DNA of 64,000 nucleotides from Anastatus disparis. Lineage: Eukaryota; Arthropoda; Insecta; Hymenoptera; Eupelmidae. The stretch covers positions 1,292,501-1,356,500 of the forward strand of contig JAFFSR010000021.1 of NCBI GenBank assembly GCA_017163975.1. The letters are read 5' to 3'. The position numbers were made by a program, and so were the translations under genes. Shown piece after piece: positions 1-64,000 of this stretch (the stretch's first letter is position 1; each line of letters opens with the position of its first letter). A model generated the notes under the pieces. The model worked only from the letters and a program-made list of their open reading frames with translations, was not told the DNA's origin and did not search any database.

Positions 1-116
1 AAAATTTAACTGAATAATCTTCATGGTACATACTACAAGCTAAAGCATTTATTTTCTTAAAATTTTGCAATAAAATAAAAAGATAGTCAAAATTCATGAG
101 TACAGGTGTAGTATCA
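1..116. repeat. Dispersed repeat fragment also found inverted at about 42955-43065
   Basis: The first ~116 bases match, in reverse complement and with scattered differences, the stretch at about 42955-43065 inside the large foldback element of Polinton 2. Shared landmarks are the words around TAGTATGTACCATGAAGAT and ACACCTGTACTCAT. No coding potential is visible. It is probably the edge of an interspersed element that continues left of the window. Confidence 0.6.
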
Positions 117-119
117 ATT

Positions 120-422
120 TTACATCTCCTTAATACTAGTCTGTCTGATTGCATTTTCGTCAGACAGATCTGATTGCATAAAGTCGGCTGCCGTATATTC
201 ACCGAGCAGCCAGACTTTTAACCTCTCAGCTTGAGCAAACCTGGAGCCAGAAGTTCTTATTTGTAAACTGTACAAGGCTTGAGCAAGTTCTTGACCGTTT
301 AAACATATCAGCCAGTCATCAAGCAACACAGTCGATGCTACATCTCTTCTTGACGGATTGCTTGCCATCTTCGCTCTTGAAGCAAATCTATCACCTGAAA
401 TAGAAGTACTTGCGTGTGCCAC
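120..422 (-). CDS. Small protein with SAP-like segment, possible retrotransposon gag remnant
   Basis: An open frame of 100 codons; a second Met at codon 19 (position 368) is an equally plausible start. The segment from about residue 34 to 72 has the alternating Leu pattern, followed by a SGSRF turn and an AERLKVWLLG helix, seen in SAP-like helix-extension-helix modules. Such modules occur at the N-terminus of some arthropod gag proteins. The C-terminal tail is short and acidic. No zinc knuckle or pol sequence follows on the minus strand before the window ends, so this would be only the N-terminal part of a gag. It could also be a chance ORF. Confidence 0.3.
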   Translation of the reverse strand: MAHASTSISGDRFASRAKMASNPSRRDVASTVLLDDWLICLNGQELAQALYSLQIRTSGSRFAQAERLKVWLLGEYTAADFMQSDLSDENAIRQTSIKEM

Positions 423-2699
423 TCAGAAAATATTAATTGCTTATACAGCCGCAAAAAAAATTCTAAATATACATGTGTACAATATATATATATATATGTG
501 TATAGTGTACCTAACTACTATAGCACACACAAGAACCTCTCTACGCAAGCTACAAAGCGATTATTCTTATTTGGCTCAATCTAAATATATTAAGCCAACC
601 GTCTCCCTTCAATAACAATAAAATTATTTTCAATAAAGAAAAACAATTAAATTTTTCCTAATAGAGAGAGAGAAAAAAAGAACTCTATAATTTCCTCTTG
701 GTGTCAATAATTCTAACTGCTGACTGGTTAAGAAAAAAAAACAAAACCTTCAACCAGTCAGCTATTGCAAAAACTGCAACCTCAGTTTTGCAAAAACACA
801 CAAAAGAAAACTTTACTATCAAATCTAATTCTCAAAGAAAAATTTTAATAATTTTAACTAAACCAAGAACAGATTTAAAATTTATGTTTCTCTTATATGA
901 GAAGAAACTCTCTTAACAAGAAAGAAATAAAATTTTAAAAAATCAACACCAAGGGTAAAATCACAATTAAATAAAACAAATTCCAATTTTGTCCCTTTTG
1001 CTGCTTACGGCCGAATTATACAATTATATCGTAGCCTGTGAGTAGCCTACTTTACCGTTGCTCACAAGCGCGCCCTATGTTCGACAAGACTTCTCCTTTT
1101 ACTTTTGTCTATCTTGTCGAACTTTCTTACAACTACGAGACCGTCGTCCTTATACAATATTTTGATAGCTAGCTTTCCCTAAACAAAACTATCTTTTTAT
1201 TTTTCTTAAGAAAAACCCGAGAAAATTATCTTTTCCCTCAAAAAAAAATTAACACGTGAATTTACTACTCTTAGACGATTCTGCTTAATGCCTCAAGCGT
1301 CATATCACGGTAACCCTTGCTAAAAATTTCTCCTATGTACTCATACTGTACAGTGGACGCCATTTAACAATGCGCGCCACCAGAGAGCCACCTATATTCC
1401 TTTATTGCGTCTCGTTAAATACCACGTTGCGTGCCACGTAACCATGCGCGCCATAAAAACCACGTTAAACTTTAACTTACGTGAGTCAATTTGTTAGTGC
1501 CATGTACGATGTACGCCATGCAACAGCGATATTCACTCTTTTATCAACTTATATGAGTTGATTCGTTGAGCGCCATGTAACGGGGAATATATTTAAATAA
1601 ACAAATTAAATATATTTGTGGGTTTCACGTGTACTCTCTTTAGGTACACATGCACTTACCATTAAATAACTGACTTTTGGTTTATAGTCTATCAGCATAA
1701 TTCAATACCGCCGATCTACTTCGTCTATCTATTTCTGACAAAGAAAATCAGCTAAACAATATTTAATACTATTGCAGAACTTCGCTTTGAAGCTCTGCCT
1801 CCCGGACGTCTGGTACGACGAAACCCACGGTGTGTACCCGAGAACTCTGTTAAATACCGTTGATTAAGAAAGAATGTATTCAATTTTATTTGTGACACGG
1901 GAATAAGATGATATATAATTACCAAGGAAATGAGATCATACTCTACTTAATAATTAAATTCAACCTTGATTTTACTTTACTTTATTTAATCAACTTATTA
2001 GAATTCAATACAATAAAAAGTAGATATATAAAATAAATAATGACGTATTAGAAGTATAATTACACATTCTTGGTAAATGAAGAAAATAAGGCCTAATCTA
2101 ACCTACAACGCAACGCGTCGACGCGGACGACAGTCTCTTACGCCGCAAGTTCGAAAAGCAATACAAAAAGAAAACTAAGACACGTTAGAGTCTGCAGACT
2201 TACATTTTATGCCAAGGTCTAGGTCAGAGCTTCTGTTCACCTATGGATCACCTGCGAGGTCTATTTGATGCGGCACCAGATGCACCCAGTGCAGCTTTCT
2301 GTCTCACTCGTGTCCCTTGTAAAGTTCTCGAGAAGAATTTTGTCGAATGCAGCAAATAGCTAGATACTGATGATTGTCTATTCAATAATCACAAACAAAC
2401 CTCACAAGATGGCGATTTTCTATCCAACAAAATACTAACGGACGCTCAAGCACGCACAGCCAGAGAATTCATGGCGGCCAACCGGCTTCACGACGCGTTC
2501 GCTCTGCTATCCCGCTCGAGTCTCCTCTTCATGACTTGCGCGCGCCTTCGCTAACCGTCAGCCACGCAAGACAATGAAATATCCACTCTGTCTCACTCTT
2601 ATACACATAAAGTAAGCACAAGAGCTTACATTAGGCTGTGCGACTCACAACGAGGAGAGAGACAGAAGTATACTGACATACAGTATATTCATTATTTGC
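423..2699. other. Noncoding AT-rich stretch, no gene recognised
   Basis: No ORF with recognisable sequence. There is an (AT)n patch near 481-500, CpG-containing words of the type GCGCGCCA repeated several times between 1060 and 1580, and a moderately GC-richer block at 2100-2560. The GC-richer part could be LTR or 5'-leader remnants of another retroelement, but I see no matching second copy in the window. Confidence 0.4.
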
Positions 2700-5600
2700 T
2701 ATCCTCGTTACAAGCCTTATAATTTTCTTGGAATTCAACATTTTTTTAGGCATTATATTTTTTGGGCCAAATGATTTTTTCTTCTCTATATTTTTTGAGC
2801 CATATATTTTTTGGGTCTTACATTTTTTTGGGCCCAATAATTTGTTCTTCTCTATATTTTTTGAGCCATATATTTTCTTGGGCCTTACATTTTTTTCGGC
2901 CCAATAATTTTTTCTTCTCCATATTTTTTAAGCATTAGATTTTTTTAGCCTTGTACTTTTTTGGGCCTAATAATTTTTTCTCTTCTATATTTTTTGGGCA
3001 TTATATTTTCTTGGACCTTTTTTTTGGGCCTAATATTTTTTTGGGCACAATAACTTTTTCTCCTCTATATTATTTGAGCATTATATTCTCTGGAGCCTTT
3101 TTTTTGGGTCTAATATTTTGTTGGGCCAAATATATTTTGGGCCTTATATTTTCTTGAGCTTGATATTTTTTTTGGACGTATACATTTTTTTGGGCCTTAT
3201 ATTTTTTGGGCCCAATATTTTTATGGGCCCAATATTTTTTTGGGCCTTATATTTTCTTGAGCCTAATATTTTTTTTTGACCTATACTTTTTTTTGGGCCC
3301 AATGATATTTTCTTCTTCATATTTTATAAGCCTTATATTTTTTGGGCCCAATAATTTTTTCTTCTCTATATTTTTTACGCATTATATTTTCTTGGGCTTT
3401 TTATTTTTTTGTGCCCAATATTTTTTGGGTCTTATATTTGCTTGAGCCTTATATTTTTTGGACGTATACATTTTTTTGGGCCTTATATTATTTAGGTCCA
3501 ATATTTTTATGAGCCCAATATTTTTTTGGGCCTTATATTTTCTTGAGCCTTATATTTTTTCGGACTTATACTTTTTTTTGGGCTCAATGAGTTTTTCTTC
3601 TCTATATTTTTTTTTTATAGATTTTTTGGGCCCTACATTGTTTTGGGCCCAATAACTTTTTCTTTTCTATATTTTTTTTGCCATAAATTTTTTCGGGCCT
3701 TACATTTTTTTGCGCCCAATAATTTTTTCTCCTTTATGTTTTTTGAGCATTATATTTTTTTTGCCTTATACTTTTTGGACCTAATAATTTTTTCTTCTCA
3801 TTTTTTTTAAGCATTATATTTTCTTGGATCTTTTTTTAGGCTTAATATTTTTTTTGACGCGACAATTTTTTCTTCTCTATATTTTTTGAGCATTATATTT
3901 TTTTAAGCCTTTTTTTTGAGTCTAATATTTTTTTGGGCCTTATATTTTCTTGAGCTTGATATTTTTTTTGGACGTATACATTTTTTGAGCCTTATATTTT
4001 TTGGGCCTAATATTTTTATGGGCCCAATATTTTTTTGGGTCCAATATTATTTTGGGCCTTATTTTTTTTTGAGGCTAATATTTTTTTTAGACTTATACTT
4101 TTATTCCGACCTAATTTTTTTTGGCCCAATAATTTTTTCTTTTCTATATTTTTTACGCATTACATTTTCTTGGGCTTTTAATTTTTTTGTGCCCAATATT
4201 TTTTGGGTCTTATATTTTCTTGAGCCTTATATTTTTTTGGAACTCATACTTTTTTTGGGCCTTACATTTTTCGGGCCCAATAATTTTTTCTTCTCCATAT
4301 TTTTTACGCATTATATCTTCTTGGGCTTTTTATTTTTTCGTGCCCATATTTTTTGGGTCTTATATTTTCTTGAGCCTTATATTTATTTTGAACTTATACT
4401 TTTATTTGGGCCTTATATTTTTTGGGCACAATGATTTGTTCTTCTCTATACTTTTTAAACCTTATATTTTTTCGGGCCCAATAATATTTTCTTTTCTATA
4501 TTTCCTACGCGTTATATTTTCTTGGGCTTTTTATTTTTTTGTGCCCATATTTTTCGGGTCTTATATTTGATTGAGCCTTATATTTTTTTTGGACGTATAC
4601 ATTTTTTTAGGCCTTATTTTTTTAGGGCTTAATATTTTTATGGGCCCAATATTTTTTTGGGTCAAATATTTTTTTGGGCCTTATATTTTTTAAGCCCAAT
4701 GATTTTTTCTTCTCTATATTTTTTAAGCTTTATATTTTTTTGGGCCTAATATTTTTTTCTTTTCTATATTTTTTACGCATTATATTTTCTTTGGCTGTTT
4801 ATTTTTTCGTGCCCAACATTTTTTGGGTCTTATATTTTCTTGAGCCTTATATTTTTTTGGAACTTATACTTTTTTTGGGCCTTACATTTTTTGGGCCCAA
4901 TAAATTTTTCTTCTTTATATTTTTTAAGCCTTATATTTTTTTGGGCCCAATAATTTTTTCTCATATTTTTTACGCATCATATTTTCTTTGGCTGTTTATT
5001 TTTTTGTCCCGACATTTTTTGGGTCTTATATTTTCTTGAGCCTCATATTTTTTTTTGACTTAAACCTTTATGTGGACCTTATATTGTTTGGGCCTAATGA
5101 TTTTTTCTTCTCTATATTTTTCGAGCATTATATTTTCTGGAGCCTTTTTTTTGGGTCTAATATTTTTTTTAACCTAATATTTTTTTAGGTCTTATATTTT
5201 CTTGAGCTTGATATTTTTTTTGGACGTTGACATTTTTTGGGCCCAATATTTTTTGGGCCCAATATTTTTATGGGTCCAATATTATTTTGGGCCTTATTTT
5301 TTCTTGAGCCTAATATTTCTTTTCAGACTTATACTTTTATTCCGACCTAATATTTTTTGGCCCAATAATTTTTTCTTCTCTATATTTTTTAAGCCTTCTA
5401 TTATTTTGGGCCTAATAATATTTTTTTCTCTATATTTTTTACGCATTATATTTTCTTGAGCTTTCAATTTTTTCGTGTCTAATATTTTCTGGGTCTTATA
5501 TTTTCTTCAGCCTTATATTTTTTTGGAACTTATACTTTTTTTGGGCCTTATATCTTTTGGGCACAATATTTTTTTGGGCCTTATATTTTCTTGAGCCTTA

Positions 5601-8243
5601 TATTTATTTTGGACTTATACTTTTATTTGGGCCTTATATTTTTTGGGCACAATGATGTTTTCTTCTCTATATTTTTGAAGCATTATATTTTTTTGGGCCT
5701 AATAATATTTTTTTTCTATATTTTTTACGCATTATATTTTCTTGGGCTTTTTATTTTTTTGTGCCCAATATTTTTTGGGTCTTATATTTTCTTGAGCCTT
5801 ATGTTTTTTTGGAACTTATACTTTTTTTGGCTTTCACATTTTTTGGGTCTAATAACTTTTTCTTTTCTATATTTTTTAAGCCTTATATTTTTTTGGGACT
5901 GATACTTTTGTTGTGCCTTATACTTTTTGGCCACAATGATTTTTTCTTTACTATATTTTTCGAGCCATACATTTTTTGGGCCATATATTTTTTTGGGCTC
6001 AATAATTTTTTCCTTTCTATATTTTTTGAGGCATATATTTTCATGGGCCTTACATTTTTTTTGGCCCAATAACTTTTTCTTCTCTATGTTTTTTGAGCAT
6101 TATATTTTTTAGCCTTATATTTTTTTGGGCCCAATGATTTTTTCTTCTCTTTATTTTTTGTGCCCCATATTTTTTTAGGTGCAATAATTTTTTCTTCTCT
6201 ATATTTTTTACGCATTATATTTTCTTTGGCTTTTCATTTTTTGTGCTCATTTCTATTGGGTCTTATATTTGCTCAAGCCTTATATTTTTTTTGACGTATA
6301 CATTCTCTTGGGCCTTTTTTTTGGGCCTAATATTTTTATGGGCCTAATATTTTTTGGCTCTTATATTTTCTTAAACCTTATATTTTTTTGGAACTTATAC
6401 TTTTTTTGGGCCTTATACTTTTGGGCCCAATGATTTTTTCTTCTCTATATTTCTTGAGCCATATATTTTTTGGGCTTTACATTTTTTTGGGCCTAATAAT
6501 TTTTTTTCAACATTTTTTGAGCATTATAAATTTTTGGATCTTTTTTCTGGGCCTAATATTTTTTTCAACCCAATAATTTTCTCTTCTCTATAATTTGAAC
6601 ATTATATTTTCTTGAGCTTGATATTATTTTGAACATATACATTTTTTGGGCCTCATATCTTTTTGGCCCTTATACTTATGGGCCCAATATTTTTTTGGGC
6701 CCAATATTTTATTGGACCTTCTATTTTCTTGAGCCTTATATATTTTTGGACTCATACTTTCTTTGGGCCTTAAATTTCTTCGGCTTAATGATTTTTCTTT
6801 TCTATATTTTTTAAGCCTTATATTTTTTTGGGCCCAATAATTTTTTTTTTCTATATTTTTTACGCATTATATTTTCTTGGGCTTTTTATTCTTTTGTGCC
6901 TACTATTGTTTGGGTCTTATATTTGCTTGAGCCTTATATTTTTTTGGACGTCTACGTTTTTTTGGGCCTTATATTTTCTGGGCCCAACATTTTTATGGGC
7001 CCAATATTTTTTTGGGATTTATATTTCTTGAGCCTTATATTATTTTTGTACTTATACTTCCATTTGGACCTTATATTGTTTAGACCCAATGATTTTTTCT
7101 TCTCTGTATTTCATGAGCATAATTTTCTGGAACCTTTTTTTGGGGCTAATATTTTTTTTGGCTTACTATTTTTTAGGCCTTATATTTTCTTGGGCTCGAT
7201 ATTTTTCTTGGACGTTGACATTTTTTTGGGCCTTATATTTTTTGGGCCCAATAATTTTATGGGCCCAATTTTTTTTTGGACTCAATATTTTTTTGGGCCT
7301 TGTATTTTCTTGAGCCTTATATTTTTTTTTTAACTTATACTTTTTTTTGGGCCTAATTGTTTTTCCTTCTCTATATATTTTGATCCTTATATTTTTTCGG
7401 GCCCAATAATTTTTTCTTCTTTATATTTTGTACGCATTATATTTTCTTGGGTCTTTTTTTGGGTCTAATATTTTTTGGGTCCCAATATTTTTCTGGACCC
7501 AATATTTTTTTGGGCATTACATTTTTTTAGGCCCAATGATTTTTTCTTCTCAATGTTTTTCAAGCATTATGTTTTTTAAGCCTTACACTTTTTTGGGCCT
7601 AATAATATTTTCTCCTCTATATTTTTTGAGCATTATATTTTCTTGGATCTTTTTTTTTGGCCTTATATTTTTTCGGCCCAATGATTTTTTCTTCTCTATA
7701 TTTTTTAAGCCTTATATTTTTTTGGGCCCAATAATTTTTTCATTTCAATATTTTTTACGCATTATATTTTCTTGGGCTTTTTATTTTTATGTGCTTAATA
7801 TTTTTTGGGTCTTATATTTGCTTGAGCCTTATATTTTTTTAGACGTATATATTTTTTTGGGCCTTATATCTTTTGGGCACAATATTTTTATGGGCCTAAT
7901 ATTTTTTTGGCCTTATATTTTTTTCGGAATTATGCTTTTATTTGGGCCTTATATTGTTTGGGCCCAATGATTATTTCTTCTTCATATTTTTTGAGCTATA
8001 TTTTTTTGGGCCTTACATTTGTTTAGGCCCAATAATTTCTTCTTCTTTATGTTTTTTGAGCATTATATTTTTTAAGCCCCATACTTTTTTGGGCTTAATA
8101 ATTTTTTCTCCTCTATATTTTTTGAGCATTATATTTTCTTGAGCCTTTTTTTGGGTCTAATATTTTTTTTGGCCTTATATTTTCTTGAGCTTGATATTTT
8201 TTTTGGACTTAAACATTTTTTCGGGCCTTATATTTCTCAGGCC
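2700..8243. repeat. 5.5-kb T-rich minisatellite with GGGCC cores
   Basis: Units of roughly 20-25 bp consist of a T-run, then GGGCC(T/C) or a variant, then an A/T-rich spacer such as TTATA or CAATA. A longer order is superimposed. A block starting at words like TACGCATTATATTTTCTTGGGC recurs at about 3370, 4150, 4310, 4510, 4770, 4970, 5440, 5730, 6210, 6860, 7430 and 7755, which suggests higher-order repeats of a few hundred bp. The + strand is extremely T-rich and A-poor in the runs. Long open frames (up to 180 codons of Phe/Leu/Ile/Gly/Pro) arise only because T-rich DNA lacks stop codons. The array ends exactly at the retrotransposon LTR. Confidence 0.9.
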
Positions 8244-8578
8244 TGCTACGTACATTATATTGTACGTATATTATAGTATAAAACATAAAATAAGGTAGAA
8301 ACTCAGAGAAATTCGACTCCGAGTTTCCGGACCAAGAGTCGCACGATGCGCGAAGTGCTGATTCGGCACTTCGTCGCGGGCAACTTACATCGTCGTTTTA
8401 GACGACGACGAGCGAAAGACCATCGCCGTATGCGCTAGAATACAGTAGTAACTAATCTCTCTCTCATTGTATTTTTGGTTATAATAAATAACAGTTAACT
8501 TCATATTAATTTTCTCTGTAATTATTTTTGCATTCTCACACTCCCCATAGGAGTGCGTATCAAAAATTCTACGTAACA
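8244..8578 (+). repeat. 5' LTR of Ty3/gypsy retrotransposon
   Basis: The segment starts TGCTACGTAC and ends CTACGTAACA, giving TG...CA ends that are imperfect inverted repeats of each other. A primer-binding-site-like sequence begins three bases later, followed by a leader and gag. The length of 335 bp is ordinary for insect gypsy elements. The 3' LTR must lie beyond base 64000, so the boundaries rest on the terminal motif and position only. Confidence 0.65.
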
Positions 8579-8580
8579 TT

Positions 8581-8598
8581 TGGTGGCAGCGGTGTGGG
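8581..8598 (+). other. Candidate tRNA primer-binding site
   Basis: TGGTGGCAGCGGTGTGGG follows the LTR end after two bases. It starts with TGG, the complement of a tRNA 3' CCA, as expected for minus-strand priming. I cannot assign the tRNA without a database. Confidence 0.55.
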
Positions 8599-9373
8599 AT
8601 ACGCAGTGAGGTTTTTAGAAAAAAATAAAATTTTTTTTTAGAAATAAACTTAAAGCGCGTTTTTTAGAAAAAAGAGAGAGAGAGATAATTTAATTAATTG
8701 AGTACAGCGAGCAAATAGATTTTTAGCAAATAGAACAAGAAGAAGGAGGAATGAAGGAAGAAAGGACATCCGAGAATATTATCCGAAGAAATGAAAGTGT
8801 TTATTCTGCTGCTCACTCTCTGCTGTAACAAGTAGGTAGAAATTAAGTAATACATACTAAAGTGTCCCAAAGCGTAGTGTAGCACACTAAAAATAATCTT
8901 TTAAAATAATCTTTTTAATCGTTAGATAAAAGTGATTAGTGCGTGAATATAATTACAAAAACCAACAGTGTCGACCGGTAATAAGTAAATATTTAAAAAT
9001 TATAAGTAATTTTGTGGTAAAAAAAGGAATAATTCAAACAAATGCATGCGTGAAAAGGAAAAATTAAATATTTTTGTTTATTAATTTTCATTAGGATTCT
9101 TAGTAAAATAAAATAAATTTTTAGCATTCATGTGCTGAAAAAAAATAATAATTATTGCCGTAGTTAGAAAAAAAAGGAAGTTTATAGTCTAAATATTGGA
9201 AAATAATTTTAATAATAATTTCATAATTAACGTGATATGTAGAAACATTTTTATGTCATAAATTGTCATTAATTACTAATAAATTTCCGTAAATCAAAAA
9301 AAAAAAAAAAAAAAATCAGCGCACATAAGAAAATTAAAAAGCAATAATAAAAATTTTAAGAAAAAGTTAAATT
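8599..9373 (+). other. Retrotransposon leader, no gene
   Basis: An AT-rich leader between the primer-binding site and gag, with a long A-run at about 9297-9316. No convincing ORF is visible. It presumably carries packaging signals, but no motif can be named. Confidence 0.5.
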
Positions 9374-11387
9374 GTGAAATCTTATTTATCGAACATATCG
9401 CTCATTAATTTATTTTCGAAAAAGGACGAAAAAGCGAGACGTAGAGGACGTTCGTTGTCTCCTATTAGAGGTTCACGCAGTGAAGAAATCTTAGCCGAAT
9501 TCGGGAACGAAAGAATATCATTTCCGACTGCGTCACAAAACACGGTATACACACCAATGTACACTCCGAGATATGGTGAAAATTTAACAGTTAACTTGTC
9601 AGAGAAAGAAATGAAAGAATTGAACGAATAATACAAAAGAGCCGCGTCTTAGGGTTTCGAATTACCAAAAAAATCATTAAATATTATGAAAGATAGAAAC
9701 ATACTAAGTAACGGCACACTCCCACGGAATAAAAGAGAAACCGAGACTCAAAAATCAAAATCAGAGGAAAACCCAAAAACCAACGAAACATAATTACCGT
9801 ACGCGAACCAGGGGCCGAACCAGTTAAGTTATCCTTCGATACCATACAATTACGCGAGTTTACCGCAACAAATTCCACAACCGTGGTGTAATATGATACC
9901 AACGCAAGTCAATCCAAATTTTCCAGTAAACTCACCGATAAATACGAACTACGCATTAAATACGCAACAAATAAATCCTATGCTAAATATGCAAAGCGCA
10001 AACTATCAGAATATACCTCAATTATTATTACATCAAGCGATAAGGCAAATACCATATTTTGACGGAAGCGTAGATAAATTACCCCTATTTTGCTCTGTGT
10101 TAAGGAACATAGTAAATAGTTTTGGACCAAGTTGTCAGATTCTTATTATATACGAGTTAGCAACGAAGCTTACGGGAAAAGCGGCAGATATTTTCACAGC
10201 GCGATTGATGTAATATGAGTCTATTGGGGCGCTGATAAAAGACTTAGAGGCGCAATATAATAATATAATAGTGATGGAGGAATTATCAACGCAATTAAAA
10301 ATAATTACACAACAACAAGGAGAATCGGCAGCAGATTACGGCGCGCGGACGCAAGCTTTATTGAATACGCTTTTAGTGATTTACGACACGGTGCCCATGT
10401 TAAACTTACAAGATCGATTAGCAAAAAAGCAGCTAATAGAGAGAGATGCATTACAATATTATTTGTTTGGACTAACTTCACCCTTAAACGTGCAAGTTCG
10501 CTGCGAAAAACCTCTAACGTTAAGAAAGGCTATACAACTTGCAGCTGATTTTGAAAATAAACAAAAGACGCGACTTTTTGCACAGATGCAAAACTTATTT
10601 ATAAACGGCCTGCAACCCGTAAATTCGGTAACACAAAATACGCAACCGTTGTCATTATGATCTCAACCGAATATTAATAACATGATGCAAATGACGCAAA
10701 ATCAACATCAGTTATTAGATACAAATAAAGTGCATGAAGCACAAATAAAAGCAATGCAAGCTACGCCTGTAAAAATAGAAACAGGTACAAGTGCAGTTAA
10801 ATGTAGCTATTGTGACAAAGAAGGCCATAAAGAAGGCGCGTGCAGTAAGAAGAAATATGATAAAATACAATGCGCTTATTGCGATAAGATGGGGCACGCG
10901 ACGGCAGAGTGTCAAATACTAAGAAATGATGCCGAAAATGGTATTATTCATGAACAAAATAAAAATAATTCGCAAAATGTTAATAACGGTAAGAGAAATG
11001 AATCAAACGATAACGAGAATTATACGAGTGGGCCGCGAAATAATTATAACAATAGAAATTTCAATAATAATAATTACAATAGAAATTTTGATAATAATAA
11101 TTACAATACAAATTTTGATAATAATAATTACAATAGAAATTTTGATAATAGTAATTATAGCAGAAACAATCCCAATAATAATTATAACAATGGAAATGTG
11201 GATAATAATTACAGAAATAGTTATAGTAGATTCAACAGTGGGTTCAATAGAAACAGAAACTATGACTCACGTAATAATGAATATAATTCTGATGCTCAAG
11301 GACCACCGGGTTATAATAATAATGCACGTAATAATAGTAGAAATGATATAGGTTTTAATAGAGGTCGTAGTAGAGACAATAGTCGCG
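9374..11387 (+). pseudogene. gag: Ty3/gypsy gag, N-terminal and nucleocapsid part (decayed)
   Basis: A single reading frame runs from the Met at 9374 to the Polinton 1 insertion point. It is broken only by in-frame stops at 9629, 9650, 9791, 10211 and 10658, with no frameshift, so it decayed by substitutions. The N-terminus is Arg/Ser-rich. The middle (about 10020-10600) is the gag capsid-like region. Two CCHC zinc knuckles of spacing C-x2-C-x4-H-x4-C lie at about 10802-10843 and 10871-10912 and would bind the element's RNA. The tail is an Asn-rich tandem repeat (NFDNNNYNR-type 9-residue units) at about 11040-11210. The frame resumes at 32756 after the Polinton. Function: structural protein of the retrotransposon particle. 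Confidence 0.88.
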
Positions 11388-11660
11388 AGTAGTATATGGA
11401 CTGGTATAGCGAGACATATCGATTTTTTTGCACCTGTCTCTCTCCCCCATTATTTCGCTCCCCCTGTCTCGACCCCTCGTCTCGCTCCCCTTTTCATGTC
11501 TGGCAGGTATAAAGGGGCTGTATAATCGTGAATTGATTTGACCCACTTTCCCCCCACCTGTCTGGGTGAATAAGGTGTCCTCTCTCCCGCACCTGTCTGA
11601 GGGTGTTATAGGTTCTATGGTGACCTTGAAACCCTTAATGATTTGCATCTTCTGTCTTTT
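11388..11660. repeat. Polinton 1 terminal region, left copy, with GACAGGTG repeats
   Basis: The noncoding, pyrimidine-rich end of the element. The motif CACCTGTC (GACAGGTG on the other strand) occurs about four times, near 11431, 11559 and 11590 and in degenerate form in between. The spaced copies are reminiscent of the 16-bp repeats in the termini of Polinton 2. A TATAAAGG-like word near 11507 points inward, but no ORF follows it. Confidence 0.55.
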
Positions 11661-11927
11661 TTCTTCGCAGCCGTAAGTATAGTATATATGTATGTGTGTA
11701 TATGTATATTTTTTAATGTGAGTAACATTATAAAAATTAAATAAATAAGTAATTAAAAATCATATAACATTGTTATGAAAAAATATTAATATAAAAAATA
11801 TATTTTATAATATTAAAGGTCTGAATGTTATATAGTATTTTTTATCTATTAATTGTTATGATTTACGTATAAACTTTTGTTGGTTCTAAAAAGGACCGTA
11901 TGTAAGTATATGAATTTTTTTTTTAAA

Positions 11928-12089
11928 TTAAAATTTTTTGTATCCTTTCCATTCAGGAATAGAATAAGTGTTTGTTGAGAATTTATCAGAATATTGTTTC
12001 CAGGTTGATGATGATTCATTTTCCTTCTTTTTCTTATCGTCACCTTGTACTAAAGGTGTTTTGGCGGTGTTGGAACTATTTTGACCCAT
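11928..12089 (-). CDS. 53-aa MGQ protein, putative N-myristoylated (left copy, intact)
   Basis: A 53-residue ORF starts MGQNSS, which fits the N-myristoyltransferase consensus: Gly2 exposed after Met removal and Ser at position 6. The middle is Lys-rich and polar, followed by an STWKQY motif and a C-terminal aromatic/Lys end (GYKKF). Polinton 2 encodes a protein of exactly the same length at 60418-60579 with the same start, a TWKEY motif and a similar Lys-rich end, also next to the terminal repeat. That conservation is the main evidence that the gene is real. Role unknown; a membrane-targeted accessory or virion protein is an inference. Confidence 0.65.
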   Translation of the reverse strand: MGQNSSNTAKTPLVQGDDKKKKENESSSTWKQYSDKFSTNTYSIPEWKGYKKF

Positions 12090-12133
12090 AGTGTTAAACG
12101 CGTGATATACAGATATGATAAGAGACAGATTAT

Positions 12134-12310
12134 TTATTGTAAAAAGTTATTATTTAAATGAATATTTTCATTTGTGTTATTTTTTTTATTATGTTTTTGA
12201 GAACGTTCAAATTTTACTGTTTCTTTTTTATAATGTTCCTTATATTTTTCTCTTTTTATAGCACTGTCTATAGAACGTAATGGAGCGATCTTACCTGTGC
12301 ATTGCCCCAT
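12134..12310 (-). CDS. 58-aa MGQC protein, putative N-myristoylated and palmitoylated (left copy)
   Basis: The ORF can begin five codons earlier (12325), but the Met at 12310 gives MGQCTGK, a dual-acylation-type N-terminus (Gly2 plus Cys4). The rest is strongly basic (KREKYKEHYKKE) and then Asn-rich. It has no transmembrane segment and no recognised fold. It is transcribed in the same direction as, and just upstream of, the 53-aa MGQ protein, so the two form a pair of small acylation-type genes at the element's end. In the right arm the stop codon is lost. Confidence 0.55.
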   Translation of the reverse strand: MGQCTGKIAPLRSIDSAIKREKYKEHYKKETVKFERSQKHNKKNNTNENIHLNNNFLQ

Positions 12311-12436
12311 GTCTGTTTCAAGCAATCGTTATAAAATAAATGAAGAATTATTCAGAAGGGTGGTTGCTTTTATAGTTAAAAAAAAAAACAAGTCATTTAC
12401 ACAATTAAAGCAATTTATTAATATTAACATATATTT

Positions 12437-13090
12437 TTATGCCGGAATCATTACATCCCTCAAATCTTTTACAATCATCGGTAAACTAAATGCGGATATT
12501 TCAGATAAAACAAATTTTGAATATAAGCTTTTATGATGATCCGTATCATCTACCATATTTTCTGTGACGTAACCTTCTAATTCGGTATTGAGAATAGAAT
12601 AGTATTGTTTAAATGATTTGTAGTCGTTAAGAATTACTTTTGCGTTGTCCAGTCCTTCTTGTCCAAGTTTATTTTTTAAAAAGTCTAGTATGTGATCAGT
12701 AGTACGGTTGACCTTACCGACACGCTCGCTTAAATCGTTGAGAAGAAGATCTACCAAGACACTTTGTTGACGAAGACCTTCGAATGTTGACTGTTGCATA
12801 CCTGATGGATGATTGAAAGTCTTTCTCTTTTTGCAGAGCGATTGTCCTGGAGTCTCTTCTTCTTCCTCGGAGACGTGTATCTCGTTTGGGTGAGGTCTTT
12901 CGTCAATGCTGATAGATTTGGTGCCGTATGATGTGGTGAAATTTAAATCATGATTGGTTAGAAACAATTTAGTCGGTCTTCCGAAATCTTGATAAAAAGA
13001 ATAAGAATTATGAAAATAAGCTGTAATGGCGTCAAATTGATCTTTGAGAAAATCCCAGCTACGGCGATCAAGAGAGATACTTTTGTGCAA
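12437..13090 (-). CDS. Unknown 217-aa Polinton protein (left copy, intact 3' end)
   Basis: No family recognised with certainty. The N-terminal ~60 residues look like a compact domain (SLDRRSWDFLKDQF). A Glu-rich acidic stretch and a basic KKRK segment follow at about 70-90, then a long helical region (about 105-200). The right arm preserves it with few changes. Readable sequence of the same character continues upstream to about 13170 in this frame without a Met. A separate short frame begins with ATG at about 13240, so the true start may involve splicing or a lost frame. It lies next to the small MGQ genes. A role in replication or DNA handling is only a guess. Confidence 0.55.
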   Translation of the reverse strand: MHKSISLDRRSWDFLKDQFDAITAYFHNSYSFYQDFGRPTKLFLTNHDLNFTTSYGTKSISIDERPHPNEIHVSEEEEETPGQSLCKKRKTFNHPSGMQQSTFEGLRQQSVLVDLLLNDLSERVGKVNRTTDHILDFLKNKLGQEGLDNAKVILNDYKSFKQYYSILNTELEGYVTENMVDDTDHHKSLYSKFVLSEISAFSLPMIVKDLRDVMIPA

Positions 13091-13329
13091 GCCACCTGAT
13101 GAAACTAGTTTAATAACTTCGTGATAGTATCCGCCGCTATATTCAAGACCGACACAAATTCTCTTTGAGTTCGATAGTAGTAGATAATAAAAGGTTTGGC
13201 AAATCCGGTTTTACCGGATCGCGTAATTCACAAGGAGCCATTTTTATGTGTTGCTCTATCCGAAGTTGATTTTGTACTGAAATTTAAAAAGAACATTTTA
13301 CCTTACTGCGCATATGACAAATCAGAATG

Positions 13330-14912
13330 TAGAGGGCGGTAAATACTTTTATAATAGGGTAGTAACACCTGGTCTGTATATCAGGTGTGCAATACAAAAT
13401 ATATATAAATATATACTGCGACGAGTATACATACCCGCGCATTCAAATTTCCCGCCTAACGGCCAGCTACGATAGAACAGTAGTTCTGAGCTCAGCCGCC
13501 AGGTGGCAACTTCGAACGTCGTTGCACGCATCGGGAAAAATGAGGCCGGAGTATATAAGAGGCCGAGGAGCACAGCTAAGCAGAGCAGTGTAGACTACGG
13601 TCCTCTCTCTCTCTTTACCTTAGTAAGCACGCTAGGCTAAGAGAGAGTGGGGCCAGTAGTAGCTGGTTGCCTTGGCTTGTGGAGCACCGCAGCTTAGGCA
13701 AAGCTTCTCTCTCTTGTACATGGGGATAGACCGAGTGAGCACGCTGGTCTAAACTCTAGTGCATATGCTGGCAGTGTTAGAGATACGTCGAGTGAGCACG
13801 CCGGCGTAAATCTACCTGCCTAGAGCACACTAGCTATATTTTTGCCGCCGCCGCAATGCTGAACTTGCGCTGTTGAATTTAAGGGTGACGTCCACCGATA
13901 ATATTATATTCTATTTCACATTTCGCCGCTGGCTTAATTAAGGGTCTGGTTAACCCGTAGCCGTCGCGTCCGCCGCCACGTGATTATGGAATATATTAAG
14001 GGTGTCGTCCACCTAATTATTTAATTCACATTAAGTTAAAGGACTCCGTCCGGCCGCGCATAAACATTAGACATTAGAATAAGTTAAGGGTGTCGTCCAC
14101 CCAATACATTTTTGTTAGGACTCCGTCCGACCGCGTATAAATATTAGAACTTAGATTAAGTTAAGGGTGTCGGCCACCCATTGTCTTTACGTCACTTAAA
14201 GGTCCCGCATGCCTATAGAGATTTGTAACTCAGATAATTAAGGGAGCCGGCTACCCACCGTCATTATTGTTATTACCTCAGTATTAAGTATAGCGTTACT
14301 AGATGCCGCTGCCTAGTTATATTATAATTATTTAATTATTAAGTATTTATCTCTTTTGTTTTTTGCACATTGTTGCAGGTAAAAGCCGCCGGTATAAATT
14401 AGACCGTCCAGGCCGTAGAATCTTTAGTTAAAGTAAACTATAATTCAGATTCTTTGAAGATTATTGATTAATTGATTTTACTTATTAAATAGCCGTCAAG
14501 TGGCCGATTTAATTATTTTTGTACATTACATCCCGTTAAGGTTAGGTTAATTATTTGCATTATATAAGATCATTAGGTTTAGTTTTGATTAATACATTAT
14601 TATCATCTCATATTTGTAATCGTCGTTGTAAATGAGTTTTTATGAGTACAATAAAGCCAAGGTACTCCATAGCATAAACAAACGTGTTAAACCCGGTTTC
14701 TTTCCTTTACTTTCCACCGTCCGCTCCCTCCAACTCCTGCCGATCTTACCCTGGTAACTCACTGAAGCGTCTGGCAAAAGGAGTTACACGTATTTCCCCC
14801 TCCCGAAAGGGAAAAACGTTACAATACAAATTAAATAAAAAGAAATATTATTAGGGGTGGATAAATTTTATAATAGAATAATAACACCTGGTCTGTAGAC
14901 CAGGTGTACAAT

Positions 14913-14945
<33 letters not shown>
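13330..14945 (+). other. 1.6-kb noncoding module bounded by palindrome-bearing direct repeats (left arm)
   Basis: The bounds are two ~85-bp direct repeats (13330-13415 and 14855-14945), each containing the perfect or near-perfect palindrome ACACCTGGTCTGTAGACCAGGTGT. Inside is a strong TATA (GTATATAAG near 13551) followed at about 30 bp by an initiator-like GCAGTGTAG, and an AATAAAG signal near 14652. That layout suggests a transcribed LTR-like or ncRNA unit on the + strand. Between them, about six degenerate ~60-bp units carry the hairpin word GGGTGTCGTCCACCC (about 13880-14275), and GTGAGCACGC-type words repeat at 13620-13800. There is no ORF of note. The mirror copy is at about 29225-30800. 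Confidence 0.6.
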
Positions 14946-14959
<14 letters not shown>

Positions 14960-14960
<1 letters not shown>

Positions 14961-15644
14961 TAGGGGGGGTTCCCCCTGCTCGCTTCGCTCGCCAACCCCC
15001 CCATTGCATCACCTTCTACAAATATAAACTTTTATATATATAATTTTTAAATTTATATTAATTTAAAATTATTTTTTTTTTTTTTTTTTTGTTTCTTGGT
15101 CATGAAGATTAGTATTTATTAGAAGTTAAATACACTTATTAAGGTATATGAAGTTAAGTATAATAAAACGTTTTATGATAGTTTAATACTTTAAATATGT
15201 TGAAGATATCTATAATAATATTCAATCGCTTTACGATAGGAGCACAACCATTCAACGTATTTACCTCGAGCTCAGCCCAATGTTCTTTTCTCTTCCTAAT
15301 TTCGTTCATTCTTTGATAACAATTAATTAAATTAGCTAACAATTAACTACCTTTCAGCTATCTCTCAGCTAACTTTCAGCTAAATTTTATCTGAATTTCA
15401 GCCAACTTTTAGCTAACTTTCAGCTAAATTTTATCTGAATTTCAGCTATCTCTCAGCTAACTTTCAGCTAAATTTTATCTGAATTTCAGCTAACTTTTAG
15501 CTAACTTTCAGCTAAATTTTAGCTGAATTTCAGCTAACTTTTAGCTAAATTTTAGCTGAATTTCAGCTAACTGAGGGCACATAAAATTCTTATACACGGC
15601 GGCGGCGGCGGCGGCGGCGTAGGCGATATATCTTTATTATATAG

Positions 15645-15675
<31 letters not shown>
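14960..15675. repeat. Left-arm-only insertion in an AT microsatellite
   Basis: This ~700-bp stretch has no counterpart in the right arm, where only (AT)n is present. It holds a G/C inverted repeat near 14963-15002, a T-run at about 15071-15090, about five tandem units of ~45 bp built on CAGCTAA and TTTAGCTGAATTT (15345-15575), and a (CGG)n run at 15599-15619. It was therefore gained after the palindrome formed, or lost from the other arm. Confidence 0.7.
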
Positions 15676-15679
<4 letters not shown>

Positions 15680-15689
15680 TACAAACTAC

Positions 15690-16027
15690 GTACAAAAAAA
15701 CTATTATAGGTAGGATGGGAGGGTGGAGTAAAGGTAAGTAAATAATTACAAATTAATTTTCATGCACACAAAAGAAGATTTATTCACATATAAATTTCAA
15801 AATTGACATTGATTACAGTTAAATATAAAACACACGTTTGATTACAATATTTTGAAGTAAAATTATGAATATTATTATGTTTATCTTAATATCTTAACCT
15901 AGAAGTACATGTTTGATTATAAAGGCCTGAACCTCGAGAACGTTCTCCGGCGAATGTACTCGCCCGCTTACATCTTTTGCGTTTAATTTTATTTAAAATT
16001 CTTTTATAAAAATTTTCAGCTATTTTA
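15690..16027. other. 3' flanking region of the protease gene, no gene
   Basis: Conserved between the arms (mirror about 28821-29140) but without a recognisable protein. Overlapping frames here read through the tail of the protease gene in the wrong phase. It is probably 3' untranslated region. Confidence 0.4.
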
Positions 16028-16408
16028 TCATTTTTTCGTGTTATTTGAAAAGAAGCTACAAAACGCGCGTAAACTAGCACCGCTACACATATAATATAGA
16101 AACATAATAGTATACTGGCCGCAACACGTCGAATCGATGCTTTGCAGTTTCTTGGTGCTCCATCGAAAAACTTTACAGTTTCTTCTGAGTCTTTCAAGAT
16201 GGTATTTTGAGACTGGTGGGAAACCGTAACTATCGAAATACGTTCCGTATCCATTTTTATCGATATACATGGCCACCCAATGCGTACCAGGTTTGGTATG
16301 ATCATCGGTATTACACACAACAGCGACCGGTGTTATCATTACATTCGGAATTCGATCTGCTGCGTATACGCCAATTGTTTTGGCTTTCAGCCCTTCCAGG
16401 GCCCTCAT
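16028..16408 (-). CDS. PRO: Adenain-type cysteine protease (left copy)
   Basis: A C48/Ulp1-adenain family endopeptidase, which in adenovirus-like lineages cleaves virion precursors during maturation. Visible catalytic landmarks in order are GTHW (His), YFDSYG (Asp) and the nucleophile in TCCGQY, with the usual spacing. The protein is only about 126 aa from the first Met. That Met lies inside the end of the preceding 275-aa frame, overlapping by 98 bases in another phase. It may therefore be translated from the internal ATG, by frameshift, or as a fusion in an ancestor. Both arms have the same arrangement. The left and right copies differ at the very C-terminus because of an A-run length difference. 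Confidence 0.82.
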   Translation of the reverse strand: MRALEGLKAKTIGVYAADRIPNVMITPVAVVCNTDDHTKPGTHWVAMYIDKNGYGTYFDSYGFPPVSKYHLERLRRNCKVFRWSTKKLQSIDSTCCGQYTIMFLYYMCSGASLRAFCSFFSNNTKK

Positions 16409-17138
16409 TATCTGACTGGTGTTTATTTGTATTATTTTCCTGTGTTAAACTACAATTCTGATCATCATCACTCGCGTATTCTATGGTTTTATCGTCGTCG
16501 TTGTCATCGTCTACTTCGTCGATTCCCGTAAAAGTCACACTTGATCCAAATCTTACGATGCTATTTTTCTTGTAAGCAAGTTTTTGAAGAGAGTCATAGA
16601 ATAGTTCACAACTTCTTTTAGGCAGATTTTGTTGAGATTCTTGAGGGAGTAGTGAATAAAGCCACTCTCTCAACAGATGTGATCTCTGCATGGCACAGTA
16701 CTCCTTTTTATAGAGGTTTTCTTGGCAAGCGTGAAAACAGCATATTTTCTGGGAAGGAAACTGTCTTTGTAAGTCGGTAAAGCCTGTGGTGGTGTTATCC
16801 TCTATATTTATAACGTTACGTGCCATAATAGATTCTATGTATCTAGCCTTTTCAGCACCTCTGACGTAAATTCTTACAGCATTTCTCGCTATGTTGTAAA
16901 AATGATACCGTAATTTGCGTAGAATAACGTCACCATCAAACCACTGTAAACCGTGTAGACGTGACGACACGTAATCGTTACTAGTTTTTATATCTTCTGG
17001 TAAATTATCAAATTCGTAGGGTGGTGCTATTATCCAATGACCGATTACTTGTTCTTGCAGAGAAACTACTGCCACTTCTTTGGGTAAAAATTTATTATCT
17101 TTATCTCTTAAGCCTTGAATATCTATTACGTAATCCAT
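16311..17138 (-). CDS. D-x-Q-G family protein, RNase H-fold/exonuclease-like (left copy)
   Basis: 275 aa. It begins MDYVIDIQG and shares with three Polinton 2 proteins (48221-48808, 59259-59792, 59810-60280) this order: a Y-[VI]-x-D-[VIM]-Q-G strand, KE[VL]A, a hydrophobic strand plus PPY, HGLxW, an (F/Y)VxG..KA.(Y/W) segment and a Cys/His C-terminal cluster. The initial D-x-Q strand followed by spaced acidic residues and a Cys/His helix recalls DEDD-type exonuclease folds. That is an inference, and no such activity is established. About the last 30 residues read in a phase that looks non-native because the protease begins there in the other frame. A TATA-like ATTATAAG lies upstream. Confidence 0.6.
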   Translation of the reverse strand: MDYVIDIQGLRDKDNKFLPKEVAVVSLQEQVIGHWIIAPPYEFDNLPEDIKTSNDYVSSRLHGLQWFDGDVILRKLRYHFYNIARNAVRIYVRGAEKARYIESIMARNVINIEDNTTTGFTDLQRQFPSQKICCFHACQENLYKKEYCAMQRSHLLREWLYSLLPQESQQNLPKRSCELFYDSLQKLAYKKNSIVRFGSSVTFTGIDEVDDDNDDDKTIEYASDDDQNCSLTQENNTNKHQSDNEGPGRAESQNNWRIRSRSNSECNDNTGRCCV

Positions 17139-17260
17139 CGTGGTGAAAACGCGAGCTCGTATGTACTACTACGACTGAGTGTAAGAAGCAACTAGAGCAA
17201 TGAGAAATGAAATGAATGGTCTTATAATGTTTTTCCCATTATTTTCTCCACCCTTCCACC

Positions 17261-18601
17261 TTAGGCATTAAAATCCGTAATAATTTGTCTGTTTGAATCG
17301 ATTTCTAGCACGTTATCGAATTCGGCGTAAACGATGTAATTTATTGTTTTCCTAAGAGCCTGCTCAAAGCGAACTTCAATGCGCAGAGCACCCGAGCGCA
17401 CGAGATTCCAATGTGATGAAAAATGAGCCGACAAATCAGGCGTCAAGTCGAATGCAAAGAGACAGTAACCTTCTGGATAAGAGGTTCGGCTAACATCGAT
17501 ACCCTCGTTGAGAAAATGTATACCAGTACCGGAGAATAGCGTTTGATAAGCGTCTACATAGAGTTTATTATTTCCTGTGTATTTTGGCTGTAGGGGTTTG
17601 CTTGGTATTTGTACTCCATCGACGTAAAGAGAGAGAAAATTGATAGAATAATGTTGAAAATTGAAAGGATTCATTTGACGATTGCCGTTGAAAGCTCGGT
17701 TACTCACAAAACCTATGATGATCCTTTTTGGCAACTGGCCTAATATAACATTATCAAGAGTATCTCCTAAAATTCCGCTATGTAAAGTGAATGATTTCAC
17801 TTCCACTCTTGTTATTGGGTATTTTGCAGTAGTTTTGTTCAAAGCATTAGCATGAGCCAATAGTATGGCTGGACTTATTTTAGCTCGACGGACGATTAGC
17901 GTCGCTTCTCTGATGCGCACTGAAAATTTTCCGTCATTGGTGAAATCCATCAAACAAAACGCGTCCTTGCTACGAACGAGTCTCACTCGCATCTCAACAC
18001 CGTTTACCAAAAATTTACCTTGATTAAATACATCGCAATGGAGGTGGCCAATCATATCGACAACTTTACCGCCAGCTGTAAAGTATTGACGATTCCGAGA
18101 AGCGACATTGGCCCCAACTGTTCCGGTAGCAATTGCTGGTGATGCATCCATACATCCTGCTGTGTCCGCATACCAAAGTGCGGAGGTGAGGTGTGATGTT
18201 AAGGCAGGAGAAGCGTAATTTAAGAGCGTTTCTATGTAAGCTCTGTAAGGATAGGCGTTGTTTGGGGGTGAAACTAGCCTTGAATTGAAAAAGATGTCCG
18301 TTTGCTCGAACAACGAATGTGAAAAATTGTTAATAGGAGCAACTTTTGCATTCTCGGCGTCGGTTCCCACAGGTGTAATTACCACGCTTACTTGCAACAT
18401 TGTATGCGCTAGATCGATGTAATGCTCGGTCGAACCAGGAACCAAAAATTCTAAAGGTGAATCGCTTTCATTGCTGAGAGATGATACAGGTTTGTAGTAG
18501 AGAAAAGAACTGCTATCAATTGAAGTTTGCGTCGGGGGAAGAGTAAAAATATCTAGTTCGCTCTTCGTACCTTCACCACTGCACGCGTGTAGAAAAGCCA
18601 T
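17261..18601 (-). CDS. MCP: Major capsid protein, double jelly-roll (left copy, intact)
   Basis: 446 aa, intact. The length, the beta-rich composition and the overall character match the arthropod and nematode Polinton MCPs long annotated as 'F54H12.2-like'. Recognisable stretches are the SSSFLYYKPV strand near the N-terminus, LFEQTDIFFNSRLVS, and the C-terminal SLYVDGVQIPSKP block. It is expected to trimerise into hexon-like capsomers. It sits just downstream of the basic core-like gene (stop 18617, MCP ATG 18601) in the same direction. The right-arm copy has a nonsense codon, so this is the element's only full MCP reading frame. Confidence 0.88.
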   Translation of the reverse strand: MAFLHACSGEGTKSELDIFTLPPTQTSIDSSSFLYYKPVSSLSNESDSPLEFLVPGSTEHYIDLAHTMLQVSVVITPVGTDAENAKVAPINNFSHSLFEQTDIFFNSRLVSPPNNAYPYRAYIETLLNYASPALTSHLTSALWYADTAGCMDASPAIATGTVGANVASRNRQYFTAGGKVVDMIGHLHCDVFNQGKFLVNGVEMRVRLVRSKDAFCLMDFTNDGKFSVRIREATLIVRRAKISPAILLAHANALNKTTAKYPITRVEVKSFTLHSGILGDTLDNVILGQLPKRIIIGFVSNRAFNGNRQMNPFNFQHYSINFLSLYVDGVQIPSKPLQPKYTGNNKLYVDAYQTLFSGTGIHFLNEGIDVSRTSYPEGYCLFAFDLTPDLSAHFSSHWNLVRSGALRIEVRFEQALRKTINYIVYAEFDNVLEIDSNRQIITDFNA

Positions 18602-18616
18602 TTTTTTTAAAATGAT

Positions 18617-18934
18617 TTATTTAGGTCCAAAAATGTCAAATACACTTCTCAATACTTTCTTCTTCTTTTGCCTTGATGTTTTCTTTTTCTTGCCTATACC
18701 ACGCTTATTTGTCTTTCTCTTTGTCTTTCTTTTCTTGCTCGATGCTTTGTGTGCGGGAACACGAGCTCGCGTTGACTGTCGTTTGCGCTTAGCAGTAACA
18801 GCTTTATATCCACTACCTTTCATAATATTGAAAATTTTATTAGCTGCTTTTCTTTTTAAATTTCGACCCGACTCTCGAGCACGTGTGTTGAGAGACTCTT
18901 TAAAATTCGCTCTCTTCCGTATCACCAACTGCAT
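18617..18934 (-). CDS. Small very basic protein, adenovirus core-protein-like (left copy)
   Basis: About 105 aa with more than a third Lys/Arg. The C-terminal half is almost entirely runs such as SSKKRKTKRKTNKR and GKKKKTSRQ. This composition resembles adenoviral DNA-condensing core proteins (pVII/pX type), so packaging of viral DNA is a reasonable inference. The start overlaps the end of the penton gene by about 35 bases. The C-terminus differs from the right-arm copy by a one-base difference in a T-run. Confidence 0.6.
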   Translation of the reverse strand: MQLVIRKRANFKESLNTRARESGRNLKRKAANKIFNIMKGSGYKAVTAKRKRQSTRARVPAHKASSKKRKTKRKTNKRGIGKKKKTSRQKKKKVLRSVFDIFGPK

Positions 18935-19516
18935 AAGGTTCGCATATGTCTGTGTAAACGTAGAGCTGATCGGGTATGGCCCGTGCTAAACTAGCTGGTC
19001 TATTGCCCACATTTATACTTGTTCCTGAGTTGGAAGTGACAAAAGTTTCTGTTTCTCTGTGGACAATATCTTCAAAACCAAAAATACGACGAATTTTTTC
19101 GTTGAAAGTCGTGTAATGCGGCTCTTCGCAAATGCAAATCCTTTTTAAGGTGTAATAACCTTTCTGAAACTCAGTCGGTTCAAGCTTCTGATGTTCACGC
19201 GCCTCGTGTACTTTATTTATTTCTTCCGCAAGTTGTTCAATGCTACTGTATACGCCATGAGGGAAATTACAAACCCATTATTTTTCGAAACTTTGGGCTT
19301 AGCACTTCCTAATTTGAAAGTATAATAAACTTCAGGTTCTTGAATATGCATAATAGTACAGGGTATGTGTATTTCGGCTATACCGACCTGCCAGTTACCG
19401 ATTAATCTAATTTCACGACATAAATAAGTGGTAAAACAAGTAGTCGTATTGTCGGGAAAATAGCGCATACTACTGTTACTCGGTAGTACTAAATAAAAAT
19501 CATCTAGATTATCCAT
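18900..19516 (-). pseudogene. Penton-like minor capsid protein (left copy, frameshifted)
   Basis: Homologous to the intact 205-aa frame at 25322-25939. One base is missing from a short homopolymer at about 19271-19273 (three instead of four), shifting the frame after about residue 84. Otherwise the arm preserves the whole sequence. See the right copy for the annotation. Confidence 0.8.
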
Positions 19517-19521
19517 TATTT

Positions 19522-20662
19522 TTAAATTCTTTCAACGTCTGATGCTTTTATCCAAGAATTAAATTCATCCGGATATCCTTTCCACTTTACAAATAGCTGT
19601 TTTTTATTTCCGCTTCCTTTGGTCCAAAGAACTCGTTCAATTTTAAAATTTTGATCTTCCAGTAGTCGTTGTGATCCTACAGGAGCCAATTCTTCTGTAT
19701 AAAAGAAACCGTCAATGTCCTCTCCTTGTAAATCTTGTAACTCGTAGGTATAAAGATTTTGCCTGATAGAAAAGCGTTTAACTTTAAATACTTCCTCGCT
19801 TTAATTCTTCTCGAATCCTTTCGCAAAGGTTCCCTTAGAGCGACTGATCCTCACGTAGTCACCAACCTCGTATTTACGGTCTTTTATTTGCCTTTGATTT
19901 TTCTTTGCTGAAGAGCGCGCCTCTGTAAATTCGCTCGTGCCTCAGCTGCGTTATATAAATTAACCTCTGAAGGTTTCATCTTTATACCTGAATGTACTGT
20001 ATCGTTGTATGCATATACTATCTTTTGTATTACATCGATGTACCTATGTGTATTGCGATGTGTGAAATATCTCCAAACGCGTTCTTTCAGAGTTCGATTA
20101 AGACGTTCTACCACTGCCGCCTTAATGTCCGGATTTCTTGCCGCTCTGAACTGTATGTCATATTTTTTAAGAGTATTTTGCAAACCTGCACCAACAAATT
20201 CTTTACCTTTGTCAGTTTGTAAGTAAACAGGTGTACGACCATTGGCTCGCTTAAGAATCTTCTCTAATGCAGCTGATACAGTATGCGCTGTTTTATCCTC
20301 AGTGGTTCTACCCATGCATACTTACTGAGCACGTCAATGACTACTAGTAAATACGAATAACCGTCATTTTCTTTTTTAAGACTTGTTAGCTGACACAAAT
20401 CTGCTTCCCAAACGTCATCCACGTTAGTTACGTTATAGTGTAATCTAGGAAATTTTTTTCTTACAGGACGGTGAAGAGTATAAGCATCTTGATTATTCAA
20501 CCAGTCGTGTATTCGTTTTTGTTCTTTTTCTCTGTTTTTCAATGATTTACCCTTTATATTTACACGTATTAAATTTCGCGCTCCTGCATAACCTGCTTCG
20601 TGCGAAGGGTCGTAATACTGATTTTCCAAAGACATTCTCTTCATAGGTCCGCTTTGAGCCAC
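19522..20662 (-). pseudogene. INT: Polinton integrase with chromodomain (left copy, broken)
   Basis: Two lesions are visible relative to the expected single frame. The first is a one-base loss in a G-run at about 20296-20298, before the second catalytic Asp. The second is a TAA at the linker between the rve core and the C-terminal region, which the right arm shares. The catalytic regions themselves are present. The start overlaps the end of the upstream unknown gene by 22 bases, as in the other arm. Confidence 0.85.
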
Positions 20663-21407
20663 TTTTTCTTAGCAGCATGTCTCGTTACGGGTGGAGTAAA
20701 TACTGGTGATAACATTTTTCGTTTAGCAGTATTTAAAGGAGACGTTAGCCTATTAGCAATTTTTAGAATTTCCGTGTTTCCGATCAGATTATTAGGCGTT
20801 TCTGAACTCACGATAAACTTTGCAAATTCAAATCTACCAATAGGCGCTTCGTCATCATCCTCGATCTTTTCCTTTTCTTTTGCAAAACATCGTTAAGCAA
20901 TTCTGCTATGTTAGACCGTGGTATAAGTTTTCCATCTACGATAACGCTTCCAGTACTATCCCATTTTAATCGATCTGGCTCAAAAGTTCGCCAATGTTTT
21001 AGTAAAAGTCGTGCTTTTCTAGCATAAATTTTAGGCACGTTATCGAGTATTTTTTCTTCTGTTAGAGGTGTCAGTGTAGCTTCAATTTCGTCAATATCTC
21101 GACCAATTTCACCATCATCCATTCGTTCGTTATCTTTGAAAAATAAATAACGCCTCAAAACTTGCAAATAATTTTCACACTTTTCTCGCTCACTGCTAAA
21201 ACTTTTAGAATTAATAATTTTATACATTTCCGAATCAAGCCGTGTTAAATTATCACCAGGTGTCTGTATAGTTTTTTCAATATTTTCAGTTGTGCTATTT
21301 GTCGAAGAATTAATTATAGGCACAGCTCCTCCCTGCTGCTGCGAAAAACCTTGTATTTGTTCCAGAGTTTTTTCGGGGACAATGACCATTTTTCGAGCGC
21401 GTTCCAT
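20641..21407 (-). pseudogene. Unknown conserved Polinton protein beginning MERARK (left copy, frameshifted)
   Basis: The first 170 or so codons are open and begin MERARKMVIVPEKTLEQ. A Gln-rich patch, a helical domain and a strand-rich segment (WDSTGSVIVDGK, about residues 155-165) follow. A one-base loss in an A/G-run near 20866-20882 shifts the last ~80 codons. The right copy carries the C-terminal part intact but has its own N-terminal frameshift. The function is unknown; the position between the 153-aa protein and integrase is the only context. Confidence 0.65.
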
Positions 21408-21434
21408 AATTTTTTGTTTTGCCTTGAAAGAAAA

Positions 21435-21896
21435 TTAATTTTTGTTTCCTAAAAATTTGGAAAAAATTGTACTTATCAGTGGAGCCAATAGAAGTGGTAA
21501 AAAAGAACCACCATTCTGAATTATAGTACGTTTTTTAGCTTTCCAAGCACCAGCACCACCAGCTGTTTTTCTTCCACTTTTTACTAATTTTCTTAATATA
21601 GTTTTGTGTTTTTTTAAACGGTTTTGTTCATGAGTTTTTAATTTTACAACACCTTGCAATACATTCAGTGCACACTCGCAAATACACTTTATGAGATTTT
21701 TATCGGCTGTACGAATCAAAGCTGAGCGCTGTTGACTATCAGCGTGGCTCAGAGCATTTAAAAGTGCAACGTACTTTTTTGAATATAATTTCCCAGGCGT
21801 ACAGCAGGTACTAGACTTGATGGAACTTTTTCTCTTTCCTCCTCCTCCTGGTTTTCTTTTTGTTTCAGATAGGGCCATTGATGTTGTCTCAGCCAT
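21435..21896 (-). CDS. 153-aa basic protein with hydrophobic C-terminal segment (left copy)
   Basis: Its translation looks identical in both arms. The N-terminus is basic and Gly-rich (KRKPGGGGKRKSS). A Cys-containing helical core (about 35-95) and a Lys/Arg-rich linker (about 95-125) follow, then a hydrophobic amphipathic end FLPLLLAPLISTIFSKFLG. Proteins of this build are common in insect Polintons. A membrane-active minor virion role comparable to adenovirus pVI is an inference. It lies between the ATPase and the MERARK protein, all transcribed outward. Confidence 0.65.
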   Translation of the reverse strand: MAETTSMALSETKRKPGGGGKRKSSIKSSTCCTPGKLYSKKYVALLNALSHADSQQRSALIRTADKNLIKCICECALNVLQGVVKLKTHEQNRLKKHKTILRKLVKSGRKTAGGAGAWKAKKRTIIQNGGSFLPLLLAPLISTIFSKFLGNKN

Positions 21897-21954
21897 CGCT
21901 ATTTGAAGACTGCTTCTCCGCTACGGATGCTTCTTTCTTTTTATTTCTTCATGC

Positions 21955-22617
21955 TCACCTGAATCTCGATGAAAATTTAGGCACGTAAGCATAGTGCAAC
22001 TTGTCATCGGGAAATATGTCAGTGCGAAAGCGAAACTCATCTGGAGTATCTTGTTTCAAATCCAATAAAAGATAGCTAAATGGCCTACTACAGGCATCGA
22101 TGTAGGCTTCTTGCAAGAACTTTGGATCCTCAGGGTAAACTTGTCGAGCGAGAAATTGTATTTGCGCGCGATCTCTCGGATTTTTGAACAACACAATATA
22201 ATTTGAATTCAACGATAAATCGCGCTTATTTGGCCCTCTATGAAAAATATTTTGCGTGATGAAAATTACACTGATATTTTTATGATGACAACCTTTCGTG
22301 AATAAATCAAGTACTGTATTATTCGATGATTCGCGCATCAGATCGTCGAGTATGAGTAATTTTCTCTTATCATTGTCATTGGAATAGTCTGTAGCTTGCG
22401 GTAAGCCTTCTCGAAATTCGATGCGTTGATTACCACCTACTTTAAACTCACTACGGTATGCTTCTTGCCACTCGGCGTAATAAAAGAGAATACGATCAAA
22501 ATTCACATCGCACATTTGTGGCAAATTACAGAGAAATCGCTTTACAAAAACAGTTTTCCCACACATAGTAGGCCCCGAAATTATACACGTAAAGGGATTT
22601 TTCCATCGTGTATCCAT
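21955..22617 (-). CDS. ATPase: FtsK/HerA-type genome-packaging ATPase (complete copy)
   Basis: 220 aa, intact. Walker A is GPTMCGKT near residue 15 and Walker B is KLLILDDLM near residue 88, followed by the FTKGCHHKN..VIFITQNIFH sensor-type region. This is the typical order for the A32/FtsK-HerA packaging ATPase of Polintons and related viruses, which drives DNA into the capsid. The N-terminal two thirds lie in the single-copy centre of the palindrome, so this is the only functional-looking copy. Start: the first Met, immediately before the conserved DTRWKNPFTCIISGP stretch. Confidence 0.9.
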   Translation of the reverse strand: MDTRWKNPFTCIISGPTMCGKTVFVKRFLCNLPQMCDVNFDRILFYYAEWQEAYRSEFKVGGNQRIEFREGLPQATDYSNDNDKRKLLILDDLMRESSNNTVLDLFTKGCHHKNISVIFITQNIFHRGPNKRDLSLNSNYIVLFKNPRDRAQIQFLARQVYPEDPKFLQEAYIDACSRPFSYLLLDLKQDTPDEFRFRTDIFPDDKLHYAYVPKFSSRFR

Positions 22618-22679
22618 TTCGAATACTGAATACAGGAGGCATAAGTTTTATACTTTTATGTTGAAACCCTCTTTATTTT
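22157..22679. other. Single-copy centre (loop) of the Polinton 1 palindrome
   Basis: This is the only part of Polinton 1 without a mirror copy. It holds the N-terminal two thirds of the ATPase gene (minus strand) and about 60 bp upstream of its start. Because the loop is asymmetric, only the left arm has a whole ATPase. At the right junction the sequence passes directly from unique DNA into the ATPase 3' part. Confidence 0.88.
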
Positions 22680-22881
22680 ATTTCTCGCTCGACAAGTTTA
22701 CCCTGAGGATCCAAAGTTCTTGCAAGAAGCCTACATCGATGCCTGTAGTAGGCCATTTAGCTATCTTTTATTGGATTTGAAACAAGATACTCCAGATGAG
22801 TTTCGCTTTCGCACTGACATATTTCCCGATGACAAGTTGCACTATGCTTACGTGCCTAAATTTTCATCGAGATTCAGGTGA
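22680..22881 (+). pseudogene. ATPase 3' fragment at the palindrome junction
   Basis: About 63 codons identical in sense to the C-terminus of the ATPase at 21955-22617. It has no Walker motifs and no start codon. It begins abruptly where the right arm starts, and so marks the fold-back breakpoint. Confidence 0.92.
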
Positions 22882-22939
22882 GCATGAAGAAATAAAAAGA
22901 AAGAAGCATCCGTAGCGGAGAAGCAGTCTTCAAATAGCG

Positions 22940-23401
22940 ATGGCTGAGACAACATCAATGGCCCTATCTGAAACAAAAAGAAAACCAGGAGGAGGAGGAA
23001 AGAGAAAAAGTTCCATCAAGTCTAGTACCTGCTGTACGCCTGGGAAATTATATTCAAAAAAGTACGTTGCACTTTTAAATGCTCTGAGCCACGCTGATAG
23101 TCAACAGCGCTCAGCTTTGATTCGTACAGCCGATAAAAATCTCATAAAGTGTATTTGCGAGTGTGCACTGAATGTATTGCAAGGTGTTGTAAAATTAAAA
23201 ACTCATGAACAAAACCGTTTAAAAAAACACAAAACTATATTAAGAAAATTAGTAAAAAGTGGAAGAAAAACAGCTGGTGGTGCTGGTGCTTGGAAAGCTA
23301 AAAAACGTACTATAATTCAGAATGGTGGTTCTTTTTTACCACTTCTATTGGCTCCACTGATAAGTACAATTTTTTCCAAATTTTTAGGAAACAAAAATTA
23401 A
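22940..23401 (+). CDS. 153-aa basic protein with hydrophobic C-terminus (right copy)
   Basis: Mirror copy of 21435-21896 with the same translation. See that entry for domains. Identity over the whole ORF contrasts with the damage in neighbouring genes. It suggests recent palindrome formation or ongoing conversion between the arms. Confidence 0.65.
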   Translation: MAETTSMALSETKRKPGGGGKRKSSIKSSTCCTPGKLYSKKYVALLNALSHADSQQRSALIRTADKNLIKCICECALNVLQGVVKLKTHEQNRLKKHKTILRKLVKSGRKTAGGAGAWKAKKRTIIQNGGSFLPLLLAPLISTIFSKFLGNKN

Positions 23402-23428
23402 TTTTCTTTCAAGGCAAAACAAAAAATT

Positions 23429-24195
23429 ATGGAACGCGCTCGAAAAATGGTCATTGTCCCCGAAAAAACTCTGGAACAAATACAAGGTTTTTCGCAGCAG
23501 CAGGGAGGAGCTGTGCCTATAATTAATTCTTCGACAAATAGCACAACTGAAAATATTGAAAAACTATACAGACACCTGGTGATAATTTAACACGGCTTGA
23601 TTCGGAAATGTATAAAATTATTAATTCTAAAAGTTTTAGCAGTGAGCGAGAAAAGTGTGAAAATTATTTGCAAGTTTTGAGGCGTTATTTATTTTTCAAA
23701 GATAACGAACGAATGGATGATGGTGAAATTGGTCGAGATATTGACGAAATTGAAGCTACACTGACACCTCTAACAGAAGAAAAAATACTCGATAACGTGC
23801 CTAAAATTTATGCTAGAAAAGCACGACTTTTACTAAAACATTGGCGAACTTTTGAGCCAGATCGATTAAAATGGGATAGTACTGGAAGCGTTATCGTAGA
23901 TGGAAAACTTATACCACGGTCTAACATAGCAGAATTGCTTAACGATGTTTTGCAAAAGAAAAAGAAAAAGATCGAGGATGATGACGAAGCGCCTATTGGT
24001 AGATTTGAATTTGCAAAGTTTATCGTGAGTTCAGAAACGCCTAATAATCTGATCGGAAACACGGAAATTCTAAAAATTGCTAATAGGCTAACGTCTCCTT
24101 TAAATACTGCTAAACGAAAAATGTTATCACCAGTATTTACTCCACCCGTAACGAGACATGCTGCTAAGAAAAAGTGGCTCAAAGCGGACCTATGA
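23429..24195 (+). pseudogene. MERARK unknown protein (right copy, N-terminal frameshift)
   Basis: One A is missing in the run at about 23563-23567, so the first ~45 codons are out of phase with the rest. The remainder is open from the Met at 23608 to the stop at 24193 and shows the full C-terminus (Lys-rich, ending in KKWLKADL). With the left copy broken at its 3' end instead, neither arm encodes the whole protein. Confidence 0.7.
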
Positions 24196-25316
24196 AGAGA
24201 ATGTCTTTGGAAAATCAGTATTACGACCCTTCGCACGAAGCAGGTTATGCAGGAGCGCGAAATTTAATACGTGTAAATATAAAGGGTAAATCATTGAAAA
24301 ACAGAGAAAAAGAACAAAAACGAATACACGACTGGTTGAATAATCAAGATGCTTATACTCTTCACCGTCCTGTAAGAAAAAAATTTCCTAGATTACACTA
24401 TAACGTAACTAACGTGGATGACGTTTGGGAAGCAGATTTGTGTCAGCTAACAAGTCTTAAAAAAGAAAATGACGGTTATTCGTATTTACTAGTAGTCATT
24501 GACGTGCTCAGTAAGTATGCATGGGTAGAACCACTGAGGGATAAAACAGCGCATACTGTATCAGCTGCATTAGAGAAGATTCTTAAGCGAGCCAATGGTC
24601 GTACACCTGTTTACTTACAAACTGACAAAGGTAAAGAATTTGTTGGTGCAGGTTTGCAAAATACTCTTAAAAAATATGACATACAGTTCAGAGCGGCAAG
24701 AAATCCGGACATTAAGGCGGCAGTGGTAGAACGTCTTAATCGAACTCTGAAAGAACGCGTTTGGAGATATTTCACACATCGCAATACACATAGGTACATC
24801 GATGTAATACAAAAGATAGTATATGCATACAACGATACAGTACATTCAGGTATAAAGATGAAACCTTCAGAGGTTAATTTATATAACGCAGCTGAGGCAC
24901 GAGCGAATTTACAGAGGCGCGCTCTTCAGCAAAGAAAAAATCAAAGGCAAATAAAAGACCGTAAATACGAGGTTGGTGACTACGTGAGGATCAGTCGCTC
25001 TAAGGGAACCTTTGCGAAAGGATTCGAGAAGAATTAAAGCGAGGAAGTATTTAAAGTTAAACGCTTTTCTATCAGGCAAAATCTTTATACCTACGAGTTA
25101 CAAGATTTACAAGGAGAGGACATTGACGGTTTCTTTTATACAGAAGAATTGGCTCCTGTAGGATCACAACGACTACTGGAAGATCAAAATTTTAAAATTG
25201 AACGAGTTCTTTGGACCAAAGGAAGCGGAAATAAAAAACAGCTATTTGTAAAGTGGAAAGGATATCCGGATGAATTTAATTCTTGGATAAAAGCATCAGA
25301 CGTTGAAAGAATTTAA
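24174..25316 (+). pseudogene. INT: Polinton integrase with chromodomain (right copy, one internal stop)
   Basis: A retroviral-type DDE (rve) integrase that would join the element's ends to target DNA with 6-bp duplication. The first 287 codons are open. The first Asp is in EADLCQL (about residue 88), the second in LQTDKGKEF (about 151) and the Glu in AVVERLNRTLK (about 186), close to D-35-E spacing. A basic segment follows (KYEVGDYVRIS, as in the integrase C-terminal SH3-like region). A TAA at 25035-25037 then interrupts the frame, which continues in phase to 25316 through a chromodomain-like ending (FVKWKGYPDEFNSWI). The same TAA is in the left arm. The N-terminal zinc-finger part appears reduced. 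It overlaps the upstream gene by 22 bases. Confidence 0.88.
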
Positions 25317-25321
25317 AAATA

Positions 25322-25939
25322 ATGGATAATCTAGATGATTTTTATTTAGTACTACCGAGTAACAGTAGTATGCGCTATTTTCCCGACAATACGACTACTT
25401 GTTTTACCACTTATTTATGTCGTGAAATTAGATTAATCGGTAACTGGCAGGTCGGTATAGCCGAAATACACATACCCTGTACTATTATGCATATTCAAGA
25501 ACCTGAAGTTTATTATACTTTCAAATTAGGAAGTGCTAAGCCCAAAGTTTCGAAAAATAATGGGTTTTGTAATTTCCCTCATGGCGTATACAGTAGCATT
25601 GAACAACTTGCGGAAGAAATAAATAAAGTACACGAGGCGCGTGAACATCAGAAGCTTGAACCGACTGAGTTTCAGAAAGGTTATTACACCTTAAAAAGGA
25701 TTTGCATTTGCGAAGAGCCGCATTACACGACTTTCAACGAAAAAATTCGTCGTATTTTTGGTTTTGAAGATATTGTCCACAGAGAAACAGAAACTTTTGT
25801 CACTTCCAACTCAGGAACAAGTATAAATGTGGGCAATAGACCAGCTAGTTTAGCACGGGCCATACCCGATCAGCTCTACGTTTACACAGACATATGCGAA
25901 CCTTATGCAGTTGGTGATACGGAAGAGAGCGAATTTTAA
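25322..25939 (+). CDS. Penton-like minor capsid protein (right copy, intact)
   Basis: 205 aa, intact, starting 5 bases after the integrase stop. The N-terminal half is beta-rich with a YLCREIRLIGNWQVGIAEI strand pair. Polinton minor capsid (penton, single jelly-roll) proteins have this position, next to the MCP, and this general length. The C-terminus (RAIPDQLYVYTDICEPYAVGD) is well preserved in other members as far as I can judge. It would occupy the fivefold vertices. It overlaps the basic protein gene by 35 bases. The left-arm copy is frameshifted, so this is the usable one. Confidence 0.72.
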   Translation: MDNLDDFYLVLPSNSSMRYFPDNTTTCFTTYLCREIRLIGNWQVGIAEIHIPCTIMHIQEPEVYYTFKLGSAKPKVSKNNGFCNFPHGVYSSIEQLAEEINKVHEAREHQKLEPTEFQKGYYTLKRICICEEPHYTTFNEKIRRIFGFEDIVHRETETFVTSNSGTSINVGNRPASLARAIPDQLYVYTDICEPYAVGDTEESEF

Positions 25940-26231
25940 AGAGTCTCTCAACACACGTGCTCGAGAGTCGGGTCGAAATTTAAAAAGAAAAGCAGCTAAT
26001 AAAATTTTCAATATTATGAAAGGTAGTGGATATAAAGCTGTTACTGCTAAGCGCAAACGACAGTCAACGCGAGCTCGTGTTCCCGCACACAAAGCATCGA
26101 GCAAGAAAAGAAAGACAAAGAGAAAGACAAATAAGCGTGGTATAGGCAAGAAAAAGAAAACATCAAGGCAAAAGAAGAAGAAAGTATTGAGAAGTGTATT
26201 TGACATTTTGGACCTAAATAAATCATTTTAA
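25905..26231 (+). CDS. Small very basic core-like protein (right copy)
   Basis: Mirror of 18617-18934. It is 108 aa here because a one-base difference in a T-run changes the last residues after the Lys-rich tail. A role in DNA condensation is inferred from composition only. The MCP start follows 5 bases after its stop. Confidence 0.6.
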   Translation: MQLVIRKRANFKESLNTRARESGRNLKRKAANKIFNIMKGSGYKAVTAKRKRQSTRARVPAHKASSKKRKTKRKTNKRGIGKKKKTSRQKKKKVLRSVFDILDLNKSF

Positions 26232-26236
26232 AAAAA

Positions 26237-27577
26237 ATGGCTTTTCTACACGCGTGCAGTGGTGAAGGTACGAAGAGCGAACTAGATATTTTTACTCTTC
26301 CCCCGACGCAAACTTCAATTGATAGCAGTTCTTTTCTCTACTACAAACCTGTATCATCTCTCAGCAATGAAAGCGATTCACCTTTAGAATTTTTGGTTCC
26401 TGGTTCGACCGAGCATTACATCGATCTAGCGCATACAATGTTGCAAGTAAGCGTGGTAATTACACCTGTGGGAACCGACGCCGAGAATGCAAAAGTTGCT
26501 CCTATTAACAATTTTTCACATTCGTTGTTCGAGCAAACGGACATCTTTTTCAATTCAAGGCTAGTTTCACCCCCAAACAACGCCTATCCTTACAGAGCTT
26601 ACATAGAAACGCTCTTAAATTACGCTTCTCCTGCCTTAACATCACACCTCACCTCCGCACTTTGGTATGCGGACACAGCAGGATGTATGGATGCATCACC
26701 AGCAATTGCTACCGGAACAGTTGGGGCCAATGTCGCTTCTCGGAATCGTCAATACTTTACAGCTGGCGGTAAAGTTGTCGATATGATTGGCCACCTCCAT
26801 TGCGATGTATTTAATCAAGGTAAATTTTTGGTAAACGGTGTTGAGATGCGAGTGAGACTCGTTCGTAGCAAGGACGCGTTTTGTTCGATGGATTTCACCA
26901 ATGACGGAAAATTTTCAGTGCGCATCAGAGAAGCGACGCTAATCGTCCGTCGAGCTAAAATAAGTCCAGCCATACTATTGGCTCATGCTAATGCTTTGAA
27001 CAAAACTACTGCAAAATACCCAATAACAAGAGTGGAAGTGAAATCATTCACTTTACATAGCGGAATTTTAGGAGATACTCTTGATAATGTTATATTAGGC
27101 CAGTTGCCAAAAAGGATCATCATAGGTTTTGTGAGTAACCGAGCTTTCAACGGCAATCGTCAAATGAATCCTTTCAATTTTCAACATTATTCTATCAATT
27201 TTCTCTCTCTTTACGTCGATGGAGTACAAATACCAAGCAAACCCCTACAGCCAAAATACACAGGAAATAATAAACTCTATGTAGACGCTTATCAAACGCT
27301 ATTCTCCGGTACTGGTATACATTTTCTCAACGAGGGTATCGATGTTAGCCGAACCTCTTATCCAGAAGGTTACTGTCTCTTTGCATTCGACTTGACGCCT
27401 GATTTGTCGGCTCATTTTTCATCACATTGGAATCTCGTGCGCTCGGGTGCTCTGCGCATTGAAGTTCGCTTTGAGTAGGCTCTTAGGAAAACAATAAATT
27501 ACATCGTTTACGCCGAATTCGATAACGTGCTAGAAATCGATTCAAACAGACAAATTATTACGGATTTTAATGCCTAA
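26237..27577 (+). pseudogene. Major capsid protein (right copy, nonsense codon)
   Basis: Same frame and length as the intact left copy, but a TAG at 27476-27478 stops it after 413 residues, about 33 short of the full C-terminus. At least one further substitution is visible (Leu to Ser in the KDAFC.MDF stretch). Loss of the C-terminal strand region would probably prevent proper folding. Confidence 0.85.
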
Positions 27578-27700
27578 GGTGGAAGGGGTGGAGAAAATAA
27601 TGGGAAAAACATTATAAGACCATTCATTTCATTTCTCATTGCTCTAGTTGCTTCTTACACTCAGTCGTAGTAGTACATACGAGCTCGCGTTTTCACCACG
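27578..27700 (+). promoter_or_regulatory. Likely promoter of the D-x-Q-G/protease unit (right arm)
   Basis: ATTATAAGACC at about 27613-27623 is a TATA-like element, with TCACTCAGTC-like initiator sequence some 45 bases on and the ATG at 27701. The same arrangement is present in the left arm at about 17139-17260. Confidence 0.4.
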
Positions 27701-28528
27701 ATGGATTACGTAATAGATATTCAAGGCTTAAGAGATAAAGATAATAAATTTTTACCCAAAGAAGTGGCAGTAGTTTCTCTGCAAGAACAAGTAATCGGTC
27801 ATTGGATAATAGCACCACCCTACGAATTTGATAATTTACCAGAAGATATAAAAACTAGTAACGATTACGTGTCGTCACGTCTACACGGTTTACAGTGGTT
27901 CGATGGTGACGTTATTCTACGCAAATTACGGTATCATTTTTACAACATAGCGAGAAATGCTGTAAGAATTTACGTCAGAGGTGCTGAAAAGGCTAGATAC
28001 ATAGAATCTATTATGGCACGTAACGTTATAAATATAGAGGATAACACCACCACAGGCTTTACCGACTTACAAAGACAGTTTCCTTCCCAGAAAATATGCT
28101 GTTTTCACGCTTGCCAAGAAAACCTCTATAAAAAGGAGTACTGTGCCATGCAGAGATCACATCTGTTGAGAGAGTGGCTTTATTCACTACTCCCTCAAGA
28201 ATCTCAACAAAATCTGCCTAAAAGAAGTTGTGAACTATTCTATGACTCTCTTCAAAAACTTGCTTACAAGAAAAATAGCATCGTAAGATTTGGATCAAGT
28301 GTGACTTTTACGGGAATCGACGAAGTAGACGATGACAACGACGACGATAAAACCATAGAATACGCGAGTGATGATGATCAGAATTGTAGTTTAACACAGG
28401 AAAATAATACAAATAAACACCAGTCAGATAATGAGGGCCCTGGAAGGGCTGAAAGCCAAAACAATTGGCGTATACGCAGCAGATCGAATTCCGAATGTAA
28501 TGATAACACCGGTCGCTGTTGTGTGTAA
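27701..28528 (+). CDS. D-x-Q-G family protein, exonuclease-like fold (right copy)
   Basis: Mirror of 16311-17138 with the same 275-codon length. It contains HGLQWFDGDVIL, YVRGAEKARY and a Cys/His cluster CCFHACQENLYKKEYCAMQ. An acidic stretch (DDDNDDDK) precedes the region where the protease frame starts. See the left copy for reasoning. Confidence 0.6.
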   Translation: MDYVIDIQGLRDKDNKFLPKEVAVVSLQEQVIGHWIIAPPYEFDNLPEDIKTSNDYVSSRLHGLQWFDGDVILRKLRYHFYNIARNAVRIYVRGAEKARYIESIMARNVINIEDNTTTGFTDLQRQFPSQKICCFHACQENLYKKEYCAMQRSHLLREWLYSLLPQESQQNLPKRSCELFYDSLQKLAYKKNSIVRFGSSVTFTGIDEVDDDNDDDKTIEYASDDDQNCSLTQENNTNKHQSDNEGPGRAESQNNWRIRSRSNSECNDNTGRCCV

Positions 28529-28820
28529 TACCGATGATCATACCAAACCTGGTACGCATTGGGTGGCCATGTATATCGATAAAAATGGATACGGAACGTA
28601 TTTCGATAGTTACGGTTTCCCACCAGTCTCAAAATACCATCTTGAAAGACTCAGAAGAAACTGTAAAGTTTTTCGATGGAGCACCAAGAAACTGCAAAGC
28701 ATCGATTCGACGTGTTGCGGCCAGTATACTATTATGTTTCTATATTATATGTGTAGCGGTGCTAGTTTACGCGCGTTTTGTAGCTTCTTTTCAAATAACA
28801 CGAAAAAAATGATAAAATAG
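28431..28820 (+). CDS. PRO: Adenain-type cysteine protease (right copy)
   Basis: 129 aa. The catalytic His (GTHW), Asp (YFDSYG) and Cys (TCCGQY) are all present. It overlaps the preceding gene by 98 bases in a different phase. The C-terminus is three residues longer than on the left because of one extra A in the terminal A-run. Confidence 0.82.
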   Translation: MRALEGLKAKTIGVYAADRIPNVMITPVAVVCNTDDHTKPGTHWVAMYIDKNGYGTYFDSYGFPPVSKYHLERLRRNCKVFRWSTKKLQSIDSTCCGQYTIMFLYYMCSGASLRAFCSFFSNNTKKMIK

Positions 28821-29163
28821 CTGAAAATTTTTATAAAAGAATTTTAAATAAAATTAAACGCAAAAGATGTAAGCGGGCGAGTACATTCGCCGGAGAACGT
28901 TCTCGAGGTTCAGGCCTTTATAATCAAACATGTACTTCTAGGTTAAGATATTAAGATAAACATAATAATATTCATAATTTTACTTCAAAATATTGTAATC
29001 AAACGTGTGTTTTATATTTAACTGTAATCAATGTCAATTTTGAAATTTATATGTGAATAAATCTTCTTTTGTGTGCATAAAAATTAATTTGTAATTATTT
29101 ACTTACCTTTACTCCACCCTCCCATCCTACCTATAATAGTTTTTTTGTAATGTAGTTGTTAAT

Positions 29164-29223
<60 letters not shown>

Positions 29224-30800
29224 TATTTGTATTGTACACCTGGTCTACAGACCAGGTGTTATTATTCTATTATAAAATTTATCCACCCCTAATAATATTT
29301 CTCTTTATTTAATTTGTATTGTAACGTTTTTCCCTTTCGGGAGGGGGAAATACGTGTAACTCCTTTTGCCAGACGCTTCAGTGAGTTACCAGGGTAAGAT
29401 CGGCAGGAGTTGGAGGGAGCGGACGGTGGAAAGTAAAGGAAAGAAACCGGGTTTAACACGTTTGTTTATGCTATGGAGTACCTTGGCTTTATTGTACTCA
29501 TAAAAACTCATTTACAACGACGATTACAAATATGAGATGATAATAATGTATTAATCAAAACTAAACCTAATGATCTTATATAATGCAAATAATTAACCTA
29601 ACCTTAACGGGATGTAATGTACAAAAATAATTAAATCGGCCACTTGACGGCTATTTAATAAGTAAAATAAATTAATCAATAATCTCCAAAGAATCTGAAT
29701 TATAGTTTACTTTAACTAAAGATTCTACGGCCTGGACGGTCTAATCTATACCGGCGGCTTTTACCTGCAACAATGTGCAAAAAACAAAAGAGATAAATAC
29801 TTAATAATTAAATAATTATAATATAACTAGGCGGCGGCATCTAGTAACGCTATGCTCAATACTACGGTAATAACAATAATGACGGTGGGTAGCCGGCTCC
29901 CTTAATTATCTGAGTTACAAATCTCTATAGGCATGCGGGACCTTTAAGTGACGTAAAGACAATGGGTGGCCGACACCCTTAACTTAATCTAAGTTCTAAT
30001 ATTTATACGCGGTCGGACGGAGTCCTAACAAAAATGTATTGGGTGGACGACACCCTTAACTTATTCTAATGTCTAATGTTTATGCGCGGCCGGACGGAGT
30101 CCTTTAACTTAATGTGAATTAAATAATTAGGTGGACGACGCCCTTAATATATTCCATAATCACGTGGCGGCGGACGCGACGGCTACGGGTTAACCAGACC
30201 CTTAATTAAGCCAGCGGCGAAATGTGAAATAGAATATAATATTATGGGTGGACGTCACCCTTAAATTCAACAGCGCAAGTTCGGCATTGCGGCGGCGGCA
30301 AAAAAATAGCTAGTGTGCTCTAGGCAAGTAGATTTACGCCAGCGTGCTCACTCGACGTATCTCTAACACTGCCAGCATATGCACTAGAGTTTAGACCAGC
30401 GTGCTCACTCGGTCTATCCCCATGTACAAGAGAGAGAAGCTTTGCCTAAGCTGTGGTGCTCCACAAGCCAAGGCAACCAGCTACTACTGGCCCCACTCTT
30501 TCTTAGCCTAGCGTGCTCACTAAGGTAAAGAGAGAGAGAGGACCGTAGTCTACACTGCTCTGCTTAGCTGTGCTTCTCGGCCTCTTATATACTCCGGCCT
30601 CATTTTTCCCGATGCGTGCAACGACGTTCGAAGTTGCCACCTGGCGGCTGAGCTCAGAACTACTGTTCTATCGTAGCTGGCCGTTAGGCGGGAAATTTGA
30701 ATGCGCGGGTATGTATACTCGTCGCAGTATATATTTATATATATTTTGTATTGCACACCTGATATACAGACCAGGTGTTACTACCCTATTATAAAAGTAT
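28821..30800 (-). other. Noncoding region with the mirrored 1.6-kb module (right arm)
   Basis: Holds the protease 3' flank, an (AT)n run at 29167-29219, and the mirror image of the left module. The two palindromes are near 29236-29259 and 30755-30779. The hairpin-word repeats lie between about 29885 and 30260, and the TATA (on the minus strand) near 30586-30594. There is no extra insertion as in the left arm and no supported ORF. Confidence 0.6.
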
Positions 30801-31052
30801 TTACCGCCCTCTACATTCTGATTTGTCATATGCGCAGTAAGGTAAAATGTTCTTTTTAAATTTCAGTACAAAATCAACTTCGGATAGAGCAACACATAAA
30901 AATGGCTCCTTGTGAATTACGCGATCCGGTAAAACCGGAATTGCCAAACCTTTTATTATCTACTACTATCGAACTCAAAGAGAATTTGTGTCGGTCTTGA
31001 ATATAGCGGCGGATACTATCACGAAGTTATTAAACTAGTTTCATCAGGTGGC

Positions 31053-31706
31053 TTGCACAAAAGTATCTCTCTTGATCGCCGTAGCTGGGATTTTCTCAAA
31101 GATCAATTTGACGCCATTACAGCTTATTTTCATAATTCTTATTCTTTTTATCAAGATTTCGGAAGACCGACTAAATTGTTTCTAACCAATCATGATTTAA
31201 ATTTCACCACATCATACGGCACCAAATCTATCAGCATTGACGAAAGACCTCACCCAAACGAGATACACGTCTCCGAGGAAGAAGAAGAGACTCCAGGACA
31301 ATCGCTCTGCAAAAAGAGAAAGACTTTCAATCATCCATCAGGTATGCAACAGTCAACATTCGAAGGTCTTCGTCAACAAAGTGTCTTGGTAGATCTTCTT
31401 CTCAACGATTTAAGCGAGCGTGTCGGTAAGGTCAACCGTACTACTGATCACATACTAGACTTTTTAAAAAATAAACTTGGACAAGAAGGACTGGACAACG
31501 CAAAAGTAATTCTTAACGACTACAAATCATTTAAACAATACTATTCTATTCTCAATACCGAATTAGAAGGTTACGTCACAGAAAATATGGTAGATGATAC
31601 GGATCATTATAAAAGCTTATATTTAAAATTTGTTTTATCTGAAATATCCGCATTAAGTTTACCGATGATTGTATAAGATTTGAGGGATGTAATGATTCCT
31701 GTATAA
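31053..31706 (+). pseudogene. Unknown 217-aa protein (right copy, stop near the end)
   Basis: Identical in layout to the left copy at 12437-13090. A Lys codon has become TAA at 31674-31676, removing the last ~10 residues; the original stop is at 31704. As on the left, an ATG-led short frame at about 30902 precedes it out of phase, so the true 5' end is unclear. Confidence 0.55.
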
Positions 31707-31830
31707 AAATGTATGTTAATATTAATAAATTGCTTTAATTGTGTAAATGACTTGTTTTTTTTTAACTATAAAAGCAACCACCCTTTCCAATAATTCATTA
31801 TTTATTTTATAACGATTGCTCGAAACAGAC

Positions 31831-32091
31831 ATGGGGCAATGCACAGGTAAGATCGCTTCATTACGTTCTACAGACAGTGCTATAAAAAGAGAAAAATATA
31901 AGGAACATTATAAAAAAGAAACAGTAAAATTTGAACGTTCTCAAAAACATAATAAAAAAAATAACACAAATGAAAATATTCATTTAAATAATAACTTTTT
32001 ACAATATATAACCTGTCTCTTATCATATCTGTATATCACGCGTTTAACACTATGGGTCAAAATAGTTCCAACATCGCCAAAACACCTTTAG
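31831..32091 (+). CDS. MGQC small protein (right copy, stop lost)
   Basis: Begins MGQCTGK like the left copy. The stop codon used on the left (TAA after FLQ) reads TAT here, so the frame runs on for about 28 further codons into what is noncoding on the left and overlaps the next gene. The extension is probably not native. Confidence 0.5.
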   Translation: MGQCTGKIASLRSTDSAIKREKYKEHYKKETVKFERSQKHNKKNNTNENIHLNNNFLQYITCLLSYLYITRLTLWVKIVPTSPKHL

Positions 32092-32198
32092 TACAAGGTG
32101 TCGATAAGAAAAAGAAGGAAAATCAATCATCATCAACCTGGAAACAATATTCTGATAAATTCTCAACAAACACTTATTCTATTCCTGAAAGGAAATGA
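32052..32198 (+). CDS. MGQ small protein (right copy, slightly truncated)
   Basis: 48 codons with the same MGQNSS start and STWKQY motif. A Gly codon has become TGA five residues before the left copy's end, and a Trp has changed to Arg just before. The N-terminal myristoylation-type signal is unchanged. Confidence 0.55.
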   Translation: MGQNSSNIAKTPLVQGVDKKKKENQSSSTWKQYSDKFSTNTYSIPERK

Positions 32199-32753
32199 TA
32201 CAAAAAATTTTAATTTAAAAAAAAAATTCATATACTTACATACGGTCCTTTTTAGGACCAACAAAAGTTTATACGTAAGAAATAACAATTAATAGATAAA
32301 AAATACTATATAACTTTCAGACCTTTAATATTATAAAATATATTTTTTATATCAATATTTTTTCATAACAATGTTATATGATTTTTAATTACTTATTTAT
32401 TTAATTTTTATAATGTTACTCACATCAAAAAATATACATATACACACATACATATATACTATACTTACGGCTGCGAAGAAAAAAGACAGAAGATGCAAAT
32501 CATTAAGGATTTCAAGGTCACCATAGAACCTATAACACCCTCAGACAGGTGCGGGAGAGAGGACACCTTATTCACCCAGACAGGTGGGGGGAAAGTGGGT
32601 CAAATCAATTCACGATTATACAACCCCTTTATACCTGCCAGACATGAAAAGGGGAGCGAGACAAATGGTCGAGACAGGTGGAGCGAAACAATGGGGGAGA
32701 GAGACAGGTGCAAAAAAATCGATATGTCTCGCTATACCAGTCCATATACTACT
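32199..32753. repeat. Polinton 1 terminal region, right copy
   Basis: Mirror of 11388-11927. GACAGGTG occurs at about 32544, 32579, 32672 and 32703. It ends in ...CCATATACTACT next to the target duplication. There is no gene. Confidence 0.6.
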
Positions 32754-32755
32754 GT

Positions 32756-32920
32756 CGCGAGAGATATCAGTGTATCAGGAACGAGAATCAAACGCGCGAC
32801 CCGGATAGAGAACGGGATTCGAACGCAAAAATAAATGAGAATAATCAAGGTACTAATATAAACGAGCCTTTAAACTCGCAGGATGTCCGCCGCAATCCTC
32901 AGGCGCCAGGCAGGAATTAA
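32756..32920 (+). pseudogene. gag C-terminal tail resuming after Polinton 1
   Basis: Starting within the right copy of the GTCGCG duplication, the gag reading frame continues in register. The composition is the same hydrophilic Arg/Asn-rich type for about 53 codons, to a TAA at 32918. Together with the left part it shows that the Polinton split one gene. Confidence 0.8.
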
Positions 32921-32987
32921 TTAATAATAATCAAAATATATTAAAAATAGTAATAATGAGCATGTAAAAATTAGGCGCACAATAAAC

Positions 32988-33632
32988 ATGAAACTTACGT
33001 GCGCGGGGCGTAATCCGCCTATTGTCAAACTAGAAAGTCGAAATTTAAAAGAAAATAGTGCAAGATTTTATGTTGATTCAGGAGCAGATATTTCCGTAAT
33101 AAAGGCCAAACGTATAAATGAAAATACAAGTATAGATAGGCAGCATATTTTAGAGATTACAGGCGTTGTACCAGGAAAAATGTATACGTTAGAAAGAGCA
33201 GATATGACTCTTCAAGAACTACAGTGTGAGGTCCATATTGTCCCAGATAGCTTTCCTGTAAAAACAGATGGGCTACTAGGCTGGGAAACTATTAGTGAGC
33301 ACAACGAACATATAAATGCCGTACATAAGTGCATTGATTTTATAAAATTATCGATTCCCTTTGAGCAGGTGGAAACAGTAGAAATTTCCGCAAGAATGAG
33401 ACGCGTTATTGCTGCAAAAGTTATAAATAATGATGTAGAAGTAGGCTGGGTGCCACTTCAAAATTTAGGGCCAGGAATATTATTTGGAAATTTTATTACG
33501 GAAAATAAAAATGGTAGAGCATACGCAGTATGCATAAATACAAATCATAAAGATATTGAAATTCTGACTCCAGAAATAGAAATTTTTCCATGCGAGGTTA
33601 TAAAAAAAGATAATGATTTTCATGCCGGGTAG
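32988..33632 (+). CDS. Retrotransposon aspartic protease region of pol
   Basis: The retropepsin active-site motif YVDSGADIS lies at about residues 27-35, with the flap and a C-terminal hydrophobic-Gly segment (DGLLGWE) following. It would process gag-pol. A TAG at 33630 separates it from the RT part, but the same frame then continues through to RT, so the original pol was one frame. Confidence 0.85.
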   Translation: MKLTCAGRNPPIVKLESRNLKENSARFYVDSGADISVIKAKRINENTSIDRQHILEITGVVPGKMYTLERADMTLQELQCEVHIVPDSFPVKTDGLLGWETISEHNEHINAVHKCIDFIKLSIPFEQVETVEISARMRRVIAAKVINNDVEVGWVPLQNLGPGILFGNFITENKNGRAYAVCINTNHKDIEILTPEIEIFPCEVIKKDNDFHAG

Positions 33633-34709
33633 GACGGCAACCGTGAAGGAAACGAAGTTTCCGATTGCAAAAAAATTAGACGCGCAATGTCGGAGTACGC
33701 GCAACAAAATTCAGAGAAAAAAAGTGCTGATGCTGAAATAAAAGATGTAGACAGATGCATGGCAAATAAAACGCCATGTGAAATAAAAGATAGAGTTGTA
33801 AAAATAATGAGTATTTTCGACTTGGAAGATTTGAACGCAGAAGAAAAAATGCACGTCAGAGAGTTGATATCCGAGAACCTCTTCGTTTTCGGTCTAGACG
33901 ATGAGTTGCTCCCAGCAGCAAATATTTTAACACATAAAATAAAAACGACTCATGAGGTGATACGTGTGAAACCATACAGATATCCGATAGCATTAAAAAA
34001 TATTATGCAGCAAGAAATAGAGAAGTTACTGAAAAAAGATATTATAGAACCATCTATGTCGAGTTATAGTAGCCCAGCATGGATAGTTAACAAGAAACCT
34101 GACCCTCAAGGCAGGAAACGCTGGCGTTTGGTGACAGATTTTCGTCAACTAAATGAAATTACTGTGGGAAGTTGCTGTCCACTGCCATTAACTTGTGACA
34201 TCTTAGAAAATTTAGCGTCAGCAAATTATATTACCGCCGTAGACCTTAAGGACGGCTATTATCAGGTAAAGATTGATTCAAGAGACGCGCATAAAACTGC
34301 GTTTTCAGGGCCATCAGGTACTTATCAATATAAACGTATGGCTATGGGGTTATGTAAAGCACCCATGACCTTTAGTAGGGCAATGACTCTAGCTTTGCAG
34401 GGCTTGCAAGGTTCAGAGTTTGAAATTTACTTAGATGACGTGATTATACACGCCGAAAATTTAGAACAGCACGCTCTTCGTTTTAAAAGATTTTTAAAAC
34501 GCATTGAGAAAGCTAATCTAACAATAGAACCAAAGAAATGTCAATTTTTAAGACGCGAGGCGAAGGTATTAGGACATATAGTAGGAAAAGGACAAATTAA
34601 AACAGACCCTAAAAAGATAGAAGCAGTGCGTGAAGCAATTTTTAGGCTTTGTTGGTTATTATCGTCGATTCATAAAAGATTTTGCGAGCATAGCAAGACC
34701 GTTACATAA
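33633..34709 (+). pseudogene. Ty3/gypsy reverse transcriptase
   Basis: Recognisable blocks in order: WIVNKK...RWRLVTDFRQLN, VDLKDGYYQV, the KTAFSGPSGTYQYKRMAMGL region, and the YLDDVII catalytic motif at about 34428-34450. A frameshift at about 34635-34645 moves the thumb/connection region into the next frame, so the last ~25 codons of this ORF are out of phase. Function: RNA- and DNA-dependent DNA synthesis for retrotransposition. The open stretch begins with Met at 33687. Confidence 0.9.
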
Positions 34710-35052
34710 ATTAAGTTCAAAGAAAGAGAAATTTCTGTGGCTAAAAGAACATCAAATAGCATTTGACACGTTACGTAAGAAGCTATGCGAAGAGCCTGTG
34801 TTGGCCACGCCTAACTTAAGCGAGCCATTTATAGTAACAACAGATGCATCTGATTATGCGATAGGCGCAATATTGAGTCAAGGAAAAATCGGCGAAGATC
34901 GACTTTGTGTATATGTCTCAAGATGTTCAAAAGGAAGCGAACTTAGGTATACTGTATATGACAAAGAATCGTTGGCAGTTGTTTTTGCAAAAGAACAATT
35001 TAGACCTTATTTATACGGTACAAAATTCACAGTAGTCACAGATCATGAACCG
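34630..35052 (+). pseudogene. RNase H domain, first part (interrupted by MITE)
   Basis: In the shifted frame, FLGFVGYYRRFI marks the end of RT. The RNase H motif TTDASDYAIGAILSQ and the DKESLAVV helix follow. The frame breaks at the TTAA insertion site at 35053 and resumes in the same phase at 35446. Confidence 0.88.
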
Positions 35053-35056
35053 TTAA

Positions 35057-35445
35057 GAGGAGGCCGTATAGTTCTGTCCTTGTCTAATCTAAATTTTCGT
35101 TATTATGGCTAAATTAAATATTTTTATACAAAAGTAAAGGCAGAGCCCAATAGATTTAAGGATGAGCAGACGATTCTATTCTCTGAAAAAATATAAAATT
35201 TTCATTAGTTTTCGAGTGAAGTCTGAAACGGAAAAAGAATTAAATTTGATTGAAGTGTTCAACTCTTTTTCCGTTTCAGACTTCACTCGAAAACTAATGA
35301 AAATTTTATATTTTTTAATAGAATAGAATCGTCTATTCATCCTTAAATCTATTGGGCTCTGCCCTTACTTTTGTATAAAAATATTTAGTTTACTAATTAT
35401 AAGGAAAATTAAGATTAGACAAGGACAGAACTATACGGCCGCCTC
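35057..35445. mobile_element. TTAA-flanked piggyBac-type MITE, near-perfect foldback
   Basis: A 389-bp element flanked by TTAA on both sides (35053-35056 and 35446-35449). The two halves are inverted repeats over most of their length (GAGGAGGCCGTATAGTTCTG at one end and its complement at the other), with a short unpaired centre near 35230-35260. It has no ORF of its own. Removal of one TTAA and the body leaves the RNase H frame continuous, which fixes the boundaries. The TTAA target suggests mobilisation by a piggyBac transposase. Confidence 0.9.
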
Positions 35446-35637
35446 TTAAAGCATTTTCATACAAGCACAAAGCCTGATCTAAGATTTAATAGATTAAAAG
35501 CAGCTTTAAGAGGGTATACGTTTGATGTAGTGTATAGGCCGGGAAGGAAAAATAATGCAGCTGATACATTGTCTAGAAATCCAGTAATTGCAGACGGCGA
35601 AGAAAATCCTGAATTACCACGTGCAGAAATGTATTAA
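35446..35637 (+). pseudogene. RNase H domain, C-terminal part
   Basis: Continues RNase H after the MITE in phase, including the characteristic gypsy sequence VVYRPGRKNNAADTLSR, up to a TAA at 35635-35637. Confidence 0.88.
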
Positions 35638-37026
35638 TTAGCAGATAAGCAAGAAAATCAGGAACCAAACGCAAATGAATGCGGTCCACCAGCAAGAATT
35701 TTTATTACACGCGCAATAAATAAAAATGCGAATAAAACTAAAAAAGAAGAGTAAAGTTCAGAGAATTCTGATAATCCTAAAAAGAAAATCTTTATTAAAG
35801 AAACAAGTGACGAGTCAGAAATCAATAGTATAACCGGATCTGAAGAAAATTGGAATTATGCAAAAGAAAAAAAGACCCTTGGAAAAGATCGGCGTACCAA
35901 AAGGAAAAGGCGAAATAAGAAAGCGTTAAAAACACGTAAAAGTCAAGCAGATAGAAAGAAAAAATTAATTCAAGCTGAAAATATAATAAGTCAAGCACAA
36001 GACGACGGTAAGCTCACATATATGCGAAAAAGCACAAACATGCCAGAAGGAATTCTTGCAGCGAGTACACCAGTAGATAAGCCACATGCAGTGTCATCAA
36101 GAAAAAAAAAGAATACGTATGAGCCAGCGAGCGAAATATCAAAAAATAAAAGTATATTGAAAAATAATAGAAACAGCTGTGACGTAGAATCGCCATTAGA
36201 GACAATAAATGTAAAATCGAAAGCATCTCAACACAAGGGTACCAAAATAGAAAAAGAGGAGACACAGGATGATTCACAACACACTTCGCAAAGTAAAAAA
36301 AGTAGTCGAGGAAGTATATTAAATCTGATCCCAGAAATGATAACAAAAATGCGTGCTCGATTTTAAGTTGATGTGCAAGAACAAGAGATAAATGGTAGGG
36401 AAGGTGTACAAATAAATATATAGGAAGAAACACCAGGAGAAGTAGCAGAAGCACTAAGAGGCGACATACCTCAAGAAATAATAAATCAAACAGATATTAA
36501 TGAGCGAGAAAAATTTCGACCTCAAATGCCAAGAGAATACTACAAATTAGTACCAGACATAAGCTCAGAAAAAGATAAAGAGAAAAAATCATTAAGAATA
36601 AGTTCTGAAGTCGAAATTATTGACAGTGAAACAGACAAGGACTCGTATTTCAAGGACGAGTTTGAGGTACAAGATACAAGTAAAAATCAAGAGAAAGAAA
36701 TTATAAGTGAGAGTGAAAGCGAGAGAGATAAGCATGACGTCAGTGAATCTGAGTCGCAAGACGAAAGCATGGAGCAGGAAGAGAATGAGAGTGACGTAGA
36801 ACTAGATAAAAATGATTTAGATGAGACTGAGTTGCAAGACCTTGAAGAAGAAGAAAAAACTGACGAAGAAAATAAGCATATGAATATAATAGAATCAGTA
36901 CAAAACGATGACGAAAATAGACCAATAAGTTGGAGTAATTCTTTTAATGATGGTGCAGGTGTATTTGAGGTGTATGATGCAAGTGATGAATGTGCACAAC
37001 ACTGGTTAGATTTGATAAGGGATGAC
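35638..37026 (+). pseudogene. Charged pol spacer between RNase H and the OTU/integrase part
   Basis: The same frame as RNase H continues through a Lys/Arg-rich stretch (about 35860-36010, e.g. GKDRRTKRKRRNKKALKTRK). It then becomes Ser/Lys-rich (36022-36366) and strongly acidic (36526-37026, many Glu/Asp/Ser). In-frame stops stand at about 35752, 36364 and 36421. The acidic region has no recognisable fold and is probably disordered. It leads directly to the OTU-like motif, which is displaced to 60975 by Polinton 2. Confidence 0.7.
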
Positions 37027-37032
37027 AATATA

Positions 37033-37357
37033 AGTAGATAAGCTATGGGGTTTCTGGCCCACTGACTTTCTGGCCCACTGACTTTCTGGCCCACTGACTT
37101 TCTGGCCCACTGACTTTCTAGCCCACTGACTTTCTGGCCCACTGACTTTCTGGCCTACTGACTTTCTGGACCAGTGACTTTCTCACCCAGTGGGTTAAAA
37201 GTCAGATGGTCTAGAAAGTCAGATGGGTTAGAAAGTCAGATGGGTTAGAAATGCAGGTGGGTTAGAAATGCATGTGGGTTAGAAGTGTGATGAGCCAGGA
37301 ACCCCACAGCGAGAAGGCGAGCTGCCGGCGACCAGCTGCGGGATGTTGACTGTCGTA
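37033..37357 (+). repeat. Polinton 2 left terminal inverted repeat (325 bp)
   Basis: Made largely of a 16-bp unit TTTCTGGCCCACTGAC and variants repeated about nine times, then of inverted-sense variants (GGGTTAGAAAGTCAGAT). It ends with the unique sequence GCGAGCTGCCGG...GGATGTTGACTGT. The matching right terminus is 48 bp shorter, which equals three 16-bp units. Confidence 0.9.
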
Positions 37358-37499
37358 AATTTTTTTTAATAAGCTTACTGAACATAAGGTTATTATTTCT
37401 TTGTATTAAATAAATTACATTATAACGTATTATATATATATATTATTATTATTATTTTAAAGAATGAATTTATCATTCCAAACGTTTGAAAAAAATTGT

Positions 37500-37549
37500 G
37501 GCCCTGAAAAGGGCCGATTGTTTTTACCGTTGTGGCTCTGAAAAGGGCC
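37500..37549 (-). terminator. Tandem pair of histone-type 3' stem-loops
   Basis: On the minus strand, GGCCCTTTTCAGGGCC (37500-37515) and GGCCCTTTTCAGAGCC (37534-37549) lie 34 bp apart as a tandem duplication. The first is a perfect 6-bp stem with a UUUC loop followed by ACAA, the metazoan replication-dependent histone mRNA signal. No ORF ends just upstream of them, so they may be remnants or serve a read-through transcript. Confidence 0.65.
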
Positions 37550-38584
37550 GATTATTTTTTACCGTGAATTGAAAAATTGACCACTCGGCTTGTTTTTTTA
37601 AATTATTTCATATCTCTTGATCTAAGAGACTTATAAGTATCAAATTTTAACTAGTTAGTTTCAACCATTACATTAATAAAAAATACTTGTTGAACCCATA
37701 GATAGATTATTTTAAATTTACAGAAAAAAAAGTTCTCGCAAAATTAGCTTCTTTGAAGAAAAATCAGTAAATTTACACTTTAACATTTTTGTTATAGTTA
37801 AATTAATATCTTAAATTAAATTTTATAAAAAAAATACTCTATAAACATGATTTAAGTTTCTTAAAGTTCATAAAAGGCCTTAAAACTTATTATCCGAAGA
37901 GACAATCATAAGTGAGCTTCATTTAAAAAAATGTTTTCATATCTCTCTCTTGATCTAAAAGACTTACAGTTATAAAATTTTAACTAATAGCTTGTTTTGA
38001 CTAGTAAATTAATAGAAAATACTTATTAAACCTATAGTTGGATTATTTTTAAATTTCAGAAAAAAGTTCTGACTGAAATAAATTTTTGATCATGAAAAAT
38101 ACAAGTTAATATTCACATAGTAATTTTTACTGTCATTATTAATTTAATATTTAAATTAAATTAAATAAAATGCTTTATAATCATGGTTTTGACTTTTTAA
38201 AGTTATCAAAAAGCCTCAAAATTGATTTTTTGAAAAAATGACCTCAGTCGTTTCCATTTTAAGAATTTTCTCATATTTTTTAAGCTAAGAGACTTATAAC
38301 AATGAAATTTTAAATACAAGTTTGTTTCAACTAGTACATTAATAAAAAGTATTTGTTGAGCATATATTTAGATTATTTTAAAATTTCAGAAAAAAAGTTC
38401 TAAACTAAAACGATTTTTTTTTTCTTTTTTTTTTCATGAAAATACAAATTAATGTTTGCAAAGTAATTAATTATGATTATTAATTTAATATTTAAATAAA
38501 ATTATATAACAATAACTAATAAACATGGTTTTGAAGTTTTAAAGCCATTTACATTATTAGATTTCTTTTTTTTCGTATCTCTTA

Positions 38585-38673
38585 TCCCTATTGAAAAAAT
38601 CCATATGTTCATCCACGTGGATATCCACGCGGATGATCCACGTGGATATCCATATGAATTTTTTCAAGAGGGA
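38585..38673. repeat. Mini hairpin element (TCCCTATTGAAAAA ends)
   Basis: An 89-bp near-perfect inverted repeat interrupts one of the ~330-bp units between CATATCTCTT and CTAAAAGAC. The inner part holds repeated ATCCACGTGGAT palindromes. A relative with similar ends is at 45707-45756. Confidence 0.65.
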
Positions 38674-38740
38674 TTCTAAAAGACTTATAACAATAATAAC
38701 AATTAGAATATTTGTACCAACGTTTTAAAGAAAAGTTGAT

Positions 38741-38756
38741 GGCCCTGAAAAGGGCC
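38741..38756 (-). terminator. Histone-type 3' stem-loop 18 bases after the stop of the 157-aa gene
   Basis: The minus-strand RNA reads AUCGGCCCUUUUCAGGGCCAUCAA: a 6-bp GGCCCU/AGGGCC stem, a UUUC tetraloop and an A-rich 3' flank. This matches the canonical stem-loop bound by SLBP in histone mRNAs. It begins 18 bases after the TAA at 38775-38777, within the usual distance. I do not see a clear purine-rich U7-binding element on the downstream side. Confidence 0.8.
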
Positions 38757-38774
38757 GATTGAATCAATTATTAT

Positions 38775-39248
38775 TTAGAAGGTTAAGCGCCTTCTTCTTC
38801 TGGGTGGTTCATTAGAATCATCATCATCGTCTTTGACGGTTATGATCTCAATTATGATCCGTACTTCATCAACAGGCGGATGTATTAGAGGTGATTGAGT
38901 AATATCAATCACCTCTAATTCATCCGACTGTTGCGGAATTCTTGTCGGCGTTGCTGGAAGTGGTTCCGGGTCAGGTGACTCTGGTGAATCGCGAATCGGT
39001 TCCGGGTCAGGCGACTCTGGCGAATCGCGAATCGGTTCGGGGTCAGGCGACTCTGGTAAACTCCAAAGTGCTTCTGGATTAGGTGACTCCCGAGAATCTG
39101 GAAGTGGCTCCGGTGACCATTCTAATAAAGCCAAGGATGATGATGATGAAGATGATGATGATGGACTTGGTGCAATAAACGCCAAGTCTGGAACATCTAA
39201 ATGAACGTAAAGAGGTGATGCTTCGTCTTTCATGGTGACAATACGCAT
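38775..39248 (-). CDS. 157-aa Pro/Ser/acidic repeat protein with histone-like gene architecture
   Basis: It begins MRIVTMKDEA. A Ser tract at about 31-41 is followed by tandem copies of ESPDPEPIRDSP-like 12-residue units (about 55-100), then a hydrophobic strand region (VDEVRIIIEIITV), an Asp cluster and a basic end PPRRRRRLTF, a plausible nuclear-localisation signal. It is not a histone and I recognise no family. Upstream are a TATA box (39288-39295, minus) and two CCAAT boxes (39319 and 39343). Downstream is a perfect histone stem-loop. This combination suggests S-phase-restricted, non-polyadenylated expression. Codon use is more GC-rich than that of its surroundings. It lies inside Polinton 2 but may be a passenger. 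Confidence 0.68.
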   Translation of the reverse strand: MRIVTMKDEASPLYVHLDVPDLAFIAPSPSSSSSSSSSLALLEWSPEPLPDSRESPNPEALWSLPESPDPEPIRDSPESPDPEPIRDSPESPDPEPLPATPTRIPQQSDELEVIDITQSPLIHPPVDEVRIIIEIITVKDDDDDSNEPPRRRRRLTF

Positions 39249-39287
39249 TGCACATGAAAAATGATGTTAATCGCGACAGTGTGTCTC

Positions 39288-39347
39288 TTTTTATACGAGC
39301 GTGTGAAGCGACGCCGCACCAATCAAACGAAACAACGTTGAACCAAT
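39288..39347 (-). promoter_or_regulatory. Promoter of the 157-aa gene: TATA plus two CCAAT boxes
   Basis: TATAAAAA on the minus strand at 39288-39295 lies 40 bases before the ATG. CCAATCA words at 39319 and 39343 (read on the + strand) are spaced as in animal histone promoters. The combination is inference from layout. Confidence 0.55.
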
Positions 39348-39469
39348 CAGCGTCGAGTACGAACGAAGCAGTGAGGGATAGAGACGCGACATAGACTACA
39401 GTGCGCGCAACAGTTGAGGCTTCAGTAGCAGCCAGTATCTTGCGGAGACATGTCATAGCACGAGAGTCA

Positions 39470-39876
39470 AAAACAGCCCATGCAGTAACCAGACAACAGC
39501 AACTATTTCAAAATTAATCGGCTCTTGAAGAGTCAACAAACTATTCTTTTCAATAAATAAACCTCAACAACTTTGGAATATTTGACAGGATCTTTTATTA
39601 TAAATATTTTTTAAACGTCGGGTGACGTTTCGGACACTTGGATTGTATTCTTCTTCAGACTATATGCCATAAGGGTCAGTGAAAACATTAAAAATAATTA
39701 CATTGAGGTCAACTATCGCAGAGTAAAAAAAATACTGTCCAAACTATTCTTTTTTATTTTTATTTCCTTTTAATACTCTTTCTGTAAATGTAAAACAACC
39801 GGATCTTTTTACGTAAAAGGTGATCGTTGTTTTATATTTTTCTTAATTGAAAGATAGTCGGATCTTTTCATAGAAG
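39470..39876. other. Repeat-derived noncoding stretch
   Basis: Contains a CGGGTGACGTTTCGGACACTT-type word typical of degraded insect retroposons near 39618. After it comes the start of a ~130-bp repeat (GGTGATCGTTGTTTTATA...GATAGTCGGATC) that continues at 44269-44709. No gene is seen. Confidence 0.45.
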
Positions 39877-42800
39877 CCCACATAGCACCGAAGCTTCCAG
39901 GAAGCTTCCAGGAAGCTTCCATAAAAGGTTCGGAAGATTCCCGGAAGCTTCCATGTAAGCTTCCTGGAAGCGTCAAACGTCCCGCGCACTTTTCATTCAG
40001 AAAGATTCAATGGAAGCTTCCAGGAAGCTTCTGTGGAAGGAATCAGTAAGCTTCCATGGAAGCTAGCATAAAGGTCCTTTTTGAATCTTACAAGAAGTTT
40101 CCAAGGAAGATTGCCGCAAGGTTCCAAAAGTACTTCATGGAAGCTTCCACGGAATAATTCAAGAAGCTTACATGCAAGCTTCCGTGAAAGCTTCGATTAA
40201 AGCTTCCTGGAAGCGTAAAATGTCCCGCGCACTTTTCTTTCAGAAAGATTCAATGGAAGATTCCAGGAAGCTTCCATGGAAGAAATCAATAAGCTTTCAT
40301 AGAGGCTAGTATAAAAGCCTTTTGAATCTTACAAAAAGCTTGCAAGGAATATTGTCGTAAGGTTCTAAAAATACATCATGGAAGCTTCCATAAAAAAATG
40401 CAAAAAGCTTCCAGGAAGATTCCAGTGTAAGGTTCCCGGAGGCTTTGGGGAAGTCAACAATTCAAATATCATTTGGTTAATTTTATCCATTTTCACCGTT
40501 CGGAAGGTATTGTGTTACGATTCTGTTCAACATTCTATTTTTTATTTCATATTTTACAAATATTTGCTGTGCAAAACACATATTTATTTACAACATACTA
40601 TTTTATATACTATTATATCATATTTATATGTCAATACCAATTCACTTATATTAGGATTTACGTATAATTATAAAGACGCACTTACATTTTTAGGGCAGGC
40701 GCTGTGGGTACCCAACAAGCAAACGATGTCAAAGAGAGAATTAAGAAAGAAATCTTTATGTATACTTTCGTAAACGGAAGTATCAATAAAGAGTTCTTAA
40801 TGATCGCTTTGTTTATTCGCGAATGTCCGACCACTTTAGTTTTTAAAGTATTCACAAAGTATTCTTAAACAATTCTTTTGATTAAATCACATTCTCAAAA
40901 TACTTTTTTTAATCATCAAATTATAAATAAACCTTCTATTTTACATGATTATGAAAAACAAAAAATGTTATAATTGATTAAAAATAAGCTATTAAATTTG
41001 AAAAAAAAAAAAAATTATTTGTTCGAGATTCGAACCACGGTTCTTGAGGATGTCAAACAAAATAAAAAAAACTGTTGCCCATGACTTAGCCTACTTGGCT
41101 ACCAACTCATCTGTTAATAAATTCTCGAAACTTATACATGTTCATTGGTATAAGCATGAGCAATGTTAGTAAATTTGTTAATTAATTATTCATGGTTAAT
41201 AATATTAGCCAAACTACATTTTTATTTGAATAATTTAAGTAAAAATTTATTAAATATTCAAGAGATACCTTAATTTAATAAAAGAAATTTTTTGTGAAGT
41301 CATGGTTGATTTAATTTAAATTGAAGAATGTTTAGATTTAGATATTTGTTTAAATTCTCAAAATGAGAATTTATTTAAAACACACTTAAAATATTTATAT
41401 ATTTTGTTTCATAAAATGTTAACAATTTTTTCGTTTAAAATAGATAAAAAATATTTAAATTATTGAATGATTAATTAAATTGAATTTTTACAATTTATAA
41501 AATTATCAGGAATTTCAAGTTTTCAATTTTGAATTTCATGAAAATCAAAATTAAAAATGATTTTAAAACAATCTGAAAAGCGATAAAATATCCATTACAT
41601 CTTTCGATTTTTGAAAGTGACTAAGTTACTAGGAAATCAGTGTTTCAAAAGTAAACTTTTTGACTACTTTATGAATACTTTGGATTATGATTACTTTTTC
41701 AAAAAAGAATTCTTTATGAATACTTTCTTAACCCTTTTAAAATATTTATAAAGATACGTTGAAGAGTTATTTTTTATTTAAATTTTGTGGAAGAATGCTT
41801 TGTGAATATTTTATGAATACTTTATTAATATATTTTATTAACTTCAGAGCGGACATTCGTGAATTCTTAAAGGATTCTTTTTTCCAGATGTGTGCTTATT
41901 GGGTACATACTCAAAACCACCAACGTTCGACTTATGTAGTAAGTGTGGTATCATCTCACCACTTAGGGACAAAACGCCCATTCAACGCGTATCCCCCTGT
42001 AGGCGTAACTGCGAATCGAAGGTGACGGACTTGTATGATATCTGTCCGTAGTTCAATTCCCGACTAAACATAATTTTTTTTTTTATAAATTATGTTGCAC
42101 ATGCATATATTTCACTATTCTCATGCTATGTGAAGTCGAAAAATTCATTTTATATAGATTTTGAAATAAATTTATTTAAAAAACTTAAATAAATAATACA
42201 ATACTCTTTCTTAAAACTTTATTCAATTAAAGACTTTTCTTTAAAAAAGCAACAAAATGTTTTGTGTGCTTATTTACTAGCTTAAATTAATATTAAAAGA
42301 AATTTTTTATCTAAAGTTATACAATTATAGAAACTTTTAATCATTTAATTTGTAATCTGTTTTATTCGTATTCATATAATAATCCGATATTAATTTTTAA
42401 TATTAAAAAGAATATCTTAATACATTAATTTAACAAAAAAGACTATATTTTTAATTTGTAGAATTAATGGGGGATTATTATATAAATACGGAAAAAGCAG
42501 ATTACAAATTGAATGAATCAATTTATATAATTATGTAACTTTGGGTAAAAATTTTTTATTACTATTAATTTTTAGTTAGTAAAAGAACAAAAAATATCAT
42601 GCTTTTTTGAGGAAAAATCTTTTATTTGATAAAATTCATACATTCAAAACATTGTAAAGATATCTAGACTTTGTAATTAATTTATATAAACGACTTTCTG
42701 TTTAAAAAAAAACATATTTTTTTGTGTTCTTTTTTATTAATTAAAATCAATAATAAAAAAAATTCTTTATCGAAAGTTATACACAATTATAAAAAATTTT

Positions 42801-44268
42801 TAATCATTTAAAATGTAATATGTTTTACTTTATATTTAAATAATCTGCCATAAATTTTGTAAATTAAAAAGAGTGTAAGACATTAATTTAATAGAAAAAA
42901 AAACAATATTTTAAATCTATAAAATTAAACTAATGTAAGGCAGACACTACACCTGTACTCATAAATATTGTCTAAATTTTCATTTTATTGTAAAATTTTA
43001 GAAAAAAAAATGCATTAGCTTATAGTATGTACCATGAAGATTATTCTATTAAATTTTTAAATAAATCCATTTATCAGTTATTTAAAATGTTAGAGTCCAA
43101 TGATATATATTAAATTTATTCGATTATGTACCAGGAATACAAAATTCTTATAAACAAAGGAATAAATTTATTTAAAAATTTAACTAAATAATTTTCATTA
43201 TATTTACTACAAACTAATGTTTTTTTTCTGAAACTTTGCAATAACTGTCTGTGAACATTAATATATCATTCCTGTAATATTCTGTGAAAGGCTGCAGGAA
43301 GTTTGAATAAAATCTTCCGCAAAATGTTACTGCAAGCTTCCTGCAAGATGTAAAGTAATCTTCCAAATAACATTCGGATATAACTTTTCGGAAGCTTACT
43401 GGAAGTTATTTTGTAATATTCCATTCGGCTCTCATGGAATATTACATGTAAGCTTCCCTAAACCTTCCGTGAGGCTTACATAAGAGATTCCAATGGAATC
43501 TTCCTGAAACTTTTATTTAGCTTCTGGAAAGCTTACAGGAAATCTTCCTGATAAGTTAGTAACCTTCCGTAAACAATAAAATATTTTTCATATAACATTC
43601 CACTGAAGGCTGCAGGAAGTTTGAATGAAATCTTCCACAAAATATTACTGGAAGCTTCCTGCAAGATTATAATGTAATCTTCCGAATAACGTTTCTGTAA
43701 TATTGCATGTAATCTTTCCGGAAGCTTACTGGAAGCTATTTCGTAATGTTCCATTTAGCTCTCCTGGAATATTACATGTTAGCTTCCCTGAACCTTTCGT
43801 AAAGTTCACATGAAAGATTCCAATGGAAGCTTCTCGAAACTTCCATTTAGCTTCCGGGAAACTTATAAGGAATCTTCCTGACAAGTTACTGGTAACCTTC
43901 CGTGAACATTGAAATATTCTTCCTGTAACATTTCGTGGAAAGCTGCAGGAAGTTTGAATGGAATCTTCCACAAAATATTACTGGAAGCTTCCTGCAAGAT
44001 ATATTGGAATCTTCCAAATAACGTTTCTGTAATATTGCGTGTAATCTTTTCGGAAGCTTATTGGAAGCTATTTTATAATGTTCTATTTAGTCCTCATGGA
44101 ATATTACATGTAAGCTTTCCTGAACCTTCCGTAAAGCTTACATGAAAGATTCCAATGGAAGCTTCTCGAAACTTTCATTAAGCTTCCGGGAAGCTTGCTA
44201 GAAGCTTACATTGGAATCTTTCTCGAATCTTTCGATGGAAGCTTCCCGAATCTTTCGTGCTATGTGGG
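39877..44268. mobile_element. 4.4-kb foldback element with AAGCTTCC-repeat arms
   Basis: The ends CCCACATAGCACCGAAGC and GAATCTTTCGTGCTATGTGGG are inverted repeats. Both arms (about 39877-40450 and 43280-44268) are built from short units centred on GGAAGCTTCC, with many imperfect copies. The ~2.8-kb middle is AT-rich with no convincing gene; it includes the repeat shared with bases 1-116 and two tRNA-T-arm-like words near 41024 and 42050. It interrupts a ~130-bp tandem repeat between CATAGAAG and GGTGATC, which fixes the ends to within two bases. No transposase is visible, so it is non-autonomous. Confidence 0.75.
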
Positions 44269-44709
44269 AGGTGATCACTATTTTTCATTTAATACTTTTT
44301 TTCTCTTTTCATTATATGAAACAACCAGATCTCTTTGCGTAAAAGGTGATCGCTGTTTTATATTATTCTTAATTGAAAGATAGTCAGATCTCTTCATAGA
44401 AGGTGATCGCTATTTTTCATTTAATACTTTTTTTCTCTTTTTATTATATGAAACAACCAGATCTCCTGGAATCTTTCATTGAATTTTTCTGAAAGAAAAG
44501 TGCGCGGGACATTTTACGCTTCCAGGAAGCTTTAATCGAAGCTTTCACGGAAGCTTGCATGTAAGCTTCTTGAATTATTCCGTGGAAGCTTCCATGAAGT
44601 ACTTTTGGAACCTTGCGGCAATCTTCCTTGGAAACTTCTTGCGTAAAAGGTGATCGTTGTTTTATATTATTCTTAATTGAAAGATAGTCAGATCTCTTCA
44701 TAGGAGGTG
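44269..44709. repeat. ~130-bp tandem repeats with a solo AAGCTTCC-arm fragment
   Basis: About three units read GGTGATCGC..TTTTCATTTAATAC...AAACAACCAGATCTC...GATAGTCAGATCTCTTCATAG. A fragment at 44466-44640 is the inverted counterpart of about 40080-40265 and sits inside one unit, as if the foldback arm had moved or recombined on its own. Confidence 0.6.
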
Positions 44710-45646
44710 ATCGCTATTTTTCATTAATACTTTTCTTATCTATTTAAGTTAATTTTGCATGATTGGGTCCTTGCATGAAAAAATGCATTATATCCGTCAG
44801 GTAGAATACGAAAAAATAAAAGACCCGTATTTTTTTGTTTTTCAAAATATGGTGAATTGCAAAAGTTATAGCCAGTAGAAATTAATACAATTTTGATATA
44901 TATAGATATAGCGCCAATGTATGTGACGTCACGATTGCTAAAACAATCATGACGTCACACAATTTTAACTGCCTCTATCTCTTTGAGTTTTCATTCTTAT
45001 GATATAAGAAAAAATACGTGTCTTTTATTTTTTTTTTTCTAAATAATGGATATAATGGATTCAAAAAAATTTTTCATGCAAAGACCCAATTTACCATTTA
45101 ATTCAAATTAAATTGGTCCTTATCAGGGTCAGAAAAAATATTAAAATATGGAACAAACTGTTTTTTCTTTTATCTGAATTATTCAGATAAAAGAAAAAAC
45201 AGTTTGTTCCATATTTTAATATTTCTTCTGACCCTGATAAGGACCAATTTAATTTGAATTAAATAGTGAATTGGGTCTTTGCATGAAAAATTTTTTTGAA
45301 TCCATTATATCCATTATTTAGAAAAAAAAAAATAAAAGACACGTATTTTTTCTTATATCATAAGAATGAAAACTCAAAGAGATAGAGACAGTTGAAATTG
45401 TGTGACGTCATGATTGTTTTAGCAATCGTGACGTCATATACATTGGCGCTATATCTATATATATCAAAATTGTATTAATTTCTACTGGCTATAACTTTTG
45501 CAATTCACCATATTTTGAAAAACAAAAAAATACGGGTCTTTTATTTTTTCGTATTCTACCTGACGGATATAATGCATTTTTTCATGCAAGGACCCAATCA
45601 CGCAAAATTAACCTAAATAGATAAGAAAAGTATTAATGAAAAATAG

Positions 45647-45650
<4 letters not shown>
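44710..45650. mobile_element. 941-bp near-perfect palindromic (foldback) element with CRE-like sites
   Basis: The two halves are inverted repeats meeting near 45180. Each half carries two TGACGTCA words (near 44929 and 44951, mirrored near 45403 and 45427), the consensus CREB/ATF site, separated by a small hairpin. Apart from a few mismatches the arms are identical, suggesting recent origin. There is no ORF, and an (AT)n tract follows it. Confidence 0.75.

Positions 45651-45706
<56 letters not shown>
45651..45706. repeat. AT dinucleotide microsatellite
   Basis: An uninterrupted (AT)n run between the palindromic element and a mini hairpin. Confidence 0.95.
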
Positions 45707-45710
<4 letters not shown>

Positions 45711-45756
45711 ACTGAAAAAGCCAAGTGATTAATCACTTGGCTTTTTTCAGTAAGGG
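45707..45756. repeat. Mini hairpin element (CCCTACTGAAAAA ends)
   Basis: A 50-bp inverted repeat with ~24-bp arms around TGATTAATCA. Its ends resemble those of 38585-38673, so the two are probably members of one tiny MITE or hairpin family. Confidence 0.7.
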
Positions 45757-46401
45757 GTATGTATATCATTCTCTCATAATTTTTTTTATCTCTTGATTAA
45801 AGTGACATATATGAAAATGTAACTAGTAGTTGGTTTCAACTAGTAGCTTCATAAAAGGTTTCAACTAGTAGCTTAATGTAGCTTCTTGTTGTACCTATAG
45901 CTAGAAAACTTTAAATTTCAAAAAACAAACTTCTGTGTAAAATGAGTTTTTGAAGAAAAACAAAGTTTTACATCTAGTTATTGTTTTTTGCAATGATTAA
46001 TTTAATATTTAAACAAGATTATAGATAAAATATCTTATAAACAATGTTTAAGATTTTTAAAAATTGTCAGAAAGCCTTAAAACTGAATGTTTGAAAAATA
46101 GACCACTCGGCTTTTCATTTTAAATTATTTCATATCTCTTGATCTAATAGACTTATAAGCATCAAATTTTAACTAGTAGTTGGTTTCGACCATAACATTG
46201 ATAAAATATACTTGTTGAACCCATAGTTGGATTATTTTCAAATTCCAGAAAAAAAAGTTCTCATAAAATCACCTTTTTGGAAGAAAAAACAAGTAAATTT
46301 ACACTTAGACATTTTTTGTTATGGTTCAATTGATATTTTAATTAAATTATATAAAAAAATACTTTATAGACATGATCTAAGTTTTTTAAAGCTTTTAAAA
46401 A
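45757..46401. repeat. More ~330-bp tandem repeat units
   Basis: Two units of the family seen at 37600-38580, with the same block order. The second is split by the foldback element that follows. A 65-codon frame here is not supported. Confidence 0.65.
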
Positions 46402-47510
46402 CCCCGTCAAAAACGTTTAGCTAAAAAAATTAGCTAAAAATATAGCTAAAAATACAGCTAAAAATACAGCTATATTAAGCTGGAATATAGCTATATTTAT
46501 CTGGATTTTTTAGGTAAAAATCCAGTTATTTTTTAGGTAAAAATCCAGTTAATATTTTGAGTCTCTTGTAACAGCGAAAAATACAACTGTATTTTCAGCT
46601 GTATTTTTAGCTGTATTTTTAACTGTATTTTTAGCTAATTTTTTGAGCTAATCGTTTTCGACGAGGATAACAATAGCTGATAATATAGCTAAATTTTCAG
46701 TTATATTTTTAGCTGTATTTTTAGCTTAAATTATTTTATAATTTCATGGAATAATAACTCGTTAATTGTTTTCCTGTAAAAGAAAGTTCCAAAAATGAGA
46801 TGAACCTCTTAGTGTCAGCTCTCCGAAGATCGAAGAGCTTCTACGTTTTGGCACAAAGTATCTTGCTCTTTTATACCTGTGTCCTCACAATTTGTCGATG
46901 GAATCGTAAAATTTAGAGAAACGCCACCTTGCGACGTAGCATTAATCAATAATTAAAGACAGGTAAGTTCACTTCACGTCGCTAGGTGGCGGATCTCTAA
47001 ATTTTACGATTCCATTAAGAAATTTTGAGGCCATAGGTATAAAAGAGCAAGATACTTTGTGCCAAAATGTAGAAGCTCTTCGATCTTCGGAGAGCTGACA
47101 CTACGAGGTTTACCTCATTTTTGGAACTTTCTTTTACAGGAAAATGACTAACGAGTTATTATTCCGTGAAATTATAAAATAATTTAAGCTAAAAATACAG
47201 CTAAAAATATAGCTGAAAATTTAGCTATATTATCAGCTATTGTTCGCCTCATCAAAAACAATTAGCTCAAAAAATTAGCTAAAAATATAGTTAAAAATAC
47301 AGCTAAAAATACAGTTATATTTTCCGCTGTTACAAGAGACTCAAAATATTAACTGGATTTTTACCTAAAAAATAACTGGATTTTTACCTAAAAAATCCAG
47401 ATAAATATAGCTATATTCCAGCTAAATATAGCTGTATTTTTAGCTGCATTTTAGCTATATTTTTAGCTATATTTTTAGCTAATTTTTTTAGCTAAACGTT
47501 TTTGACGGGG
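46402..47510. mobile_element. 1.1-kb foldback element with TAGCT-repeat arms
   Basis: The ends CCCCGTCAAAAACGTTTAGCT and their complement define it. The arms consist of reiterated AAAAATAGCTAAAAATACAGCT words, then a conserved block containing CTTCTACGTTTTGGCACAAAGTATC in inverted copies, meeting near 46955. It interrupts a ~330-bp unit between TTTTAAAAA and AAGTCTTAGAACTCATT. No gene is present. Confidence 0.72.
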
Positions 47511-48220
47511 AAGTCTTAGAACTCATTATCTGAATAAATGACCTGAGTCGTTGCCATTTTAAAGATTATTCCATATCTTTTGATCCAAGAGCCTTATAGC
47601 TTTGAAATTTTAACTCAAAGTTAGTTTCAACTAGTAGATTAATAGAAAATACTTTTCTAAAGCATAGCTATTATATTTTTTAAATTTTATGAAAAAATGT
47701 TATAATCTAAATTAAGATCTTTGAACGAAAGAACTATTATTTACGATTTAATACTTTTTTGCTAAAATTAATTTAATTTTTAAGTTCAATTATGAAAAAA
47801 ATATTTCATTATCTTGATTTAAGAAATCTGAAATTTGAAAAACTAGATATAAGAAGGACTGACTTTAACCACTGTTATTCTTTTCATTTAATACCTCATA
47901 TCTTTGAATCTAAAAGATTTTAAACTCTAAAATTTTAACTAATAGTTATGTTTAGCTAGTATATTAAGAAAAATAAGTTTTTTAACTATAGCCAATTTAC
48001 TTTAAAATTTCATTAAAAAAAGTTATAGCTGAAAGTTAGCTGAGATTATGTGGAACATACAAATTTACACTAATACTTAACCAACTGTAATAAAATGGAT
48101 TTTAATGCACATAATTTATTACTAAGTATAAAAAATTAAATTTAGAGGATAGTAGGTTTAAATAATTCAACAATTTTGCAAATAAAAAAACCATTTATTA
48201 AAAAAAACCATAATAAAGAA
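47511..48220. repeat. Remaining ~330-bp tandem repeat units
   Basis: The end of the split unit and about two further, more degenerate units (starting near 47556 and 47900). No supported gene before the D-x-Q-G gene at 48221. Confidence 0.6.
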
Positions 48221-48808
48221 TTAATTGTACAAAATATTAATCTCTTTGTGCATTCGATTATCGAGCATCCATCGTTTCATCGCTTGTACGTTTCTAAATG
48301 CACACACTGCATCGATGTGCCGAAGATGATTGCTGCAAGGGCTACTATCCATCGGAAGCTGTTTCAAGGAAGGACATCCATCATCCTCGATGTTGTGAAC
48401 CAATCTGTAATAAGAAAAAAAAAAAAAATGACAGGTAAGTATATTTCTTTTCATTATTCGAGTTTAGTATAAGTTTTGGTTGTACCAATCAGGCAATATT
48501 CTTCTCATCCATTTGGCTTTCTCGATTCCCTTGACGTAGACGTCCGCACCATCAAGGATGGTGCGAAGAGTTTTACCTACATCTGTGTAAGCAACGTTGC
48601 CCCATCTCCATAATGTACCATGAAAATTGAGCTCAAGCCAACGATTTTCGCTCTTGTTCTTCTCCAACAAGTGATCCCATTTGTAAGGTGGCTTGAATAA
48701 GAAGACCGATGGAATGGCGTCTTCTTCGAGAGCCATGATGGCGACCTCCTTGAAAACGAACTCGTTCAATGTTATTTTGAAACCCTGGACGTCGACGATG
48801 TACTTCAT
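48221..48808 (-). CDS. D-x-Q-G family protein in two pieces (possible intron)
   Basis: The N-terminal piece (48464-48808) starts MKYIVDVQGF and has the family landmarks FKEVAIMAL, KPPYKW, FHGTLW, YVKGIEKAKW and RILPDW. The C-terminal piece (within 48221-48454, minus) has DDGCPSLKQLP and the Cys/His motif CSNHLRHIDAVCAFRNVQAMKRWM in another frame. A good acceptor (polypyrimidine tract then TTACAG) lies at about 48404-48430 on the minus strand. The donor is unclear because the nearest GT would give a stop at the junction. It is either spliced by a donor I cannot place or frameshifted. The gene is divergent to PolB across a shared promoter region. Confidence 0.62.
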
Positions 48809-48867
48809 TTTGATGATTTCTTCAGTGAGCTCTGTAGAAGAATGATTTGTAACTCTGCGGGCATCTT

Positions 48868-48998
48868 CTTAAATACTCTCGCGATCTCGACTTTATCCCC
48901 ACTTGCTTCTAGTCCCCCTTGCCTGTCTACATTACTTCTACTTTTCCCCCACCACAGTACTTTTTTTAGCCCCAGTCAATCGTGAGCGGAGATAAAAG
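48868..48998. promoter_or_regulatory. Divergent promoters for the D-x-Q-G gene and PolB
   Basis: A TATTTAAG-like box on the minus strand (48868-48875) lies about 60 bases before the D-x-Q-G ATG. GATAAAAGG on the plus strand (48991-48999) lies about 57 bases before the PolB ATG. Confidence 0.5.
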
Positions 48999-49055
48999 GC
49001 GACGAGTTGAGCGAAAAAGTCACAGTTCATCGATTGAAGCAGTGAGAAGCAGATC

Positions 49056-50294
49056 ATGGCCCAGTACTTCAAGGACATATCTCTTTTGCTTCTTAAGTCG
49101 TACAATTACGCAGTAGCTGGTAAAGCTGATGCTAAGGACATAAGAAGATGGTTAATTCTCGGTGAAGAAAGTCTTAACAATGCAAACATCTTGGCTCAAG
49201 ATCCAAATCTGTCAGTGGCAAACAAGCAGAAACTTCAAGCTGCTAGAACATTGACTCAAAGTATTTTACATTGGTTGCGACAGTTACCAATGCTCGAGGC
49301 TGATGTAGTTAATGAATTCGAAATACCTGCTCTTGAGAATTTACTAAATAGTAATGAAGCTAATGAGAGATCAACCTCTGAGAACAATGTAGTAGTTGGT
49401 GGAAGCGTAGTAGTTGAAGACAGAGGTGCTGATAACGCTCAAGCAGTAACTTGGAACAATGTGAACAGTGCTTTTGAAAATAGAATTAAAAGTGGTGTAA
49501 TTACTAATTTTAAACACACTGATATTAAGACCTTTTTAACAGATGCAAAAAAGCTATTTATTCCACAAGTACAAAAGACACTTGAAGAACAGAATTCGGT
49601 GAAAGTGAATACTGTGTTAAGCGCAAACTATGCAGTAGTTAAGAATGATAGTGAACTTTCTGATATTAAGTACTTTAATACAAAGGCAGTTCCAATATAC
49701 TCTTCAACGGACTTGAACGAGTGGTTCATGGAGTTAGCGACCAGTTTTCCAGGACGAGTGCTTCTTTTGCCTCAAACGAAAGAAAAGTACATCTCTTTTA
49801 CCAAATTCGTAGAGGGTACAGATATGAATTTACGATTCATTGATTCATTCAAGTTCATGCCATCGTCTATGGAAAAACTCGCATCATACTTGGAGAGACT
49901 CGACACTGTTGATCGAATATTTCATCAAGATAATGGATTCTCTTCAGAGCAAATCACTTTACTGAAAAGAAAAGGTGTTTTTCCTTATGACTATGTGTCA
50001 TCCTTAGATAAGCTTGATGAGACTGACCTACCGTCGAGAGCAGGTTTCTTCAGCAGCTTGTACGAAGACAATATCATTCTTGAGGACTACCAACATGCAA
50101 AGAATGTTTGGCAAGTTTTTCAGATTCAAACTCTTGGTCAATACTCGGATTTATACCTTAAAACAGACGTATTGCTGTTAGCTGAAGTATTTGAAAACTT
50201 TCGAAGCAACTGTCTCGAGGCTTATGATTTGGATCCAGCTCACTACTACACTACTCCAGGCCTGTCATGGGATGCCATGCTTAAGTTCACTAAG
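49056..50294 (+). CDS. PolB: Protein-primed DNA polymerase B, exon 1 (internally deleted)
   Basis: 413 codons. The N-terminal ~220 residues are of the Polinton PolB leader type (helical, then FENRIKSG..TNFKHTDIKTFL). The exonuclease-III-like motif YSDLYLKTDVLLLAEVF lies near 378-395. Between about residues 224 and 226 the sequence jumps from the leader directly into the stretch before FIDSFKFM, so the region expected to carry exonuclease motifs I and II and the usual Cys/His segment is missing in frame. The exon ends at a GT donor after AAG. The ATG follows a TATA-containing promoter. Confidence 0.85.
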
Positions 50295-50357
50295 GTAATA
50301 AATTTATTATAACTAACAATCAAGATTATATATATTAATTAATCAATAATTTAATAG
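50295..50357 (+). other. 63-bp spliceosomal intron in PolB
   Basis: It starts GTAATAAAT and ends TTTAATAG. It is phase 0, AT-rich, has in-frame stops and sits between two halves that join without loss of the conserved sequence. A canonical GT-AG intron in a Polinton gene implies nuclear transcription and splicing. Confidence 0.85.
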
Positions 50358-51983
50358 GTTGAACTGGAACTTTTGACTGACATCGACATGCTCATGTTCA
50401 TCGAGCGTGGAAAACGTGGAGGTATCAGCCAATGCTCAAATCGCTATGCGAAAGCCAATAATCCATACATGAAAGAAGGTTATAACGCTGATGAAGACGA
50501 GAAATATCTCATGTATTTTGATGTCAATAATCTATACGGTTGAGCTATGACCAAATCTCTACCTTACGGTGGTTTCAAGTGGGTGCTCGACGTTGATCAA
50601 TTAAACTTTTTCGATGTTCCTGAAGATAACTTGATCGGTTATATCCTCGAAGTTGATTTGGAGTATTCAGTTACGCTTCATGATGCTCACAAAGATCTTC
50701 CTTTCTGTGCTGAACACATGACACCACCAGAATCCAAACAGAAGAAACTAATGACCACGCTCTATGACAAAAAGCGTTATGTTATACATTACATAGCACT
50801 CCAACAAGCGCTTAAACATGGACTACGACTCAAAAAAATTTATCGAGCCTTGCAATTCGGTCAGAAAGCATGGTTAAAACCATATATCGATTTGAACAGT
50901 GAAAAGCGCAAGAACGCTAAAAATGAGATCGAGAAGATGTTATTCAAACTGTTCAACAATGCTGTTTATGGCAAAACGATGGAAAACGAGCGGAAACATG
51001 TAGATATTGAATTGATCTGTAAATGGGACGGTCGCTATGGTGCTGAGGCACTTATCTCTAAACCAAATTTTCATAGTTGCACTATCTTCGATGAAAATCT
51101 CGTAGCAATACAACTTACGGAAACGAAAATTTATATTCGGAAACCTATATACGTAGGACTTTGCGTTTTGGACTCATCTAAAATACAAGTGTATAGGTTT
51201 CATTATGATTACATGCGAAATCGTATTGGAGATAAGTGCAAAATATTGTACACTGATACTGACAGCCTAGTGTATGAGATCACCAACATCAATATATATG
51301 ACATCATGAAGGAAGATATTCACGAGTTTGATACATCTGACTATCCTGAGAATAATCAATTCAACATGCCTCGAGTCAACAAGAAAATCATTGGCTTGAT
51401 GAAAGATGAATGCAATGGTGAAATCATGTTGGAGTTTGTTGGATTGAGAAGCAAAATGTACTGCGTGAGAGTTGAAAATAAGAAGCCTATCAAAAAAGCT
51501 AAAGGTGTCAAGAGCTCTGTAGTGAAGGCGACCATCACCTTCGATGATTATATCAAATGCTTACGCGAAAATGAAATTTCGGAACAAGAGCAGCGAAACA
51601 TCAGATCTGATCATCATGTTCTGTACACCGAGAAGTCTACAAAGATCGCTCTAAGTGCTCACGACGACAAACGGTGTATGTTGATTGGCTCTACGGACAC
51701 TCTACCTTGGGGTCACTATTTGGAGGGGCTTGACGCCATTGAAGAATTGCAGGAAGAGTGGGGAGGTGTCACCATATTTGAGCCGCCGCAAAACCCGCAA
51801 GAGAAAGGAGAAGGAGTAGAGGTGGGGAGATATCTATATGAGCCGCGGTCTCACACGCCAGATCTCATTCAGTCAACTGAAGAGCCACCAAAAACATCTC
51901 CAATCATCAAAGAAGTTGAAAGAAGCCTGTATCAGCGACCCGAGCTTCCAGAACCAGCAACTAAAGGGAGTAGAAACTTTTGA
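50358..51983 (+). pseudogene. PolB: Protein-primed DNA polymerase B, exon 2 (one internal TGA)
   Basis: 541 codons of palm, thumb and C-terminal tail. Motif A is FDVNNLYG (about 50519-50540), directly followed by TGA (50541-50543) where a Trp codon is expected. Motif B is KLFNNAVYGKTMEN (about 50944-50985) and motif C is YTDTDSLVYE (about 51250-51280), all with their key residues. A Pro/Glu-rich tail follows (about 51770-51983). The enzyme would copy the element using a terminal protein primer. Apart from the TGA and the exon 1 deletion the frame is open. Polinton 1 lacks any counterpart. Confidence 0.9.
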
Positions 51984-52086
51984 AAAACTAAGTCGAGGTT
52001 AGTAAAATAATTTTTTCTTTAATTTTCTTTAGCAAATAAGATAAATTCTAAATATTTAATAATTTTTTAAAATCTTTTCGTTATAG

Positions 52087-52386
52087 ATGGATCTTAGCGA
52101 GATTAATAATATCGCTCAAGGAGGCTTTCTTCCAACTAAAAGGTTGACTGAGCTCGATGAAGGACATAACTACATGGTGTTTGCGCTCAAAAGGGTGACT
52201 ACCAGATATGGATGTAAAACTGTAGCTGTCATCGACAATCAATTTGATATATTCTTGCCTAAGCAAATATCTGATGCTTTAGTGAAGAACGATGATTTAT
52301 TCAATAAGATGTCTGCAGCAGCAAACAAACTTGAACTATTTATAACCTACAAAGGTGATTACAAGATTGAGTTTTCTAGTGTTTAA
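52087..52386 (+). CDS. Small OB-fold-like, possibly single-strand DNA-binding protein
   Basis: 99 aa. The alternation of short strands (YMVFALKRVTTRYGCKTVAVIDNQFDIFLPKQ) matches the compact beta-barrel proteins encoded beside PolB in many insect Polintons. By position and strand pattern an ssDNA-binding role in replication is plausible, but I see no diagnostic motif. It lies 100 bp after PolB in the same direction. The preceding intergenic stretch (51990-52086) ends in an AG directly before the ATG, so it may be a spliced leader. Confidence 0.55.
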   Translation: MDLSEINNIAQGGFLPTKRLTELDEGHNYMVFALKRVTTRYGCKTVAVIDNQFDIFLPKQISDALVKNDDLFNKMSAAANKLELFITYKGDYKIEFSSV

Positions 52387-52664
52387 GTGATAAGTGTAAA
52401 TAAGTGTGTTAAAATTTAATAGTATTAGTGCATATATGTTATGATAAATATAGAAAACTTTAGCCGACTAGCTAAAATCGAGTATATTCTAGTCAACAAA
52501 GCATGTAAAATAAGTTTTTTAAATAAATACTCTTTGATTTGTCACTCAATTTGTGTGTTCACATTTATTTGATAATCCTTTACAAAAAAAAACATTCTTT
52601 ATCATACTTGAAAAAATACAATTTTCTTTTTAAACTTTTTTTTTATATTTAATACAAAATTTCA
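52387..52664. other. Convergent 3' flanks, no gene
   Basis: An AT-rich stretch between the OB-like gene and the integrase 3' end. An AATAAATA polyadenylation-like signal for the + strand gene lies near 52521. Confidence 0.5.
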
Positions 52665-53576
52665 TTAAATATCTGTTTTATTAATCCAACTATTATGAGA
52701 ACTGTCAAAACCTAGCCATTTGACAAATACTTGATTTCCACGTCTTTTGACAACTTTTTCTACGAGATAAATGTCTGGATACTTGGCCTTCTGCAGTTCC
52801 TCTGCATAGAAACCACCGGAGATGAGTTGATCTTGATTATCCTTCAAATGATACGTCGTTGGATCAGTAGCTGCTACCCGTACAACTGTAAATATTTCCA
52901 TCGACCAGTTTGGAGTATATCTTTTCTCAAAGACGTGCTTCGCATTGCTAACACGGACTTTGTCACCGACTTTAAACTTTGTCTTTTTCTTCATGGTTCT
53001 GCGTTTATGAGCAAATTTTAACAAAACTTGGACTTCATTAACAGATGTTACATCTTTAGGCTTCATTCCGATGGTACGATGTTTATGTTCATTATAATCT
53101 GCTATTAATTCAGGTAAGATATCCAACCATTTGTAATTACCACGTAAGCTGAACTTTTTCCACATAAGATTTTTCAAAGTGCGATTGAAACGTTCGCAGA
53201 TCGATGCCTTCAAACTGCTATATGTTGAGTATAGATTAATCTTGTACTTGCGCATCAGTCTTTGAAAACCTGAATTATAGAATCCCTTGCCTCTATCGGT
53301 GTGAAGATTCTTAGGCACTCTACCTTTTGATAATATAGATTTCATTGCTGCAGAGACTTCTACGCCAGTTTTATTTTTAACTGGAACTGCCCACGCGTAT
53401 TTGGAAAAAATATCTATAACTGTAAGCATGTATTTGTAGCCTTTGTTTTCTCGAGAATAAGGTTGCATCTCTACCAGATCAGCTTGCCGTGTCTCGTCCA
53501 AACCTCGCACATCAAACTTTCGGCGAGGATAATTACGACGTGCTGGCTTGTGAAGCTCTTCTACAAGTTGTTCCAT
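52665..53576 (-). CDS. INT: Polinton integrase with chromodomain (intact)
   Basis: 303 aa, intact. rve core: Asp in RQADLVEMQ (about 33), Asp in LHTDRGKGFYN (about 94) and Glu in ICERFNRTLK (about 128). Then comes a basic KFKVGDKVRVS SH3-like segment and a chromodomain-like C-terminus (VEKVVKRRGNQVFVKWLGFD). The N-terminal zinc-binding region is shorter than in many relatives because the frame starts at MEQLVEEL, so an upstream exon or alternative start is possible. It overlaps the next gene's stop by 16 bases. Function: integration with 6-bp staggered cuts. Confidence 0.92.
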   Translation of the reverse strand: MEQLVEELHKPARRNYPRRKFDVRGLDETRQADLVEMQPYSRENKGYKYMLTVIDIFSKYAWAVPVKNKTGVEVSAAMKSILSKGRVPKNLHTDRGKGFYNSGFQRLMRKYKINLYSTYSSLKASICERFNRTLKNLMWKKFSLRGNYKWLDILPELIADYNEHKHRTIGMKPKDVTSVNEVQVLLKFAHKRRTMKKKTKFKVGDKVRVSNAKHVFEKRYTPNWSMEIFTVVRVAATDPTTYHLKDNQDQLISGGFYAEELQKAKYPDIYLVEKVVKRRGNQVFVKWLGFDSSHNSWINKTDI

Positions 53577-53947
53577 CGATGGTTATCGATTGACTGTTTT
53601 GCACAAACAGAGATAATGCCTCCTTTCATAGTCTCAAGCTCCAACTGGCTTTGTATGAATTTCTTATCTAGCTCATCTCTATGCACCTCTACAATTTTAT
53701 CTAGGTTATTGAGATCACTTCTCAAACTAGATATTGAATCTAATAATTTTTGAACTTCCAAACGTACGATACGCTGTAAAGTATCTAAATTTACAGCTTC
53801 ATTGAGTTGATTAGGTGATGCGAGATTACAAAGCCTCTTATTTTCCATATCGTATTGTTCATCTTTTGTGAGTTTATAGCCAATACCCGGAGGTCCTCGA
53901 CTACCCTCATTTCGTTTGAGATTACGTCCAAATACATCGACGCTCAT
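53561..53947 (-). CDS. Coiled-coil protein with GPPG motif, fibre-like
   Basis: 128 aa. The N-terminal third contains RGPPGIGYKLT, a collagen-like turn, then YDMENKRLCNLASP, which resembles the repeated strand-turn segments of trimeric fibre shafts. The rest is a long helix with heptad-like spacing (LDTLQRIVRLEVQKLLDSI and on). A trimeric spike or fibre attached to the penton is a reasonable inference. I cannot name a family with certainty. It is transcribed just before integrase. Confidence 0.5.
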   Translation of the reverse strand: MSVDVFGRNLKRNEGSRGPPGIGYKLTKDEQYDMENKRLCNLASPNQLNEAVNLDTLQRIVRLEVQKLLDSISSLRSDLNNLDKIVEVHRDELDKKFIQSQLELETMKGGIISVCAKQSIDNHRWNNL

Positions 53948-53978
53948 TTTGATAATGCATGGTATAGGTGTCTACACC

Positions 53979-54925
53979 TCAATTTATATAGCCTCCTTCA
54001 CGTAACTCTTCTATAATTGAATGTATCTCATTTGTATGGCTAGGGTTTCCAGCTTCTCTTTCAGCAATGAGTAATCGAAGTCTATCAACGAGTTCGTTTG
54101 GATCATCCCAGTATATGTAATCCATTCTCGTATCTCTTCTTGCAATTTTATAACGAGGTAACGATCCTCCTCTTTTTTTCAATGAAAACAAAGGACTAAT
54201 GATACTGTCGAATTTCTTACTTTTGTGCGTACGAATAGACTCATCACTTTTGTAGCGTCGTTTGTGAGCATTAGTAGTTTCAAGAATCTTCTTGTAATTT
54301 TGCATATCATTGGTGTTTATCTGACCTCTATCAGTATTTTTCGTAATTAACAATTCTAACAATCCTTTAGTTTTTGGATATTTTTGATCTTTTATACGAA
54401 TGTTTTTATCTTCGAAAAATTAAGGTGAGTCACCAATTAAGTAATTATTACCTTCTTTGCGTACTCCATAAACTTTATCCAATTGTTTTGATTGATCCTC
54501 ATTGAGCATATGAATGTATTTATTATCAAGTAATAAATCATCTTCTTTTTTTCTAATTCCTGCTCACTTGTAGCTGATTCAAATTCCGAATCAATTTGTC
54601 GAATAGTATCGTTCAATGACGTATCTATAGCATCATCATCTATTGATGAAGAGGAAGGAGAAGAAGGCTGCAAGAAGGAGGAATAAGTATCATTGTTTTT
54701 TATGACTTTTTTTTTATTTTTTGCTATGTCACGTATAAAATCATTATTTTTCTTAGTAGTAGCAACGAGTTTCTGAAGAGGATCAACGATAGGTTTGAAT
54801 GTCTCGCCAAATGCTCTTTCAATATTCTCTTTTCCAAACTTCAGTAAGTTATATTTTCGTTTAACTGCATTGCGTGCTTGCACAAGGTGATGTAGAACAT
54901 CTTTCTTTCGTCGAATGTCAGCCAT
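53979..54925 (-). pseudogene. Large conserved Polinton protein, broken into two frames
   Basis: The N-terminal piece (54437-54925) begins MADIRRKKDVLHHLVQARNA with a helix and an ETFKPIVDPLQKLV segment. The C-terminal piece (53979-54362) has NYKKILETTNAHKRRY, a GGSLPRYKIARR stretch and YWDDPNELVDRLRLLIAE...IHSIIEELREGGY, a signature widespread in insect Polintons. A frameshift near 54540 and an in-frame TAA near 54420 separate them. The function is unknown; it is probably a virion or assembly protein because it lies between the fibre-like gene and the ATPase. Confidence 0.65.
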
Positions 54926-54966
54926 GTTGACGCTTCAGCGTACAATGATGAATTGTTTTCTTAGGA

Positions 54967-55671
54967 CTATGTGCGCGCTATATTTATAGCGAAACAATCA
55001 AAGCCTTTTCTATATCTACCAAAATTGATCGAACTATCTTTGTCGATCATCAAAAATCCATATTTATCGTCAGTCCAACACTTGGAGCACAATTCTTTGA
55101 ATTGCGCGTAAGTCATGTCAGAATTGATGTGATCGTCGTATAAGTGTCTCAAATTGACGTCATCTTGCCGGAAAATCACCAACAAATTGACATTGTCTCT
55201 GACTAGATGTTTTGGAATGCGAGCATACGATTGACAGAGATAGAAACAATCAACATCTTTGTGCCTGCCCATACAGAAGTAAGCTCTGATGTTATCTTGT
55301 TTTTCGCAGGCTACATCATCGAAAATCATAACTGAATTCGGAAGCGCATTATCAGGGGCTAAAACAGATTCATGTTCACTAAAGGGAAAGTATTGTACAT
55401 CTTCTAAAGGCTCTAGAAGGTCTTTCAAAAACTTGTACTTTGGTTGACTCAAAGACTCGGAGTATACATGAACGTTTTCAAACCTGAGACCGTTGGGGTG
55501 TGTTATTAGTGCTAAAAGACTATTGGTTTTACCACAATTCGATGGACCACAAAATATGGCTCAAATGCTGTTTGGAAGTAAGTCCCCATGCCTCTTTAAT
55601 TTCTTTTCATGCTCCACGATAGTGTCGAAATTTCCTATCGGCAGCTTAACAGATTGTTCTTTGAAATTCAT
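54967..55671 (-). pseudogene. ATPase: FtsK/HerA-type packaging ATPase (one internal TGA)
   Basis: The start Met is at 55669-55671. Walker A is GPSNCGKT (about residue 42) and Walker B is SVMIFDDVACE (near residue 111), followed by an FYLCQSYARIPKH sensor region. A TGA at 55561-55563, six codons before Walker A, stands where Arg would be a natural residue (CGA to TGA). Without it the frame is continuous to the stop at 54967. It drives DNA packaging. It is divergent from the PLA2-pVI gene. Confidence 0.85.
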
Positions 55672-55784
55672 TATGACAGCACGTCTGACGTACGAATGCT
55701 TGGCCAGCTATAAATACAGGGCTTTTATACCCAATGCCTCAGTCTTCATTTAGTCTTCGAAGTGTGATGATCGTATATAGATAA

Positions 55785-56587
55785 CGACGACGTGGTCGCG
55801 GTTTTGTCAACAAGCTTCTTAATAGTCTTCCAATCGAACTTCATATACCTGGCTACCAATACTGTGGACCTGGTACAAGATTAGCCAAACGTTTAGCTAG
55901 AGGTGATCCAGGAATTAATTCTCTCGATAGAGCTTGTAAAGAGCACGACATTGCTTATTCAAAGAATCGTGAAAACGTAGAAGCCAGAAACGCTTCGATA
56001 GAATTTTAGCTGAAAAAGCTAATCAAAGAATTTCATCAAAAGACGCTAGCTTTGGAGAAAAAGCAGCTGCATTTGCAATTAAAAACATTATGAAAGTAAA
56101 GTCTGAATTCGGAATGGGTATGAAGAAGAAGGGTAAGAGGAGGAGGATGAAGCCTTCTACTACTACTTTCAATACAATAGTAAAGGCTGCATCAAAATCA
56201 ATTGTTCCTACAAAATGTGCTCGAAAAGCCATTTTGTCGGCTCTAAAAGGTGCACGTAATGCTGTTAAAAAAGCAGGTGATAAAAAGAATGTAAAAATTC
56301 CACGTACTTTACCAGTTCCAAAGAAAGTAGGAGGTTTCTTACCATTCCTCATACCAATCTTTGCAGGTTTAAGTGCTGTCGGTGGTATAGCTGGAGGTGC
56401 CGCTGGAATCGCTAAAGCGGTAAACGATTCCAAAGCTGCTAAACAACAATTAGAAGAAAATAAGAAACATAATATAAAGATGGAAGAAATAGCTCTTGGT
56501 AAAGGTCTTTACTTGAAACCATATAAGACTGGTCTTGGTCTTCGTATGAAACCAAAGAATTCTTTAAAAAAAAAAAAAGATCCTTAG
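55785..56587 (+). pseudogene. Phospholipase A2-like/pVI-like minor virion protein (frameshifted)
   Basis: The first part (55785-56009) has the PLA2 calcium-loop motif YCGPGT and the catalytic motif DRACKEHDIAYS (His-Asp), as in parvovirus VP1-type PLA2 domains. After a frameshift near 55994 the frame continues with GEKAAAFAI, a basic region (KKKGKRRRMK), Ala/Lys helices and a hydrophobic Gly-rich segment (FLPFLIPIFAGLSAVGGIAGGAAG), ending in a Lys-run. The domain pair would help the particle escape from endosomes. A start Met is not visible in frame, since a TAA precedes it. The gene ends in an A-run, after which the protease frame opens. Confidence 0.78.
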
Positions 56588-56957
56588 AGTAATATTACCT
56601 CAAAGAGTACTCACCGATGCTGATCTCATCAAGTATGCAAAAATTCTAAAAATCTCAAATTTTTGAGGAGTATTCATGAGGAATGCTATGCCTATTAGCG
56701 GACCACGCTATAGAGAATCAGCTATTGTTAATCTCGATGATGCGGATGGACCTGGAACGCACTGGGTAGCATATCGCAAACGAGGAAACGATGTTGTGTA
56801 TTTCGATAGCTTCGGTGATCTTCAACCTCCTTTGGATTTGATAACTTATTTGGGAGTGGACAACATCAAGTATAATCCTGATAGATATCAAGACTTTGAT
56901 ACTTTTAACTGCGGTCATCTTTGTCTAAGATTTTTGAGCAACACTCTTGATATATAA
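56588..56957 (+). pseudogene. PRO: Adenain-type cysteine protease (one internal TGA)
   Basis: Catalytic landmarks: GTHWVAY (His), YFDSFG (Asp) and FNCGHLCLRF (Cys). It is shorter than adenain, as usual in Polintons. The conserved N-terminal stretch (LTDADLIKYAKIL) is read from 56588 without its own Met. A TGA at 56664-56666 sits just before GVFMRNAMP where Arg is expected. The next Met is at 56676. It adjoins the PLA2-pVI gene in a different phase across an A-run, so an ancestral fusion is possible. Confidence 0.83.
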
Positions 56958-57000
56958 AGAAAAGAGTGATAAGTATTTGTTCATTATAGCTTCAACAATC

Positions 57001-57687
57001 ATGGCAGATTCATTGACTTTGAGTCTTTCAGGCACATCATCTGTACTGGAAGAACAGTATTTTCCACCGATTGAACTCTCACCTGACAACAATTACGTTC
57101 TCGGATTAGTTGCTTTCATGACATTCAATTTTATACCTAATATCGACAAGGCTAGTATTCTATTCCACGTTGGACAGGAAGAAATTGTTTTACCGACTGG
57201 TAGTTATGAGATCGAAGATATAGAGAACTATCTCAGTGAAACATTGACGACAAAAAGTATATCAATCAGTATTAAACCAAACAATAATACACTTCGTAGT
57301 GAAATAAAGTGTAATCATCCGATTGATTTTCGACCAGAACGTTCAATAGGACCTTTATTAGGCTTCGCAAAACGTGTACTTCCTGCTGACGTCACGAATC
57401 ATTCAGACTTACCTGTAGCTATTCTGAAGGTCAACGCTCTTCGAGTCGAATGTAATATCGTCTCTGGTGCCTATATAAACGGTCGACAAGTGCACACGTT
57501 ACATGAATTCTTTCCTGCAGTCCCACCAGGATATAAGATCATTGAAGTTCCATCACAGGTCATTTACCTTCCAGTCATCGTCAAGAGCATAGATCATTTA
57601 CAAGTGCGCATAGCCGATCAAGACGTGAATCTAATAAACTTTCGTGGAGAAACTATTACAGTTAGATTACATATTAAATCAGTATAA
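57001..57687 (+). CDS. Penton-like minor capsid protein
   Basis: 228 aa, intact. The N-terminal strand (MADSLTLSLSGTSS) and the LGLVAFMTFNFIPNI block are typical of the insect Polinton minor capsid family. The C-terminus (VKSIDHLQVRIADQDVNLINFRGETITVRLHI) is beta-rich. The Met at 57001 is chosen over the upstream in-phase Met at 56947 because the latter lies inside the protease tail. It lies between protease and MCP, as expected for the penton, and would form the vertex pentamers. Confidence 0.8.
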   Translation: MADSLTLSLSGTSSVLEEQYFPPIELSPDNNYVLGLVAFMTFNFIPNIDKASILFHVGQEEIVLPTGSYEIEDIENYLSETLTTKSISISIKPNNNTLRSEIKCNHPIDFRPERSIGPLLGFAKRVLPADVTNHSDLPVAILKVNALRVECNIVSGAYINGRQVHTLHEFFPAVPPGYKIIEVPSQVIYLPVIVKSIDHLQVRIADQDVNLINFRGETITVRLHIKSV

Positions 57688-57726
57688 AAAATGGGCGTGG
57701 TTTATGGCCATAAAAATAACAAAGGG

Positions 57727-57760
57727 TATATAAGTAAATCAAGATGGCATTCGAACATCA
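57727..57760 (+). promoter_or_regulatory. MCP promoter: TATA and initiator
   Basis: TATATAAG at 57727-57734 is followed about 30 bases later by the initiator-like ATCAGTCG. A 60-codon frame that starts at 57744 would begin upstream of that start site. It is therefore doubtful, although its end (WWKITCLIFCCFQKN) meets the MCP start across an A7 run and could be an N-terminal extension if the run length varies. Confidence 0.5.
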
Positions 57761-57882
57761 GTCGTCATCGACAAGTCAAAGTATTAACACGGCAGAACAT
57801 TCAGTTTTTGAAAAGCCAAGACTTAAAAATAAGAGCTCCTGGTGGAAAATCACGTGCTTAATTTTTTGCTGTTTTCAAAAAA

Positions 57883-59112
57883 ATGGAGGAAATTCTAAAC
57901 ATAAGGACAGGAGTAAGATTGGATGAGTCAATAGCTCACTGTGAGGTGCACGCGTACCAGCCTTACACATCGTCAAATTTCAATAATAGCGATGAAATTC
58001 GGATATCAATTCAACATCAAGATTTAAATCTTTTGCCTTCGCGGAGTTCTCTACACATAGTGGAAAAATTAACTCAACAAGATGGCACTGCTTTAGCAAG
58101 AACTAACTTAGTTAATAACGGCATCTGTCATCTATTCGAGGAAGTTCGCTATGAAATTAATGCTATAGAGATCGATCGCTGTAAGAATGTAGGATTGACT
58201 ACCGTTATGAAGGGTTGGGTATCACTCAATCCTAGTCAGAGTTTGATTATAGAAAATGCTGGTTGGATTGATATAACGGAAACTCGGAAGATCATTAATA
58301 ACAATGGCTATTTTGATATTTTCATACCTCTCAGTATGATTTTAGGCTTCGCCGAAGATTATAGCAAAATCATAGTCAATGTTAAACATGAACTTATCCT
58401 CACGAGATCCAGGAACGATATTAACGCAGTAATACAAACACCGAATGCTACTAATGCATACGAAGATTTCAAAATTGATCTTCTAAGGATCGAGTGGCTT
58501 ATGCCTCACATACAGTTATCCAATGAATGTAAAATTCGCATGCTTCGACAAATCGAGAAAAATAAACCTATCTCAATGAGTTTTCGTTCCTGGGAATTAT
58601 ACGAATATCCATTATTACCGGCATCAACGAGACATGTATGGACAGTCAAAACATCTAATCAGCTGGAGAAGCCTCGTTTTATCATTCTTGGTTTCCAGAC
58701 AAATCGAAAAGGACAAAAAACTGCTAACGCTAGTCAGTTTGATCATTGCAATTTGAGCAATGTAAAACTATCTCTCAATTCTCAATACTATCCTTACGGA
58801 AATATGAATCTTGATACTGTCAATAATCAGTATGCAATATTATACGATATGTACGCAAATTTCCAAAATGCATACTATGGGAAGGAGTCCGAGCCAATGC
58901 TGAAAAAATCAGATTATATTAATCACATGTCACTGATAGTCATCGATTGTTCAAAACAAAATGATTCTCTAAAGAGTGCTCCAGTTGATGTTTGTCTTGA
59001 ATTCGAGACCAAACAAAACTTTCCAGTTGGAACTTCAGCTTACTGTCTAATCTTACATGATAGAATCATAGAATACAACGCCATAAGCGGTAATGTTAGA
59101 AAATTAGTCTAA
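57883..59112 (+). CDS. MCP: Major capsid protein, double jelly-roll (intact)
   Basis: 409 aa, intact, with strong resemblance in order to other insect Polinton MCPs: DESIAHCEVHAYQPYTSS and RISIQHQDLNLLPSRSSLH near the N-terminus, FEEVRYEINAIEIDR, and WTVKTSNQLEKPRFIILGF in the second half. It forms the hexon-like capsomers. It is only distantly like the MCP of Polinton 1, so the two elements belong to different Polinton lineages. The first Met at 57883 follows an A7 run. Confidence 0.92.
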   Translation: MEEILNIRTGVRLDESIAHCEVHAYQPYTSSNFNNSDEIRISIQHQDLNLLPSRSSLHIVEKLTQQDGTALARTNLVNNGICHLFEEVRYEINAIEIDRCKNVGLTTVMKGWVSLNPSQSLIIENAGWIDITETRKIINNNGYFDIFIPLSMILGFAEDYSKIIVNVKHELILTRSRNDINAVIQTPNATNAYEDFKIDLLRIEWLMPHIQLSNECKIRMLRQIEKNKPISMSFRSWELYEYPLLPASTRHVWTVKTSNQLEKPRFIILGFQTNRKGQKTANASQFDHCNLSNVKLSLNSQYYPYGNMNLDTVNNQYAILYDMYANFQNAYYGKESEPMLKKSDYINHMSLIVIDCSKQNDSLKSAPVDVCLEFETKQNFPVGTSAYCLILHDRIIEYNAISGNVRKLV

Positions 59113-59220
59113 AGGAGTGGGGATAGTCTACAAAGGAGAGGGGATCGTCTGCAAAGGAGTGGGGATAGTCTGCAAAGAAGTGGGGATAGTCTGCAAAGGA
59201 GTGGGGATAGTAGGATATAA
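59113..59220. repeat. 20-bp tandem repeat after MCP
   Basis: About five copies of AGGAGTGGGGATAGTCTGCA with few changes. It lies between the MCP stop and the next gene. Confidence 0.85.
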
Positions 59221-59258
59221 GAAAGCGAGCGCGAGCTGGGATCTCATTCTTTAAGAAG

Positions 59259-59792
59259 ATGGAATACGCAGTGGACTTACAAGGTTTTAAAAAGCCAGGT
59301 AAAGAATTTGTTTTAAAAGAGTTGGCTGCTGTTCCTCTCGTTGAATCGGCTGAACCTACAGTACAACTTTTCAAACCACCTTTTCCATAGAAAAAGTTAA
59401 CTACGAAATACAAGCGTGAAAATCTCTGGCTCGAGCTTTGCTATCATGGACTAGCTTGGAATTCTGGAGATCATGAGTATACTGAAATGGAAAAAATTCT
59501 TCGACAAACTCTGCAGAACGCTACACAAGTTTTTGTGATTGGTCAAGTAAAAAAAGAGTGGTTGGAGAAATTTGATTTTAAAGTTGTGGATATTAGTGAA
59601 CTGGGTATTCCAAATTTCGATCAACGGCTAACTAAAACAGACTCTTGTTCACATCATAATTGCATGTATAAAAATACGTGTGCTGTTAACAACGTTAAAT
59701 CAATACAGAAGTTGTATTTCAGTGATTTCAGTGATTGGGTTATGGACTGGGAAGACACTCGTTTAAATAAAGATAGTGAATTAGTATTGTGA
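59259..59792 (+). pseudogene. D-x-Q-G family protein, copy with internal stop
   Basis: Begins MEYAVDLQGF and carries VLKELAAVPL, KPPFP, YHGLAWNSGDHEYT, FVIGQVKKEWL, and the C-terminal Cys/His cluster CSHHNCMYKNTCAVNNV. A TAG at 59388-59390 after KPPFP interrupts an otherwise open frame of 177 codons. It is a tandem paralogue of the next gene. Confidence 0.65.
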
Positions 59793-59809
59793 AAAAGTTA
59801 TTAATCAGC

Positions 59810-60280
59810 ATGGAGTACTTGGTGGATATGCAAGGTTTCAAACAGTCTGGTGATGACTATATTCTTAAAGAATTGGCTATAATGCCGCTCAACGATGATA
59901 CCGAGCCTCTGATACTCCTTTTCAACAAGCCATATTCCTGGCGTAGACTTTCGGATGAGTACAAAGGACAAAATACGTGGTTAAAGTATTACTACCATGG
60001 TTTGTCATGGAACTCTGGTAACATTCCCTATACTGACGTAGGCAATATTCTTAGAGAAGCCTTACATGATGCGACCAAAATTTTTGTCGTGGGTAGTATA
60101 AGAAAAAAATGGCTAGAACGCTTCAAGTTTAAAGTATGCGACGTTACAGAAATGGGTTTTCCACCAACTGATAAAATAAAGCTAGTGACTGTTTGTCCAA
60201 ATCACAATGATACGTACAAAGCTCGTTGTGCTCTGCACAATGTCAGACTTATGAAAAAATACTTTACTAAAAATAAATAA
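59810..60280 (+). CDS. D-x-Q-G family protein, intact tandem copy
   Basis: 156 aa from the Met that gives MEYLVDMQGF; an earlier in-phase Met at 59789 lies outside the conserved start. All family blocks are present (KELAIMPL, NKPYSW, YHGLSWNSG, FVVGSIRKKWL, CPNHNDTYKARCALHNV). This is the best single representative in the window. An exonuclease-like fold is suspected from the D-x-Q start and the His/Cys end, without proof. Confidence 0.68.
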   Translation: MEYLVDMQGFKQSGDDYILKELAIMPLNDDTEPLILLFNKPYSWRRLSDEYKGQNTWLKYYYHGLSWNSGNIPYTDVGNILREALHDATKIFVVGSIRKKWLERFKFKVCDVTEMGFPPTDKIKLVTVCPNHNDTYKARCALHNVRLMKKYFTKNK

Positions 60281-60377
60281 GTTGATTTATGCTATCATAG
60301 GAAGTAAAAAGGAGAGATAATGCTTAATGGTTGCATCTCACAGGTGGAGGGCGATGGTCGGGGCTCTCACCACTTCC

Positions 60378-60385
60378 TATAAAAA
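60378..60385 (+). promoter_or_regulatory. TATA box before the 53-aa MGQ gene
   Basis: TATAAAAA lies 33 bases before the first ATG (60415 or 60418). Confidence 0.55.
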
Positions 60386-60417
60386 GCATACACATCATAA
60401 TTCACATTCATTTCATG

Positions 60418-60579
60418 ATGGGACAGACACTGAGTTACAACACTAAAAATTCTTCAGAGTACACTCTTCTTCTTCCTTCTGATAAAAAGGTGAAAGACGA
60501 GAAAACCACATGGAAAGAGTACTATGAAAAATATAAATTACAAACACCATCTAAAGATATAAAATATAAAAAGCTTTAG
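60418..60579 (+). CDS. 53-aa MGQ protein, putative N-myristoylated
   Basis: A second Met directly after the first gives MGQTLS, an N-myristoylation-type start. It has exactly 53 residues, as in Polinton 1 (11928-12089). It shares a Lys-rich middle, a TTWKEYYEKY motif (STWKQY there) and an aromatic/Lys ending. It sits in the same place, as the last gene before the terminal repeat. This makes it a candidate conserved Polinton gene, usually too small to be annotated. Confidence 0.68.
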   Translation: MGQTLSYNTKNSSEYTLLLPSDKKVKDEKTTWKEYYEKYKLQTPSKDIKYKKL

Positions 60580-60691
60580 ATGCTCGAATATGTAGTAGTA
60601 TAAGATACGTTTAAAGCATGCGATTGGGGGATTCCCCTAAAAACCCTATGTCGTTTGTAGCTCGCTTGAGCTATAGTCTCCCCTGCGTCAA

Positions 60692-60968
60692 TACTACAGT
60701 CAACATCCCGCAGTCGGCCGCCGGCAGCTTGCCTTCTCGCTATGGGGTTCCTGGCTCATCACATTTCTAACCCACATGCGTTTCTAACCCACCTGCATTT
60801 CTAACCCATCCGACTTTCTAACCCATCTGACTTTCTAGACCATCTGACTTTTAACCCACTGGGTGAAAAAGTCACTGGTCCAGAAAGTCAGTGGGCCAGA
60901 AAGTCAGTGGGCTAGAAAGTCAGTGGGCCAGAAAGTCAGTGGGCCAGAAACCCCATAGCTTATCTACT
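60692..60968 (-). repeat. Polinton 2 right terminal inverted repeat (277 bp)
   Basis: Inverted copy of 37033-37357 with about six of the 16-bp units instead of about nine. It ends ...CCCCATAGCTTATCTACT next to AATATA. Confidence 0.9.
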
Positions 60969-60974
60969 AATATA

Positions 60975-61166
60975 CCGAAAGACGGTAATTGCTTTTTCCA
61001 CTCAGTAATAAAAGTATGTAATTTAGGAATGTCCGCAAATGAATTAAGAGATATTATCAGACGCAATATCATTAGGTGCATGCGGAGATCCACAATCGGT
61101 AGAAGCTATCTTAACGTCACGCACAAGACACGCAGATGTAGATTGCGTATTTATATTTTCTTGTGA
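60975..61166 (+). pseudogene. OTU-like protease domain of retrotransposon pol, N-terminal part
   Basis: Immediately after the target duplication the pol frame gives PKDGNCFFHSV, the D-G-N-C-F core of OTU-type cysteine proteases (Cys is the nucleophile). A helical stretch (ANELRDIIRRNII) follows. A frameshift at about 61080 moves the rest into the next frame. OTU-like domains are known inside some arthropod gypsy pols; their role there is not established. Confidence 0.7.
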
Positions 61167-61185
61167 ATTCAATCAAAATATATGC

Positions 61186-62166
61186 GTGAATTTTGTAACA
61201 GATTATGATGAAACACTATATTGCCATTTCAAGGCAAATAGTTCAAATAATTTTATTCATCTACATTTAAAAGGAAGGCATTTTACACCGTACCTTTATA
61301 CGAGAAAAAATAATATAGTAAAAAGACATCAAAATAATAAAGAAAACGAAGTAAGTACAGCGTCGAGCGAAAACGACAACGAACAACGAGATAATAATAT
61401 CAACAAGCCAGGTACTCCTATTACACCTACGACAGACTTACTGGCGCAAAGAGAAAAAAGTCAATCACATAAGATAAGTGATGCGCTCGAGCGTTGCCTT
61501 GTAAAGAATGCAAGGCCGCCGCGCGAGAAACCACCTTGGGCTCTGTTAGATGACGAAGTATCACAGCCATTTAGTAAATTAAAAATATTAAGAGATCACC
61601 CATTTAAATATAAAGAAAATTTAATTTATACGATTTCAAATGATTTTTACTTAAATACAGAAATAATTGAAGCACTTATAGAGCGGCAATATATAAATCC
61701 GGGAGAAATATCAAGCAAAAAATTTGCAGTCGGTGAGGTACATGTATCTAACTACAAAGATGATTTTATATTTTGTGCATTCGTTAAAGCACATATAGAC
61801 GATAAAATATTAAAAGCAGATATTAAAAAATGTATTAAAAACTTGAAAAGAATAATTTTACAATACGATATTCCATACATTAGTGTCGTGAGAGACTTAG
61901 CAATGCTCTCAACTAGCGACTGGACATACTTCATAGAAATGTTTAATGAAATATTCGCAAATATGCCATTAGTAGCAGTATTTTACCAAAATCATATTCC
62001 AGTGCCACCGGTAGAAGATAGATATAGATTACTCAAAGAATATCATGAGGCAGCGATAGGTGGGCACAGAGGAATAAATAAAACGTATAGCAAAACAGCA
62101 GCAGATTATTATTGGAGAAACATGAGACCAGACGTGCGACAATTCGTTCTAGGCTGCGAAAATTGA
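61186..62166 (+). pseudogene. OTU C-terminus, linker and integrase zinc finger of pol
   Basis: Starts with the end of the OTU-like domain (LHLKGRHFTPY, carrying a possible catalytic His). A Ser/Asn-rich linker and a globular region of unknown fold (GEVHVSNYKDDFIFCAF..., about 61720-62000) follow. The HHCC integrase N-terminus is the last part (YHEAAIGGHRGINKTY...YYWRNMRPDVRQFVLGCE). The final Cys codon of the finger is replaced by TGA at 62164-62166. Confidence 0.78.
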
Positions 62167-63086
62167 CAAACGAAAAAAATAATACGTGTTAAAACACGGC
62201 TGCCTATGTTGATTACAGACACACCTGCAAAAGCCTTTCAAAAATTATCTATGGATTTTATGGGCCATTAAAACAAACAAAAGAAGGATATAGATATGTG
62301 CTGACAGTGCAAGACTGGCTAACTAAATATTGTATCTTAATACCAACAGTGTATGCAGACGCAGAGGAGGTAGCACACGCCCTTACACGGAAAGTATTGG
62401 CATATTTTGGGCCGCCATCTGATATTGTTACAGATCAGGGCAGGCATTTCGTAAATAATCTACTAGAAGAATTTGCAGAGATATTTAAAATTGAAAAATA
62501 TTGCCCAACTGCGTATCATCCCCAAAGTCAAGGAGGAATCGAACGCATGCACCATACAATAACGGAATATCTAAAAGCATATATGATAGAAAAGTCAGAA
62601 TGGGCTGAATGGCTAGATTTATGCCAGTTAGCATATAACAGTACAAAACACGAAGCAACAGGATACAGCCCTTACGATCTAGTGTTCGGATACAAAGCAC
62701 TTATGCCATCAAGCTTTCCACCGAACAAAAAATTACAAACATATGATGAATATTTAAAAGAAACGGTAGAAAACCTTTCTCAATTACAAACGTTAGCGGC
62801 AATGAACCTAGTACAGGCCAAATACAGGTCAAAATATTACTATGATAGGAAATTAAATACTAAACACTTCCGAGAGGGTGAGAGCGTTTACTTACTAAAA
62901 CAACCGCAGAAGTGTAAATACGACGCGCAATATGAGGGACCGTACGAAATCATAGAGATAAATAACGCGAAACATAATGTAACAATAAAAAACGCGAGCA
63001 AGATAAAAACGGTTCACGTAGACAAAATAAAGCGCGCAACTACGGTGAAGGCACCTCCTCCTTTCACAGACAAGGCAAATAATTAA
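62167..63086 (+). pseudogene. Ty3/gypsy integrase catalytic core and C-terminus
   Basis: A frameshift at about 62255-62270 precedes the long open part from the Met at 62298. The DDE residues are in VQDWLTKYC, VTDQGRHF and GGIERMHH. After the core come the GPY/F-type C-terminal module (FREGESVYLL and YEGPYEI) and a KTVHVDKIK ending, as in standard gypsy elements. Confidence 0.92.
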
Positions 63087-64000
63087 AATTCTCAATATGG
63101 AATGCAGCGAAAACTTTTCTTTTTTCGCAGCCTTCGGACGAGGAAAAAGAAAGAACGACATATGATCACTGCTTATTTTACAGAAGATAAATAGAAAATA
63201 TATAAAAAAATGAAAATTAATAATAATGGTTGAAATTAAGAAATGAGAATAATAAGATATTCTTTAAGGCGCGACGTTTCAACAAAATATTGTATAAGTG
63301 AAAAAAAAAAATCAAATATTTTTGGAATAAAAGCAAAAAATAAATAGGAAAAATAATTAGTAGATAATATTTAGTTGTACAGCAAAGCGTCAAAAGAATC
63401 GGCCGCAAGAGAAAAGAAACGTTTTTTACTAATAAATAAAAATAATAAATTAGCTGATTGTTTTGAGGATAATTGTGATAAAAATATTTTTATTATCAAC
63501 AAAATTGTAAAATTAGCAAAAGTTAGGCAACTCAAATAATAATAACAACTATAAAAGAAATGCGGGATCTCGCCTAAGATTCCCTATGAGTATCCTTTTA
63601 CCCCTTACCCCTTACGGAAAATAAAAGTCCAATGAATAAAAAAAAATAAGGTAATAACATGCATGAGTTCAAAGAAAAAGAATAAATAAAATGTAAATAA
63701 AAATTATAATGAGAAGTAAATCTTCTCTATGTTGTAAATAAAGCAACATGACATGCATAGTTTAATCTTTCTTCTTTTCTTTATACTTTTTCATTGGCCA
63801 TGACAAGCACTTTGGCTTTTGGTCTTTCGGCCATTACCAGGTAAATCTTTTATATTTTATATCCAGTTGTGCCCAGTGGGACTTTTTTTAACAACACAAT
63901 TTTTGCCCAATGGGACTTTGTAAATAAGTTTTTCGTGGTCTCCGGGTTCTACTCCCCGCAGAAAAATTCGAAAAAATTTTTCCGAAATTTTCCCGGGGAA
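63087..64000. other. 3' untranslated region of the retrotransposon, 3' LTR not reached
   Basis: AT-rich with no supported gene. No copy of the LTR start TGCTACGTAC is found, so the 3' LTR lies beyond base 64000. Short CCCTTACC repeats lie near 63600, and a pair of GCCCA(G/A)TGGGACTTT repeats near 63870 and 63905. Confidence 0.5.

What the first reader, a model, noticed from the sequence alone, without database searches (positions are those of the whole stretch)
11388..32753. A whole Polinton integrated as a giant palindrome, like an adenovirus snap-back genome
The sequence shows two ~10-kb arms with the same genes in mirror order around a 523-bp unique centre. They are bounded by perfect AG...CT ends and one 6-bp duplication (GTCGCG), with the host gag frame continuing on both sides. 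So the palindrome behaves as a single integrated unit. Established knowledge: protein-primed linear genomes such as adenovirus produce inverted-duplicated defective genomes when the copying strand folds back. Polintons encode protein-primed PolB. Inference: this is a fixed snap-back Polinton that lost the PolB half, so it would depend on another element for replication, yet it has two identical termini any integrase could use. If others exist, it is a new structural class.
Basis: partly seen in the sequence, partly recalled or inferred. Interest (0 to 1): 0.92.

Follow-up and report, generated by a model that had tools for sequence, protein, structure and literature searches.

The report
Palindromic Polinton lacking its polymerase
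A virus-like jumping gene (a Polinton) sits in what looks like a wasp genome as a 21-kb mirror image of one of its own halves, inserted as a single piece and without its own DNA polymerase, which is what a fold-back copying accident of a virus-like linear genome would leave behind.

Summary
Element 11388-32753 (21,366 bp) has ends AGTAGT...ACTACT, one 6-bp duplication (GTCGCG), a 523-bp single-copy centre and two mirror-image arms. Leaving it out restores a Ty3-type gag frame, so the palindrome entered as one unit. The centre continues the LEFT arm's ATPase gene; the right arm keeps only its last 66 residues, which gives the turn a direction. No PolB was found; an ordinary Polinton with PolB lies nearby (37033-60968). 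New here: the arms differ unevenly (outer 3.5 kb 1.6%, in patches; inner 6.5 kb 0.08%), so conversion or recombination has acted, and both arms share two broken genes. Best reading: a helper-dependent snap-back derivative of a hymenopteran Polinton, formed before integration and now decaying. Not excluded: joining of two broken genomes, or an assembly or amplification artefact in the near-identical inner arms. No second copy could be sought in the host: that search was unreachable in 14 tries, and six scans of viral and prokaryote collections, which hold no insect genomes, found no relatives.

The parts
11382..11387 (.). Target-site duplication GTCGCG, left copy
32754..32759 (.). Target-site duplication GTCGCG, right copy
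11388..22156 (+). Left arm, 10,769 bp, begins AGTAGTATATGG
22157..22679 (.). Single-copy centre (fold-back loop in the favoured model), 523 bp; codes ATPase residues 1-153 of 220
22680..32753 (-). Right arm, 10,074 bp, inverted copy of the left arm, ends CCATATACTACT
21955..22617 (-). Packaging-type ATPase (Pox_A32), complete only on the left-arm side
22681..22881 (+). Remnant of the ATPase in the right arm (residues 155-220 and stop)
17261..18601 (-). Major capsid protein, left-arm copy, 446 aa, open throughout
26237..27577 (+). Major capsid protein, right-arm copy, one premature stop near the 3' end
24171..25316 (+). Integrase, right-arm copy: rve core 24171-25034, in-frame TAA at 25035-25037, chromodomain piece 25038-25316
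19525..20665 (-). Integrase, left-arm copy: same TAA, plus two single-base length differences that shift the frame
28431..28820 (+). Adenain-like protease (Peptidase_C5), right-arm copy
16031..16408 (-). Protease, left-arm copy (126 of 129 aa colinear, then frame shift)
25322..25939 (+). 205-aa gene (minor-capsid label is recalled; no Pfam match), right-arm copy; left-arm copy 18903-19516 split by a frame shift
16311..17138 (-). 275-aa gene next to the protease, left-arm copy; mirror copy 27701-28528
21435..21896 (-). 153-aa gene, left-arm copy; mirror copy 22940-23401
20808..21407 (-). 199-aa gene, left-arm copy; right-arm pieces between 23429 and 24195; frame shifts differ between the arms
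18617..18985 (-). 122-aa lysine/arginine-rich gene, left-arm copy; mirror copy from 25854
12437..13210 (-). Outermost gene, left arm; mirror copy 30933-31706 with an extra stop; N-terminal part in another frame in both arms
14951..15648 (.). 698 bp present only in the left arm, between two (TA)n runs
10661..11387 (+). Host Ty3-type gag, 3' part, interrupted by the element
37033..60968 (.). Second, ordinary Polinton (control): TSD AATATA; PolB, integrase, ATPase and capsid genes once each

Best explanation
This is a helper-dependent, PolB-less derivative of a hymenopteran Polinton. It formed as an extrachromosomal palindrome and was then integrated once into a Ty3-type retroelement. Steps: (1, inferred) during protein-primed strand-displacement copying from the left end, the 3' end of a strand stopped near 22679, just beyond the ATPase start; (2, inferred) it folded back, paired near 22156 and copied its own strand back to the terminus, giving a hairpin with a 523-nt loop; (3, inferred) another round from the only open end, with PolB supplied in trans, opened the hairpin into a linear palindromic duplex with two left ends; (4, single integration of the whole unit at GTCGCG is shown; the enzyme is inferred) an integrase used its two identical ends; (5, outcome shown, mechanism inferred) parts of the arms diverged while the inner arms stayed or were made almost identical.
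For: One TSD and a restored gag frame, with the palindrome's limits exactly at the element's ends: duplication inside the chromosome would not be expected to stop there. The end motif AGTAGT/ACTACT equals the (AGT)2//(ACT)2 Maverick ends in PMC8097293 (passages). The centre is contiguous with the left arm's ATPase, which is truncated on the right: a turn with one direction and an asymmetric loop. The missing half is the PolB half: no stop-to-stop frame above 451 codons in the element and no PolB match (best E 1.3), while the same query set finds the integrase at 1.8e-63. AAV snapback genomes are described as symmetric, or asymmetric with a loop (PMC8235507, abstract and passages); chromosomal fold-back duplications carry a single-copy spacer at the loop (PMC3907307, abstract and passages). 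Size 21.4 kb lies in the 12.7-24.6 kb range of intact vertebrate Mavericks.
Against: The arms are not equally similar: 56 of 3,528 sites differ in the outer part, 5 of 6,454 in the inner part. A fresh snap-back starts with identical arms, so a second process (gene conversion, or recombination with another copy) must be added. Microhomology at the turn could not be examined. Only one copy seen. No parent found, though those collections hold no insect genomes.
Confidence: 0.5

Rival explanations
1. Two broken or different left halves were joined end to end (end joining, or switching to a second molecule) instead of one strand folding back on itself; the product was then integrated as a unit.
For: Predicts the same ends, TSD and unequal centre; two different parents would explain divergence between the outer arms.
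Against: Two parents should differ along the whole length, but 6.5 kb of inner arm are nearly identical (5 of 6,454), so recombination is still needed.
Confidence: 0.2
2. Artefact: the locus holds an ordinary Polinton with long (at least 3-4 kb) terminal inverted repeats, and the inner arms were duplicated by inverted chimeric reads (whole-genome amplification, missed adapters) and mis-joined.
For: Inner arms differ only by five substitutions, all transitions, and eight one-base length differences in or next to short homopolymer runs, as one sequence read twice might. Palindromic reads after amplification are common and produced inverted duplications in an assembly (PMC6218980, passages). Platform and read depth are unknown to me.
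Against: Real differences reach about 15.7 kb (698-bp indel; 36 transitions to 20 transversions in the outer arm), so the true TIRs would have to exceed 3 kb, against 46-1,447 bp in 134 intact vertebrate Mavericks and about 0.3 kb in the neighbour Polinton. The turn lies at one fixed site with a 523-bp loop.
Confidence: 0.2
3. The palindrome is the inherited form of an established family with giant gene-bearing inverted repeats, mobilised as such, not a first-generation accident.
For: Both arms share lesions (integrase stop, outer-gene frameshift), which a lineage replicating in trans could carry.
Against: Shared lesions also follow from arm-to-arm conversion or a defective parent. No other copy seen; the host genome was not searched.
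Confidence: 0.08
4. Two Polintons inserted separately, or a duplication arose inside the chromosome after insertion.
For: Nested insertions are common in general; two Polintons do lie in this retroelement.
Against: Matching 6-bp duplication and restored frame across the whole palindrome; chimeric Galileo copies, by contrast, are bounded by different target sequences (PMC3573991, passages).
Confidence: 0.02

Closest known systems
Polinton/Maverick elements of Hymenoptera (e.g. Nasonia, Trichomalopsis)
   Same: Capsid protein 72-78% identical to its six best hits, among them a Nasonia (75%) and a Trichomalopsis protein (72% over 48% of the query); integrase with chromodomain, adenain-like protease, A32 ATPase, 6-bp TSD, (AGT)2 ends
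   Different: No PolB, half of the gene set doubled as mirror image, inverted repeats of 10 kb instead of hundreds of bases
Snap-back (copy-back) defective genomes: AAV snapback genomes; adenovirus incomplete-particle genomes (the latter recalled; Daniell 1976 was not held)
   Same: Inverted duplication of one terminus, loss of the other half, symmetric or asymmetric loop, replication with helper functions (PMC8235507, abstract and passages)
   Different: Here fixed in a chromosome with a transposon-type target duplication
Fold-back inverted duplications of human chromosomes (PMC3907307, abstract and passages)
   Same: Single-copy spacer at the turn, inferred intrastrand fold-back
   Different: Chromosome ends, spacers 766-70,466 bp; no mobile-element ends
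Galileo / Foldback-like transposons (PMC3573991, passages)
   Same: Non-autonomous copies with inverted repeats lengthened by inverted internal sequence
   Different: TIRs of 18 to about 1,260 bp, P-superfamily transposase, 7-bp target sequences

Membership tests
Polinton/Maverick (as an autonomous element) | Protein-primed PolB | tested here: not met
   No PolB match (best E 1.3) with integrase positive control 1.8e-63; no stop-to-stop frame above 451 codons. Hence filed as Polinton-derived, not as a Polinton
Polinton/Maverick | 6-bp target duplication and TIRs with AG/CT ends | tested here: met
   GTCGCG; AGTAGT...ACTACT
Polinton/Maverick | Retroviral-type integrase | tested here: met
   rve E 6.8e-16, Chromo 2.4e-07, but split by a stop in both arms
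Polinton/Maverick | Adenain-like protease and A32-type ATPase | tested here: met
   Peptidase_C5 7.1e-05; Pox_A32 1.2e-06
Polinton/Maverick | Double jelly-roll major capsid protein | tested here: met
   Model of moderate confidence (pLDDT 69.5) matches Sputnik (TMq 0.54) and mavirus (TMq 0.48) capsid proteins; no Pfam match
Snap-back/copy-back defective genome | One terminus duplicated in inverted form, other end lost | tested here: met
Snap-back/copy-back defective genome | Single-copy loop contiguous with one arm | tested here: met
   ATPase residues 1-153 in the centre, rest in the left arm
Snap-back/copy-back defective genome | Arms identical at birth | tested here: inconclusive
   Inner 5 of 6,454 sites differ, outer 56 of 3,528; age of the differences unknown
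Snap-back/copy-back defective genome | Inverted microhomology at the turn | not testable with these tools
   Parent sequence beyond 22679 not available
Snap-back/copy-back defective genome | Replicates with a helper | not testable with these tools
   Needs experiment
Galileo/Foldback-like elements | P-superfamily transposase, 7-bp target duplication | tested here: not met
   6-bp duplication, retroviral-type integrase

The most novel reading that the evidence does not exclude
Polintons regularly throw off palindromic copy-back genomes that replicate and integrate with enzymes supplied by full-length relatives: a defective-interfering class of a virus-like transposon, preserved in the germ line with doubled capsid genes and two identical ends.
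Probability: 0.15. Interest if true: 0.82.

Novelty: new variant of a known kind. Interest (0 to 1): 0.6.

Why it matters
If the locus is real, it is structural evidence, left in a chromosome, that Polintons pass through a linear stage outside the chromosome: the palindrome must have existed before integration, and protein-primed, strand-displacing copying is the likely way to make it. It would also show that the integrase accepts a molecule with two copies of the same end, and would give a way to search sequenced genomes for copy-back Polintons as fossils of replication.

Tried and rejected
Separate insertions or post-insertion duplication: rejected by the single target duplication and restored gag frame. 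Chromosomal recombination between two elements: same reason. Hidden PolB: no match, with a working positive control. The 698-bp stretch as an inserted element: its self-comparison showed tandem copies but no inverted repeat joining its two ends; it lies between two (TA)n runs, so loss from the right arm is likelier. Dating by broken genes: expected nonsense in 6,006 nt of inner coding sequence is 1.8-3.7 for 0.8-1.6% drift, one shared stop seen, P 0.45-0.12, so inconclusive. Divergence change exactly at the (TA)n run, which an assembly break would suggest: not so, the best change point is 14475, about 440 bp outside it.

Led nowhere: five scans of viral contigs and one of genome contigs confirmed no relatives (pattern matches 0, 29, 82, 5, 3 and 25, none confirmed by tblastn); tRNA scan none; outer-gene model too weak (pLDDT 59.3) to search folds with. 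Literature: (listings only: titles and starts of abstracts; 20 of 44, 4 of 4, 25 of 35, 3 of 3 and 30 of 726 papers listed) showed no report of a palindromic Polinton; one paper holding both 'polinton' and 'head-to-head' was checked by passages and uses the word for gene pairs (PMC12721341). The library holds open-licence papers only, so this is weak evidence of absence. Daniell 1976 on adenovirus incomplete particles was not held; its content is recalled, and I saw only its entry in a reference list.
Full report
WHAT IS THERE. The self-comparison of the window shows one very long inverted repeat. Its limits are 11388 and 32753; the ends read AGTAGTATATGG...CCATATACTACT and are flanked by GTCGCG at 11382-11387 and 32754-32759. 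With the element and one GTCGCG left out, the reading frame of a Ty3-type gag continues; the surrounding retroelement carries matches to Ty3_capsid (E 1e-5, below the curated cut-off), an aspartyl protease, RVT_1, RNase H and integrase. The two arms are 10,769 and 10,074 bp and enclose 523 bp of single-copy sequence, 22157-22679.

GENES. The genes named here read leftwards in the left arm and rightwards in the right arm: ATPase (Pox_A32, 1.2e-06), integrase core (rve, 6.8e-16) with chromodomain (2.4e-07), adenain-like protease (Peptidase_C5, 7.1e-05), a capsid protein, and six further frames (153, 199, 205, 275, 257 and 122 aa) without a Pfam match. The capsid protein matches 'F54H12.2-like' proteins of Nasonia vitripennis (75% identity), a Trichomalopsis protein (72% over 48% of the query) and, best, an unnamed protein at 78% (2,153 matches among 7,969 candidates scored, 120 listed). 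So the host is probably a chalcid wasp (inference). A model of it (pLDDT 69.5, pTM 0.75) matches double jelly-roll capsid proteins of Sputnik (3j26, TMq 0.54), mavirus (6g44, TMq 0.48) and grouper iridovirus (8hif), at 6-13% identity. The best viral match is a Cotesia bracovirus protein, 48% identical; Maverick-derived genes beside a bracovirus locus are described in PMC2646287 (passages). One Trichomalopsis protein (P0127) joins, by eye, the start of the 275-aa gene to the outermost gene in one prediction, so these two genes lie close together in a related wasp too.

NO POLYMERASE. The PolB pieces of the neighbouring Polinton find nothing in the element (best E 1.3), although that Polinton's integrase finds both integrase copies (1.8e-63 and 1.4e-35). 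The longest stop-to-stop frame in the element is 451 codons, the capsid gene. The PolB query is itself a broken, distant copy, so a very diverged fragment could be missed; a whole gene could not.

DIRECTION OF THE TURN. The centre is not neutral spacer. It holds ATPase residues 1-153, in frame with the rest in the left arm; the right arm keeps only residues 155-220. So 11388-22679 is colinear with an ordinary left half (inference from the unbroken gene), and the sequence turns round at 22679|22680. That is what a strand that stopped near 22679, folded back and resumed near 22156 would leave.

THE ARMS ARE NOT UNIFORMLY ALIKE. 67 substitutions lie in 10,067 aligned sites. By segment: 36 of 1,146; 1 of 1,032; 18 of 907; 1 of 443 (the outer 3.5 kb), then 6 of 85 around a (TA)n run, then 5 of 6,454 (inner arm). 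With the 85 columns of the (TA)n stretch left out, the best change point is at 14475, log-likelihood gain 47.5 against at most 8.7 in 300 permutations; the longest substitution-free gap of the outer arm (668 bp) was not reached in 2,000 shuffles. The segment limits were chosen by eye from the list; the two shuffle tests do not use them. Outer differences are 36 transitions to 20 transversions. Inner differences are five transitions and eight one-base length differences, in or next to short homopolymer runs; the latter look like consensus errors (inference). The left arm holds 698 bp more, between two (TA)n runs. A snap-back molecule begins with identical arms, so either arm-to-arm gene conversion kept parts identical after integration, or recombination with another copy made parts different before it. 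I cannot separate these. One caution: the near-identical patch 12536-13567 overlaps the outermost gene.

DECAY. Both arms carry the same TAA between integrase core and chromodomain. Of 36 relatives examined (P0130-P0165, of 120 listed and 953 found), 35 span the site; all 35 have W (16), F (13) or Y (6), none a stop. Both arms also share a frameshift in the N-terminal part of the outermost gene (by comparison with P0121). Arm-specific damage: a premature stop in the right capsid copy and near the end of the right outermost gene, frame shifts in the left integrase, 205-aa gene and protease end, and different frame shifts in the 199-aa gene of each arm. The shared lesions were either in the parent or spread by conversion. 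If the parent's integrase already lacked the chromodomain, integration may have used an enzyme in trans (inference). A simple dating by broken genes is inconclusive.

INTERNAL CONTROL. 37033-60968 is a second Polinton in the same retroelement: AGTAGATAAGC ends, TSD AATATA, frame restored when left out, about 0.3-kb TIRs, PolB in two frames (DNA_pol_B_2, 3e-5, below the curated cut-off), integrase (rve 5.9e-12), ATPase (Pox_A32 0.0011, below cut-off) and a DJR-like capsid gene (5.8e-117). These four genes occur once each, so a region-wide assembly habit of mirroring is not evident, though short palindromes do occur inside it.

COMPARISON. Vertebrate Mavericks have TIRs of 46-1,447 bp, sizes of 12.7-24.6 kb and (AG)3 or (AGT)2 ends (PMC8097293, passages). 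The present element fits the ends and the size and breaks the TIR range. AAV snapback genomes are described as partial self-complementary genomes with an ITR, symmetric or with a loop (PMC8235507, abstract and passages). Human fold-back duplications show a single-copy spacer, and 2-8 bp inverted microhomology at 13 of 21 sequenced junctions (PMC3907307, abstract and passages). That adenovirus makes such molecules is recalled from the older literature. By the rule on defining features I do not file it as a Polinton, since PolB was tested and not found; it is Polinton-derived and works, in the favoured reading, like a copy-back defective genome.

ARTEFACT. This remains, with the joining of two molecules, the most serious rival. 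Amplified DNA gives palindromic reads that reach assemblies (PMC6218980, passages), and nanopore reads of inverted duplications have more base-calling errors (PMC7229812, abstract only). The inner arms are nearly identical enough to be one sequence counted twice. Against it: real differences extend about 4.3 kb inwards, which would require TIRs longer than any in the cited vertebrate set, and the turn has a fixed 523-bp loop. I give it 0.2. The search of the host genome that would have helped most was unreachable in all 14 tries.

VERDICT. Observation confirmed; interpretation partly supported. A single, well-bounded palindromic Polinton derivative is a new variant of a known kind; the claim of a class rests on copies that I could not look for.

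Noticed in passing
37033-60968: A second Polinton of a different family in the same Ty3-type retroelement, TSD AATATA; PolB split over two frames.
   Followed up: partly
44710-45650: Near-perfect palindrome (470-nt arms, 98%, 1-nt spacer) inside the second Polinton; another at 46599-47314 (339-nt arms, 93%).
   Followed up: no
35053-35449: Hairpin-like repeat (192-nt arms, 92%) at the point where the reverse transcriptase/RNase H frame of the host retroelement ends; possibly a small palindromic transposon.
   Followed up: no
2712-8243: 5.5-kb region of self-similar repeats about 70% alike, T-rich on the + strand (AT skew to -0.49), left of the retroelement.
   Followed up: no
60969-61166: Frame reading PKDGNCFFHSV next to the second Polinton joins a frame on its other side when the element is left out; it resembles an OTU-type motif (recalled) within the retroelement.
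   Followed up: no
12437-13210 and 30933-31706: Outermost gene of the palindrome has only nine detected relatives (six unnamed, three Trichomalopsis); weak model with N-terminal strands and long C-terminal helices.
   Followed up: partly
48464-48868 and 59780-60280: Two frames near opposite ends of the second Polinton look, by eye, like each other and like the 275-aa gene of the palindrome.
   Followed up: no
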